From a virus, in IMG/VR virus record IMGVR_UViG_3300031576_000142, positions 1 to 40,964 of that record: a stretch of 40,964 nt of DNA, one strand, 5' to 3'. Below, piece after piece: positions 1 through 40,964 of the stretch. Under the pieces are notes generated by a model that was not told where the DNA came from, did no database searches, and saw only the letters and a program-made list of their open reading frames with translations. The first letter of the stretch is position 1; every line of letters begins with the position of its first letter. The translations under genes were made by a program, and so were the position numbers.

Positions 1-229
1 GATGGAATGTACGGAAATCGTTTACATCGGAACTGACGGTTATATCGTTGGAGGATTCTCCAATCACTCTGATTACTGTGGGAGCATTGGTAGCCGATGT
101 TACCATAACGCCTTTATTCCCATTCGCTATGCCGAAGAAATAGCTCTTCCTGGCCCGGACAGTCAGGAATGTGTCTTTGGTCGATTCGGGATCATCGGTC
201 CTGCTGTATTGCCTGAATCCTCCAGTGGC
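1..229. repeat. Left copy of terminal redundancy (circular genome overlap)
   Basis: Bases 1-229 are repeated at 40736-40964. The only difference I find is position 106 (T) against 40841 (C). The reading frame of the large structural gene passes through both copies unbroken, so this is the overlap left when a circular or circularly permuted genome was assembled linearly. It is not a biological repeat inside the genome. The unit length is therefore about 40,735 bp. Confidence 0.95.
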
Positions 230-1714
230 GGGCCCAGCCGTTATCGTCAATATCCCGGCCGCATTTGAGGCTGTTACCTGCCCGGATGCACTTGCTTGCC
301 ATGATGGGCTTGAACTCTCAGGCGGGGCATCAGCTTCGTAGCGCACTTCCCAAACTGGTTTTCCTAGTACCACAGCTTTCCCTGGGTTGGTCTCTATGTC
401 GATGTTGAGGCCCGCTTGAAGCCCTGGACCTTGCCAATCTACTGCGGTATCGAATACTTGCGGCCTGAGCCTAGCATCCGTGGTCTCCAGGAAGGTTGAC
501 AGTATGCCGGCGTCGAAGTCGGGCTTGGCTGAGAAGGACAAAGAGCGGAAAAGGAAATTCGGCTGACGTAGGGAGCGCAGGGTTGGATCTATGCCATGCG
601 CTGGATCAACTGGGACAACGCTGACGGCATCGGTTTTGTATATCTCAGGGAGTCCGTCCTTGTCCTGCCCAAAGAAATAGAGAAGTCCCTTCTTCTCTTG
701 CCAGGACCTAGGAAACCGGGATCCTACCGAACGGTCTACGCTTTCGATGCGATAAAGCGTAAGAGGGTCGCGCTCTATGCGGAACACCCCGGTTGCCTTG
801 TGCGGCATGATGCGGTCGCGCAAGATGGGCGATATCCCCCAGAGGCGGTCGCCGTCCGATGAATAAACGTCTAACTGGTTTCTGGAAGGCCAGGCTAGGG
901 GGTGATCTATACCGATGTCTGCTCCGGTGTTGGGATCGGTGAGTTGGTGAAACCTGAGCTCACTCGGGTTGTCAGTCGTGCCTCCTACCCAAAGATGGCC
1001 GTCCCAGAACCGCACGGCCCGGCCTTTCGGGATGATGAGACCAACCTTGAAGCGATCTGTGACAGCCGTAGCTCCGCTTAGGGTAGGCGCGAAAGTGATC
1101 GTGTCCGTAGCCGCATCGAAATCAGTAACGGTGACTACCGTACCAGTGTTGGCGCCAGTGGTGAATACCAGCTTCTGCCCGTTCCAGAAATCATCGGCTT
1201 CCGTCAGTTGAGCGTTTCTGACAGTGGTAGCCGTGATGGCAACATTGTCGATCGTGACCGTTTTTTCCCTGTCATAGACAAACAGGATAGTCCCATCCCA
1301 GGACATTATAGGGTCTATCCCGTTGCTCATCCACGCCTTGTCCTCTGCGGTCTCGAACTCCAAGAAACCGTCAGTGTCAAGGCCTGTTCTTCGGAGCGTC
1401 CAGGCAGACTGTACGCTTGGATCCGAAGTGGAGTAGAGACTAACGCCGTCGGAAGCTAGCAGGAAGATTGAGCCGTCGATCTTGATGAACACATGCCCAT
1501 CCCGTGCCGGCAGGCCAGATGGCAAAGTGGATATTTGCCTGGAGCCGTTACGCTTCTGGGCTAGTCCTGGGGTTTCATCCAGAAGTAGGTTCTGGCCGTC
1601 GCGGATTTTCCCTGGCGGCAAGGCATAAGCAGCGCTCTTCTGGTCAATCCCAAGAAGCCACGGCCCTAGGCGGGAGAATCGTAGCTTCGCTTCGAGCCTT
1701 GCGCTAATCGCCAT
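1..1714 (-). CDS. Large virion structural protein, N-terminal part (crosses the circle junction)
   Basis: Translating the minus strand from the ATG at 1712-1714 gives an open frame through base 1. It continues without a stop on the other side of the 229-base overlap, ending at 39324, for a total of about 1041 residues. The protein begins MAISARLEAKLRFSR, and an in-frame TAA lies just upstream (1718-1720), which fixes the maximum extent. The Shine-Dalgarno site is weak. The sequence reads as beta-rich with repeated short W/G-D-G motifs (for example 'FWNGQKLVFTTGANTG') that suggest beta-propeller or beta-sandwich modules. It lies between the lysis cassette and ejection-type genes in the late operon. 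I infer a tail or receptor-contact structural protein; the family is not recognised. Confidence 0.85.
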   Translation of the reverse strand, partial: MAISARLEAKLRFSRLGPWLLGIDQKSAAYALPPGKIRDGQNLLLDETPGLAQKRNGSRQISTLPSGLPARDGHVFIKIDGSIFLLASDGVSLYSTSDPSVQSAWTLRRTGLDTDGFLEFETAEDKAWMSNGIDPIMSWDGTILFVYDREKTVTIDNVAITATTVRNAQLTEADDFWNGQKLVFTTGANTGTVVTVTDFDAATDTITFAPTLSGATAVTDRFKVGLIIPKGRAVRFWDGHLWVGGTTDNPSELRFHQLTDPNTGADIGIDHPLAWPSRNQLDVYSSDGDRLWGISPILRDRIMPHKATGVFRIERDPLTLYRIESVDRSVGSRFPRSWQEKKGLLYFFGQDKDGLPEIYKTDAVSVVPVDPAHGIDPTLRSLRQPNFLFRSLSFSAKPDFDAGILSTFLETTDARLRPQVFDTAVDWQGPGLQAGLNIDIETNPGKAVVLGKPVWEVRYEADAPPESSSPSWQASASGQVTASNAAGILTITAGPATGGFRQYSRTDDPESTKDTFLTVRARKSYFFGIANGNKGVMVTSATNAPTVIRVIGESSNDITVSSDVNDFRTFH

Positions 1715-1884
1715 ATTTTACCGTAGCGTTCCCCTCGCGGCTTCTTTGGCCGCAACCGGGTAGTCTCCCAAAGAAGATCCCAAAGCCTCTGGGCGCGGCG
1801 CGGGTATAGCACAATAGCCGCCAGGATCATGCCGCCCCACGCCTTGATGATCTGGGACTCGCTCCCGGATAACCTCTTTGGCAC
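1666..1884 (-). CDS. Small hypothetical membrane protein, 72 aa
   Basis: This short frame sits between the holin-like gene and the large structural gene. It has a GTG start at 1884 (an in-frame TTG at 1887 is also possible), one hydrophobic stretch (about residues 18-27, 'GGMILAAIVLY') and a strongly basic C-terminal half. It overlaps the next gene's start at 1714 by about 49 bases. The ribosome site is poor, so this could be a chance frame. If real, the TM-plus-basic-tail form and the lysis-cassette position would fit a small lysis accessory protein, but that is inference. Confidence 0.4.
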   Translation of the reverse strand: MPKRLSGSESQIIKAWGGMILAAIVLYPRRAQRLWDLLWETTRLRPKKPRGERYGKIWRLAQGSKRSYDSPA

Positions 1885-1890
1885 CAATTT

Positions 1891-2379
1891 TCACGATTGC
1901 GCCGGCTTTGGCCCCTCCAGGGCTTCGGGCTGGGCCCCACCCTTGGCTAGGCCACGGGAGAGCTCATAGGCGCTGTTGGATACGGCAACAAGCACCGCCG
2001 CTGTCTCAGGGGCTACTGCGCCTGAAGTGGCCATGAGTACCGCCCCCAGACTGGAAGTTAGATTCCCCCAAAACTCGGTTGTTGAGGCCCCGGGCTTGAT
2101 GCCGCCCAGCGGATCGGAATGCTTGGCCAGCCCGCGGCTTAAAGCATAGACGGCCGAGGATGCCGCCATAACGATAGCGCCGTAGGGTGGCGGGATGAGC
2201 CCGGAAGCCTGGGCCGCGACAGCACCCAGTCCGGTAAGGGCGGCCTTCCAGAACTCGGTCGATTTCCAAGAGGATTTATCCAGAGCGGCCTTGGTATCGG
2301 CGCCCTGTTTGATAGCCTCCTGCAAGACCGGCTTACCGCGCATCAACAGCTTGAAGTAGTCCAGCCATCCAAGTTTCAT
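1891..2379 (-). CDS. Candidate holin with internally duplicated hydrophobic domain, 162 aa
   Basis: The start is ATG 2379 (MKLGWLDYFKLL), with GGGAGG eight bases upstream; an upstream GTG/ATG-type start is possible but has no better site. The protein contains two similar units. The first runs from 'STEFWKAALTGLGAVAAQ' to 'YALSRGLAK' and the second from 'TTEFWGNLTSSLGAVLMA' to 'YELSRGLAK'. Each has two hydrophobic stretches, so about four membrane segments are expected, and the C-terminus is short and polar. It lies beside an endolysin-like gene and an XhlA-like gene, so a holin (membrane-permeabilising lysis protein) is the best guess. The duplication is visible in the sequence; the function is inferred from context. 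Confidence 0.65.
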   Translation of the reverse strand: MKLGWLDYFKLLMRGKPVLQEAIKQGADTKAALDKSSWKSTEFWKAALTGLGAVAAQASGLIPPPYGAIVMAASSAVYALSRGLAKHSDPLGGIKPGASTTEFWGNLTSSLGAVLMATSGAVAPETAAVLVAVSNSAYELSRGLAKGGAQPEALEGPKPAQS

Positions 2380-2380
2380 G

Positions 2381-2608
2381 TCATGCCTCCCAGGTTTTAG
2401 CGTTGCGGAAAGGATGTGCCTTGCTGGCATGTTCCAATCGGATTATGCCGCAATCCAAGCATCGTTCCTGTTCCTTGTCTCCAGCGTTTCCACCGCCCAA
2501 GACTATTTTGAAACTGAACCAGAAACCGCGTCTGATCCATCGTTCAAGCCATCCTGGCATGATAGCTGGGCTCAGAGTCAAAAGCGTAATTCGCTCCCAT
2601 GATTCCAT
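2381..2608 (-). CDS. Small hypothetical protein with CxxC motif, 75 aa
   Basis: The likely start is the ATG at 2608 (MESWERITLL), which overlaps the 3' end of the endolysin-like gene by 65 bases; a longer form from 2629 is possible. The N-terminal half is hydrophobic and aromatic ('GWLERWIRRGFWFSFKIVL'), and the C-terminal half carries a 'CLDCG' pair. It lies in the lysis cassette immediately before the holin-like gene. The family is not recognised. It could be a lysis accessory protein or an anchored metal-binding protein. Confidence 0.5.
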   Translation of the reverse strand: MESWERITLLTLSPAIMPGWLERWIRRGFWFSFKIVLGGGNAGDKEQERCLDCGIIRLEHASKAHPFRNAKTWEA

Positions 2609-2966
2609 TGCGCTTCCCCACGTTGGCAACCACGGGACACTCCTTTTTCCACTTCCCAGAATATGTGACCCCAGACGGATAGACTACTGCAACGTGGCCA
2701 TGCGGCTTGCCTCTCAATGCGGCTATGACCAATACCCCGGAGTTGGCCTTTTTGGTTGCCAGCAATGGCCCCACATCTTCAAAGTCTCCAGAACGCTCTA
2801 AATGATCCACAATCTGATTGGCAAGCATCCCTAGAAATTCGCCATAACCTATGCGCTCTGCGATAACTTGGACACCCAAATTGCAAAAGGTTTTGCCATC
2901 CTGCGGGGCTAATTTTTCGTCTTGCACCGCCTCATCACATGCCGTCCGTAAAAGATCGGATATCAT
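2544..2966 (-). CDS. Cysteine peptidase/amidase-like endolysin (CHAP or NlpC/P60 type), 140 aa
   Basis: The start is the ATG at 2966, giving an ATGA overlap with the upstream gene's stop. Residues 24-31 ('GKTFCNLGV') place Cys28 at the head of a helix, and residues 88-95 ('PHGHVAVVYP') supply a histidine (His91) followed by hydrophobic strand residues. This is the Cys...His layout of CHAP and NlpC/P60 peptidoglycan peptidases or amidases, with a single compact catalytic domain and no obvious wall-binding domain. The neighbours are an XhlA-like coiled-coil membrane protein upstream and a holin-like protein downstream, so it is likely the endolysin that cuts host peptidoglycan at the end of infection. 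The exact subfamily is uncertain. Confidence 0.7.
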   Translation of the reverse strand: MISDLLRTACDEAVQDEKLAPQDGKTFCNLGVQVIAERIGYGEFLGMLANQIVDHLERSGDFEDVGPLLATKKANSGVLVIAALRGKPHGHVAVVYPSGVTYSGKWKKECPVVANVGKRNGIMGANYAFDSEPSYHARMA

Positions 2967-3292
2967 GAGAATTTCATAACCAGCCCTATGATGGTGACAA
3001 CAAGTCCGCAGGCCGCCACAAAAAGTTTCCAATGCTCTATGATAGCGTTGGGGGGGCGAACTGCGGCAGAATCGTGAAGGGATCTGTCAGAAGCATGTCC
3101 TCTCAGTTTCTGACCTAATCCGTCCAGGTCCCCCTCCATGTTTTTGATTCGCTCGTCTTGCTGGGCGTTCTTAATCTCAATGTTCCGAATGGAGCGCTGG
3201 GTCTCATGGACAGCTGTCTTGGTATCTGTAACGGTCGGTTCAAGACGTGCAACCGCCTCAAGAAGCCTATCCAGCTTGTCGTCTAGGCTCAT
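2963..3292 (-). CDS. XhlA/hemolysin-like coiled-coil protein with C-terminal membrane anchor, 109 aa
   Basis: The protein starts MSLDDKLDRLLEAVARLE and stays charged with heptad-like spacing through about residue 62, consistent with a coiled coil. It ends in one hydrophobic segment (about residues 88-107, 'LFVAACGLVVTIIGLVM'). This is the layout of XhlA-type or phage accessory-lysis proteins that work with a holin at the cytoplasmic membrane. It overlaps the endolysin-like gene by ATGA, so the two are probably translated together. The role is inferred from architecture and position. Confidence 0.65.
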   Translation of the reverse strand: MSLDDKLDRLLEAVARLEPTVTDTKTAVHETQRSIRNIEIKNAQQDERIKNMEGDLDGLGQKLRGHASDRSLHDSAAVRPPNAIIEHWKLFVAACGLVVTIIGLVMKFS

Positions 3293-3299
3293 TTTTCAC

Positions 3300-5303
3300 T
3301 CACCTATATCCAAGACAGAGATAGGCCAGCACATCGCCCCCTAGGCCGGTGCCGGAAAACGTGACTTGCGTCTTTGTGGAAGTAGCACGGAACAAGTTCG
3401 CGGTAGTCTCATTGGTGACTACGCAGGCCGGTGGGTTGGTCCACGGCGAATTGAATGTCAGGACGCAGCCCGTGGCGCCGCCAGTCCCGAGAGTGATCTT
3501 GCCGGCCACATCATTGCCGCTACTTGTCGGGCCAGTCCCGCAAGACGCAAGAGCTGGAGCTGCTGCGCCAGCCGTGCTGGTTTCAACATGTCCGTTCCCA
3601 AGCACAGTCCACATGGCGCTTCCGCTCTGGCTTGAAGCCCGAATGACATATCCGCCTGATGATGTGCTGCTCTTGACATCCAAATCGGCATCCGGGCTTG
3701 TGGTGCCGATTCCGAACTTACCGGCATAGGTGATCCTGCCGGCCTCACCGGACGGAGCGCCTGGAGCCCGCATGCGGATACTCCCATCCGATGCGCTGCC
3801 GGCGCCAGCCGCGAGGATCAGGTGGCCCGCGATAGAAGAGTTAGCGTTCTCGTTGCCGCCAGCCGTAACATAGGCTCCGCGGTTGGGATCCCCGCCCGAT
3901 CCGCCGCCACCGGACAAAGTAAAATCGCCGGTGTCTGCTGCATCCGCTGTATTGGCATTTAAATTCACCACGTTCCCACCGTAGAATACATTCCCGCTTT
4001 CGAGGAATCTCCATCGGCGCGTCCCGTTAAACGATCGGATATCTAAGATCGGATTGAGTGCGTCTGTAGTGGTTGATTGAAGGATGGTCGCGCCGTTGTT
4101 GCTTGAGGTCACGGGGCCAACACGGAATACCCCACCCACGCCGTCCACGATCAGCGGATTGCTAGACACCTTGAGCTGTCCGGTCACCGTATCCCCGGAG
4201 GCGTTGAGGTAGGTCGCCGCATATCCGTCTGCTGGGAGCTCGCTAGAGTCTATGGATGGTCCAAGTTTTGTCACAGAGGATGAATCCAAGTCCGCATTTG
4301 GAACCAAACCGGCGCCATCAGCCTGAATGAGCTGATTCGCGTTATTGAACTGATTGCCTTGGAGCGTGACGGAGGTCGGCACGATATCAAACGTGATAGC
4401 ACCGGCTGAATGTGTCGCAGTCAAACGTCCTGTGGTGCCCAGAATATTCTTATATTCTGGATCACCAGCAACGGAGTTCATGCCCAACACCTGATTGGCC
4501 GCACCTAGGCCAAAAGAATGGATCGGTTGAATGGTGACGTAGATGATGCCATGGCTGGAATGCTGACGGATCACGATGCCAATGGGGATCTCGTATGAAG
4601 GTGCCGCAGGATGTGTCTGCGTATAGGCCCCAAAGGTAATGGATGAGAGATAGATTATCGCCCCTTCAGTAAAAGCAGAAGTGTTCAAACCGTGCACCTT
4701 GCCCTGAGCCGTGACATAGCCGAAACTGTTGTTTTCGATATCATGCGTGGCCACTCCTACGGAACCGAGGTTGTCATGAGAATCGGCTTTGGCAAGCCCA
4801 ATGGTAGGAGCGATGGCGCCATGCGCTCCGCTAATCCTCACGATCTGGCCGTTTGTAATGGTTGAACCCGAATTGTTGCGCACGCGAATATAATTATCTT
4901 GCCCGATATTTAACGTGACGTCTGCTTCTTCGTTGTAGTAACTCAAGGCCATTTGCCCGGAATTGTAGAATAGACGCCCTGGAACATAAGCAGGATTGGC
5001 GCTCGTTGTGCTGAACTTGATGAACTGGTTGCCCCCCATTTCGATAGGGGCGTTCATGGTGAGTTGCCCGGACATGCTGCCGCCCGTTCGCCGCACAACA
5101 TCCAGCGTGGTTGTGCTAAAGCTGATCCCGGCCGAACTGGACATGTCCACCGTACCTTTGAAGGTTACGGCTCCGGTAAAGCTCCAAGTCCCGCGCTCGA
5201 TAGTCCGCGGAATGTCAACTCCGAAGCGTGACGGGCTTGTGCCGATCTGGGCCGTTGCTGGTAGAGACAGGGCCAATGCCAACCCGGCCAAAAATGCTTT
5301 CAT
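3300..5303 (-). CDS. Fibre-like structural protein with N-terminal signal peptide, 667 aa
   Basis: The start at 5303 has a strong AGGAGG site. Residues 1-18 (MKAFLAGLALALSLPATA) look like a Sec signal peptide, which is unusual for a virion protein. The body is Ser/Thr/Gly-rich and beta-helical in character. It carries a module 'SSVTKLGPSIDSSELPADGY' that also occurs in the 842-aa protein at 6335-8863, so the two share ancestry. The C-terminal region is Cys/Gly-rich and ends 'GDVLAYLCLGYR'. It lies in the late operon, so it is probably a fibre or appendage. Export before assembly, or a host-surface role such as a lysogenic cargo, are alternatives suggested by the signal peptide. Confidence 0.7.
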   Translation of the reverse strand: MKAFLAGLALALSLPATAQIGTSPSRFGVDIPRTIERGTWSFTGAVTFKGTVDMSSSAGISFSTTTLDVVRRTGGSMSGQLTMNAPIEMGGNQFIKFSTTSANPAYVPGRLFYNSGQMALSYYNEEADVTLNIGQDNYIRVRNNSGSTITNGQIVRISGAHGAIAPTIGLAKADSHDNLGSVGVATHDIENNSFGYVTAQGKVHGLNTSAFTEGAIIYLSSITFGAYTQTHPAAPSYEIPIGIVIRQHSSHGIIYVTIQPIHSFGLGAANQVLGMNSVAGDPEYKNILGTTGRLTATHSAGAITFDIVPTSVTLQGNQFNNANQLIQADGAGLVPNADLDSSSVTKLGPSIDSSELPADGYAATYLNASGDTVTGQLKVSSNPLIVDGVGGVFRVGPVTSSNNGATILQSTTTDALNPILDIRSFNGTRRWRFLESGNVFYGGNVVNLNANTADAADTGDFTLSGGGGSGGDPNRGAYVTAGGNENANSSIAGHLILAAGAGSASDGSIRMRAPGAPSGEAGRITYAGKFGIGTTSPDADLDVKSSTSSGGYVIRASSQSGSAMWTVLGNGHVETSTAGAAAPALASCGTGPTSSGNDVAGKITLGTGGATGCVLTFNSPWTNPPACVVTNETTANLFRATSTKTQVTFSGTGLGGDVLAYLCLGYR

Positions 5304-5311
5304 CGGGCCTC

Positions 5312-5680
5312 CTAGGCCAACACAACCTTGACGTTTGCGGCCGATCCGCTGCTGTTGCTGAAAAAAATGTCCGTGACTTCCGCGGCGTCGAGCGTGAAAG
5401 ACCCCTCGGTGGATGTTAGAGTGATTGCATCCCCGCCTGTGGAATTCAGCTTGAAAGTGATGTTTTGATCCGTTCTCACGATGATAAGATGAGCTCTGGG
5501 GACCGTAAGAAATGCGTTGGCCACGTTGTTCTTCATGGAGTAGTTAGAGGCCCCGTTGGCCACTGAAAACTCCTTGGATTCATAGACGCTGTTACATCTG
5601 GACGCCATGACCCGGGCAGCCTCTTCATACACCGCGCCCCCGTTGGCCTTCCCTGCGATCTGCCCATCAGAAACTGCCAT
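5312..5680 (-). CDS. Hypothetical structural protein, 122 aa
   Basis: The start at 5680 is preceded by AAGGAGG. The N-terminus (MAVSDGQIAGKANGGAVYEE) is followed by beta-strand-rich, Ser/Thr/Asn-rich sequence with no signal peptide or membrane segment. The C-terminus ends in alternating hydrophobic residues ('SAANVKVVLA'). It sits between the lipoprotein and the signal-peptide fibre gene with short spacing on both sides. It may be a small capsid-decoration or fibre-associated protein; the family is not recognised. Confidence 0.7.
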   Translation of the reverse strand: MAVSDGQIAGKANGGAVYEEAARVMASRCNSVYESKEFSVANGASNYSMKNNVANAFLTVPRAHLIIVRTDQNITFKLNSTGGDAITLTSTEGSFTLDAAEVTDIFFSNSSGSAANVKVVLA

Positions 5681-5703
5681 GGTGCCTCCTTACTCGATTT
5701 CCG

Positions 5704-5985
5704 TTATGGAGCTTTCTTCCTGCAAACTTCCTCATGGTTGCCTTCAGCATGGCAAAGCTCATGCGGTATCCTGTCCCAGGCATTCCAGCTCAGCCATAGC
5801 TCTCGCTTGGCGTGATTGAAGAACGCTGGAACACCAGGGCGGCATAATGGGCCACAAGCCTCTTTCACCTGGGCCTGCTCGGCATAATAAAGCGAGAATG
5901 GTTTGATAGCTCCAAATTTCCAAATTCTTGGCTGTGGAGAACACCCGGAGAGCAAAACTACTAAGACGGTAAGCATGGTTCTCAT
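5704..5985 (-). CDS. Small lipoprotein with HExxH motif, 93 aa
   Basis: The N-terminus MRTMLTVLVVLLSGCS is a lipoprotein signal with a clear lipobox (L-S-G-C, Cys15 the likely lipidated residue). Near the C-terminus is 'IPHELCHAEGNHEEVC' (about residues 73-88), which contains HExxH, the zinc-binding signature of many metallopeptidases. Cysteines at several points suggest disulphides in an oxidising compartment. It overlaps its upstream neighbour by ATGA. It could be an envelope-anchored protease-like protein or an outer-membrane (o-spanin-like) lysis factor. The lipobox is clear, but catalytic activity is unproven because the protein is very short. Confidence 0.65.
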   Translation of the reverse strand: MRTMLTVLVVLLSGCSPQPRIWKFGAIKPFSLYYAEQAQVKEACGPLCRPGVPAFFNHAKRELWLSWNAWDRIPHELCHAEGNHEEVCRKKAP

Positions 5986-6338
5986 TGAAAAATTGTGTAT
6001 GCAACCTCAATATTGGCCGACGCTGGATTCGGTGACGCCACAAGGGCAGAATTACAGCGCTGGATCGTCAACACCCCATCTGCCGTGCATCTTCCGGTCA
6101 TGGTTATGTGGGCGCCTGTAAAAAAGGCTTCATCTGGACCAATATCGACCGGGGCTCCTGCTTTAATCCCAGAAACCGAAAATGTGCTAGTGGCACACTC
6201 GCTCCCCGAAACGGCCCCAAGGTCGGCCGTGATCTGCCCACGAACCAGCTTGGTTGTGTAAACATCAAAGGTCTGCGGTAGGGCCCAAATGGTAGCGGCC
6301 ATGCCGATAGTGATTAACAGCGCTGTCAAAGATTTCAT
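5982..6338 (-). CDS. Secreted hypothetical protein, 118 aa
   Basis: The start at 6338 gives an ATGA overlap with the end of the 842-aa fibre-like gene. Residues 1-19 (MKSLTALLITIGMAATIWA) form a signal peptide, probably cleaved after 'WALP'. The mature part is beta-rich, with two cysteines in the middle ('SECATS', 'TGRCTADG') and a third near 'IQRCNSA'. It is one of four consecutive genes here that encode exported or signal-bearing products. The function is unknown. Confidence 0.7.
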   Translation of the reverse strand: MKSLTALLITIGMAATIWALPQTFDVYTTKLVRGQITADLGAVSGSECATSTFSVSGIKAGAPVDIGPDEAFFTGAHITMTGRCTADGVLTIQRCNSALVASPNPASANIEVAYTIFQ

Positions 6339-8863
6339 CGCGCCGCTCCTGTGAGCTGTAGTACCGTAACATCGCCGGTGAATGTGCCGGCTGAAGCGTA
6401 GATCGTCATGGAAGTAAAGGCCGCGGCCCCGCTATATTGGACCGTATCCATGCTTCGAGATCTTCCGCTTGCGGGAGTATAGTAGACGGAATCAGCGCGT
6501 CCTATAATCGTTGAGCTGCTTTGAACTGTAGCCCAGACTGTAACTGTTGACTGGAAATCTTTTCCATCAACTGCCGGGCGTCCATCGTCAGTCAAACGCC
6601 ATTCAGTCATAGTCCCCGATTCGGTTATTCCAGATGATCCGTTCCCAAGTCCAACGAATTGCGCCGGCTCATAGACATTCCCAGCATCGTTGTTGAAGCG
6701 CACATAGATCCCGCCATTTGTTTCTTTCTTAAACCGAATCTCCACTTGGTATTGAAGAGCCGCAGAAGAGAATCCAGTCAAGAAAACCGTATTCGCACCT
6801 GCTGGTCTGGAACTCGCAACCACGGTCCAGCCATTTACAAAGAGTCCTTGAGTGACAGTAATCGTGGTTGTCGCAACCAACGGTCCTGCCGTAACGCTTG
6901 AAGTAAAAACTTTGGCTGCACCCACTGTTTGAGTGCTGGAAAGCAGCATAGCATCGGCTGATCCGCCCGATCCCCCACCTCCTTCCTCGGATATCCTAAA
7001 TGCGTTTACGACATTGGACCCGATCGGGGCCACTACTATCACACCGCCGCTCACGGACGCCGTAATACAGAAGGAATGCGCCCCAGCTGCTATGGTTGAA
7101 GCCGTCACGATGTTGATAGGCACCTGGAACTCAGTGTTGACAGCAGAAGCCCGATCGGTCGTGAAGCCTACGGTCGAACTTTGGCCGTCGAAGAATTTAC
7201 CGTCTATGAGAATTCCGAGCAGCGCGGATTCCCCATTGTCCTGGACCCGCACCGAAACATTAGCATCAAATCGCAGCCTAGATTCCGTGATAGTCAAAGT
7301 CGCCGTTGATCCGATAGCGCAGGCCCCGAGCGTCGTTGAGGATATCTGGTTTCCCGTGCGTGGGATATAGACCGTCGTCGAGATCAAAGTCCCGCCGCCG
7401 CCGCCACCGGAAGCCGTGACTTGGGTCGTCGCATCGGGGAATTCGATATAGCTTCCCTGTTCGAGCTTCACACGCCCCTGAAGCACATGAATGCCACTTG
7501 AAGAGGTAATGGAATATATCCCGGCGCCAATAGCGGTAGCTGTAAAGCTGGTCGCCTTTACGGCATCCGTCACCGTAGCGCTTGACGTTATCGTGGTAGG
7601 CCCACGCAAGGCAATCCCACTCCCGCCAGAAGAAGGGTCAAACCTTGCCCTTTCCCCGCCATCAGTCACAAGCAGAACTTGGTCGGTATCGGCCATGAAA
7701 TGAACGCCTGTATTCGCGTTGGATATGGACCCCCTGACGCTGGGCTGGCTGACAGGATCAGGGCTTCTCTCCAAACAGGCATGCCCTGAGCCATTGGCAA
7801 GCCCCCCGCATGAGCCGCCGCTGTTGAATGTGGCCATGGCAGAACCGCCGCCAAACAGCAGTTGCAAAGTCGTGGCGCCCGTGCGTGAAAGGCCTGTCTG
7901 TACCTCGTTCGTATAGGCCAAGCTGGGGAATGTCGCAGAACCATCCGGGAGAAGAACCCTGGCCTCAACCGTGACTGAGGATTTGAATGTGGCTGAGCCC
8001 TCAAAGACAGATTGCCCGCCTACGGTTATGCTTGATCCCTGGAAAGTCAAGTGCCCGGCTGTGTCTCCGGTTTGGTTGAGATAGGTGCTCCGGTATCCAT
8101 CTGCCGGCAGTTCTGCCGGCTCAATCGCCGGTCCTAGTTTGGTTACTGAGGATGGGTCGAGGTTGGCATTGGGCACGAATCCAGATCCGTCAGTCTTGAC
8201 TAACTGATTGGTCCCATTGAAGGAATTCCCTTGCAGGGTTACGGAGGCCGAATCTAGCCTGGCATTCGGCACCGTGCCGGAAGCGAGTTGCGAGGCGTTT
8301 AGATTGGTGAGATTGGCCCCGCTTGCCGCTGGGAGTGCGATAGAACCGTTCAACTTCACAAGCTGGTTCGCCCCGTTGAAGGAATTCCCGGCCAATGTCA
8401 CGGATGAACTGTCCAAGCGTAGCGGGAATGTGGTTGTCCCGTTCCCAAGAATCGGAGCACTCACATTGACGGATGATCCACCGGCCGCAAATACTCCGCT
8501 TGTGACAGTGATTGCTCCGGTGATGGTACAGCCTGTTCGCTTGTCGCATATCGCGGCTTCTAGGGTGTCAGAATTGGAGTTGATCTTATCGCCCCATGGC
8601 GTGTCTGGATCCTCAACATCAATGCTAGGCTTGCGGAGATTGAGATTCGTGGTGAAGGAATCGGCGGCTGCCTGCTGAACGCACAAGCCCAGGAGCAATG
8701 CCGTGACAGCCGCCTTCACGCGCACCCAGCGGTAGCGTGTGGGATCCTTGGGAGAAAACTTGCCGATGCCGAACTTGCCGATGCCAAAGGCCTGCGGCTT
8801 GGTCCTGGGCGGCTCTGGCAAGTCGCTCCTGAAGTTGGAGGAAGGCGAAACGATATCAGCCAT
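6335..8863 (-). CDS. Large fibre-like repeat protein, 842 aa
   Basis: The protein starts MADIVSPSSNFRSDL. A hydrophobic stretch at about residues 49-68 ('VKAAVTALLLGLCVQQAAA') looks like a signal or anchor preceded by a 48-residue leader with an 'FGIGKFGIGKF' repeat. The body contains several copies of a motif like 'DSSSVTLQGNSFNGANQLV', each followed by a linker such as 'PNANLDPSSVTKLGP', typical of beta-helical fibres. It shares the 'ELPADGY' module with the 667-aa protein. It follows the head-tail adaptor in the late operon, the usual place for tail or fibre proteins. The start has a poor ribosome site, so an internal start near the hydrophobic segment cannot be excluded. Confidence 0.75.
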   Translation of the reverse strand: MADIVSPSSNFRSDLPEPPRTKPQAFGIGKFGIGKFSPKDPTRYRWVRVKAAVTALLLGLCVQQAAADSFTTNLNLRKPSIDVEDPDTPWGDKINSNSDTLEAAICDKRTGCTITGAITVTSGVFAAGGSSVNVSAPILGNGTTTFPLRLDSSSVTLAGNSFNGANQLVKLNGSIALPAASGANLTNLNASQLASGTVPNARLDSASVTLQGNSFNGTNQLVKTDGSGFVPNANLDPSSVTKLGPAIEPAELPADGYRSTYLNQTGDTAGHLTFQGSSITVGGQSVFEGSATFKSSVTVEARVLLPDGSATFPSLAYTNEVQTGLSRTGATTLQLLFGGGSAMATFNSGGSCGGLANGSGHACLERSPDPVSQPSVRGSISNANTGVHFMADTDQVLLVTDGGERARFDPSSGGSGIALRGPTTITSSATVTDAVKATSFTATAIGAGIYSITSSSGIHVLQGRVKLEQGSYIEFPDATTQVTASGGGGGGTLISTTVYIPRTGNQISSTTLGACAIGSTATLTITESRLRFDANVSVRVQDNGESALLGILIDGKFFDGQSSTVGFTTDRASAVNTEFQVPINIVTASTIAAGAHSFCITASVSGGVIVVAPIGSNVVNAFRISEEGGGGSGGSADAMLLSSTQTVGAAKVFTSSVTAGPLVATTTITVTQGLFVNGWTVVASSRPAGANTVFLTGFSSAALQYQVEIRFKKETNGGIYVRFNNDAGNVYEPAQFVGLGNGSSGITESGTMTEWRLTDDGRPAVDGKDFQSTVTVWATVQSSSTIIGRADSVYYTPASGRSRSMDTVQYSGAAAFTSMTIYASAGTFTGDVTVLQLTGAAR

Positions 8864-8876
8864 AGAGTATCCGGTG

Positions 8877-9500
8877 TTATAGACTCACTTGCTTTGGCTC
8901 GCGCACATAACGCGGCCCCTTTGGTTTGGATTGTCGCATGAATTCCTGGGAGATTTCCAAGGCTTTAGCCAATTCTCCGCGATCGTCACGCTCATCCGCG
9001 CCCTTGAGAAGCCATGTGGTGTACCAAATGGGACCGCGGGCCTGCTGGTCCGTCAAATCGAGATCATTCCCGCCGTCTATGAGCTCGGCCGCATAGCCCC
9101 AGCCGTGGTATTTCAGGGTCTTTTGATCCGATGGGACCGGGAAAAGCTGCAACTGCCTGGCGAAGTATTGATAAACCTCTGGGATGCCCTGAATGTCGTC
9201 CCGGTCGCCAATTCGTGAACGCCAATCGACGGTCTCTACTGGATCTAGGGGGATACCGTCCCATTCCACAAGCCAAAAGCCCATCACATCGTTGGGAATG
9301 GAATAAATATTTGTGGCTACATTGCTGGGATTGGTCTGCTGGGAATCCTTGATATGGAAGCTCTTGGATTTCTCACAGAACCAGCGCCGGCCTTCGTTTA
9401 GCGCCAGAACAAGCTGAGTAGGAGAAAAACGCGCTTGCGCTGAATCCGACGGCTCTCCAAGCCAGAGCCTAAGCAAAGCTAGCTGTTGGTTTGTGGTCAC
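8877..9500 (-). CDS. Head-tail adaptor (connector)-type protein, 207 aa
   Basis: The protein starts from GTG at 9500, overlapping the previous gene by 32 bases. The helical N-terminus ('LRLWLGEP...FSPTQLVLALNEGRRWF') and the middle segment ('YSIPNDVMGFWLVEWDGIPLD', then 'YFARQLQLFPVPSD') match the style of short-tailed phage adaptor or connector proteins that sit below the portal. Such proteins typically carry a 'Y-x-L-P-x-D' element followed by W/D-G. The order capsid, small protein, adaptor is also typical. The assignment rests on pattern and position. Confidence 0.65.
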   Translation of the reverse strand: MTTNQQLALLRLWLGEPSDSAQARFSPTQLVLALNEGRRWFCEKSKSFHIKDSQQTNPSNVATNIYSIPNDVMGFWLVEWDGIPLDPVETVDWRSRIGDRDDIQGIPEVYQYFARQLQLFPVPSDQKTLKYHGWGYAAELIDGGNDLDLTDQQARGPIWYTTWLLKGADERDDRGELAKALEISQEFMRQSKPKGPRYVREPKQVSL

Positions 9501-9801
9501 TCTCGTCCACGTTGAGTCTCTTTATCATGTCGTCCTGGGTCTGGAAGCGGCTCATGTCCACTCGCCTGACCCAATCCAACACGCGGCTTCCCAATTCCTC
9601 GCAGAAAACCACGCGCTGCTCCTGCTGCGATACGCGATAAAGCGGTACAGAGCCCAAGAGCCCGCAAAAGACCGCCCCAGGGACGCGCTCCGTGATCATC
9701 CACCTGCGTTGCGCTGGAAGCCAGCGCACCCGCAAGCGATGATCTATGGCCCGCAAAGCCTTTGCGAACCATGTCGGAGGCGTCCTCTGGGGCGATCTCA
9801 T
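9469..9801 (-). CDS. Hypothetical protein after the capsid gene, 110 aa
   Basis: The protein starts MRSPQRTPPTWFAKAL, is basic at the N-terminus, and has 'RRWMITERVPGAVF' in the middle and a charged C-terminus. It lies 16 bases downstream of the major capsid gene and overlaps the adaptor gene. It is probably a small head-completion or virion protein; no family is recognised. Confidence 0.65.
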   Translation of the reverse strand: MRSPQRTPPTWFAKALRAIDHRLRVRWLPAQRRWMITERVPGAVFCGLLGSVPLYRVSQQEQRVVFCEELGSRVLDWVRRVDMSRFQTQDDMIKRLNVDESDHKPTASFA

Positions 9802-9817
9802 TTGCAGACTTTAGCTC

Positions 9818-11047
9818 CTAGACCGTCACCGCATCGGCCCGGAAATGCGCGTTGCGCCGGGTCGTGATGAGCTCGGCATACGACGCCAGGACCGCCTTGT
9901 AAGCGTCGGCCGCGCTCGCGCCGTATATGTCGGGGAGCCATGCGGACCCTCCGACTTCCATGAACTCGAAGTCCTTGAGGCGGCGCCACTCCAGCCGCTT
10001 CATGGTGACTCCGAATATCTTCCGATCCGGCGAGTAAGGATCCTTGACCCAGACGGCCTCTGTCCCCCCCCCGGTATAGCTCAGGCCCTTGAAGCCGCCG
10101 TTGAGAGTCTTGGTGGCTTCCTGGGGCATGTACCTCCGGTCGGCGTTCAGAAGCTCCAGATACTTGTTCCGCGGACCCTTGTTGGAGAATAGATGGCTGA
10201 CCCACTCTCCAGAGGCATCATGCACCCGATCAAACTCATCCTGGATTTTCGCCAAGGTGAGTACTCCGAATGCGCTGTTGACGCGGGCCTTCCAGCGGGT
10301 ATTGCCGGAAACCGTCGGGTCCACGTTCTGCAAGGTCCCGGTGTCGCTCACGATGAGCCCCAGTCCGGTGATCTCGTTGTTGCGGTTGCCGGCCCGGTAG
10401 ACGGACTCAGCCGCCGTAACGGTCACGGTCCCGCCCGCCGTGTCGAGCGTGATGGTCTTGGCCGTCACATTGATCGAAACGACTTCGCGGTTGGTCCCGT
10501 TGGCCACGGCCGTTCCGGTGGCTGACGTGCGGATGTCAACGATCATGCCTTCCTCGAAATAGAGCATGTTCGCATCCGCATCCAGCGTCACGGTGAGAGA
10601 AGGCCCGCTGACTCCGCAAACTGCGACCTGGCCGGACCCATCGCCATAGAGCTGGCGGTTGAGATCCAGCTTCATGGCCTCCGTGATGCCCTCCGACTCG
10701 GAGCGCAGGCCGCGGATGAAAGAGGCCCGATCCGTCCGGCTGGACTCCAGGAACGGCCCGGAAACCCGGATCACTCCATAGAGGAACTTCAGCAGCGCCC
10801 GAGACTGAACCACAAGGGTCCTCTGGGCGGAAGGCAGGGTCCCAAGTTCGGCACGGGCGCCGATGCCCTGGGAAACCCCCATGCGAAGGGCAATCACGGC
10901 GTACTTGCCCTCGATGATGTCCTTTGAGGTTTTCTCAACCTCGGCCATCAACGCATTGGGGTTGTTGATTTGATCCACGATGCCCGGCTGGTAGACTTCT
11001 TTGAGAATGCCGGACGCCGTTGACAGCGTTGCTGAATCGACGGCCAT
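9818..11047 (-). CDS. Major capsid protein, 409 aa
   Basis: The N-terminus (MAVDSATLSTASGILKEVYQ) is followed by helical, then beta-rich sequence typical of HK97-fold coat proteins: 'SFIRGLRSESEGITEAMKLDLNRQLYGDG' in the spine-helix region, then insertions of short Thr/Val strands. The length of about 410 residues is normal. It follows the scaffold gene, and the start has AGGAGG nearby. It forms the icosahedral shell. The fold is inferred from sequence character and gene order, not from an alignment. Confidence 0.85.
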   Translation of the reverse strand: MAVDSATLSTASGILKEVYQPGIVDQINNPNALMAEVEKTSKDIIEGKYAVIALRMGVSQGIGARAELGTLPSAQRTLVVQSRALLKFLYGVIRVSGPFLESSRTDRASFIRGLRSESEGITEAMKLDLNRQLYGDGSGQVAVCGVSGPSLTVTLDADANMLYFEEGMIVDIRTSATGTAVANGTNREVVSINVTAKTITLDTAGGTVTVTAAESVYRAGNRNNEITGLGLIVSDTGTLQNVDPTVSGNTRWKARVNSAFGVLTLAKIQDEFDRVHDASGEWVSHLFSNKGPRNKYLELLNADRRYMPQEATKTLNGGFKGLSYTGGGTEAVWVKDPYSPDRKIFGVTMKRLEWRRLKDFEFMEVGGSAWLPDIYGASAADAYKAVLASYAELITTRRNAHFRADAVTV

Positions 11048-11071
11048 AAGTCCTCCTGTTTGGCTCTGACG

Positions 11072-11935
11072 CTAGCTGTGCGCTTTCTCTAGGATTCCCA
11101 GGGCGATCTTATCCGCCTCATCCCAGCTCTTAGGTTTCGATGGTGCAGCTCCGCCGCCAGGCGATCCGGTAGCACCCGTTTCGTGAGTCGCCCCGTTCTC
11201 CTTGGCTTTCTGGGCCAAATATTCTTCTATGGCCTTTTGGCGGTACTGGCTCACCAGGGGGTGCTTGCCATCCGTAAGCATGGACTCGAATATCTGTCCG
11301 CGCTCGGATTCTCGCGCCTCCTGATGCTGCTTGGCAAGATCCTTCAGGTCCTCGAACTTATTGACCTTGGCTTCCATGGCCTCAAGCATGAAAAGCCGCT
11401 CGTTTAGAAGCGGGAATTCCTGCTTTAATGATTTGAGCGTGTTATCTAACTTGTCGTCCGCCATCTTGTGCTCAATGGCCTGTAGCCTTGCCGTGGTCTC
11501 CGATACCGCGGCGCCAGGATTCGCCCCCCCATCTTCGCCTTCTCCAGCCTGGCCCCCTTCGGCCAGGATTTCCTGGATTCGAGCTGCTACTGCGGCATCA
11601 ATCCTCGCTTGGTGCTCCTGCTCAAGCTGCCGCTTCTGCGTCGAGAGCGACTGGCTCTTGCGGGTGTAATCATCGCCTTGCTGTGCAAGGGTGACTAACT
11701 CCTGCAAAGAAACCTTTCGCGTCTTGCCGTCTACCTTGATCTCGTACTCACCAGGCGCCGCGGCTCCCGAAGGTTGGCCTGCGGCTTGGCCGGCCTGGGC
11801 CCCGGTAGACGCCGAGGACCCTTGCGGCGAGGCTCCCGAAGGTTGGCCCGCGCCGGTACTGGAAGCACCCGGGGTCCCCGATGGGGTTGTCCCTACGGTG
11901 CTGCCTACTTCTGCTGCTCCTGCTTTGTCTGCCAT
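11072..11935 (-). CDS. Capsid scaffolding protein, 287 aa
   Basis: The first about 60 residues are low-complexity Gly/Ala/Ser/Gln/Pro (for example 'SGASPQGSSASTGAQAGQAA'). There follows a short folded piece with 'YEIKVDGKTRKVSLQELV', then highly charged helix or coiled coil to the C-terminus ('KPKSWDEADKIALGILEK'). This acidic, helical, low-complexity layout between portal and major capsid genes is characteristic of phage scaffolds, which guide shell assembly and then leave. Confidence 0.8.
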   Translation of the reverse strand: MADKAGAAEVGSTVGTTPSGTPGASSTGAGQPSGASPQGSSASTGAQAGQAAGQPSGAAAPGEYEIKVDGKTRKVSLQELVTLAQQGDDYTRKSQSLSTQKRQLEQEHQARIDAAVAARIQEILAEGGQAGEGEDGGANPGAAVSETTARLQAIEHKMADDKLDNTLKSLKQEFPLLNERLFMLEAMEAKVNKFEDLKDLAKQHQEARESERGQIFESMLTDGKHPLVSQYRQKAIEEYLAQKAKENGATHETGATGSPGGGAAPSKPKSWDEADKIALGILEKAHS

Positions 11936-11983
11936 GTCTCCTTTCCTCCACTCCCTTTCGGGTTGGTGGATCTCTCGATCCGC

Positions 11984-14023
11984 CTATAGTCCGCCTAAGT
12001 CCTGTCCTGGTACTTCAGCCATCGGAGGGACGCCGCTAGGCGGTAACGGCGCCCCAAAATCCTGCTGCGGCATAACGCCACCCGCCACGGGGCTCTCAAA
12101 AGCATCATGCTCCGCTATGTGTTGATCGAAAATCTGCCGGATTTCCAGGGGCAGCTTCTGGCCGATCTCGGAATTAAGGAATTCCGTGTGCTCCGCTTTG
12201 TGGGCCTGGTGCGGCTCGTATTGTCCAGCGTTGTAGATAATTCCCTTCGCCATGCCCATGTTCTCGATGCGGGCATAGGATATCTGATCCGAGTCAACGT
12301 CAAAGGCCATGTTGATATCACCAAGTTCGAGGATCTTCATGAGAGTATCTTTCGAGATTAGGCCTTCCTTTCGGAGTTCGAGCCCGAGCTGGCTCTTTGC
12401 GGCCCTTGAAAGACTTGCACCCATAAAGACCCTAACTGTGTCGGCGTCCCGGAGGTCGGCGCCGCGAAAAGTGATTACTTCGACTTCATGTGATGGGCCA
12501 ACCTTCTTGAGGGTACGCTGCTCGCTATATTTGCGGCCCATAGTCGCCAGGCTTATGCTCATAGTACGCTCAAGGCTTGAAGCAAAGTTTCGGATGGTAA
12601 GAGCAATCCTGGTCTCATCGGCCTCTTGAAGAAGGTCAATAGCGCGGCCGGAAGTGGCTCGGCGTGGTAGTTTCCCGCGGGAAACATCGAATATCCCGCT
12701 TACCGTGTCAATCATGCCTGGAATGGCGTCCTTCATCAGGAAAAAATACTGCGGCATTTCCGGGGGCTTAAAGGGCTCTGGCTTCATGCCGCCAATCGGA
12801 CGGTATTCAACGATTTCCCCGGGCTCTGTGGTGAAATGATCTTCAGAAAGAGACCCCTCTGGAGAAAGAACCTTGGGCCGGGAAAGGAGATTGGCATTCT
12901 CGATCACTTGGCTGTTCATTTTGTTGTAGACCAAGTTCAAGGGTGCGATCTGCTCAATGATGGAAATGGGATAAGCCCGCCCTGGAACTGTGATGTGGTC
13001 GAATTTCCCGCACGGTAGGGCTCTCTCTCCACGCAGGTAATAGTCTATAGACCGCGGCTCTGCAAGTATCCTGCCGCCAGCGTAGACGAAATTCCGGCCC
13101 TCGGGATTCTTCATGGTGGGGAGCTCGAAATACTCCTTGACCATGACAAGATTCTTGAGCGCAGATGGTGTGCTTGAGACTGGGGCGGCAGAACCAGAGA
13201 CTAGCCGGGCAAGCCGGATCTGCAAGAGCACGTCGTTCTTGATATCATCGGCCGGCAGCTCCACGCCGTAGCGATCTTTGACATAACTGAGACTGCGGAG
13301 CTTGTAGCGCATGATGCGCCGATGCTCGTTGAAATCTTCCGGCGCCCCGGGCTCCATTAAAGTCTCAAATGGGCTTGAAACGTCGTGAAGCAGGTCGCCC
13401 TCAAAGAATGTCTTGCGAACCGGCTGTCCATCCGGCCCCATCATCGGCTGTCCGGTGGCTGGGTCCTTGAGCATGTCACTCCAGGAGCGTCCGCGGGTCC
13501 CATCCCAGAGGCTCCAGAGAAACGAATGCCCGCATGTCAGGAACCACATTGTCAGGTTGTAGAGCTTGCGCTGAAAATCATCTTCGTAGAACTTGGCTTC
13601 GAGGACGCGGTTTCCGATCTTTGCGGAATGCCGCGCCTCTTGGCTGTCGTTGCCTGGAATGGTCTGGAAATTCGGCTGGGTGCGAAGTATCTTGGCCGCT
13701 TCGGTCCTGATCGTGGGCATGATAAGGTTGGCCACGAATCTAACCCGCCAGGATGGCGCCGGGGGCTCGATGAGATTGTTGGTGCGATCATCCCAGTCCA
13801 TCCACTGAAGGCCCATGAAATAGGCGATGTTTCGATACCACACGCGATGATAGGCCTTCTGCTCAGACAGAGCATCCTGAAAGAATTCCTCAGCCTCTTT
13901 GATTTCGTCCTTGAAAGCATCTTCCTGCCTGGGGAGTCCATTCCCGGGAGCCAGTTTGCGGACGGCAACGCCGGCCATTTCGCCCAGCTTGCCTAGGATG
14001 CCTACTGCGGGGGCGTCAGGCAT
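11984..14023 (-). CDS. Portal protein, 679 aa
   Basis: The size and order (terminase, small membrane protein, portal, scaffold, capsid) fit a podovirus-type portal. Sequence elements include 'RVWYRNIAYFMGLQWMDWD' and 'WRVRFVANLIMPTIRTEAAKILRTQPNF' in the N-terminal third and 'RPIGGMKPEPFKPPEMPQYFFLMKDAIPG' in the middle. The segment 'DVSRGKLPRRATSGRAIDLLQEADE' resembles the conserved '...G..p...tSG.ai..l.e.....' of portals. It forms the dodecameric vertex through which DNA enters and leaves. The C-terminus is Gly/Pro-rich and flexible. Confidence 0.85.
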   Translation of the reverse strand: MPDAPAVGILGKLGEMAGVAVRKLAPGNGLPRQEDAFKDEIKEAEEFFQDALSEQKAYHRVWYRNIAYFMGLQWMDWDDRTNNLIEPPAPSWRVRFVANLIMPTIRTEAAKILRTQPNFQTIPGNDSQEARHSAKIGNRVLEAKFYEDDFQRKLYNLTMWFLTCGHSFLWSLWDGTRGRSWSDMLKDPATGQPMMGPDGQPVRKTFFEGDLLHDVSSPFETLMEPGAPEDFNEHRRIMRYKLRSLSYVKDRYGVELPADDIKNDVLLQIRLARLVSGSAAPVSSTPSALKNLVMVKEYFELPTMKNPEGRNFVYAGGRILAEPRSIDYYLRGERALPCGKFDHITVPGRAYPISIIEQIAPLNLVYNKMNSQVIENANLLSRPKVLSPEGSLSEDHFTTEPGEIVEYRPIGGMKPEPFKPPEMPQYFFLMKDAIPGMIDTVSGIFDVSRGKLPRRATSGRAIDLLQEADETRIALTIRNFASSLERTMSISLATMGRKYSEQRTLKKVGPSHEVEVITFRGADLRDADTVRVFMGASLSRAAKSQLGLELRKEGLISKDTLMKILELGDINMAFDVDSDQISYARIENMGMAKGIIYNAGQYEPHQAHKAEHTEFLNSEIGQKLPLEIRQIFDQHIAEHDAFESPVAGGVMPQQDFGAPLPPSGVPPMAEVPGQDLGGL

Positions 14024-14270
14024 GTCTGCCAGCCTCCGCTAAGACCTTCTGGCGCTTCTCGATCTCCACTTCGAGCTCATCAGTCATGGAAATTCGCCTA
14101 GGCGGCTTTGCACCCGGGGCACTCAGGACCTTGTATTCGCCATAATCGCGGGCCATGAGGCGGTTGAGAAGGTCCTTGCGCTCATTCCGGGCCTCGGCAT
14201 GGACACGCCAGGCCAAAAGCAGAGCTCCAGCCGCGATTGCGACAAGAGCTAGGCATGGTATGTGTGTCAT
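14016..14270 (-). CDS. Small membrane-anchored protein between terminase and portal, 84 aa
   Basis: The protein starts MTHIPCLALVAIAAGALLLAW, one N-terminal hydrophobic segment of about 18 residues, then a charged helical tail ('EARNERKDLLNRLMARDYGEY'). It overlaps terminase by ATGA and the portal start by 8 bases, so it is tightly coupled to packaging genes. The function is unknown; it may tether packaging to the membrane or be an unrelated small gene. Confidence 0.65.
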   Translation of the reverse strand: MTHIPCLALVAIAAGALLLAWRVHAEARNERKDLLNRLMARDYGEYKVLSAPGAKPPRRISMTDELEVEIEKRQKVLAEAGRHA

Positions 14271-15739
14271 ATCTCACTTCCAAGACAGGAATGAACGTAG
14301 CGGCCCTTGTTCTGGCCCATCATGGTTCGCCAAATCAAATCATCTACGCTGTTAATAGGCGTCTGTTGGCGTTTCTGGGTCCTTGGAGCCACGGCAACCT
14401 CAAGGATCATGGCCGCGGCGTCAACCATATCGTCCTTGCCCTTTGGAAAACGCAAAAGCTGTTCCTCAAACGGCTCCATTTGGTGAGAATGATACATGGC
14501 GCCGCATTGATAGCGGGGCTGAAGTCGCAAGATTCTGATTTCCTTGGAAGTATCCGGCCCATGGGCAAGCGGCGTCACGTTCAGGTACTTGCCGCGCCGG
14601 CGCATTTCGTCTTGGAGGCTTTCCAGGAGATATTTCTGTGGGCCGGTAGTCTCCAGGGCGATCGTTATTGGATCTACCCGAGCGGCAAGATCAAAAAGCA
14701 TATTCCATGCCTGTCCGCTGCGGAAATTGCCTCGGATCATATCCTCGTAGTAGAGGTCTCCGTTCCAGTGGCAGTAGGCTGAAAGCATTACCCACTCGTC
14801 CGAGTCGTTATTGGCGCCGCCAGGATCAACCGCGATGAAGCCGTAGCAGCCGCTAGGCTTGGTATCGTAGCGCTTGAACCAGGAACGCTGGAAGGCAGCG
14901 TCCCCATCCAGTGGAGCCGGATCGTTTCGGTACTGCGCGTTGTAGAAATCCCGCCCAAGCCGGCGCCGCTGATCGGTAAGGAACTGCTTGTCGAGGCGTT
15001 CTGGGAAATAGAGCCCGCCGTTAAGACCGCTGGTCTCGGCGTCCATGATCCGCGTTTTGAATTCCGGGAATTCGCGGGCTATCATGTCGTAAACGTCGTC
15101 ATAGTGCCAGCGGGTCCCAACAACAATGATCTTCCCGTCAGGCTCCAAGAGAGAGAAAAGAAGGCGGAAATGGTCCTTCACCATGCGGCGCTGTTCAAGG
15201 GTCTTGCTGTTGATATCGGACACCAAATCGTCCGCAATGATGAAATCGTAGTGTGGCCCGACTTGAACGCGCTCCGGTGAGGCGCATCTGACCGAAGGCT
15301 CCTTGAGGTTGTGCATGGTGCGCTTGGATATGGTGATCTCTTCTTGCGACCAATGGTTGCCGCAATAATCTCCGAAGAGGTAGCGGAAGCGCTCGCTGGC
15401 AAGATGGGCTTTTACGACACCCAGGTTGTCCATGGAATTCTGTAGCACTTGAGAGTCAAGTAGAATGCGGACGTTGGGATTTCTCAGCAATAGCCAGACT
15501 GGTAGGGCCTGTGAGAAAATTGATGTCTTGAAGGAGCCGCGGGGCTCCAGGTCCAATCCGAAACGATCTTTTCCGGCTATGTCCTCAGCGAATTTGCAGA
15601 CTTCTTTGTGAGGGTTTGGTTGGAGCTCAGCATAGCCTAGACAGAACTTGGTGAAGTAGAAAAGGCTCTCGCGTCCGAACTGCCGATCGGCAGCCTCAAG
15701 CTGATCTCGAAGGTCGGAGCGGGAAACGTCATTGCTCAT
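14267..15739 (-). CDS. terL: Terminase large subunit, 490 aa
   Basis: This is the motor ATPase and nuclease that packages DNA into the prohead. Visible motifs include a deviant Walker A at about 64-73 (LEPRGSFKTS), Walker B at about 164-171 (YDFIIADD) and a coupling motif at about 208-215 (GTRWHYDD). The nuclease acidic residues are at about D305 (AVDPGG), E363 (ALETTGPQ) and D436-D440 (KDDMVDAA). The length is normal. It overlaps the small subunit and the downstream membrane protein by ATGA, giving tight coupling. All expected catalytic residues appear present. Confidence 0.93.
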   Translation of the reverse strand: MSNDVSRSDLRDQLEAADRQFGRESLFYFTKFCLGYAELQPNPHKEVCKFAEDIAGKDRFGLDLEPRGSFKTSIFSQALPVWLLLRNPNVRILLDSQVLQNSMDNLGVVKAHLASERFRYLFGDYCGNHWSQEEITISKRTMHNLKEPSVRCASPERVQVGPHYDFIIADDLVSDINSKTLEQRRMVKDHFRLLFSLLEPDGKIIVVGTRWHYDDVYDMIAREFPEFKTRIMDAETSGLNGGLYFPERLDKQFLTDQRRRLGRDFYNAQYRNDPAPLDGDAAFQRSWFKRYDTKPSGCYGFIAVDPGGANNDSDEWVMLSAYCHWNGDLYYEDMIRGNFRSGQAWNMLFDLAARVDPITIALETTGPQKYLLESLQDEMRRRGKYLNVTPLAHGPDTSKEIRILRLQPRYQCGAMYHSHQMEPFEEQLLRFPKGKDDMVDAAAMILEVAVAPRTQKRQQTPINSVDDLIWRTMMGQNKGRYVHSCLGSEI

Positions 15740-16308
15740 TCCTTGCGCCCCTCGATGAAAGTCACGCGCTCCCGCATGGCGGTAGTAAGCTGATCTGGGG
15801 TCATGAGAGAATAGGGAGAACTGGAGCCGATATTATTCTGCTGCAAGTTGATCTGAAGGCCGGGAGTAGAGGGCCGAAGGATGCGGGCCGCGACTTTTAC
15901 GATTTCGATTTGATCCTTGGACAGGTTGATCTCGCCGTCTAGGCCAGCGCTGAGCTTCGCCATGAGTTTTTCCATGGTCAAGCCAGCGGCCAGGGCCTGC
16001 TGGCGCGTCATGTCCTCGATGTAGCGCTTGATGTGAGGCCGCTTGAGGTAATTGATCCCTGTCCCGTTGGCTATGCCGATCTCCTGGCAGGCGATATCCA
16101 GATTGCCGGTCTCCAAGAACTTGTCCAGGAAGCGAGCTTCCCGGGTGCTGAGCCTGTGGAGTTGGCCCTTGCCGATCACTACAGGCCGGAAAACATGGCC
16201 CCTGACCAAAACACCGGGATTCCCGGGAGGATCCACGTTTGCTGGAATCCCGGACACGATAGCGGCCGGAACTACCTCGGCTGGAGATACCGGCTGGAAC
16301 TCAGGCAC
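15736..16308 (-). CDS. terS: Terminase small subunit-like protein, 190 aa
   Basis: A proline-rich N-terminus of about 45 residues is followed by 'LSTREARFLDKFLETGNLDIACQEIGI' and 'YLKRPHIKRYIED'. This is the helix-turn-helix pattern of small terminase subunits of the phage/Terminase_2 type that recognise viral DNA. It overlaps terL by ATGA. The C-terminal part ('LMTPDQLTTAMRERVTF') is helical and may bind the large subunit. The assignment is from motif style and position. Confidence 0.8.
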   Translation of the reverse strand: MPEFQPVSPAEVVPAAIVSGIPANVDPPGNPGVLVRGHVFRPVVIGKGQLHRLSTREARFLDKFLETGNLDIACQEIGIANGTGINYLKRPHIKRYIEDMTRQQALAAGLTMEKLMAKLSAGLDGEINLSKDQIEIVKVAARILRPSTPGLQINLQQNNIGSSSPYSLMTPDQLTTAMRERVTFIEGRKE

Positions 16309-16519
16309 TCTTGACCATCCTGCGCTTCATGGCGCCCATCAACTCCCCGCCCTTGTGCTTGGGCTTGGGGATCCTCGCGCCGGCTCTCCTGGCCTCGCTC
16401 AATGCGATTGCGATAGCCTGCTTGCGGCTGGTGACGCTTTGCCCGGAGCCCGACTTGAGCGATCCGCGCTTGAACTCGCCCAAGACCTTTCCAATCTTGC
16501 CGTGACCGTAAGGACCCAT
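16301..16519 (-). CDS. DUF6496-type small basic protein, 72 aa
   Basis: The likely start is ATG 16519 (MGPYGHGKIGKVLGEFKRG), with AGGGAG upstream; a GTG at 16528 is possible. The core 'GKVLGEFKRGSLKSGSG' then 'VTSRKQAIAIALSEARRAG' closely matches the small protein family I know as DUF6496, found in phages and bacteria. It is strongly basic and probably nucleic-acid binding. It is the second gene after the late leader, overlapping terS by 8 bases. The biochemical role is unknown. Confidence 0.75.
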   Translation of the reverse strand: MGPYGHGKIGKVLGEFKRGSLKSGSGQSVTSRKQAIAIALSEARRAGARIPKPKHKGGELMGAMKRRMVKSA

Positions 16520-16521
16520 GT

Positions 16522-16668
16522 TCAGCACTCTCCCTTGGCTTTGCGCCGCACATCTTGGCCGTGTGCTTTCTTGTAGGACTGGATATCATTGAAGCGCCCG
16601 CGGCGATCACGGCAGGCATAGAGCTTCTTGCCTTTCCGGCTGCGATGTGTGGTGCGTTTCTTTTTCAT
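16522..16668 (-). CDS. Very small basic protein, first gene of the late operon, 48 aa
   Basis: The frame runs from ATG 16668 to TGA 16522, with GGAGG 5-9 bases upstream. The product begins MKKKRTTHRSRKGKKLYACR and contains 'GRFNDIQSYKKAHGQDVRRK'; about a third of residues are Lys or Arg. It follows the terminator-like hairpin directly, so it would only be expressed if transcription reads through. Similar small basic proteins occur near DUF6496 genes in phages. I infer nucleic-acid binding. Confidence 0.75.
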   Translation of the reverse strand: MKKKRTTHRSRKGKKLYACRDRRGRFNDIQSYKKAHGQDVRRKAKGEC

Positions 16669-16678
16669 GCCGGCCTCC

Positions 16679-16717
16679 AAAAGAAAGACCCCCGCTGGGT
16701 GATAAGTCCAGCGGGGG
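16679..16717 (-). terminator. Intrinsic terminator in the late-operon leader
   Basis: On the minus strand, a perfect 10-bp stem (16708-16717 with 16689-16698; arm CCCCCGCTGG) has a 9-base loop and is followed by TCTTTCTTTT (16688-16679). The Shine-Dalgarno GGAGG of the first late gene lies just beyond. A strong terminator between promoter and operon suggests the late genes are gated by attenuation or antitermination. Confidence 0.75.
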
Positions 16718-16836
16718 CGGGATGCAGAGAGCGCCGAGTCAAGGGCCCCCTGCGCGTTGCTCGGGCAGCAACGCTGGGTGCTATCTCTTCACATGAATAA
16801 ACCCGAGCAAGCATAGTGTGTCGCTCGCCCGAGCTT
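16718..16836 (-). ncRNA. Structured leader upstream of the late-operon terminator
   Basis: Transcribed from the promoter at 16843-16872. It contains a 7-8-bp hairpin (754-761 with 767-774, all 16xxx, loop sequence GCCCG in RNA). One arm of that hairpin (757-766) can instead pair with 802-810 (9 bp, TTGCTCGGG type) or 827-834 (8 bp, GCTCGGGC). A 9-base direct repeat CGCTGGGTG (772-780 and 693-701) lets the upstream copy compete with the terminator's own arm through a 6-bp CCAGCG/CGCTGG pairing. Mutually exclusive structures of this kind are the hallmark of an attenuator or an RNA antiterminator. The function is inferred. Confidence 0.55.
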
Positions 16837-16842
16837 GGTGGA

Positions 16843-16872
16843 AGTGTAACAGTCGGATTTTCTTCTTGTCAA
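16843..16872 (-). promoter_or_regulatory. Late-operon promoter
   Basis: On the minus strand, -35 TTGACA (16867-16872) and -10 TACACT (16843-16848) are 18 bases apart; TTACAC with 17 is an alternative. It faces the terminase-to-virion operon. The -35 is consensus; the -10 is moderate. Confidence 0.65.
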
Positions 16873-16891
16873 GTTTTCCGACGGTGGGAGA

Positions 16892-17002
16892 TTACTTGTC
16901 CAGAAACAGAGCTGGTAGGTCTCTGTTGGAAATCAGGGCCAGGAATATCAGCAGGACCATGAGGACTATGACCCAGGATGGCGGTTCTTTGAGCTCACTC
17001 AA
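16892..17002 (-). CDS. Micro-protein with one membrane segment, 36 aa
   Basis: The frame runs from TTG 17002, overlapping the stop of the preceding micro-gene, to TAA 16892. After a polar start (SELKEPPSW) comes a hydrophobic run of about 15 residues (VIVLMVLLIFLALIS) and a short tail. The ribosome site is weak; an internal ATG would still include the membrane segment. It is the third of three consecutive tiny membrane proteins. Frame and hydrophobicity are visible; function is unknown. Confidence 0.4.
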   Translation of the reverse strand: MSELKEPPSWVIVLMVLLIFLALISNRDLPALFLDK

Positions 17003-17081
17003 AGCAGATCTTGAGAACAACCGCCAGGATAGCTGAGAACCCGAACGCGGTGAGAGTGAAGGCTACGAAATCTCGGACCAT
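16995..17081 (-). CDS. Micro-protein with one membrane segment, 28 aa
   Basis: ATG 17081 to TGA 16995, preceded by AAGGA at good spacing. The product MVRDFVAFTLTAFGFSAI plus a hydrophobic continuation is essentially one transmembrane helix. It starts five bases after the stop of the 34-aa micro-gene, which suggests coupling. Function is unknown; single-helix phage peptides can act as holin or antiholin factors or membrane regulators. Confidence 0.45.
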   Translation of the reverse strand: MVRDFVAFTLTAFGFSAILAVVLKICFE

Positions 17082-17085
17082 GCCA

Positions 17086-17190
17086 TCAGTCCTTGGGCTC
17101 GGGCCAGCACTCGCAGATGATGATGAAGATGGCCGCCAAGGCAATGCTCACGGCTACGGTCACGGAAAGCCAGAAGATGATTTGCACCAT
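17086..17190 (-). CDS. Micro-protein with one membrane segment, 34 aa, probably leaderless
   Basis: ATG 17190 to TGA 17086. The product begins MVQIIFWLSVTVAVSIALAA and ends 'CECWPEPKD', one membrane helix and a short acidic tail. No Shine-Dalgarno is present. A -10-like TATGAT ends only six bases before the ATG, so transcription would begin at or next to the start codon. Confidence 0.5.
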   Translation of the reverse strand: MVQIIFWLSVTVAVSIALAAIFIIICECWPEPKD

Positions 17191-17196
17191 GCGCGC

Positions 17197-17226
17197 ATCA
17201 TAGCATGGTGATTGCAGCAGACTCAA
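17197..17226 (-). promoter_or_regulatory. Promoter for the micro-protein cluster
   Basis: Minus strand: -35 TTGAGT (17221-17226) and -10 TATGAT (17197-17202), spacing 18. The -35 overlaps the stop codon of the 138-aa gene. The transcript would start at about the ATG at 17190. Confidence 0.5.
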
Positions 17227-17639
17227 GCCTGTGGTTCTGAAATCCTTTCAGACTTGATCTTGGCGAATCGTTCAGCAGCCAGCCGGCGCTGCTCTTCCGT
17301 AAGCCGCTTTCTGGACTTCACACCAAACCGCGGCAGAAGGCCGTCAGCCAAAGCGGCAGGGATATCCAAAATACATTCGCCGTTCAGCAGGCGGATCTTC
17401 AGGTTGTACTCAGCCGCTATCCTCCGCGCCAAAAGAACACGCGAAGTCCAAACCCGGATAGTAGCCGAATCGTATATCTCGGCCTGGGTGCCTTCCAGGC
17501 GCCCATCATCCAAGATCCAGGCCGGCCGGCGCGATGCCAGCAGGATGGTCTCTGTCTCAGCGTTCTCCAGGAATGGCCAGTACCGCATTCCTAGCCCCAT
17601 GGACTTTAACTGCTGTTGCATCTCAGATATATTTAACAT
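17223..17639 (-). CDS. Hypothetical protein, 138 aa
   Basis: ATG 17639 (MLNISEMQQQLKS); an alternative start is the Met at residue 7. It is mixed alpha/beta with 'AETETILLASRRPAWILDDGRLEG' in the first half and a basic C-terminus ('GVKSRKRLTEEQRRLAAERFAKIKSER'). No Shine-Dalgarno precedes the ATG, but TATAAT ends eight bases before it, so a leaderless message is possible. It is separated from the late operon by the micro-protein cluster. It could be a regulator, since it is expressed from its own promoter next to the late leader, but no DNA-binding motif is clear. Confidence 0.6.
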   Translation of the reverse strand: MLNISEMQQQLKSMGLGMRYWPFLENAETETILLASRRPAWILDDGRLEGTQAEIYDSATIRVWTSRVLLARRIAAEYNLKIRLLNGECILDIPAALADGLLPRFGVKSRKRLTEEQRRLAAERFAKIKSERISEPQA

Positions 17640-17646
17640 ACGCGAT

Positions 17647-17652
17647 ATTATA
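17647..17652 (-). promoter_or_regulatory. -10 element (TATAAT) for the 138-aa gene
   Basis: A perfect TATAAT on the minus strand lies immediately upstream of the ATG at 17639. The -35 region (about 17670-17676) is poor, so this is either a weak or an activated promoter. Confidence 0.4.
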
Positions 17653-18220
17653 CATCATCGAAGGCTAATAGCCATAAAGTGCCACTTCTTGGCTCTCCAA
17701 TGGGTGGAGGGGCGGCTTTTGGCTCTTGGATGCCTGGAACCCCCTGTTTATCGGCTCAAAATCGCAAGGATAGGCCTTGGAATAGGGTTTGTGTGATGTA
17801 AAGTGAGGTGGAAAAATCAATATGCGCTTTCTGGGTGGACTTGAACACCCGCTCTAGGGGGTGGCCGGGGGCCCCATCCGGGGTCGGATACTCTCCCGTG
17901 GGCCGATCCTGGAGCCTGGGAAGGCCCTTGCCGGCCGTCACATAGGCCGGGTAATGCGACACTCCGAGGGGGAATAGCCCGGGGGCAGGTCTGGGCCTGC
18001 TGGATCATCTAGGCCGAAAGTTTTTTCGGGGGGTCGGGGGATGCTATGTCAATCTACTCTGATTCATCATCTTAACCATCCAATGTCCGCCCTCATCCTC
18101 CGAACCAATAACCCACTATACCATGGGTCCTCTCCTGCTGCTCTGTTCCTGACGTTCATTGCATGCCGGGATGGTCTCCAAATCAGCCAAGCTCTACTAA
18201 CGCTCTTGTACTGATCTTAT
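17653..18220. other. Gene-poor interval between divergent transcription units
   Basis: No convincing gene is present. A minus-strand frame at about 17756-17962 starts with a GTG and has GC-rich third positions in its first half, but it has no ribosome site and an unconvincing product. Several short inverted repeats are visible, including a 6-bp stem CCGGCC/GGCCGG (17931-17936 with 17945-17950) and CCGAAA/TTTCGG (18014-18019 with 18024-18029). It may hold regulatory or replication sequences. Confidence 0.4.
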
Positions 18221-18350
18221 TTGACAAGTCGTACTTGCCTGGTCATTCAATGCTTTAATTTGTCAATTCTTTACTATTCTTTTTATATTGATGATGATAG
18301 TTACAATACTATTATAAACCATAGATGTAGTAGAGAAGAGGAAGAGCATA
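18221..18350. other. AT-rich island, candidate origin or control region
   Basis: About 130 bases are much richer in A and T than the rest of the genome (runs such as TTACTATTCTTTTTATATTG). They are flanked by inverted TTGACAA/TTGTCAA heptamers and followed by a G-rich tract (18390-18450) with repeated GGG runs. Such strand-opening islands in GC-rich genomes are common at replication origins or between divergent operons. No iterons or DnaA boxes are obvious inside it. Confidence 0.35.
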
Positions 18351-18481
18351 GACGTAGATGTTTCCTATCCCTACCCTTTCCGTGGTGGGGTGCTGGCGGG
18401 GGGTGTTGTGTTTCGGGATGGGGCGCTAGGCCTAGGGCGGGATGGGCCGAATGGGTTGGGGACCTATGGGTCTTGTGGGCC

Positions 18482-18509
18482 TTGACAGGCGGCGCACATC
18501 TGCTATACT
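18482..18509 (+). promoter_or_regulatory. Strong promoter of the rightward operon
   Basis: TTGACA (18482-18487), 16-base spacer and TATACT (18504-18509). The -10 context (CTGCTATACT) matches that of the promoter at 30311-30339. It drives the only rightward unit, starting with a structured leader. Confidence 0.8.
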
Positions 18510-18512
18510 TAA

Positions 18513-18598
18513 GGTGTTCATGGCTCGTAGTTCTTTTGTTTTCAGCCCTCGTCGGGGAAGTAGTCTAAGACTACGGCCATGAACACCGACGGGGGCTG
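18513..18598 (+). ncRNA. Pseudoknot leader of the DUF932 operon
   Basis: Two long stems are interleaved. Stem A is 12 perfect bp: GGTGTTCATGGC (18513-18524) with GCCATGAACACC (18576-18587). Stem B is up to 13 bp with one G-U: CAGCCCTCGTCGG (18543-18555) with CCGACGGGGGCTG (18586-18598), sharing two bases with A. The order A-B-A'-B' makes an H-type pseudoknot or two exclusive folds. A small hairpin GTAGTC-TAA-GACTAC (18560-18574) fills the middle loop. It begins within a few bases of the predicted transcription start and lies about 50 bases before the ATG of the first gene. It is not a riboswitch class that I recognise. Confidence 0.65.
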
Positions 18599-18645
18599 TC
18601 TATTTACCGTCTTAGAATCAAGTAGAATAAAATAAAGGGGGTAAC

Positions 18646-19620
18646 ATGCATAACGTGAACTCGATGTTTTACACCGGCGCCGAACCTTGGCACGGTCTAG
18701 GGCGCAAGCTGGAAGGCGTAGCCACCGCGGCGCAGGCCATAGAGGCGGCGGGGCTGGGTTGGGGAGTGGTCAAAGAGCCGCTGTATCTCAAGGACGGCCG
18801 TTTGGTGCCTGCGGCTTACGCTACCATCCGAGAAGATTCTAAAGACGTTCTCGGAGTGGTGGGGGAGGTCTACCGGCCGTTGCAAAACCGGGAGGCGTTC
18901 TCCTTCTTCGATGCCGTGGTAGGCTCCAAAGAGGCCATCTACCACACGGCGGGAGCGCTTGGGGCTGGTGAGCGGGTCTGGATCCTCGCCAAGCTCCCGG
19001 GCCAGGTGCGCGTGGTGGGCGATGATGTGGCGGATAAGTTCCTGCTGCTCACTAACACGCATGACGGCACGTCCGCGGTCCAAGTGATGTTCACTCCTAT
19101 AAGGGTGGTTTGTCAGAACACCTTGAATGTGGCGGTGGGCGATGGGAGCCGTAAGCAAAAGATCAGGCATACTGCGGCCATGGGGCTGCGGGTGGCTGAT
19201 GTGCGCGAGGGGCTGGGGATCATTCAAGAGCGCTTCCGTATCTTCGAGGAAGCGGCCCAAGCTATGACCCGGGTGCAGGTCCGTGGCGCCACTTGGGAAG
19301 CCTTCCTGAAGTCTACCGGCCTGCTCCCCAAAGAAGCGTCCTTGATTGGCCCTGGGCGCCGGGAGCTGTCGGGCCGGGCCCTCAACATCATTGAGGAAGT
19401 CTCGGGGATGTTCGAGCACGGCAAGGGAAACAACCTGCCGGGCGTCAAGGGTACGGCCTGGGCGGCCTTCAATGCCGTGACCGAGTATGTAGACCATACC
19501 CGGAGCTCACGCGGGCAGGGCCGGGACAAGCTGGAGTCTAGGGCGGCCTCGCTGCTCTTCGGATCGGGGGCGGACTTGAAGCAGAAAGCCTGGGATTCCG
19601 CGTTGGCCTTGCTGGGCTAG
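18646..19620 (+). CDS. DUF932 (phage/plasmid-like) protein, 324 aa
   Basis: The N-terminus 'MFYTGAEPWHGLG' (from residue 7) followed by 'YRPLQNREAFSFFDAVV', 'LLTNTHDGTSAVQVMFTPIR' and 'VVCQNTLNVA' is the signature of the DUF932 / phage-plasmid-like protein family. The length is normal. The biochemical role of the family is not established; members occur in phages and plasmids, often near replication or recombination genes. It is the first gene of the only rightward operon, behind a strong promoter and a pseudoknotted leader, so it is probably expressed early. Confidence 0.85.
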   Translation: MHNVNSMFYTGAEPWHGLGRKLEGVATAAQAIEAAGLGWGVVKEPLYLKDGRLVPAAYATIREDSKDVLGVVGEVYRPLQNREAFSFFDAVVGSKEAIYHTAGALGAGERVWILAKLPGQVRVVGDDVADKFLLLTNTHDGTSAVQVMFTPIRVVCQNTLNVAVGDGSRKQKIRHTAAMGLRVADVREGLGIIQERFRIFEEAAQAMTRVQVRGATWEAFLKSTGLLPKEASLIGPGRRELSGRALNIIEEVSGMFEHGKGNNLPGVKGTAWAAFNAVTEYVDHTRSSRGQGRDKLESRAASLLFGSGADLKQKAWDSALALLG

Positions 19621-19632
19621 GGCCCTGAGTAG

Positions 19633-19660
19633 TGGCCCTGGGGAGCAATCCCCGGGGCCA
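19633..19660 (+). other. Intercistronic hairpin
   Basis: An 11-bp stem with one G-U pair (TGGCCCTGGGG 19633-19643 with CCCCGGGGCCA 19650-19660) and a 6-base loop. It has no U-tract, so it is not a standard terminator; it may stabilise the upstream message or lower downstream expression. An alternative pairing with CCCAGGGCC just downstream exists. Confidence 0.55.
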
Positions 19661-19698
19661 TGACCCAGGGCCTTTAACGGGCCAGGGAGGTAAACACA

Positions 19699-19878
19699 AT
19701 GGGGGACAAGCTGGACAAGCTCATAGAGCAATCGTACTACCGGCAAGGCGCCGGGGTGCAAATCAACATCATGGACATAGGCCGGCTCTTCAAGGACGTG
19801 CGGGAGGCGGTCTCAAAGGGCCAGGAGATTAACGGGGCGGTAGCTGCGGCCATCGTGCGCTATGCGGTCAAGGCATGA
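19699..19878 (+). CDS. Small hypothetical protein, 59 aa
   Basis: ATG 19699 with GGGAGG eight bases upstream; TGA at 19876-19878. The product begins MGDKLDKLIEQSYYRQGAGV and continues with 'INIMDIGRLFKDVREAVSKG', compact and helical. It overlaps the next gene by ATGA, as in the other operons here. The pattern fits a small protein co-expressed with DUF932; function is unknown. Confidence 0.7.
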   Translation: MGDKLDKLIEQSYYRQGAGVQINIMDIGRLFKDVREAVSKGQEINGAVAAAIVRYAVKA

Positions 19879-20210
19879 GCAAGGTTATATCTGCTGGTGG
19901 TCTCACTGAAGAGGACCGGACCATGCTCCTGGACTTGTTGCCGGAATTGAGCACGGTCTATGTTGTCAGGCGGGGGCCTTCGGAGCTGTCCTTGTTCTGC
20001 GTGTGCTCATGCGGGGCGGCTGAGGAAAACAGTGGTCAGGGGCATATCCGGGGGCTGTCGGCTAGCGTGGGGAGGCTGTTAGGCCTACGGCTAGGGCCCA
20101 AGGGTGGGGTTATCATCCGGCCGCCCTATGGGCCGGCGCAGTACCTAGCCGAGCGGATATCCTTCTGCCTGCATGGCCAGGAAAACAAGCTGTGCGGGGA
20201 GTGGCTATAG
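19875..20210 (+). CDS. Hypothetical protein, 111 aa
   Basis: It starts by ATGA overlap with the 59-aa gene. The sequence is mixed alpha/beta, 'LTEEDRTMLLDLLPELSTVYVVRRG' then 'LFCVCSCGAAEENSG', with a CxCxC cluster and a C-terminal 'AERISFCLHGQENKLCG'. The cysteines suggest metal binding, but the spacing is not a standard finger. It belongs to the DUF932 operon. No family is recognised. Confidence 0.65.
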   Translation: MSKVISAGGLTEEDRTMLLDLLPELSTVYVVRRGPSELSLFCVCSCGAAEENSGQGHIRGLSASVGRLLGLRLGPKGGVIIRPPYGPAQYLAERISFCLHGQENKLCGEWL

Positions 20211-20224
20211 CTGGACTCTGACAA

Positions 20225-20252
20225 GGCCCCAGGGGCGCCTGCTCCTGGGGCC
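20225..20252 (+). other. Intercistronic hairpin
   Basis: A perfect 9-bp stem GGCCCCAGG (20225-20233) with CCTGGGGCC (20244-20252). It has no U-tract on either strand. It resembles the hairpin at 19633-19660 in base composition and position after a gene. Confidence 0.5.
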
Positions 20253-20279
20253 GAGCCAGGGCCCAGCCTTGGGTTATCT

Positions 20280-20474
20280 ATGCGACTGATCCACAAGCAG
20301 CCTTGCCCGTATTCGCCATTTTCCTACGAGCCCTGGAACCATAACCCCAGGGCTTTATGTGGGCGCATCTGTAATTGTCCTTTAGGTTGGCCGATGTATG
20401 AAGATGATTTGATGCGGCTTGGAGACTTACCCACATGTGGAAAACCTGTGGATAAGTCGGCACATGCTAATTGA
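20280..20474 (+). CDS. Possible small Cys-rich protein, 64 aa
   Basis: ATG 20280 with a poor ribosome site. The product has several cysteines ('CPYS', 'CGRICNC', 'CGKP') and Pro/Trp, compatible with a small zinc-binding fold. Its 3' end overlaps the DnaA-box-like and inverted-repeat sequences at 20436-20488, so the frame may be fortuitous. Confidence 0.4.
   Translation: MRLIHKQPCPYSPFSYEPWNHNPRALCGRICNCPLGWPMYEDDLMRLGDLPTCGKPVDKSAHAN
20436..20455 (+). promoter_or_regulatory. Tandem DnaA-box-like sites
   Basis: TGTGGAAAA (20436-20444) and TGTGGATAA (20447-20455) are two direct 9-mers two bases apart. The second is the exact complement of the consensus DnaA box TTATCCACA. They sit beside the inverted repeat at 20464-20488 and near the integrase. 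They may bind host DnaA for replication, or be chance matches in the end of a small frame. Confidence 0.5.
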
Positions 20475-20488
20475 CGACAAATTAGCAT
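20464..20488. other. Inverted repeat, candidate attP core site
   Basis: Two perfect 9-bp arms, ATGCTAATT (20464-20472) and AATTAGCAT (20480-20488), flank a 7-base centre (GACGACA). This matches the layout of tyrosine-recombinase core sites (inverted arms around a 6-8-bp crossover region). It lies between the rightward operon and the integrase terminator. Nearby direct repeats (AAGTCGGCAC at 20454 and 20528; CTAAAAGCCA at about 20513 and 20537) could be arm-type sites. It could instead be an operator. Confidence 0.5.
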
Positions 20489-20544
20489 ATTCTGACATTG
20501 CCGTTTCCAACCTAAAAGCCAGCTTTAAAGTCGGCACTAAAAGC

Positions 20545-20582
20545 CAAAAGAAAACGGCCCGCTTCTCACCCTAGCGGGCCGT
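20545..20582 (-). terminator. Intrinsic terminator after the integrase operon
   Basis: Minus strand: a perfect 9-bp stem ACGGCCCGC / GCGGGCCGT (20574-20582 with 20554-20562), then TTTTCTTTT. It ends the leftward integrase operon and prevents it running into the convergent rightward unit. Confidence 0.8.
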
Positions 20583-20608
20583 CTGAACTCCGATCTTAAA
20601 GCCGGCAG

Positions 20609-20818
20609 TTAAGGAGCCGCTGTTGCTGGCTCATCGGGTGCAGGCTTGGGGACGACAAGAACAACTCCAGCAGCGGAAGCGTCCTTGAGGTTGTCGAAAT
20701 GGGTAAGTTTGTTCCCCTTCGAGTCTAGGACCTCGTAAAAGCCGGCATACTCATTCCACTTGACACGCACTTCACGTCCGTTCTCCTTCAACTTACCCTT
20801 CATCTCTTTATAACCCAT
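20609..20818 (-). CDS. Small hypothetical protein, 69 aa
   Basis: ATG 20818, overlapping the integrase 3' end by 11 bases. Lys/Glu-rich N-terminal half (MGYKEMKGKLKENGREV), then 'WNEYAGFYEVLDSKGNKLTHF' with a beta-hairpin look, and a Pro/Ala-rich tail. It is the last gene before the terminator. It could be an excisionase-like accessory factor given the position, but no helix-turn-helix is evident. Confidence 0.6.
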   Translation of the reverse strand: MGYKEMKGKLKENGREVRVKWNEYAGFYEVLDSKGNKLTHFDNLKDASAAGVVLVVPKPAPDEPATAAP

Positions 20819-21788
20819 GTTGGTTTACCTCTTTTTGAATTGCCTTAACTACCGCTTCAGCTGGATTGGATTGGAAGCATGCGGCGGCTCTTAGATATAC
20901 GTCAGTGGTTCTTATGTCGGAATGTCCCATGGCCTCGGCTATGGCTTCCCGCTGCGCCCCTCCGATCAGCGACATGATAGCAAAAGTGTGGCGCAAAGCG
21001 TGTGCGGATCGGCCGGCCTGCTTCAACCCTGAGCGCCTTAGATAAAAGTCGGTGATGCGTTGTATGGATCGGGTAGTAAGATGGGGATTCCCTGGAACAT
21101 CTAGGCGGCAAAATAAGGCTTGGGTGGGAGTATCTAGCCCGCGGTAGTCAAGCCACTGGATGATGGCCCCGCGTGGGGGTCCAGATAGATATGATCTGCG
21201 GCTCTTTTCTCCTTTGCCTAGGACCTCTAGGTAATTGAATTCAGCTGTGTCCAAGTCTACCAGCCTTAAGTCCGCCACTTCGCTTACTCTGAGCCCCTGA
21301 AACAGCATGGTCATAATCAGAGCCCGATCGCGCGCGCTTACCGCCCCTCGGCCAGAAGGCAAGGATTCAAGTAGCTTCCTCGCTTCCTCCGAGCTTAGAG
21401 CCTTTCGTAGTATGCCCAGATTGGCTGGGGTAAGTTCCCGCGGCGCCTTGACCCCAAGGGCGGGATTATCCGCCCGCATCCCCCATCGCTGTAGAGCTTT
21501 GTAAAGAACTCTGACGGCAAGTAGCCGCAGCTCGATCGTGCCTTTTTTGTAACCCTTGGAGATAAGCCACTTGCGATAGGCTTCTATGTTGTCGAAGGTG
21601 CAAGACTCCGGGGGCAAGTCCTGGAATCTACACCATCCAAAATAGCAAGCTAGGCCCTCTCGATAGGAATTCAAGGTATGCCGACTGGCGTCACCGTTGG
21701 CTACGCTCAGACGCAGGAAACGCTCAAAGAGCTCTTGGCAATTCAGTGGTTGTATCTCGGCCTTTATTATCTGCCCGATTTGACTCAT
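20808..21788 (-). CDS. int: Tyrosine recombinase / integrase, 326 aa
   Basis: It has an N-terminal SAM-like core-binding domain (about 15-110, with 'HTLNSYREGLACYFGWC') and a C-terminal catalytic domain. Catalytic residues visible are R167 (QGLRVSEV), K195 (GKGEK), H263 and R266 (HALRHTF), H289 (GHSD) and Y298 (TDVYLR). All are present, so it should be active. The length is typical of XerC/D-like and phage integrases. It lies in a leftward operon after the GroES-like gene and ends near an inverted repeat that could be its core site. It could mediate integration or resolve genome multimers. Confidence 0.92.
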   Translation of the reverse strand: MSQIGQIIKAEIQPLNCQELFERFLRLSVANGDASRHTLNSYREGLACYFGWCRFQDLPPESCTFDNIEAYRKWLISKGYKKGTIELRLLAVRVLYKALQRWGMRADNPALGVKAPRELTPANLGILRKALSSEEARKLLESLPSGRGAVSARDRALIMTMLFQGLRVSEVADLRLVDLDTAEFNYLEVLGKGEKSRRSYLSGPPRGAIIQWLDYRGLDTPTQALFCRLDVPGNPHLTTRSIQRITDFYLRRSGLKQAGRSAHALRHTFAIMSLIGGAQREAIAEAMGHSDIRTTDVYLRAAACFQSNPAEAVVKAIQKEVNQHGL

Positions 21789-21800
21789 GCTATCCTCCGA

Positions 21801-22136
21801 CTATCGCTTATCGTGACAACGGCAGCCGCATTGTCCAGCCTCACCAAGCACGGCTAGGACTTGGTTGCTCTCCATCAGGATTTCTGCTTCTGCATCGCTG
21901 GTGCTCTTGACTTCAGTACCTGAGAAGCGCCTGAACAATATCCGGTCTCCTGATCTTACTGGATTCTGGATCTGACGCATGTCGGATCCGCGACGCCCTG
22001 GGCCGGCCGCCAGCACATCACCCATAAAAGCTGGCGTCCTGGCGGATTCTGGGATAATTAGCCCGCTTTTGGTAACTCTATCCCTGCCCCAAGGACGCAC
22101 CAGGAGGTTGTCTGCTAGCGGGATTAAGTTGTCCAT
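21801..22136 (-). CDS. GroES-like co-chaperonin, 111 aa
   Basis: The pattern 'PLADNLLVRPWGRD', then 'KSGLIIPESA' (about 23-32, the mobile loop that docks on GroEL), 'GDVLAAGPGR' (39-48), 'VRSGDRILFRRFSGTEV' (60-76) and 'ILMESNQVLAVL' (87-98) follows the Cpn10/GroES fold from end to end. A short Cys-rich tail follows ('CGCRCHDKR'). No GroEL partner is in the genome, so it would cap the host chaperonin, as T4 gp31 does for capsid folding. It is transcribed with integrase rather than with capsid genes, which is unusual. Confidence 0.85.
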   Translation of the reverse strand: MDNLIPLADNLLVRPWGRDRVTKSGLIIPESARTPAFMGDVLAAGPGRRGSDMRQIQNPVRSGDRILFRRFSGTEVKSTSDAEAEILMESNQVLAVLGEAGQCGCRCHDKR

Positions 22137-22166
22137 GAAATTTGTGGGGCCACAAGGGCCCCGGTG

Positions 22167-22481
22167 CTATTTGGTCTTGAAGCCCTCCTTCTGGCGGATC
22201 ACGCTAAGTTTTTCGTGTCTCCTGACTACGAAATCATACTTTCTCTGGCTCTCAGGACTCTGAACCGTCAGCGTGCTCCGACCCTCTTCTTTCATCGCCT
22301 TCTTGACTTCCTCGGCCTTCTTCTCCAGGCGCTCATATCTGGAGTCGATATCCTCCTTGTCGGAGATATAGTTCAGAGCTAGCTTTCCCGCTCCTGTGGG
22401 CTGGGGAGTCCCGGGCAGCTCCTGCTGCTTGGCCCCGTTGGATTTGCTCTTGCTCGCCTTATCTGCTGTTGCGGTAGACAT
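22167..22481 (-). CDS. Hypothetical charged helical protein, 104 aa
   Basis: The likely start is ATG 22481 (MSTATADKASKSKSNGAK), preceded by GGAGGA; an upstream Met at 22520 is possible. It has a low-complexity polar N-terminus, then a long charged helix ('YERLEKKAEEVKKAMKEEG') and 'RKYDFVVRRHEKLSVIRQKEG'. No family is recognised. It lies between a nuclease-like gene and the GroES-like gene. Confidence 0.65.
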   Translation of the reverse strand: MSTATADKASKSKSNGAKQQELPGTPQPTGAGKLALNYISDKEDIDSRYERLEKKAEEVKKAMKEEGRSTLTVQSPESQRKYDFVVRRHEKLSVIRQKEGFKTK

Positions 22482-22501
22482 GATTCCTCCTGCGTCTTGG
22501 T

Positions 22502-22957
22502 TTACAGGCATGTCGGCCATTCTCCGGGCCTAAGCCTGAATATTGTTTCGTGCCAGGTGCCTTCGGGCTGTAGTGCCTCAACCTTAATCCCGCCCATGAT
22601 CCCGTCTTGCCGGCGCCAGAGCTGAACCTTTTGCCCGCTGAAATTCCATGGGATCTGCTGGATCTCGTCTTTCTTGCGTCCTGTAACATGATCCAAGGTG
22701 GCTTGCACGAAAAGGGTTTGACACTTATTTGGATGGATCCCAATTAGGTCTATGCACCCAAAAAAATCCGCACTCAATGATATGGGCCTTATCTTGTGGG
22801 TTTTCTTGTCTTTGAGCCAGAGCACCCGCTGTCCTGCCTTCTGGACTCGATAGCCTAGAGTCACCAAAAAATCCTCCAACTTCTTTTCAAAACGCTTGCC
22901 AGCAGCTCGGTTGCCGGCTCTAGGATTTTTCTTTTCAGTGGTATTGATTTCTGCCAT
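22502..22957 (-). CDS. Nuclease-like protein (divergent PD-(D/E)XK / resolvase type), 151 aa
   Basis: A basic N-terminus is followed by 'GKRFEKKLEDFLVTLGYRVQKAG' (acidic residue in the first helix), 'FFGCIDLIGI' (acidic residue at the end of a strand) and 'TLFVQATLDHVTGRKKDE'. This strand order resembles Hjc/VRR-NUC PD-(D/E)XK nucleases, but the usual E-x-K is replaced by a Q-A, so activity is uncertain. It may be a Holliday-junction resolvase or restriction-like protein. The assignment is tentative. Confidence 0.5.
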   Translation of the reverse strand: MAEINTTEKKNPRAGNRAAGKRFEKKLEDFLVTLGYRVQKAGQRVLWLKDKKTHKIRPISLSADFFGCIDLIGIHPNKCQTLFVQATLDHVTGRKKDEIQQIPWNFSGQKVQLWRRQDGIMGGIKVEALQPEGTWHETIFRLRPGEWPTCL

Positions 22958-22961
22958 GTTA

Positions 22962-23453
22962 TTATTCCTTCATCAGGTATCGACGGGAAGTCTTGACTTT
23001 CGACACGTTGTCTATGCAATGGTTTCTGGCTTTCTTGTAGGCTGCCTCGAAAATCTTCTTGTATTCCACGATCTCGGCCGGCGTCATGGGCCATTTGTCG
23101 GCTCTGGCTATCTCGGTTTCTTTTTGTTCTGGGAATTTCAACCCACAAAGCCAGCCGTCATGAGCAGCTGAGCAACGATGGCATACCCGGATGGGTATAA
23201 AAACTTGCCCCTCAAATCCATAAGTCCCGATGTTGGTCAGGCCCAGCCACCAGTGTTTATTTTTGCTGTTCTGAGAATCGTCTATGATGATATAACAAGT
23301 GGTCTTTCCGCAGCCTTTGAAATTTATCCCGCCATCACCACAGGAAGGCTCAACTATCCCGGATCCGTATTTCTCACTTAGTTTCTCAAAATATTCGTGG
23401 GTCTCGTTTTCATCCGTCCAGGTCACGCCGCCAACGCAAATCATTTGCGCCAT
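22962..23453 (-). CDS. Zinc-binding hypothetical protein, 163 aa
   Basis: The likely start is ATG 23453 (MAQMICVGGVTWTDENE), with AAGAGG upstream, overlapping the previous gene by 13 bases. Cysteines occur as 'EPSCGD..', 'FKGCGKTTC' and 'RVCHRCSAAH..GWLCG', compatible with one or two zinc sites. The C-terminal half is helical and basic. Function is unknown; zinc-finger proteins are common in phage early operons. Confidence 0.6.
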   Translation of the reverse strand: MAQMICVGGVTWTDENETHEYFEKLSEKYGSGIVEPSCGDGGINFKGCGKTTCYIIIDDSQNSKNKHWWLGLTNIGTYGFEGQVFIPIRVCHRCSAAHDGWLCGLKFPEQKETEIARADKWPMTPAEIVEYKKIFEAAYKKARNHCIDNVSKVKTSRRYLMKE

Positions 23454-23833
23454 ACCTCTTGTTTCCCGGCCAACCAATGGTCTACGTCCTTTGCGGCCCG
23501 CTCGATGCTCCAGCCTTTCCAGTTCTCTCTTTGACAACGGTCCTGGAGCTCGCTTAGATACTCTTTGGCCACGTCCACGGGATCATCGAGCTTGCGAAGG
23601 AAGTTCAGGATCCGCTTCGCCGCGGCCATGGCTCTCGCCTTATAGGTGCCGTTCCAAGTCGGGATAAGATCAAACCCGCGCAGCTTCTTGTAGTGCTCCA
23701 CTACCGCCATGAGCTGACCATAGCCAGCCTTAAACTCGGCAAGGACTGTGTGTTCTCCGGTCCAGGTGTTCACGGTTATTTTGAAGGTGTGACTGCATTC
23801 AGGACATTTTGGTTCGATGTTGAAGAGCTGCAT
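23441..23833 (-). CDS. Zinc-ribbon-containing hypothetical protein, 130 aa
   Basis: The N-terminus 'MQLFNIEPKCPECSHTFKI' has a CPxC knuckle; the remainder is helical and basic ('ARAMAAAKRILNFLRKL', 'DRCQRENWKGWSIERAAKDVDHWLAGK'). It is the first gene of the operon that runs to the integrase, behind a leader of about 390 bases. Function is unknown. Confidence 0.65.
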   Translation of the reverse strand: MQLFNIEPKCPECSHTFKITVNTWTGEHTVLAEFKAGYGQLMAVVEHYKKLRGFDLIPTWNGTYKARAMAAAKRILNFLRKLDDPVDVAKEYLSELQDRCQRENWKGWSIERAAKDVDHWLAGKQEVWRK

Positions 23834-24140
23834 CCGGGTATCTCCGCAAGTAATAATTGGGGTAATACGCTTTTGCCTTGGATCTGCCCTGCGGGGCGGC
23901 CAGAAGAGACTTAAGCAGGGCAGATCGAAGGGAAAATGTCTCGGCCTGTGGGCCGGCAGCGGACCTTTCTACTGCCCTTGGCTTTTCTCTGTGATGTAGA
24001 GCTAAGATGATCCAAGGCGGGGCGGACAGGTTGTACCCATTTTATCGCGTCCGTCGGTCCCCTTAATGCCTGTAGTGCTCGAAAGGACAGGCGGCCTAGT
24101 TCGGTGCCATTTGTTTGATAGCGCGACAGCCGAGCGCGCT
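23834..24140 (-). other. Long gene-free leader of the integrase/GroES operon
   Basis: About 300 bases have no credible gene. A perfect 12-bp inverted repeat GATCTGCCCTGC / GCAGGGCAGATC (23881-23892 with 23915-23926) encloses 22 bases. Part of its loop (GAGAC 23906-23910 and GGCC 23898-23901) can pair with 23938-23942 and 23943-23946, again in interleaved order. Smaller hairpins AGCGCG/CGCGCT (about 24120-24140) and GCCTGT/ACAGGC (about 24069-24093) are also visible. The message therefore has an extended structured 5' region. Confidence 0.5.
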
Positions 24141-24217
24141 GAAAATAAAAGGGGCTTCGAGAGGCAACCCCGGCTAGGGGATCTCGAAGCCCGCAATCTG
24201 GAACTACAGCCGGGGTT
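24141..24217 (-). ncRNA. Pseudoknot with terminator-like 3' stem
   Basis: RNA from the promoter at 24230-24258. Stem A is a perfect 10 bp (24208-24217 with 24166-24175; arm AACCCCGGCT). Stem B is a perfect 11 bp (24182-24192 with 24152-24162; arm GGGCTTCGAGA). The order in RNA is A-B-A'-B' with loops of 15, 6 and 3 bases. B' is followed by C then TTTTATTTT, so stem B alone would be an intrinsic terminator. This looks like an attenuator whose fold decides whether the operon is read. Confidence 0.7.
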
Positions 24218-24229
24218 ACCATGGGTGAA

Positions 24230-24258
24230 ATATTACTCTAAGTCTTTCTGCTTGTCAA
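24230..24258 (-). promoter_or_regulatory. Promoter of the integrase/GroES operon
   Basis: Minus strand: TTGACA (24253-24258), 17-base spacer, TAATAT (24230-24235). The predicted start is about 24222-24226, just before stem A of the pseudoknot. Confidence 0.75.
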
Positions 24259-24303
24259 GTTTATCGACGGAGGATATAACATCAGGCTTTGATAGCCCAG
24301 GAA

Positions 24304-24826
24304 TCATATCATGCTTCCTTGCTCAGGCAATCCGATGCGCCCAGCTACGGCGCGGCCCATGATCCCAGTCCCAGGGAATAGGTCGTCCAGGATGTCCCCG
24401 GGCTGAAAATTCAGGCAATCCAGCAACCAAATGCAGAAGCGTGCCGGTTTTGCACCGCAAAGCCCCTTGCGAAGCGCCACGGACTCGATCAAGTGATCCT
24501 TGCTGGTCGCGTCTTTGGTAGACCGTTTACGCCCGCCACAGAAAATGACCGGCTCCCAGGTATACGCTAGGCCAACTCCGGGCTTGAAGCAGGAGAACGG
24601 CTTGACCCATGCCAGTACCCGAGAACGCGGATAGGGGGGGGGCATGCGGAAGGATCGCCTGGAGCGAAGGCGAATGCAAAGACATGGCCCAGCCGTCTGG
24701 GTACTCGAGCTCGAGCAGGCGCATGAGGTCGATGTGGGCCGCCAGGGTATTCCACTTCCTAGTTTCAGGATGATCGTATTTAGTGGCGCAGCCAAGATAC
24801 GGAGGATCGGCGTAGGCGAATTTCAT
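24304..24826 (-). pseudogene. DNA methyltransferase with a frameshift in a C9 tract (possible phase variant)
   Basis: The first frame (from ATG 24826) starts MKFAYADPPYLG with the DPPY catalytic motif (residues 7-10) and 'GWAMSLHSPSLQAILP'. It then leaves the family pattern at a run of nine C (minus strand; G9 at 24634-24642). A second frame resumes the pattern ('AWVKPFSCFKPGV', 'YTWEPVIFCGGRK', 'FQPGDILDDLFPGTG') and ends at 24304. With eight C instead of nine, the two join into one protein of about 174 residues, a normal size for this MTase type. It is either an assembly error or a slippage switch that turns the enzyme on and off. Confidence 0.75.
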
Positions 24827-24963
24827 TTTGAAATTCGGAATCCAAGAATCTTGGTTGAAAAGATAGCTTTCTCCACATCTGGGCTAGGAGTGACACGCGG
24901 GACCCATAGGCCGTTGCACCAGACGAATCCTGCGGGCGCCTCTGGCTCTTTCTTCTTGTTCAC
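24823..24963 (-). CDS. Small hypothetical protein, 46 aa
   Basis: I choose GTG 24963 as start because it forms a GTGA overlap with the methyltransferase stop and has GGGGGA seven bases upstream; a longer frame from 25035 overlaps coding sequence by 75 bases. The product 'NKKKEPEAPAGFVWCNGLWV' ends '..TKILGFRISK'. It sits between two methyltransferase genes and overlaps the second by ATGA. Confidence 0.55.
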   Translation of the reverse strand: MNKKKEPEAPAGFVWCNGLWVPRVTPSPDVEKAIFSTKILGFRISK

Positions 24964-26348
24964 CGAACAATCCCCCGCATCAATCGAATCTTCGCCCGTG
25001 CTTCCCTGGCGCAAGCCATGTTCGACTCCCGGCATTGCGCCTCGGAAACCAATCGCCGCATCATCCCTGCGTCAAACTCGCAAATGGCCCCGCATTGGAT
25101 GCAGACGCAGATATCCCCCGGCCGAGCGCCGTCCGGGCAGTTGTAGCCAGAGGCGCGATCATACCGCGCCGCAGGCGGGGCATTCGGAACTATACTAGAT
25201 TTTTTGACATTCATAATGTCCTCTACTCTTTGAATCCGTTCCCCCAGCCAGACCATGCAGGGCACCGCCATCGAGTTGCCGATGGCCTTGTACCGAGGGC
25301 CGTCGGGACATTCCTCTTTCGGTTTACCGCGCCAGGCGACCAGCGTGTAGTCGTCAGGAAGTCCCTGGAGTCGCTCGCACTCGCGTGGGGTCAGCCTGCG
25401 CACCGCCATCCCGGCCTTGAGGTAGTTCTGGCATTGGGCGCCGGGCCCGGACGTAACCGCGCCGGTCCGGTCACCCATCTCGCGGACCTCCGACTTGCTG
25501 TTCTGTTGGAACACCAGAGGAGCTCCGTCTCCTTTCCCGCTCACGCCCGACTCTGCCTTGAGCGGTGGTACGACGTTGGAAAGACCGCCTCTTCCGTTTC
25601 GCGCGCCGGCTTCAAGGATCGGGATAATCGGCGTCCCCCGCCCCGTTCCGTCCTCGCTCGCATCAAAGCCGTCTCCACGCAAAGTGTGCGCGATCAAATG
25701 TCCTGCTTGGGCTTGGTTATCGTCCGCGCCGCAAGTTCCAACGCCTGTTGCAGTAAGGGCGGCAACGCCCGCCCTCGCCTTGCCGCTCGGCGCAGGATTC
25801 CGGCGCAGGCAGTCGGGCTCAAAAAGTACCGCCGCGGCACGTCGCCAGTCTCCAAGATATCCGACAACGAAGACGCGACGGCGGCGCTGGGGAACTCCGA
25901 AGTACTGAGCGTCCAGGATTCGATAGGACCACCCATACCCGAGTTGGCCCAGCGCCCCGAGGAAGGCTCCAAAATCCCGCCCTCGGTTGGACGACAAGAC
26001 GCCGGGCACGTTTTCCCAGACAATCCATCGGGGCCGAGCGAGGTCAGCAATTCGGAGAAAGACGAGGGCCAGGTTGCCACGCGGGTCTGCCATTCCCTTT
26101 CGCAGCCCGGCCACCGAGAAGGACTGGCAGGGGGTTCCTCCCACGAGAAGGTCGATTGCTCCATTCTTGAACTCCTGTCTGTCGTGAATCGTCGTCATGT
26201 CCCCGAGGTTCGGGACGTCGGGGTAATGGCGTTGAAGGACGGCCGAGGGAAACTTCTCGATCTCCGAGAGCCAGGCGGCTTTCCAGCCCAGGGGATGCCA
26301 GGCCGCGGTCGCCGCCTCGATGCCGCTGCAAACAGAGCCGTAGATCAT
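24960..26348 (-). CDS. C5-cytosine DNA methyltransferase with a C-terminal extension, 462 aa
   Basis: SAM-binding motif I is at 1-10 (MIYGSVCSGI) and the catalytic PCQ at 73-75 (Cys74). ENV is at 112-114, QRRRR at 154-158, a variable target-recognition region follows to about 315, and 'RYKAIGNSMAVP' is at 352-363. All catalytic motifs are intact. It methylates cytosine in a specific site, probably protecting phage DNA from host restriction; no cognate endonuclease is seen. Residues from about 381 onward exceed the usual end of the family and carry a Cys cluster ('CVCIQCGAIC', 414-423), which may be a fused zinc module. It overlaps a small gene by GTGA. Confidence 0.92.
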   Translation of the reverse strand: MIYGSVCSGIEAATAAWHPLGWKAAWLSEIEKFPSAVLQRHYPDVPNLGDMTTIHDRQEFKNGAIDLLVGGTPCQSFSVAGLRKGMADPRGNLALVFLRIADLARPRWIVWENVPGVLSSNRGRDFGAFLGALGQLGYGWSYRILDAQYFGVPQRRRRVFVVGYLGDWRRAAAVLFEPDCLRRNPAPSGKARAGVAALTATGVGTCGADDNQAQAGHLIAHTLRGDGFDASEDGTGRGTPIIPILEAGARNGRGGLSNVVPPLKAESGVSGKGDGAPLVFQQNSKSEVREMGDRTGAVTSGPGAQCQNYLKAGMAVRRLTPRECERLQGLPDDYTLVAWRGKPKEECPDGPRYKAIGNSMAVPCMVWLGERIQRVEDIMNVKKSSIVPNAPPAARYDRASGYNCPDGARPGDICVCIQCGAICEFDAGMMRRLVSEAQCRESNMACAREARAKIRLMRGIVR

Positions 26349-26360
26349 GCCCTCGGCCCT

Positions 26361-26561
26361 TCAAGCGCGAAACGCGCCGCATGTCCCCATGTCATCCCGC
26401 ATATGCGCATCCCACATCTGCCCGCAGCCGGCGCAAAACGACAAGCAAACGCACTCCTCGCGCCCGCAGTTGACGCAGGTCAGGACCGGGGGCTCAAGCG
26501 TGGCGGAGTTCACCCGCGACCAGGCGCGGGCGTTCTTTAGGGCGATGCGATCATTTCTCAT
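26361..26561 (-). CDS. Small Cys-rich (zinc-finger-like) protein, 66 aa
   Basis: ATG 26561, overlapping the upstream gene by ATGA. Cys pairs appear as 'CVNCGREECVC' and 'CAGCGQMW', probably one or two zinc knuckles. It lies 12 bases before the C5-methyltransferase. Function is unknown. Confidence 0.65.
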   Translation of the reverse strand: MRNDRIALKNARAWSRVNSATLEPPVLTCVNCGREECVCLSFCAGCGQMWDAHMRDDMGTCGAFRA

Positions 26562-27364
26562 TTAACAACGGCCTCCCGCTCGACAAAGAACCCCGCGAAC
26601 TTGTCCGCTCCATAGGCCCCGCGTGTCAATTCAATGATTCCGCGAACCGTGATTTTCTCGGGCGTCTCGCGCTGCTCAAGCCAGGTCTTAACTCCTTGTT
26701 CACAAGCTCCGGTGATGATGCGGTAGGCCCGGATGGCGTCCCGCTTCGATATCTCGCGGTCTAGGGTCCAAGACTTGAACTCGGAAGTGTCCCTTGATCC
26801 AATCTTGTAGAGCAAGCCGTCCCGTGCTTCGGCTAGGGTCTTCCCGTGCGAGAAATCGTCCCCGTTCGTGATGAGATACGAAATCTCCGTCTTTCCGCAG
26901 ACGATAACTCGCGACACAGAGCCGCGCTGAGAAACGATCCTGGCGAGGATGCCGTCGGCGAACGAGTAGCCAGAGGCGGCAAAGGCAGACAGAAGCATGG
27001 CGCGGGATATTGCTATGGCTTCAGACCTGGCCCTGGTATCGTTCTGCTCCGTTGCGATCTTCGCGCGCTCGGCGCTCGTCAGGCTCCCGAGGTGCAGGTA
27101 CCCGCCGATGGACTGCGGCAGCTTGAGACCGTCGGCGCTCGTCAGGCCCGCGAGGTGCAGGTACCCGCCGATGGACTGCGGCAGCTTGAGACCGTCGGCG
27201 CTCGTCAGGCTCGCGAGGTGCAGGTACCCGCCGATCTTGACCAATCGTGGAAACGCCTTGGTCATTTTAACGGCGTTGGCATCGAGATTCCCGGTTATCT
27301 CGGTCCAGTCGTAAACGACGCCGGGCTTAGCGACAAGATTTCCGATAAATAGTTCTTTTTTCAT
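26558..27364 (-). CDS. Hypothetical protein with 21-residue repeats, 268 aa
   Basis: ATG 27364 (MKKELFIGNLVAKPG) has GGAG upstream; a longer frame reaches 27493 but lacks a better site. Near the N-terminus are about three copies of a 21-residue unit containing 'IGGYLHLAGLTSADGLKLPQ', like the short beta-solenoid or leucine-rich repeats seen in many metagenomic phage proteins. The rest is alpha/beta, with 'LTRGAYGADKFAGFFVER' near the C-terminus. Function is unknown; a binding scaffold is plausible. Confidence 0.7.
   Translation of the reverse strand: MKKELFIGNLVAKPGVVYDWTEITGNLDANAVKMTKAFPRLVKIGGYLHLASLTSADGLKLPQSIGGYLHLAGLTSADGLKLPQSIGGYLHLGSLTSAERAKIATEQNDTRARSEAIAISRAMLLSAFAASGYSFADGILARIVSQRGSVSRVIVCGKTEISYLITNGDDFSHGKTLAEARDGLLYKIGSRDTSEFKSWTLDREISKRDAIRAYRIITGACEQGVKTWLEQRETPEKITVRGIIELTRGAYGADKFAGFFVEREAVVK
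27072..27235 (-). repeat. 63-bp tandem repeat inside a coding region
   Basis: Two nearly identical 63-bp units (27072-27134 and 27135-27197) and a partial third are in frame with the 268-aa protein and encode its 21-residue repeats. Near-identity at DNA level indicates recent duplication. Confidence 0.85.
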
Positions 27365-27365
27365 T

Positions 27366-27530
27366 TTATTCTCCTCTTGCGCTTGGTTCGTTCCTCTCCC
27401 GGTGCGGCTCCTTCTTCTCGGCCTTTCGGTTCGCGTAGCAAACGGAACAGCCGCAGAGCGCAAGGCACTTGTCGTAACCCCTTCGATGCTCAAAACAATC
27501 CGAAAGGTTCCAAGTCGTTCTACAGATCAC
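27366..27530 (-). CDS. Small Cys-rich protein, 54 aa
   Basis: GTG 27530 overlaps the preceding stop as GTGA, and the TAA at 27366 is directly followed by the ATG of the next gene. The product contains 'CLALCGCSVCYANRK', a cluster of four cysteines, then a highly charged tail. This coupling style is the rule in this operon, which supports it. Metal binding is likely; function is unknown. Confidence 0.55.
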   Translation of the reverse strand: MICRTTWNLSDCFEHRRGYDKCLALCGCSVCYANRKAEKKEPHRERNEPSARGE

Positions 27531-27739
27531 TTGCCCGCCTTTTTCTGGCCCCGGCGAAGGGAATCCCGGAGCATGTCTTGCCCTTCATCTACGATAGTCC
27601 TCTGGATTGGACAATACTCAAAGGCGCAGTCTGCTTCGCCATCGACTGGAGTCTGAATATCGCAGTAGCGCTGGCGCTTTGCGCTGCATCGGGTGCGGCC
27701 TTTGATCCAGGCTTTTCGGGCGTCGAATCTATCTGGCAT
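27527..27739 (-). CDS. Small hypothetical protein, 70 aa
   Basis: I place the start at ATG 27739 (MPDRFDARKAWIKGRTR), near the stop of the upstream gene; a Met four residues earlier (27751) is equally possible. It is basic, with 'YCDIQTPVDGEADCAFEYCP' suggesting a cysteine pair. It belongs to the tightly packed accessory operon. Confidence 0.55.
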   Translation of the reverse strand: MPDRFDARKAWIKGRTRCSAKRQRYCDIQTPVDGEADCAFEYCPIQRTIVDEGQDMLRDSLRRGQKKAGK

Positions 27740-28022
27740 CGGTCGGCCCATTTGGATTATGTTCCACAGTATCCTTCGCACTCTTGGGCGCGGCCTTGTC
27801 ACATTGGCGGCAGATTGAACGCTGGCAGTCTTGGACCTCTTGCTTAAAACCCGTCGCCAGCATCCCGCAGAGAGTAGCCGGGAATGCGTACTTTTCGCCC
27901 GACCCATCGAACAGATGATCAACGCGGCTCCTGGCCCTGTCGTCGTAGTTCGGATAGTGCGGGTGCGTGGCAGAACAGACGATGAGATCGTGATAGCGTC
28001 GAAGCTCGTATTGTCGGATCAT
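27729..28022 (-). CDS. Hypothetical protein with CxxC, 97 aa
   Basis: ATG 28022 by ATGA overlap. 'MIRQYELRRYHDLIVCSATHPHYPNYDDRAR' is followed by 'CQRSICRQCDKAAPKSA'. The cysteine arrangement suggests a zinc site. No family is recognised. Confidence 0.6.
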   Translation of the reverse strand: MIRQYELRRYHDLIVCSATHPHYPNYDDRARSRVDHLFDGSGEKYAFPATLCGMLATGFKQEVQDCQRSICRQCDKAAPKSAKDTVEHNPNGPTDAR

Positions 28023-28159
28023 CTTCCCTCCCCGGCGATCTCCAGCAGCTTCGCCTCAAGCAGCCTGGCGTATGCATCAAGGACGTGGATTTGCTCAGGC
28101 ACCCCGATTCCCGCTGTCTCACAGACGGCGATCCAGGCGCGGATTTGGTCGATGGTCAT
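28019..28159 (-). CDS. Small hypothetical protein, 46 aa
   Basis: ATG 28159 has GAGGAGG nine bases upstream, which decides this start over longer frames. The product 'MTIDQIRAWIAVCETAGIGV' is fully helical and ends 'KLLEIAGEGR'. It overlaps the next gene by ATGA. Confidence 0.6.
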   Translation of the reverse strand: MTIDQIRAWIAVCETAGIGVPEQIHVLDAYARLLEAKLLEIAGEGR

Positions 28160-28352
28160 GCCGGTTTGCCTCCTCTGCCGTGGTCCGATCATATTCAAGC
28201 CCGAAGAATCTCCACCCACGAGGCCCCCCAAGCATCCGTATTGAGATCGGCCAGGAGTGGGCGATCCAGAAACCGAGATGCAGGACTTCGTTCGGCCACA
28301 CAAATCGCAAACACACGCGGAGCCCTCCGACGCGCCAGGGGAGAAGTATCAT
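28119..28352 (-). CDS. Small hypothetical protein, 77 aa
   Basis: ATG 28352 overlaps the upstream stop. 'MILLPWRVGGLRVCLRFVW' is followed by aromatic-rich strands ('LHLGFWIAHSWPISIRMLGG', 'WRFFGLEYDR') and a charged tail. Similar Trp-rich short proteins are frequent in phage early operons. It overlaps the following gene by about 40 bases. Confidence 0.6.
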   Translation of the reverse strand: MILLPWRVGGLRVCLRFVWPNEVLHLGFWIAHSWPISIRMLGGPRGWRFFGLEYDRTTAEEANRHDHRPNPRLDRRL

Positions 28353-28525
28353 TTGATCTTCGGATAGCCCCCGGTGATCGGAGGGAACACGACGCGGCTC
28401 TCAACCTTATCGCATCTGCACGAAAGCTCGCAAACGCGAGAGCCGTCCTCCAAATCGAATACGCGGGACTCCGGGATGCAGCCGATCAGGCGGCATGGAA
28501 GAAGGCTCAACCACCAGGAGATCAT
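28349..28525 (-). CDS. Small Cys-containing protein, 58 aa
   Basis: ATG 28525 (ATGA with the upstream stop) to TGA 28349 (again ATGA with the next start). Product 'MISWWLSLLPCRLIGCIPES', then 'CELSCRCDKVESRVVFPPI'. Coupling at both ends and four or five cysteines support it being real. Function is unknown. Confidence 0.6.
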   Translation of the reverse strand: MISWWLSLLPCRLIGCIPESRVFDLEDGSRVCELSCRCDKVESRVVFPPITGGYPKIK

Positions 28526-28716
28526 CCGATCTTCTCCAGGCCTTCCTCGATTCGGATTCGCGCCTTGTGTAACTTGAGAACCACATCGTCGCAGTTGTTG
28601 AGAGTATCCAGGGCAAAACGAAGTGCGGAACGAGCGGAATTAATCCGGTCACGAAGCGCAGCGATATCGTTCTGCTCGCGCTGGCGTTTGAACGCCTCAG
28701 TTCTTGGATCAGGCAT
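28522..28716 (-). CDS. Small helical protein, 64 aa
   Basis: ATG 28716. It is charged, probably all-helical, 'MPDPRTEAFKRQREQNDIAA' then 'SARSALRFALDTLNNCDDVV', and may form a coiled coil. It overlaps both neighbours. Confidence 0.6.
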   Translation of the reverse strand: MPDPRTEAFKRQREQNDIAALRDRINSARSALRFALDTLNNCDDVVLKLHKARIRIEEGLEKIG

Positions 28717-29053
28717 TCTCCCCTTCCACTTCGTACAAGTGCATAGTCGTCGGATGCAGATTAACGTACTCGGCCTTGGGCGGTAGTATCATCGCCATGT
28801 AGGCCTGATCGGGACAGAGGTCATAGCGGGCTTGCGTGATCTCCTCCCAAGTGGGAATCCGGCCCGGAGCTGGCCCACCAATGGGGGATAGGATTGAATT
28901 GGACCGATGGCTTATGCTCAGATGCCAGCCAAGATTCCCGCCACGCATGAATGGTTCGCGGCCTACGAACACGGTCAAGTGCCCATCCTCAAGATCGGCC
29001 TGAAATACGCGCAAGTGATCACGGGGCTTGAGTTCCTTCCAAGTGATAGTCAT
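28709..29053 (-). CDS. Conserved phage hypothetical protein (DUF7694-like), 114 aa
   Basis: 'MTITWKELKPRDHLRVFQAD', 'GNLGWHLSISHRS', 'GRIPTWEEITQARYDLCPDQ' and 'PPKAEYVNLHPTTMHLYE' match a phage protein family I remember as DUF7694-like, usually found in early regions. Biochemical function is not known. It overlaps the upstream repeat protein by ATGA. Confidence 0.7.
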   Translation of the reverse strand: MTITWKELKPRDHLRVFQADLEDGHLTVFVGREPFMRGGNLGWHLSISHRSNSILSPIGGPAPGRIPTWEEITQARYDLCPDQAYMAMILPPKAEYVNLHPTTMHLYEVEGENA

Positions 29054-29664
29054 GCAGGATCGGCCTCCTCCGCCGCCCTCGCCTCAATGAACGCCATCGC
29101 CGCCTCGTTGCTGGCGTAGAGGTTCGGCAAGGGCGCATCGGGGCGGGACTTAAGGAGGATTAGGGATGCCGCCTGGGGAGTGCCGCCAAACGCCTCCTCG
29201 GCCTCGTAGCCGGCCTTGCCGCAAAGATGCACCGTCCAGCCGCCAAGGCAATGAACCGTCTTGCAAGAATGCCACGAACTCATTTTCAATTCACAGTCAT
29301 CAGATTGAATGGCTTTAAGAATTTGAGTGTAAGGATTATCTAGCCTTGGAACACCCTCGCCAGTTCTCGCCTGCTCTATAAAATCCTTTCTCCATCCGGT
29401 CAGTCCGGACAGCTGCTCCCTGGTCAGTCCGGACAGCTGCGCCCTGGTCAGTCCGGACAGCTGCGCCCTGGTCAGTCCGGACAGCTGCGCCCCGGTCAGT
29501 CCGGACAGCTGCGCCCCGGTCAGTCCGGACAGCTGCGCCCCGGCCAGCCAGGACAGCTGCTCCCTGGTCAGTCCGGACAGCTGCGCCCTGGTCAGTCCGG
29601 ACAGCTGCGCCCTGGTCACATACGCCGGATGCGTCCCTAGAATTTCAAGTATCTTCTTGTCCAT
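29050..29664 (-). CDS. Hypothetical protein with nine 8-residue repeats, 204 aa
   Basis: ATG 29664 with AAGGAG six bases upstream. Residues 17-88 are nine tandem copies of 'T(R/G)(A/E)QLSGL', predicted as a regular helical or solenoid repeat. The rest includes 'GWRKDFIEQARTGEGVPRLD' and 'SWHSCKTVHCLGGW'. The C-terminal part resembles a known phage protein region with a His/Cys site. It is the first gene after the candidate large RNA and may be translated from a read-through transcript. Confidence 0.7.
   Translation of the reverse strand: MDKKILEILGTHPAYVTRAQLSGLTRAQLSGLTREQLSWLAGAQLSGLTGAQLSGLTGAQLSGLTRAQLSGLTRAQLSGLTREQLSGLTGWRKDFIEQARTGEGVPRLDNPYTQILKAIQSDDCELKMSSWHSCKTVHCLGGWTVHLCGKAGYEAEEAFGGTPQAASLILLKSRPDAPLPNLYASNEAAMAFIEARAAEEADPA
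29401..29616 (-). repeat. 24-bp tandem repeat (9 units) in coding sequence
   Basis: Nine in-frame 24-bp units (consensus CAGTCCGGACAGCTGCGCCC plus four bases on the plus strand). Units differ by a few substitutions. Copy number may vary between relatives. Confidence 0.85.
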
Positions 29665-29934
29665 GATGGCTCCTTGTGGCTATGTTCCGCAGTACCATCA
29701 AATCGTCGCGCAGGCCAGCTCGTGTCTCAGTCCACGGCACGAACCGGCAGGACCATTTCTCTGCGCGAGCTTCCCCGCCGCACCACGACGGTACATCGGT
29801 GGACGCTGGCCGGTATTGCACCGACTGTGCACCGCATCAAGGGCGTCCCATCCAGCGGGTAGGCGGTATTGGCATCGCCCTGCTTTGCCAGTGGCGATTC
29901 TTCGTCGCCACGCCGCAACGTCCAAAATTGACTA

Positions 29935-30015
29935 TGGGAGGAAGTCCGATTTGAACGGACACATGTACGTCCATCATCTGGCCGGCCACAGGGTTTCGTT
30001 CCCCAACGTCCTCCC
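29935..30015 (-). ncRNA. tRNA-like element (acceptor and T-arm only)
   Basis: On the minus strand, GGGAGGA (30015-30009) pairs perfectly with TCCTCCC (29942-29936). Just inside is a perfect T-arm, GTCCG-TTCAAAT-CGGAC (29960-29944), with the usual 7-base T-loop. One unpaired base separates the two helices. Between them I cannot fold a normal D-arm or anticodon arm with U33, so it is not a standard tRNA. It is probably a tRNA-like domain of the larger RNA or a decayed tRNA. Confidence 0.5.
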
Positions 30016-30231
30016 ACAGTTTTCTAAGCATGCCAGACCTAGTCTGGAAGGTTACGCTCCCAGTCCGTAGCTCCCGGGAGACTTCTCTTGGCATACAGAC
30101 CATGCTTATAGCGAGAAGTGCAGGGGCTGGCATCGCACCGCAGTACGCCAGCCGTGGGAGGTAGCGCAATGAAGGGCGCCGCGGCTTCACCCAGGACCCG
30201 GTAGAAGTCCCAGCCTGCACTTCAATCGAAG

Positions 30232-30300
30232 GGCACCCAGCCTGACCACCCGCGAAGGTAGGGACTGGGTGCCGAAATAGAGTCTGGCTTTCGCGGGTGG
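30232..30300 (-). ncRNA. Pseudoknot at the 5' end of the large RNA
   Basis: Stem A is a perfect 11 bp (30290-30300 with 30246-30256; arm CCACCCGCGAA). Stem B is a perfect 9 bp (30265-30273 with 30232-30240; arm GGCACCCAG). RNA order A-B-A'-B', loops 16, 8 and 5 bases. It starts within about four bases of the predicted transcription start. Confidence 0.7.
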
Positions 30301-30310
30301 CCACAAGATG

Positions 30311-30339
30311 AGTATAGCAGACGGTCAGGATTTTGTCAA
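30311..30339 (-). promoter_or_regulatory. Near-consensus promoter of the large RNA
   Basis: Minus strand: TTGACA (30334-30339), 17-base spacer, TATACT (30311-30316) in the context CTGCTATACT. The -35 lies inside the end of the 65-aa gene. Predicted start about 30304. Confidence 0.85.
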
Positions 30340-30522
30340 TGACTGGGACTTAAATCTTTTCTCCAAAGCCGCTATCTTATCATCGCGCTCTTTGATATCC
30401 CAGAGCAAGACTAGCATAGTGTCTTTCATGTTCTTTATGGCTTCGGGGCCAAAGCAAAGAATACGCGCTTGCGGGTCAAGTGCATCAAGCCGCTTCCAAA
30501 TGGCTAAATGCCATTCCGTCAC
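30325..30522 (-). CDS. Small hypothetical protein, 65 aa
   Basis: ATG 30522 by ATGA overlap with the nuclease gene. 'MTEWHLAIWKRLDALDPQAR', a middle hydrophobic helix ('MKDTMLVLLWDI') and a charged C-terminus ('ALEKRFKSQSLTKS') that may be a short coiled coil. It is the last gene of the recombination operon. Confidence 0.6.
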   Translation of the reverse strand: MTEWHLAIWKRLDALDPQARILCFGPEAIKNMKDTMLVLLWDIKERDDKIAALEKRFKSQSLTKS

Positions 30523-31538
30523 TTGGCTGCGGCCTCCGGGATCTTCTCGATCTCTATGACCCAGAATTCGGTTTCTTTCTTGATCGCCTTGCGGGCCTCT
30601 GGGTCTAGTAGCTTTGCGTCATAGGAAGTCCTGACGCGCTTCTTGGGCTTCACAATAAAGCGCCCGCCCACAGTCGTCTGCGGCTTCTCCTTAAACAAGT
30701 CTTTGATCGTGTCGTGGATCTCTTCAAACTCTGCGGCCTTCTCCTTGAGCTCGGTATGGCGTTCAAGAAGGTTCTCGATCTCCGGGTCTTGAAGGGTCTC
30801 GCCGCCCTCAATGACCGTTGTGGGGAGGCAAACTGCGTTGAACTGGCAGCGCCCACAAATCTTCGGGTGATAGGTGATGCGATCTGGTATTTCACCCCTG
30901 TCTTTGGCCTCCATAGACCGTTCCATGTTGCGTAATGTGAGCTCAGCATAGTCCAGATAGTTGCCTAAATAGATAGGTAGAACTTTCCAGAGTCCACCAC
31001 GATCGGTGATGAGGAAAATTCCTTCTTCTTCGTTTTGGCCGTACATGTAAAGCAGGAGCTGTCGGACATACTTTTCCAACCATTCGTCCTCAAACAGATC
31101 TTCTACACAGTTGATCCTGCGAAAAATATTCCCGTCAAGGTTCTTGATCTCGCAGGGTATGGTCTTGCCGCGAAAGCGAATTTTCCCGTCAATCTTGCCG
31201 CGGCCAAGAATTTTGTCTTTGTGCTTGATCTCTACCGTGACTTGCCCGCTCGTCACCTGGAATCCCATATCCAGGAGTTGAGCCACTATCTTCTGCTCCC
31301 AGATATTGCCGGCCTCAAAGCGGGCTTGAAGGAATTCGTTGATCGGATTGCGCTTGTCCCCCTCCACCATGGAATAATAGTTGTGCCTGGTGCAGGTGTG
31401 AACATCGGACAAGTAGAGGTAGTCCCTCTTGTTCTGCGGCCGGATCTGCTGGCGCAAATGCTGTAGCCTGGCATCTAGTATTTCCTGCGCCAGTTGATCG
31501 GCTATCGGGGTGTCTTGTGCGGTTGTCGTGTCTGCCAT
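30519..31538 (-). CDS. Cas4/Dna2-like PD-(D/E)XK exonuclease with Fe-S cysteines, 339 aa
   Basis: Nuclease core: D117 (GRGKIDGKI), E130-x-K132 (CEIKN) and the Q160...Y164 motif (RQLLLYMYG), with an acidic helix residue E81. Four cysteines with Cas4/AddB spacing, Cys49 (HTCTRH) and C228, C231, C237 (CGRCQFNAVC), would hold an iron-sulphur cluster. It is preceded, two genes earlier, by a candidate annealing protein, forming an exonuclease-plus-annealase recombination pair like lambda Exo/Bet in role. The C-terminal about 100 residues are helical ('HTELKEKAAEFEEIHDTIKD'). Catalytic residues appear intact. Confidence 0.8.
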   Translation of the reverse strand: MADTTTAQDTPIADQLAQEILDARLQHLRQQIRPQNKRDYLYLSDVHTCTRHNYYSMVEGDKRNPINEFLQARFEAGNIWEQKIVAQLLDMGFQVTSGQVTVEIKHKDKILGRGKIDGKIRFRGKTIPCEIKNLDGNIFRRINCVEDLFEDEWLEKYVRQLLLYMYGQNEEEGIFLITDRGGLWKVLPIYLGNYLDYAELTLRNMERSMEAKDRGEIPDRITYHPKICGRCQFNAVCLPTTVIEGGETLQDPEIENLLERHTELKEKAAEFEEIHDTIKDLFKEKPQTTVGGRFIVKPKKRVRTSYDAKLLDPEARKAIKKETEFWVIEIEKIPEAAAK

Positions 31539-31855
31539 GAAGCCTCCTGAGTAGTGCGCCCAAATAGGCGCTTGATACGGTCGAAGAAACTGGGCTCCTG
31601 CTTGTTCTCCCTATCGAAAGACTCGGCCGTTTGTTCCTTGGCTTTCCTGAGCCTATAGATGCAGATGTCATGCGCTTGTCGATCATCTGGAAGCCTCAAG
31701 AAGGGGCTGGTAAGGCGCACCACAATCTTTTTCCCGTTATGTTGCTTGCGTTCCTCGAACCATGTTGACCCACGGCCACATTCAGAGCACAGGATAGGCT
31801 GCCCCTTGTGCTCGAACCTGGCCGGGTTTGGTTGCTTGCGGCGCCAGCGGCTCAT
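31502..31855 (-). CDS. Small basic protein with zinc knuckle, 117 aa
   Basis: ATG 31855 forms a TAATG overlap with the preceding stop, which decides the start over longer forms. 'MSRWRRKQPNPARFEHKG', then 'CSECGRGSTWFEER', a CxxC pair, and a basic C-terminus ('FFDRIKRLFGRTTQ'). It overlaps the nuclease gene by 37 bases. It may help the recombination proteins bind DNA. Confidence 0.65.
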   Translation of the reverse strand: MSRWRRKQPNPARFEHKGQPILCSECGRGSTWFEERKQHNGKKIVVRLTSPFLRLPDDRQAHDICIYRLRKAKEQTAESFDRENKQEPSFFDRIKRLFGRTTQEASWQTRQPHKTPR

Positions 31856-32745
31856 TAATTCTCCGCTACCCCTGCTGCGATCCAAGTGCAGAGGTTTTCG
31901 TAGTCTTTGTCTTTCCAGGAAACGCGGGCAAGGTGAGACTCGCCGGCCTCATCAACGGTGTAGGATAGTTTTGCCTTAAGATATTCCTTCACGTCTGCGA
32001 TATCCACGCCAGCAGACTTCATGATGGTATAGACACGCTTCACTTGGGCTTCGGAAATGGCAGGTTTGGAAGCGTTGTTGGAAGCGGGTTTGGCTGGAGC
32101 CGGCTTGGCTTCACCATCCACCATCTTAGTTAGATCCTGAACGAGAGTGGCTGGATGGGCTATATCATCATCGTCAATCTCCGTGGTGAAGTTCTCGGAA
32201 GCGCGGCAGGCAAGGATTGCTCCACCGCTAATAGCCCGCTTCTGGGCCATGCGGTTCAGGGTATTCGGGAGGTTGTAGATATCCGGGTTGTCGATGCGGT
32301 AGAGTGTGTCGCCATCCTTCTCTTTGGTTTCCAGAGAATCCTTGTCCAGGCCCCGCGGGATGCGATATTCCTTTACCCAGATGTAGCGGTACTTGGTTTC
32401 AAGGGAGTTGGCCGAGCCAATACACTCTGCAACCACGGTCCCGCTGCGCTTATGAAACACGATGGCGCGGAATTCGTAGTTGAAAAATGGCTTGTCCCAA
32501 TTAACGATGGTGCCGGTTGTGGGCTCCAAACGAATTCCTAGACCGTTGAAGAATAGGAGTTTTTCCGTTCCAGGTTTGAGAAGGGACTTCTTCTTAGTTC
32601 CGGGGATCACGCCATAGTCGATGCCTTCTCTCATTTGAGAGGCGATGAAATTGTTGAGCTGCTTCTGCGCCTCAATCGCTTGTGTAAGATCCCGAGCTCC
32701 AGTTACTGCGATGCCAAGCTGTTGTTCTGCCAATTCATTCGACAT
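31855..32745 (-). CDS. Candidate single-strand annealing / recombination protein, 296 aa
   Basis: 'MREGIDYGVIPGTKKKSLLK' and 'GTEKLLFFNGLGIRLE' (about 37-72), followed by 'YNLPNTLNRMAQKRAISGGAILA', are features of a phage protein type that commonly lies beside PD-(D/E)XK nucleases and that I take to be a recombination mediator or single-strand annealing protein. The C-terminus has a separate domain ('ISEAQVKRVYTIMKSAGVD'), like the tail of RecT/Erf-type proteins. Its position in the recombination operon supports this. Direct homology was not tested. Confidence 0.65.
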   Translation of the reverse strand: MSNELAEQQLGIAVTGARDLTQAIEAQKQLNNFIASQMREGIDYGVIPGTKKKSLLKPGTEKLLFFNGLGIRLEPTTGTIVNWDKPFFNYEFRAIVFHKRSGTVVAECIGSANSLETKYRYIWVKEYRIPRGLDKDSLETKEKDGDTLYRIDNPDIYNLPNTLNRMAQKRAISGGAILACRASENFTTEIDDDDIAHPATLVQDLTKMVDGEAKPAPAKPASNNASKPAISEAQVKRVYTIMKSAGVDIADVKEYLKAKLSYTVDEAGESHLARVSWKDKDYENLCTWIAAGVAEN

Positions 32746-32757
32746 GGTATGTTCTCC

Positions 32758-33105
32758 TTACTGCGATTCGGTTAGGTTCTCCGGGTTTACCACCCGATAG
32801 GTGTGAGTCTGCAAAGCCACTTGTTTGCCGGCCATGAGAAGATAGGCCTGAAGAACGGGGATGATGTTCCCTTGACGATCTTTGCGGTAGCTAACTACTT
32901 GGGATAGGATTGCCTGGCAGAAGCGGCACTTGGAAAACATGTAGAAGGGCGGGCCCGGGGTCTTGCTCCGCATGCGGACTTCGCGGAGCATGTGCTTGCG
33001 GTCTTTGCCGCACTTGAAAAGCTGATCGTCATGGTCGGCGTCGGAAAATTTAGTGACTAAGGGCTCATCTGAATTGAGGCTGTCGATAACTTCTTCGTCG
33101 CTCAT
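32758..33105 (-). CDS. Zinc-ribbon hypothetical protein, first gene of the recombination operon, 115 aa
   Basis: The start is uncertain. ATG 33105 (MSDEEVIDSLNSDEP) lies 9 bases after a strong leader stem and has no Shine-Dalgarno; a TTG at 33168 would add 21 residues but would lie within the structured leader. 'FKCGKDRKHMLREVRM' and 'FSKCRFCQAIL' give a Cys...CxxC set typical of zinc ribbons, with a strand-rich C-terminus. Translation may depend on the fold of the leader. Confidence 0.6.
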   Translation of the reverse strand: MSDEEVIDSLNSDEPLVTKFSDADHDDQLFKCGKDRKHMLREVRMRSKTPGPPFYMFSKCRFCQAILSQVVSYRKDRQGNIIPVLQAYLLMAGKQVALQTHTYRVVNPENLTESQ

Positions 33106-33114
33106 GAGAGGAAG

Positions 33115-33212
33115 GGGCGGCCCACTATGCCTGGGCAGGGAGGGAGTGAGCCGCCCGAAAGGGCGCAATATGGTGCGGAGTTGACGCCGAACTGTTTGCC
33201 CATCTGCCCAGG
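33115..33212 (-). ncRNA. Pseudoknot leader of the recombination operon
   Basis: Stem A is a perfect 9 bp (33204-33212 with 33130-33138; arm CCTGGGCAG). Stem B is 12 bp with one mismatch (33145-33156 with 33115-33126; arm GGGCGGCTCACT). RNA order A-B-A'-B', with loops of 47, 6 and 3 bases. An alternative 5-bp hairpin CGCCC-TTTC-GGGCG (33152-33165) competes with B. B' ends nine bases before the ATG. Confidence 0.65.
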
Positions 33213-33225
33213 AACAACGATGAGT

Positions 33226-33253
33226 ATTATAGCAAGCCCAAGAACCAAGTCAA
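33226..33253 (-). promoter_or_regulatory. Promoter of the recombination operon
   Basis: Minus strand: TTGACT (33248-33253), 16-base spacer, TATAAT (33226-33231) preceded by TTGC. The -35 overlaps the last bases of the 1536-aa gene. Predicted start about 33219. Confidence 0.8.
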
Positions 33254-36200
33254 GGGGATTGTCTCTTTTCCTTGGCTCGGAGCTCACGGGCCTTGCGGAT
33301 AAAAGCCTCTGGCAAGGCTTGTTCAGCACCGCTCAACGGCCGACTTATCAGCGGTCTAAGTTTGTGGCGCTTGGCCACGATTGAGCTGGCTATAGCCGCC
33401 GCCGAGCTATCCAAATCCGCTATTAAAGCTCTAGCATCGGCAAACTCCATGGAGCCAAGCCGCTCAAGTTTCTTTTTATCGCCAGCCAATGGGCCAAGTA
33501 TTCTTTGCCGCTGCCTGCCCAGCTCCACAAGCCATTCATCCCGGAAGGTTTCAGGAAGTTCGCTTGAGGGAACTCCCAAAATAGATGTTCTGGGGCCGCG
33601 GAAGATCGGAGTACCATAACGGAAAAGCAGCTTCTGAACCGGATTGAGTACCCGGGTTGCTCCTGGGAATGGTGTTCCCAAGACTGATGGGATCTCTACT
33701 GCGGTCCCAGGAATGCGGATTTTAGGCGCAAGCGGTTCTCCTGTTGTGGGCTCAATGACGGGCGGTAGCCTTTTAGATATTCCAGGTAGGCCGGCGCCTG
33801 CTCCGCGTCTTACGATCGGGTCTATCAGAGTCTTTAGGAGTCCGAGCATGGCCTGTCCTGGGATTGCCCTATTGAGCACGTCGGTAAATTCATCACTCAT
33901 GCGCCGCGGGCTTATGTCCCGAGAACGAGCTGCCCTTTGGAATTGCTGAAGAACGCTGAGAAGCATTCCGCCCTCGCCGCCGATGAACTTGGCCCCTGGA
34001 ATGGAAGAGAACTTGAGTGCAGCCAAGGCCTTATTTTGATCTCCGTGGATGGCAGCAAGAAACAGAAGTGCGGTTGGCAAAGGCTCACGACTAGATAGCC
34101 TTGTGCGATCTCCGTTGGGGTGGACGTACTCCATGCTGTTGAAATCGACGCGATCATAGAGAACCTTGTCAATCAGATACAGGCCGCCCCATCCGGTGGC
34201 AGTCTTGGCCATGTATTCCCCCACCATTTCTGGGGTGGCCGTCTTGTTGGCCAGTCGGCTCATAAGCTGGCGATTGTAGCCAAGCATTTCGGCGGACCAT
34301 TGAGTGAACTGGAATCCCCAGCGCGGGAAGGCATCAAGCACCAGTTGGGTCACAGGGCTGTTTGCCAAACGCTCGATTGATCCGCCCAGTGGTCGGCTGA
34401 ATCCGGCCTTCTGGCCATAGATTACGGCCTCTTGAATGGCCTCGGCAGGAGGGTTGTCCAAGAAGTTCCGCATGGCATCTATGCGGGCCGCACCGCGCAA
34501 GCCTGCTTTATCGGCCGCAATGATGGCGGCTCGATGCAGGTAAGTAACCGCACCTAGCCGCTTAGCTTCCGCATCAATGGCGCCCTTGGCATACAGAGGG
34601 GTGCCGATCAGGTAGTCATAGAAGCTGCTTAGGACATTCCCGCGACGGGTAAACGTGCCTTGGGCCGTCCTGAACCCACCGCCAATGATCTCACCGCCTA
34701 TGGTTGTGCCAAGGCCTTCCTCTGCCGTTGGAAGAATCGGAGCGCCGCGGGCCGCAAGACGACTTCGGATGGCATGAATCAGCCCTTGGCTGGCCGGCAG
34801 AGACAGTTTGCCATGTCGGAGGTAGACGATATCATGTCCAGCGCCCCCGACAGCCTGCGCAGTAAGTTCTGCGGCGTTCCCAAGGAAATCCAACGTCCAG
34901 GAGAAGGGACTGAAAAGATTGAGCCGGAACTGATCCACCAAGTCCTTGGTGAATTGGAAGCGCTGTTTGGGAGTCAAGTTGCCCCAGTTCTGGATGCTCT
35001 CAATGATATTGGTAGTAATGGGGACCTTGGCCTGCACATCACGCAATCCATTAAGCAATACCCCCTGGGTCCGCATGGTCTCGATCACGTCTTTGGGAAT
35101 GGGCCCATCGTAGGACTTCAAGATGCGATTGGCCACAAAGCGCTGGACATTGGCCTCTTCAACGGCTTGGTTCAGACGCCTGACGGCATTCTCCATGGAA
35201 TCAGATATGAGGCTTGCGGCATTAGCGGACAAGGCGTCGGCCTTCCCGGCCAGCTCGCTTTTCAAGCGTTCCATTTCACGCGCTGCGGCAACGATCTGGG
35301 CCATGCCCTTTTTAGCCTCATTGGCAGAGAGCTTGAAGGCTTTTAGGTCGGCTTCGGAAACAGGAGCCCCGCCTTTCCTGAATTCAGGCCGGACTTCTTT
35401 TGCTAGAGTGCCCGTAGCCTCAATAGTGGCTGTTTGCTCAACAGCGATCTTGGCCCTAGCATTGAGTCGGTCTAGCTGTTGTACCGCACCCTCAACCGAT
35501 TTGCGGGTTTCCTCTACTCGGGCCCGCAACTGCTCTGTGGTCGGAAGCTGGGGAGCTGCGGCAGGCGCCTCTTCTCGGATTAGACCAAGCCGGCGCCCGA
35601 TGCTTTTTAGGAACTCTGGGATCTCTGCGGCGCCACTTTCGCCAGCTCTGAATTCTGGCGATACTCGACCGAACATCGGCTTGCCAGTTCGCAGTTCCTC
35701 ATCCAAAGCATTCAGAAAAAGCGTGTCATTGTTCTCTGGAATGAGGCCTTCCGTGTAAGCTAGTTCAGTCGCCTCACTAATGCCCAGGCCGCCCTTTGCC
35801 TTGACCAATCCTTTTTCATTGGCTAATTGCAGATCCCCAAGCTGATTACTAGCTTCAGCCTTGGTACGGCTAAGCCCAAATCTCCGAAGCATGTCAGATA
35901 TTGGAGTGTCGGAAAACTCAGCCGCCTTCAACTCCGCTCTGCCGCGCTTTGTCTCGAAAATGGTTCTTTCCTGCTCCAACACTTCCGGGTATGCCTCGGC
36001 AATACTCGGCTGGATCGGCTTGTTGGTTCTGAGTGCTTCCGCGATGCTCTCACGATGCAGTCCAATATCGGCCTCTGGAAAGCGTTGCCGGAACTCTTCG
36101 GGAGTCATTTGCCACAGTGGCCGGCCAGCTTGCGCCTCAAGGGCTTCCGCTGTCGGTGCGGCAGCTGGTAGCGGAACCCTGGGCGTGGCCATCCTTGCCT

Positions 36201-37860
36201 CTGCCTCACGAATGAGGTTAATCATGGTGGGATCTGCCGGCTCACCAGTAAGGACACGCAACCGCACGATATCTCGACCCATGGAGCGCACAAAAAACGG
36301 TATCCGTTCCGGGGGTAGTTCATCTAAGTTTTGGGAGAGGAATTCTGATGTGCGCCCAAGAATGGTTCTGGCGTTGGTAATCGCCCTTGCCGCATCCCCG
36401 CCCTCTTCGGAAAGGACGGCATCCATCGTAGATGGACCCTTGACAATCCCAGCTGCGGCTGTTACACTCTCGGGCGATGGGTCTAATAAAAGATCGGCTA
36501 GCGGCCTTTCTGGCCTCGCGGGAGTTTCAGGAACTACCGCTAGAGGCTGCTGTGGAGCGCTGGGAGCAACTTCGGCGCGAACCGCTGGCTGCGGAATTGG
36601 CTCAGGAACTGGCTCGCGCAAACGGATCCCAAGTCTATCAAGGGCCATCTTCAAATCTGCCGTCCTAGTCGCCCCTGGCCTCAATTTCGCCTCGATCTGA
36701 TATTCTGCGCTCAGGTTGTTGGTGAACCGCCTAAGTTGAACGTCGCTTAGAACCCCCTGCCTGGCCATCTGGACCAAGATTCCCAGCTTCGTAGGATCCT
36801 TCACGCTGACATTCAGGGCCCCCTTGTGGGTGAGCTCCCTAGCAAGCCTCTTGGTAATCCTGGGGGTTGCCTGAGGGGCGGCAGGAGCCGTAGGGATGGG
36901 CCTGGAAGGCGCTGGGACTGGCCTACCAAGGCCTAAACGCCTCTCTAGGGCACCCAAAGCCTCTCCTGGCTCTGTCTGTACCCTGATTTCCCCCAGTTGT
37001 GGGCTGAAAACGGTCCTGTAGGTGGGTCTGACAGGCCTCATGGTGAAACCAGGCCCCTCAACGGGGGGTTTTGGAGCTGGCAAGGCCAGCCTGCGGGGTG
37101 GGGCTGGCAAAGCTGGCTGTATTGGGGGGCGCTGGGCCTGCCGTGCCTGGCTTACCATTTCCTGCTCAGTGATGATTCTGGGCCTGAAGCGCCTTGCAAC
37201 CGCGCCTACGCCGGCCGATATGGCCCCTCCAAGGGCGGCGCCAGTAGCAGCCGCACCTCCCAGGGCTTCTGGCTCACGCAAGGCCTCTCCCCTGGTCTCG
37301 CCAACTAGCCTGGCTGGGCCGTAGATACCTCCAGCTACGGCTTGAGTAAGGTTCTCTGGGGTCAGGAATCGTGCCCCGAACCGTGCTGCGGCAGCTCTGG
37401 CTGATGGTGGAAGAGAAGCGATCTGACGGGCAAATATCTGGGCCAGCCTTGGCGCTGCTGAACGGATTGCCCCAGCGATCGGTGCGGCAGCCCTAAGCAA
37501 TGGGACCCCGCTTGGTAGCCCGCCTACAATCTCGCCAGCGAAACGGGCAGCCCCAGGCTTGCTGATAAGCGGGGGCTCGGGAACCCCGGTTTCGGTGCCA
37601 GTGATGCCTAGGGTGGCCCCTCTTGTAAGGCCTTCCAGGAATTGGGCCGTAGGTTCAGTTGGGAGTTGGCCAAAAACTCCTTCTGCTGGTGCGGGTGTGG
37701 GTGTGGTATCCCGAAAGAACTGTCCGCGGACTTGCCCTAGCTGCTCGGGCGGGACATTCGGGGCAATGCTTTCGTTGAAGTAATTGAGCCGGATGCGGTC
37801 CTTCCTGACTTGTGGAAGGGCCTGGTACTCAGTGTCCCTCTCAATCTCATCCCAGCTCAT
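33250..37860 (-). CDS. Very large internal virion / polyvalent-type protein, 1536 aa
   Basis: The N-terminus 'MSWDEIERDTEYQALPQVRK' is followed by long Pro/Ala-rich linkers, then helical and coiled regions to about residue 950. The C-terminal third is compact and hydrophobic ('FRLNLFSPFSWTLDFLGNAAE', 'GGGFRTAQGTFTRRG', 'ARIDAMRNFLDNPPAEAI'). This resembles the 'large polyvalent protein' type of phage proteins carried in the virion and ejected with DNA. I see no transglycosylase or other catalytic signature. It is the last gene of the late operon and overlaps the previous gene by ATGA. I infer an ejection protein (a functional analogue of T7 gp16). Confidence 0.7.
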   Translation of the reverse strand: MSWDEIERDTEYQALPQVRKDRIRLNYFNESIAPNVPPEQLGQVRGQFFRDTTPTPAPAEGVFGQLPTEPTAQFLEGLTRGATLGITGTETGVPEPPLISKPGAARFAGEIVGGLPSGVPLLRAAAPIAGAIRSAAPRLAQIFARQIASLPPSARAAAARFGARFLTPENLTQAVAGGIYGPARLVGETRGEALREPEALGGAAATGAALGGAISAGVGAVARRFRPRIITEQEMVSQARQAQRPPIQPALPAPPRRLALPAPKPPVEGPGFTMRPVRPTYRTVFSPQLGEIRVQTEPGEALGALERRLGLGRPVPAPSRPIPTAPAAPQATPRITKRLARELTHKGALNVSVKDPTKLGILVQMARQGVLSDVQLRRFTNNLSAEYQIEAKLRPGATRTADLKMALDRLGIRLREPVPEPIPQPAVRAEVAPSAPQQPLAVVPETPARPERPLADLLLDPSPESVTAAAGIVKGPSTMDAVLSEEGGDAARAITNARTILGRTSEFLSQNLDELPPERIPFFVRSMGRDIVRLRVLTGEPADPTMINLIREAEARMATPRVPLPAAAPTAEALEAQAGRPLWQMTPEEFRQRFPEADIGLHRESIAEALRTNKPIQPSIAEAYPEVLEQERTIFETKRGRAELKAAEFSDTPISDMLRRFGLSRTKAEASNQLGDLQLANEKGLVKAKGGLGISEATELAYTEGLIPENNDTLFLNALDEELRTGKPMFGRVSPEFRAGESGAAEIPEFLKSIGRRLGLIREEAPAAAPQLPTTEQLRARVEETRKSVEGAVQQLDRLNARAKIAVEQTATIEATGTLAKEVRPEFRKGGAPVSEADLKAFKLSANEAKKGMAQIVAAAREMERLKSELAGKADALSANAASLISDSMENAVRRLNQAVEEANVQRFVANRILKSYDGPIPKDVIETMRTQGVLLNGLRDVQAKVPITTNIIESIQNWGNLTPKQRFQFTKDLVDQFRLNLFSPFSWTLDFLGNAAELTAQAVGGAGHDIVYLRHGKLSLPASQGLIHAIRSRLAARGAPILPTAEEGLGTTIGGEIIGGGFRTAQGTFTRRGNVLSSFYDYLIGTPLYAKGAIDAEAKRLGAVTYLHRAAIIAADKAGLRGAARIDAMRNFLDNPPAEAIQEAVIYGQKAGFSRPLGGSIERLANSPVTQLVLDAFPRWGFQFTQWSAEMLGYNRQLMSRLANKTATPEMVGEYMAKTATGWGGLYLIDKVLYDRVDFNSMEYVHPNGDRTRLSSREPLPTALLFLAAIHGDQNKALAALKFSSIPGAKFIGGEGGMLLSVLQQFQRAARSRDISPRRMSDEFTDVLNRAIPGQAMLGLLKTLIDPIVRRGAGAGLPGISKRLPPVIEPTTGEPLAPKIRIPGTAVEIPSVLGTPFPGATRVLNPVQKLLFRYGTPIFRGPRTSILGVPSSELPETFRDEWLVELGRQRQRILGPLAGDKKKLERLGSMEFADARALIADLDSSAAAIASSIVAKRHKLRPLISRPLSGAEQALPEAFIRKARELRAKEKRQSP

Positions 37861-38618
37861 CTAGGGGGGCGGTCGAACTGCCTCCATGAAGGACCTGCGC
37901 CAGCCCCGCCGCCAGCGGCAGGAGGGGGAGAGGCAAGTGGCGGTCTGCTCCGCGCCGCCCTTAGTGCTTGAAATGTCATGCTGACTCGACTCTGGAACTC
38001 ATCGGGGTCAACAAGCCCAGCTTGCACAAGCCGATCCTTGGAAACAAGATCAACGGCATCACCAAACAGTCTGGGGTCCTCGCTCTGTAGAGCTTGCAGA
38101 GCCGCCGTGCGTTCTTTGATCCTTTGCGCTCTCAAGCCCTCAAGCTCTTTACGTCCTGCCTGCTCACGCTCTTCCTGCCGGATCCTGAAGGGCTCCTTAA
38201 TCTCTTCACCAAGCCTGGCTTTGAGCACATCTTGAAGCAATTCTTTCTGACCTCCACCCTCGTGGCGCCTGGCTTCCAAGTCCTCTGCAACGCTAGCCCC
38301 GGTCCCTGTTAGGCCTCCGACAAGTCCACCTAGGAGCGGGTCATACTGAGCTCCTGCTGGGGTGGCTTGGGCACCGCGGCCAAAACCTATAAGTGCCCTT
38401 CCGATGGCTTCTCGGACTGGGGAGGGCTGCGGCTGTTGGCCATAAAGACGATTGATTAGGCTATCAAGATCATTTGGCTGTGAAGGTCCTGCGGCAGGAG
38501 TGGGGATGGCGGGGCCTTCTGGGAAATCAAGGCCGGTCATGGCCCCAGTAAGCGCCTCCTGCCTTGGTCCTAGAAGCCTGGCCCTGCGCCGCAATGCTTC
38601 TTCGATTGGTGATGCCAT
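37857..38618 (-). CDS. Internal virion-type protein, 253 aa
   Basis: ATG 38618 (MASPIEEALRRRARLLG) with GAGGGGG upstream, one base after the previous stop. Middle: 'FGRGAQATPAGAQYDPLLGGLVGGL' (Gly/Ala-rich, possibly membrane-active), then a highly charged long helix ('EIKEPFRIRQEEREQAGRKE'), then a Pro/Gly tail. Fits a podovirus ejection protein, working with the 1536-aa and 158-aa neighbours. Confidence 0.65.
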   Translation of the reverse strand: MASPIEEALRRRARLLGPRQEALTGAMTGLDFPEGPAIPTPAAGPSQPNDLDSLINRLYGQQPQPSPVREAIGRALIGFGRGAQATPAGAQYDPLLGGLVGGLTGTGASVAEDLEARRHEGGGQKELLQDVLKARLGEEIKEPFRIRQEEREQAGRKELEGLRAQRIKERTAALQALQSEDPRLFGDAVDLVSKDRLVQAGLVDPDEFQSRVSMTFQALRAARSRPPLASPPPAAGGGAGAGPSWRQFDRPPR

Positions 38619-38619
38619 C

Positions 38620-39096
38620 TTAGCCCCCTCGCAAGAAGATGTTGGTGGCACCGCCGCCAGCTCTTCCAGCGCCGCCTCTCGATAGAGCTCCGCCGCCAAT
38701 GGAGCCTATAGCGCCTATCCCGCCGCCGATAAGTTGGCCGATAAGCTGTTGGCGTCCTAGACGCCGCTGGAGGGATTCCTGAAGCTCGAACTGCCGCGGT
38801 AGCATTTCGCGCTGGAAAGCCATTTCCTGGGTCCGCCTGCGATCTTCGATGTTCTCCAGGGCCTGCCGCAAAGCAAAGTCTCCAACCAATCCGGCTTCTG
38901 CCTCGGCTTCTCCGCGGCCCAAGGCTTCCTCTGGAATGGCAGACACGCCGGAAGTCCGTACCCCTCGCGTGGCTAGACCTTGGGCAAGCTGGCCCCTTCG
39001 GGCGGCTGCCCCAAGCCCCAGTCTCCGAATGGCGGCTTGAAAGGCCGGCTCAAACTCTCCAGCGGCTTTGAACCCGAACGCCTGTCCATTGGGCAT
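38620..39096 (-). CDS. Small internal virion / ejection-type protein, 158 aa
   Basis: ATG 39096 with AGGAG upstream. Helical N-terminal two thirds with Ala/Arg/Gln/Glu bias ('RRTQEMAFQREMLPRQFELQE') and a strongly Gly-rich hydrophobic C-terminus ('IGGGIGAIGSIGGGALSRGG'). This layout recalls podovirus internal proteins that insert into the host envelope during DNA entry (T7 gp14, P22 gp7 in role). Confidence 0.65.
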   Translation of the reverse strand: MPNGQAFGFKAAGEFEPAFQAAIRRLGLGAAARRGQLAQGLATRGVRTSGVSAIPEEALGRGEAEAEAGLVGDFALRQALENIEDRRRTQEMAFQREMLPRQFELQESLQRRLGRQQLIGQLIGGGIGAIGSIGGGALSRGGAGRAGGGATNIFLRGG

Positions 39097-39105
39097 ACTA
39101 TTCTC

Positions 39106-39327
39106 CTAGGCTGGCACCGTAGCAACCCTAAACAGCGCCGTGCCGATCTTGGTATAAATATAAACCGTGCCCGATATCTGCGCTATGACAAAGCCGTTCT
39201 CTGGGACTTCCGCTGCGAATGGGGCCCGATCAAACTTCCGATGGCCCACTGTCTGACTTTCTCTTTGCAAGCGCTCTACAACCGTCTGGATGCCAGGTGC
39301 CGTGTCTGCTGGCAGCTTAGAGCTCAT
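39106..39327 (-). CDS. Small hypothetical structural protein, 73 aa
   Basis: ATG 39327 by ATGA overlap with the 1041-aa gene. 'MSSKLPADTAPGIQTVVERL', then beta-rich 'GFVIAQISGTVYIYTKIGTA'. It lies between the large structural protein and ejection-type proteins in the late operon. No family is recognised. Confidence 0.65.
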   Translation of the reverse strand: MSSKLPADTAPGIQTVVERLQRESQTVGHRKFDRAPFAAEVPENGFVIAQISGTVYIYTKIGTALFRVATVPA

Positions 39328-40964
39328 GGCTGCGGCCCCCGGATGTTGTAATAGATAGTCTCTCCGCGCAAGGCCATGTCTTGATCCAAGACGGAATTTC
39401 GGTAGCGCCTCTGGAATCTCTTGGCCACTGTGGCGGCCGGGTGATTCGCCCGGATGTCGCTGCCCAGGCCATCTAGGGTGATGGTCCTCAAGTTCCCGAA
39501 GGCTGTATCCGTCTGCCGCTTTAGGTAGGTGTCCAGCGTGGCCTGAATTGAGCCGACATGGACATAGCCGTACCGTAGGTCCTTGCGAAGTTCCTCATGT
39601 CCGAAGGTCTCTTCCCGGGTGTCCAGGAAAGCGTCAATGGCCGCGGTCAGGTCGCGGAAAAAGCCGGATACGTCAAGCTCCAGTATCCCGCTGTTCTCGG
39701 AACTGAACCCGATCAGGGCCCCCTTGAAGTGGATCATGAAGTTTAGCTTCATGCCGGAATACTTCATCCAAGCCTCATTGCGATCACTGACTATGACAAG
39801 ATCGTTGGCAGCGGAACTCCCAATAGCGCAGGCCGTCATGTGCCGGCCTTTGTGAACAACGGAAGCCAGCGGAAGAATACTTGCGTCCCCTTCCACCCAT
39901 TGAAGCAGAGCGGCATCAAGATCGGGCAGTTGGCCATCGGAAGCCGGGCCAAGTTCAATCTTGAGTTGTGCCCAGCGCGTCGTGGGTGGGCTCCCATCAG
40001 CCAGGATGGTGCCTATGTTGTTGCCGGATGCGATGGAAACAAACGCCGCCCAGTCTACCTCGGCAGGAGTTGTAAGTCCCGTGAAACGCCGAATCTTTAT
40101 TGTGAGATCGGAGCCTGCTGGTTGGGTAATGGTGGCCAAGAACTCTCGCCAGGATGTGATGCTTGAGCCTATGAAAATGGGCTGCGTGAGCCAGAGGGCG
40201 CCTGTGACAAAAGAATCTACAGATGGTCCCTGGTGGAGATCTGGGGAAGCCAGAGCCAATTTCAAGCGTTGATAGCGTTTTACCAAAGATGTTGGTATTG
40301 AACCATTGGATACGCTCATAAACCCGGCCGCATCAACGCCAGTGGTAAAATCAGACGAATCCGCGGTCCATGACGAAATCCCCACCGATCCGCCAAGAAG
40401 TGTGGAGGAATGGAAAACACGGCGCAGGGCATCCGGGACTCGGGTGTAGTCTTGCTGTAGCGTGATCTCACCTGATGTCGGAAGAATGTTGGGTAAAGCC
40501 GTAGGAGACACCTTCCCGCCAAAACTAGAAAGGCTGTCGCCCTTGAAATCGGAGTGATAATGAACAAAGTCGAATTCGGAAACCGTCCCGGGGCCAAGCT
40601 GAACAAGATCATTTATGCTGATCGGGAATCCTAACCCGAACTTGACGAAAGTGCTTGACGTGCTACCAGCATTCCCGCTATGCACCAACACCCCATCCAC
40701 CCAGAGCTTAAAGGTGCCGTTGGCCTTCAAGAGAAGATGGAATGTACGGAAATCGTTTACATCGGAACTGACGGTTATATCGTTGGAGGATTCTCCAATC
40801 ACTCTGATTACTGTGGGAGCATTGGTAGCCGATGTTACCACAACGCCTTTATTCCCATTCGCTATGCCGAAGAAATAGCTCTTCCTGGCCCGGACAGTCA
40901 GGAATGTGTCTTTGGTCGATTCGGGATCATCGGTCCTGCTGTATTGCCTGAATCCTCCAGTGGC
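39324..40964 (-). CDS. Large virion structural protein, C-terminal part (continues from 1-1714)
   Basis: The same gene as at 1-1714, read across the circular junction; total about 1041 residues ending at 39324. Just after the junction is 'LLLKANGTFKLWVDGVLVHSG', a pattern of LamG/concanavalin-like jelly-roll domains that often bind sugars. The C-terminal part ('AAIDAFLDTREETFGHEE', 'FGNLRTITLDGLG') may form the particle-facing module. A codon in the overlap is Val here and Met in the left copy. I infer a tail or receptor-contact protein. Confidence 0.85.
   Translation of the reverse strand, partial: ATGGFRQYSRTDDPESTKDTFLTVRARKSYFFGIANGNKGVVVTSATNAPTVIRVIGESSNDITVSSDVNDFRTFHLLLKANGTFKLWVDGVLVHSGNAGSTSSTFVKFGLGFPISINDLVQLGPGTVSEFDFVHYHSDFKGDSLSSFGGKVSPTALPNILPTSGEITLQQDYTRVPDALRRVFHSSTLLGGSVGISSWTADSSDFTTGVDAAGFMSVSNGSIPTSLVKRYQRLKLALASPDLHQGPSVDSFVTGALWLTQPIFIGSSITSWREFLATITQPAGSDLTIKIRRFTGLTTPAEVDWAAFVSIASGNNIGTILADGSPPTTRWAQLKIELGPASDGQLPDLDAALLQWVEGDASILPLASVVHKGRHMTACAIGSSAANDLVIVSDRNEAWMKYSGMKLNFMIHFKGALIGFSSENSGILELDVSGFFRDLTAAIDAFLDTREETFGHEELRKDLRYGYVHVGSIQATLDTYLKRQTDTAFGNLRTITLDGLGSDIRANHPAATVAKRFQRRYRNSVLDQDMALRGETIYYNIRGPQP
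40736..40964. repeat. Right copy of terminal redundancy
   Basis: This is the same 229-base segment as at 1-229, with C at 40841 instead of T. In the minus-strand gene crossing it, the codon is GTG (Val) here and ATG (Met) in the left copy. That is either a real variant in the population or a base-call error. Confidence 0.95.

Follow-up and report, generated by a model that had tools for sequence, protein, structure and literature searches.

The window analysed here is a 40,964-nt stretch of viral DNA that contains nine promoter-like sites, five of them strong and intergenic. Four of these five promoters are followed by leaders in which two long stems are interleaved in the order A-B-A'-B', and the fifth stands at the head of the structural operon. 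The first-pass annotation had counted four of about seven promoters; the four are retained, with five as the denominator. The leaders ending at 30232 and 33115 are in fact minus-strand transcripts, because their promoters lie on that strand at 30339-30311 and 33253-33226, while the strands originally given for the sites at 24152 (minus) and 18513 (plus) stand. The features are as follows.

18482..18509, plus strand: sigma-70 promoter of leader 1 and the DUF932 unit, TTGACA-16-TATACT
18513-18598, plus strand: leader 1 as a whole, stem A 12 bp, stem B 13 bp
18513..18524, plus strand: leader 1 stem A, 12 bp, or 17 bp counting a bulged inner extension
18543..18555, plus strand: leader 1 stem B, 13 bp including one G-U pair
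18564..18571, plus strand: leader 1 possible third stem C, TCTAAGAC, partner at 18609-18616, read from the sequence
18576..18587, plus strand: leader 1 A'
18586..18598, plus strand: leader 1 B', sharing two bases with A' and followed by TCTATTTA
18609..18616, plus strand: leader 1 possible C', GTCTTAGA, likewise read from the sequence
18646..19620, plus strand: DUF932 gene, 3' of leader 1 (Pfam PF06067, E 5e-60)
24230..24258, minus strand: leader 2 promoter, TTGACA-17-TAATAT
24220-24152, minus strand: leader 2 as a whole, stem A 13 bp, stem B 11 bp
24208..24220, minus strand: leader 2 stem A, 13 bp
24182..24192, minus strand: leader 2 stem B, 11 bp
24163..24175, minus strand: leader 2 A', preceded by L2, TCCCCT, at 24181-24176
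24152..24162, minus strand: leader 2 B'
24141..24151, minus strand: leader 2 U-run CTTTTATTTTC, immediately 3' of B'
30311..30339, minus strand: leader 3 promoter, TTGACA-17-TATACT
30303-30232, minus strand: leader 3 as a whole, stem A 14 bp, stem B 11 bp
30290..30303, minus strand: leader 3 stem A, 14 bp
30263..30273, minus strand: leader 3 stem B, 11 bp
30243..30256, minus strand: leader 3 A', preceded by L2, CCTACC, at 30262-30257
30232..30242, minus strand: leader 3 B'
33226..33253, minus strand: leader 4 promoter (recombination unit), TTGACT-16-TATAAT
33212-33115, minus strand: leader 4 as a whole, stem A 9 bp, stem B 12 bp
33204..33212, minus strand: leader 4 stem A, 9 bp
33145..33156, minus strand: leader 4 stem B, 12 bp
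33130..33138, minus strand: leader 4 A', preceded by L2, CCCTCC, at 33144-33139
33115..33126, minus strand: leader 4 B', with an ATG no more than about 12 nt further on
16843..16872, minus strand: fifth promoter, at the head of the structural operon, TTGACA-18-TACACT
16801..16834, minus strand: fifth leader, with a hairpin of 12 bp starting near +3 and, as an alternative, a 14-bp pairing with a bulge; a clean B stem is lacking
16688..16718, minus strand: canonical intrinsic terminator GCCCCCGCTGG...CCAGCGGGGGT plus CTTTCTTTT, lying past the fifth promoter and ahead of the structural genes

When both strands of the whole window were scanned for interleaved stems of at least 9 bp, perfect or with G-U pairs, the four sites proved to be the sole strong A-B-A'-B' stem pairs (9-14 bp), confirming the two long stems first described there. 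Shuffled sequence, the control that the first-pass annotation had named, does not yield similar numbers: in 20 dinucleotide shuffles of the window, scores of at least 20 or 21 occurred no more than 0.1 times per strand and scores of at least 23 never, and in a promoter-anchored null, 1 of 5975 shuffled leaders scored at least 21 and 2 of 5975 at least 20. Among promoters scoring at least 10.5 out of 12, the only ones taken into this comparison, such a leader follows 3/3 in the window and 1/1 in phage G001, against 5/643 in all other loci and 1/643 in shuffles of those.

All four stem pairs belong to the transcribed strand, and each lies no more than about 10 nt from the start point of a TTGACA/TATAaT promoter. 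Their siting behind promoters thus stands, although "just downstream" was too loose, stem A beginning about 4-14 nt past the -10 box, near +1 (about +1 to +7). The stem sequences of the four leaders are mutually unrelated, so it is the shape, not the sequence, that recurs at the heads of transcription units, as originally proposed. Beyond what the first-pass annotation described, the leaders have in common that A' abuts B' (L3 = -2, 0, 0 and 3 nt), and L2 is 6 nt long in three of the four. DNA-level operators are an unlikely explanation of these repeats, which differ from promoter to promoter, form their imperfect pairs as G-U on the transcribed strand and give their longest stems there.

For leaders 2 and 3, adding up the hairpin energies gives a value about 13 kcal/mol better than the nested minimum, with no pseudoknot penalty yet charged. 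In leader 4, which has an L1 of 47 nt and a stem A starting at about +7, nested and pseudoknotted folds come out equally stable. On textbook A-form dimensions, a 6-nt L2 is estimated to be just long enough to cross the deep groove over 13-14 bp (about 32-34 Å needed, about 42 Å reach). A major-groove triplex formed by the pyrimidine-rich L2 is not claimed, because L2 would run antiparallel to A'.

Within the window, Rfam gave no convincing match at either gathering or relaxed thresholds, and blastn of the leader regions against phages and plasmids returned zero matches. Protein searches with the exonuclease, terminase, DUF932 and capsid sequences brought up no relative close enough for a covariation test of the window leaders. 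Across 2.3 Mb of DNA from related phages and MAGs, GC-rich equivalents behind good promoters were confined to two leaders in G001, a phage structurally unrelated to the window phage, with a different virion module, where they head a RecT-exonuclease unit and a ParB-terminase-portal unit. Apart from G001, the DUF932 and capsid relatives, including L012-L015, showed no GC-rich promoter leader of this kind. A promoter-pattern scan further led to phage G011, in which two paralogous leaders, 81% identical, carry three interleaved stems in the order A-B-C-A'-B'-C'. This is the only homologous leader pair found, and it bears on the compensatory changes that the first-pass annotation had proposed to look for in relatives. 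Between the copies, stem A gains one extra G-C pair in both arms and changes A-T to C-G, and stem C changes A-T to T-A; compensation is thus seen in stems A and C, but stem B has lost one pair in one copy. The recurrence of such leaders in two other, unrelated phages suggests that a common RNA switch, not described to date, stands at the head of phage messages.

U-rich RNA lies 3' of the last stem in all eight leaders (four in the window, two in G001 and two in G011). T accounts for 19/32 bases past the last stem in the window leaders (p 5e-6) and 42/64 in all eight (p 8e-14), against a 22% background, in a test set up after the tracts had been inspected. Strong terminator-like U-runs are present in four leaders, namely that at 24151 in the window, one in G001 and both G011 copies, while leaders 3 and 4 and one of the two in G001 have weak tracts (4/8 bases). 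A GC-rich hairpin with a U-run directly behind it is strongly developed in leader 2 and in the terminator downstream of the fifth leader; leaders 1, 3 and 4 show it in moderate or weak form.

We consider the four sites to be 5' leader RNAs that may act in cis as promoter-proximal attenuators, with a rough probability of 0.4; the best reading is an attenuator, or a control of read-through, in which the 5' end is locked, and protection of the 5' end is its main rival. A, the initial 9-17 nt of the transcript, would pair with A' in the loop of the GC-rich hairpin B:B', the base of which would be followed by the U-rich RNA. A' directly touches B', and therefore both helices could stack end to end as a single pseudoknot, about 21-25 bp long, that leaves the transcript 5' end at an internal nick. 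Because A' exits the polymerase just ahead of B', A:A' should form first. As the candidate competing pairing, A:A' would, by either helping or blocking termination, set the choice between closure of B:B' as a terminator and read-through by RNA polymerase into the operon. This presumes that the RNA takes the predicted fold, that B:B' terminates and that A:A' controls B:B'. The general idea of attenuation or read-through, already raised by the first-pass annotation, fits the U-rich tract and the terminator at 16718-16688, and the fact that the fifth promoter has this canonical terminator before its genes counts in favour. Against an attenuator count the terminator loop, which at about 19-29 nt would be unusually long, the weak U tracts noted above, and in leader 4 the late start of stem A, the long L1 and the equally stable nested fold. 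No trans factor or trigger was found for the leaders. If the leaders do control read-through, whole phage operons would be gated independently of protein.

Alternatively, the pseudoknot might hide the first nucleotides at the stacked-helix nick and thereby keep pyrophosphohydrolase, RNase E or RNase J from beginning decay, so that long phage mRNAs last longer. The start of stem A at about +1 in most leaders and the abutting A' and B', which put the 5' end at the nick, are what such protection would call for. It would also require no sequence conservation and would account for the leaders without a U-run. Pairing of its 5' end can protect an mRNA, as in the stabiliser hairpins of ompA, papA, aprE and bla constructs, and 5' hairpins impede RppH (PMC3997798). 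These stabilisers, however, are single hairpins without a pseudoknot and are not repeated at each unit of a genome. Protection leaves the interleaving unexplained, because a simple hairpin would suffice; nor does it account for the U tract, and about six 5' nucleotides are unpaired in leader 4. We regard it as unlikely, though it deserves serious weight.

It is improbable, to a greater degree, that the leaders are immunity-type small RNAs, freed by termination or processing to act on other phage transcripts like the P4 CI/C4 RNA, IsrK or int-alpA. A promoter, a compact structured RNA and a U-run do make up the layout of a small-RNA gene, and P4 has C4 and isrK RNAs in its leader. The IsrK and P4 CI/C4 leader RNAs share with the window leaders a phage promoter and a structured leader, and with the proposed attenuator a terminator and partial read-through into the operon, which for IsrK yields the operon mRNA (PMC4825925), but they have conserved sequences of their own and trans targets. 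The Rfam models of C4/CI antisense RNA and isrK gave no match in the window and were both recovered in the P4 control, and the leader detector found no strong interleaved 5'-terminal stems in P4. Among the five window leaders, trans pairing was not significant except for one pair (24220 with 16836, z -3.1). Genes with their own start sites shortly past leaders 1 and 4, and several leaders without a clear terminator, also speak against small RNAs.

The int-alpA RNA (Rfam RF02996) shares the A-B-A'-B' order: a hairpin lies within an outer stem, its loop pairing with sequence 3' of that stem, and the loop and its partner take many varied sequences. A copy scoring above the gathering threshold lies in G011 (L284:606-671), behind a strong promoter and beside the other leaders of that phage. 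Both the topology and this copy speak for the small-RNA reading. The int-alpA RNA differs from the window leaders in its conserved core (CUAG, GAAAAG) and extra hairpin, in the partly U-rich spacing of about 7-10 nt between A' and B', and in usually lacking a sigma-70 promoter ahead. The RF02996 covariance model matched nothing in the window, and only the G011 L284 leader passed.

The put RNA of HK022 suppresses distant terminators by way of the beta' zinc-binding domain. By analogy, the folded leaders might bind elongating RNA polymerase and confer resistance to later pauses and terminators, an explanation we find rather improbable. In favour are the long co-directional operons and the resemblance to putL/putR, triplex-containing cis-encoded RNAs of about 70 nt with two long stems right behind an early phage promoter (PMC9378689), the window leaders being 66-98 nt. 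The kinship suggested at first pass is nevertheless not upheld, as the put stem-loops are consecutive, not interleaved, and the two copies are conserved in sequence (PMC9378689), whereas stems A and B share none here. The leader detector gave no strong match in HK022, the window gave no Rfam match, and its operons contain few terminators.

Translational control, in which the pseudoknot would sequester or position a ribosome site, either that of the first gene or that of a leaderless frame opening at +1, seems very improbable. Leaders 1-3 and G001 have ATG or GTG at or beside +1, and AGGAGGGG lies inside B' of one G001 leader; yet the first clear gene lies anywhere from about 10 to about 570 nt past B', and the G011 leaders have no common start codon at +1. 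Short two-stem coincidences do arise in AT-rich and GC-rich DNA, but that the leaders arose by chance, or simply follow from strong promoters and GC-rich DNA, is hardly credible and is refuted at the window level: neither the shuffles nor the 643 other strong promoters reproduce them, and phage G013 shows just one weaker case among 33 strong promoters.

HDV-like ribozymes also form a pseudoknot from the RNA 5' end, in the order P1-P2-P1'-P2'. The window leaders share this 5'-terminal arrangement but, with a gap of -2 to 3 nt between A' and B', lack the residues for P4 and the catalytic cytosine, and Rfam gave no match in the window.

Together with the attenuator reading, we tentatively propose that these leaders could represent a previously unrecognised class of phage leader RNA whose defining feature is topology, not sequence: a 5'-terminal, end-stacked pseudoknot of two or three interleaved stems at +1 of transcription units in otherwise unrelated phages, possibly serving as a common read-through or stability switch. 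RNA families are found via conserved sequence and covariation. Within one genome the shape of these leaders recurs and the sequence does not, and they would therefore be invisible to current libraries; if such a class is real, Rfam-type sequence-based family searches would miss members. Topology also connects phage promoter leaders with the still unexplained int-alpA RNAs that integrative elements carry.

Two further observations concern neighbouring sequences. A large structured RNA in the 640 nt past leader 3 was considered and rejected, as fold energies there are ordinary outside the ends. Weaker candidate leaders, taken as leads only, occur in G011 (L288 +2552 and +251), G012 and G014.

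Five strong sigma-70 promoters with intergenic leaders were identified in the window. The RNAs following four of them contain two long stems in the interleaved order A-B-A'-B', a pseudoknot-type arrangement in which A would pair with A' and B with B', and these leaders may act in cis as transcription attenuators (probability roughly 0.4).

Strong sigma-70 promoters with intergenic leaders
18482, plus strand: promoter
16872, minus strand: promoter at the head of the structural operon (the fifth promoter)
24258, minus strand: promoter
30339, minus strand: promoter
33253, minus strand: promoter

Window leaders and their geometry, read in the direction of transcription (stems in bp; L1 to L3, gaps in nt between stem segments, L3 lying between A' and B'; negative L3, shared bases)
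18513, plus strand: leader 1, A 12, B 13; L1 18, L2 20, L3 -2
24220, minus strand: leader 2, A 13, B 11; L1 15, L2 6, L3 0
30303, minus strand: leader 3, A 14, B 11; L1 16, L2 6, L3 0
33212, minus strand: leader 4, A 9, B 12; L1 47, L2 6, L3 3

The window, 40,964 bases long, is a single virus record from IMG/VR and encodes portal, capsid, terminase, tyrosine integrase, C5 methylase, exonuclease and DUF932 proteins. It is probably whole and circularly closed, since its ends (1-229 and 40736-40964) form a direct repeat of 229 bases with one mismatch. Three 63-base tandem repeats, 70-97% identical, lie at 27069-27257, and ten copies of a 24-base repeat (29348-29683, minus strand) lie inside the gene for a 204-aa protein, where they code for a QLSGLTRA-like eight-residue repeat with a weak match to the ALTTAQ repeat. 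The promoters at 16872 and 24258 (both minus) have in common a 52-base stretch (16836-16887 and 24222-24273, minus strand; 71% identity; CCNCCGTCGNNAAACTTGACAAGNAGAAA), as if they were under common control.

The four sites had been singled out in the first-pass annotation as pseudoknot leaders, and they indeed proved to be outliers when both strands of the window were scanned for interleaved stem pairs, shuffled sequence yielding at most 0.1 pairs of equal strength per strand. In a promoter-anchored scan, a score of at least 21 was reached by 1 of 5975 shuffled leaders. Stem A starts 4-14 nt 3' of the -10 box, at a predicted position of about +1 to +7, and in all four leaders the stems are longest on the transcribed strand. 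Leader 4 deviates from the others in several respects, and leader 1 may form a third stem (TCTAAGAC/GTCTTAGA). An ATG or GTG lies at or adjoins the predicted +1 at 18513, 24222 and 30304 of the window and at 11105 of L002, a stretch of phage G001, as would be the case for leaderless reading frames. From leader 3 to the next clear gene (29664), about 640 bases (29665-30303, minus strand) are apparently non-coding and hold several long complementary segments, with fold energies that are ordinary except at the ends.

In 2.29 Mb of DNA from phages and MAGs related through DUF932 or the capsid, a small sample picked by protein and promoter similarity, the GC-rich leaders found after good promoters were the four in the window and two in phage G001 (IMGVR_UViG_3300031576_000160). 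Similar energy sums occur at GC-rich sites elsewhere in an unanchored ranking, and those inspected lack a promoter. The DUF932 protein of G001 is 64% identical to that of the window, and its head module is unrelated.

Leaders in phage G001
L002 11105, plus strand: leader heading a RecT-exonuclease unit
L055 19323, minus strand: leader heading a ParB-to-capsid unit

The second of these has an A stem of 17 bp with one mismatch and carries ATTTTTATTTC 3' of B'. Directly downstream of its DUF932 gene (L054 5188-5121, minus strand), G001 also carries a hammerhead ribozyme of type II, matched in Rfam at 55 bits.

A pattern scan for TTGACA...TCTGCTATACT led to another phage, G011 (IMGVR_UViG_3300005613_000075), in which the stems of two paralogous leaders run A-B-C-A'-B'-C', with TTTTGTTTTTG or TTTTGTTGTG after the last of them. 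Between these copies, a single sequence pair of 81% identity, compensatory changes were observed: in stem A an extra G-C pair is present in both arms of one copy and missing from both arms of the other, and one pair changes from A-T to C-G; in stem C one pair changes from A-T to T-A. Several pairs of stem C become G-U. Stem B keeps nine pairs in one copy and eight in the other. A further G011 leader, preceded by a TTGCCA-17-TATAAT promoter, is an int-alpA RNA (RF02996, 50 bits), a family with no match in the window. Most of 22 int-alpA sequences have a last loop that complements RNA on the 3' side of the outer stem, with varying letters (CCCTGA/TCAGGG, CCCGCG/CGCGGG, ACCTTA/TAAGGT and others). 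Int-alpA RNA therefore resembles the window leaders as an interleaved pseudoknot, the letters of the loop and its partner differing between members, whereas most of the 22 sequences, unlike the window leaders, have no sigma-70 promoter just upstream. The covariation evidence comes from G011 and int-alpA, not from the window's own leaders.

As for mechanism, the RNA 3' of the last stem is rich in U: 19 of 32 bases are T in the four window leaders, and 42 of 64 when eight leaders are pooled, where 22% is expected. This test was post hoc, and the U tracts are weak in leaders 3 and 4. The fifth promoter has a leader with a long +1 stem and no clean B stem, and a canonical terminator lies between it and the structural genes. 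Given the T-rich tract and this terminator, promoter-proximal termination is a recurring theme, and its natural regulator would be the interleaved stem A, which should form immediately ahead of the last stem. By a textbook A-form estimate, a 6-nt L2 is just long enough to cross the deep groove of a 13-14 bp stem, so that a stacked pseudoknot is possible, albeit taut. The RNA 5' end would then sit at the nick where one helix meets the other, a position that suits protection of that end from decay equally well; such a protective role is the less probable explanation, and we consider it rather unlikely. In two other phages, G014 (L289 around 1530) and G012 (L291 around 1500, minus strand), a strong promoter likewise precedes a terminator-like hairpin close to +1, and the loop of the G014 hairpin is complementary to the 5' region of the RNA.
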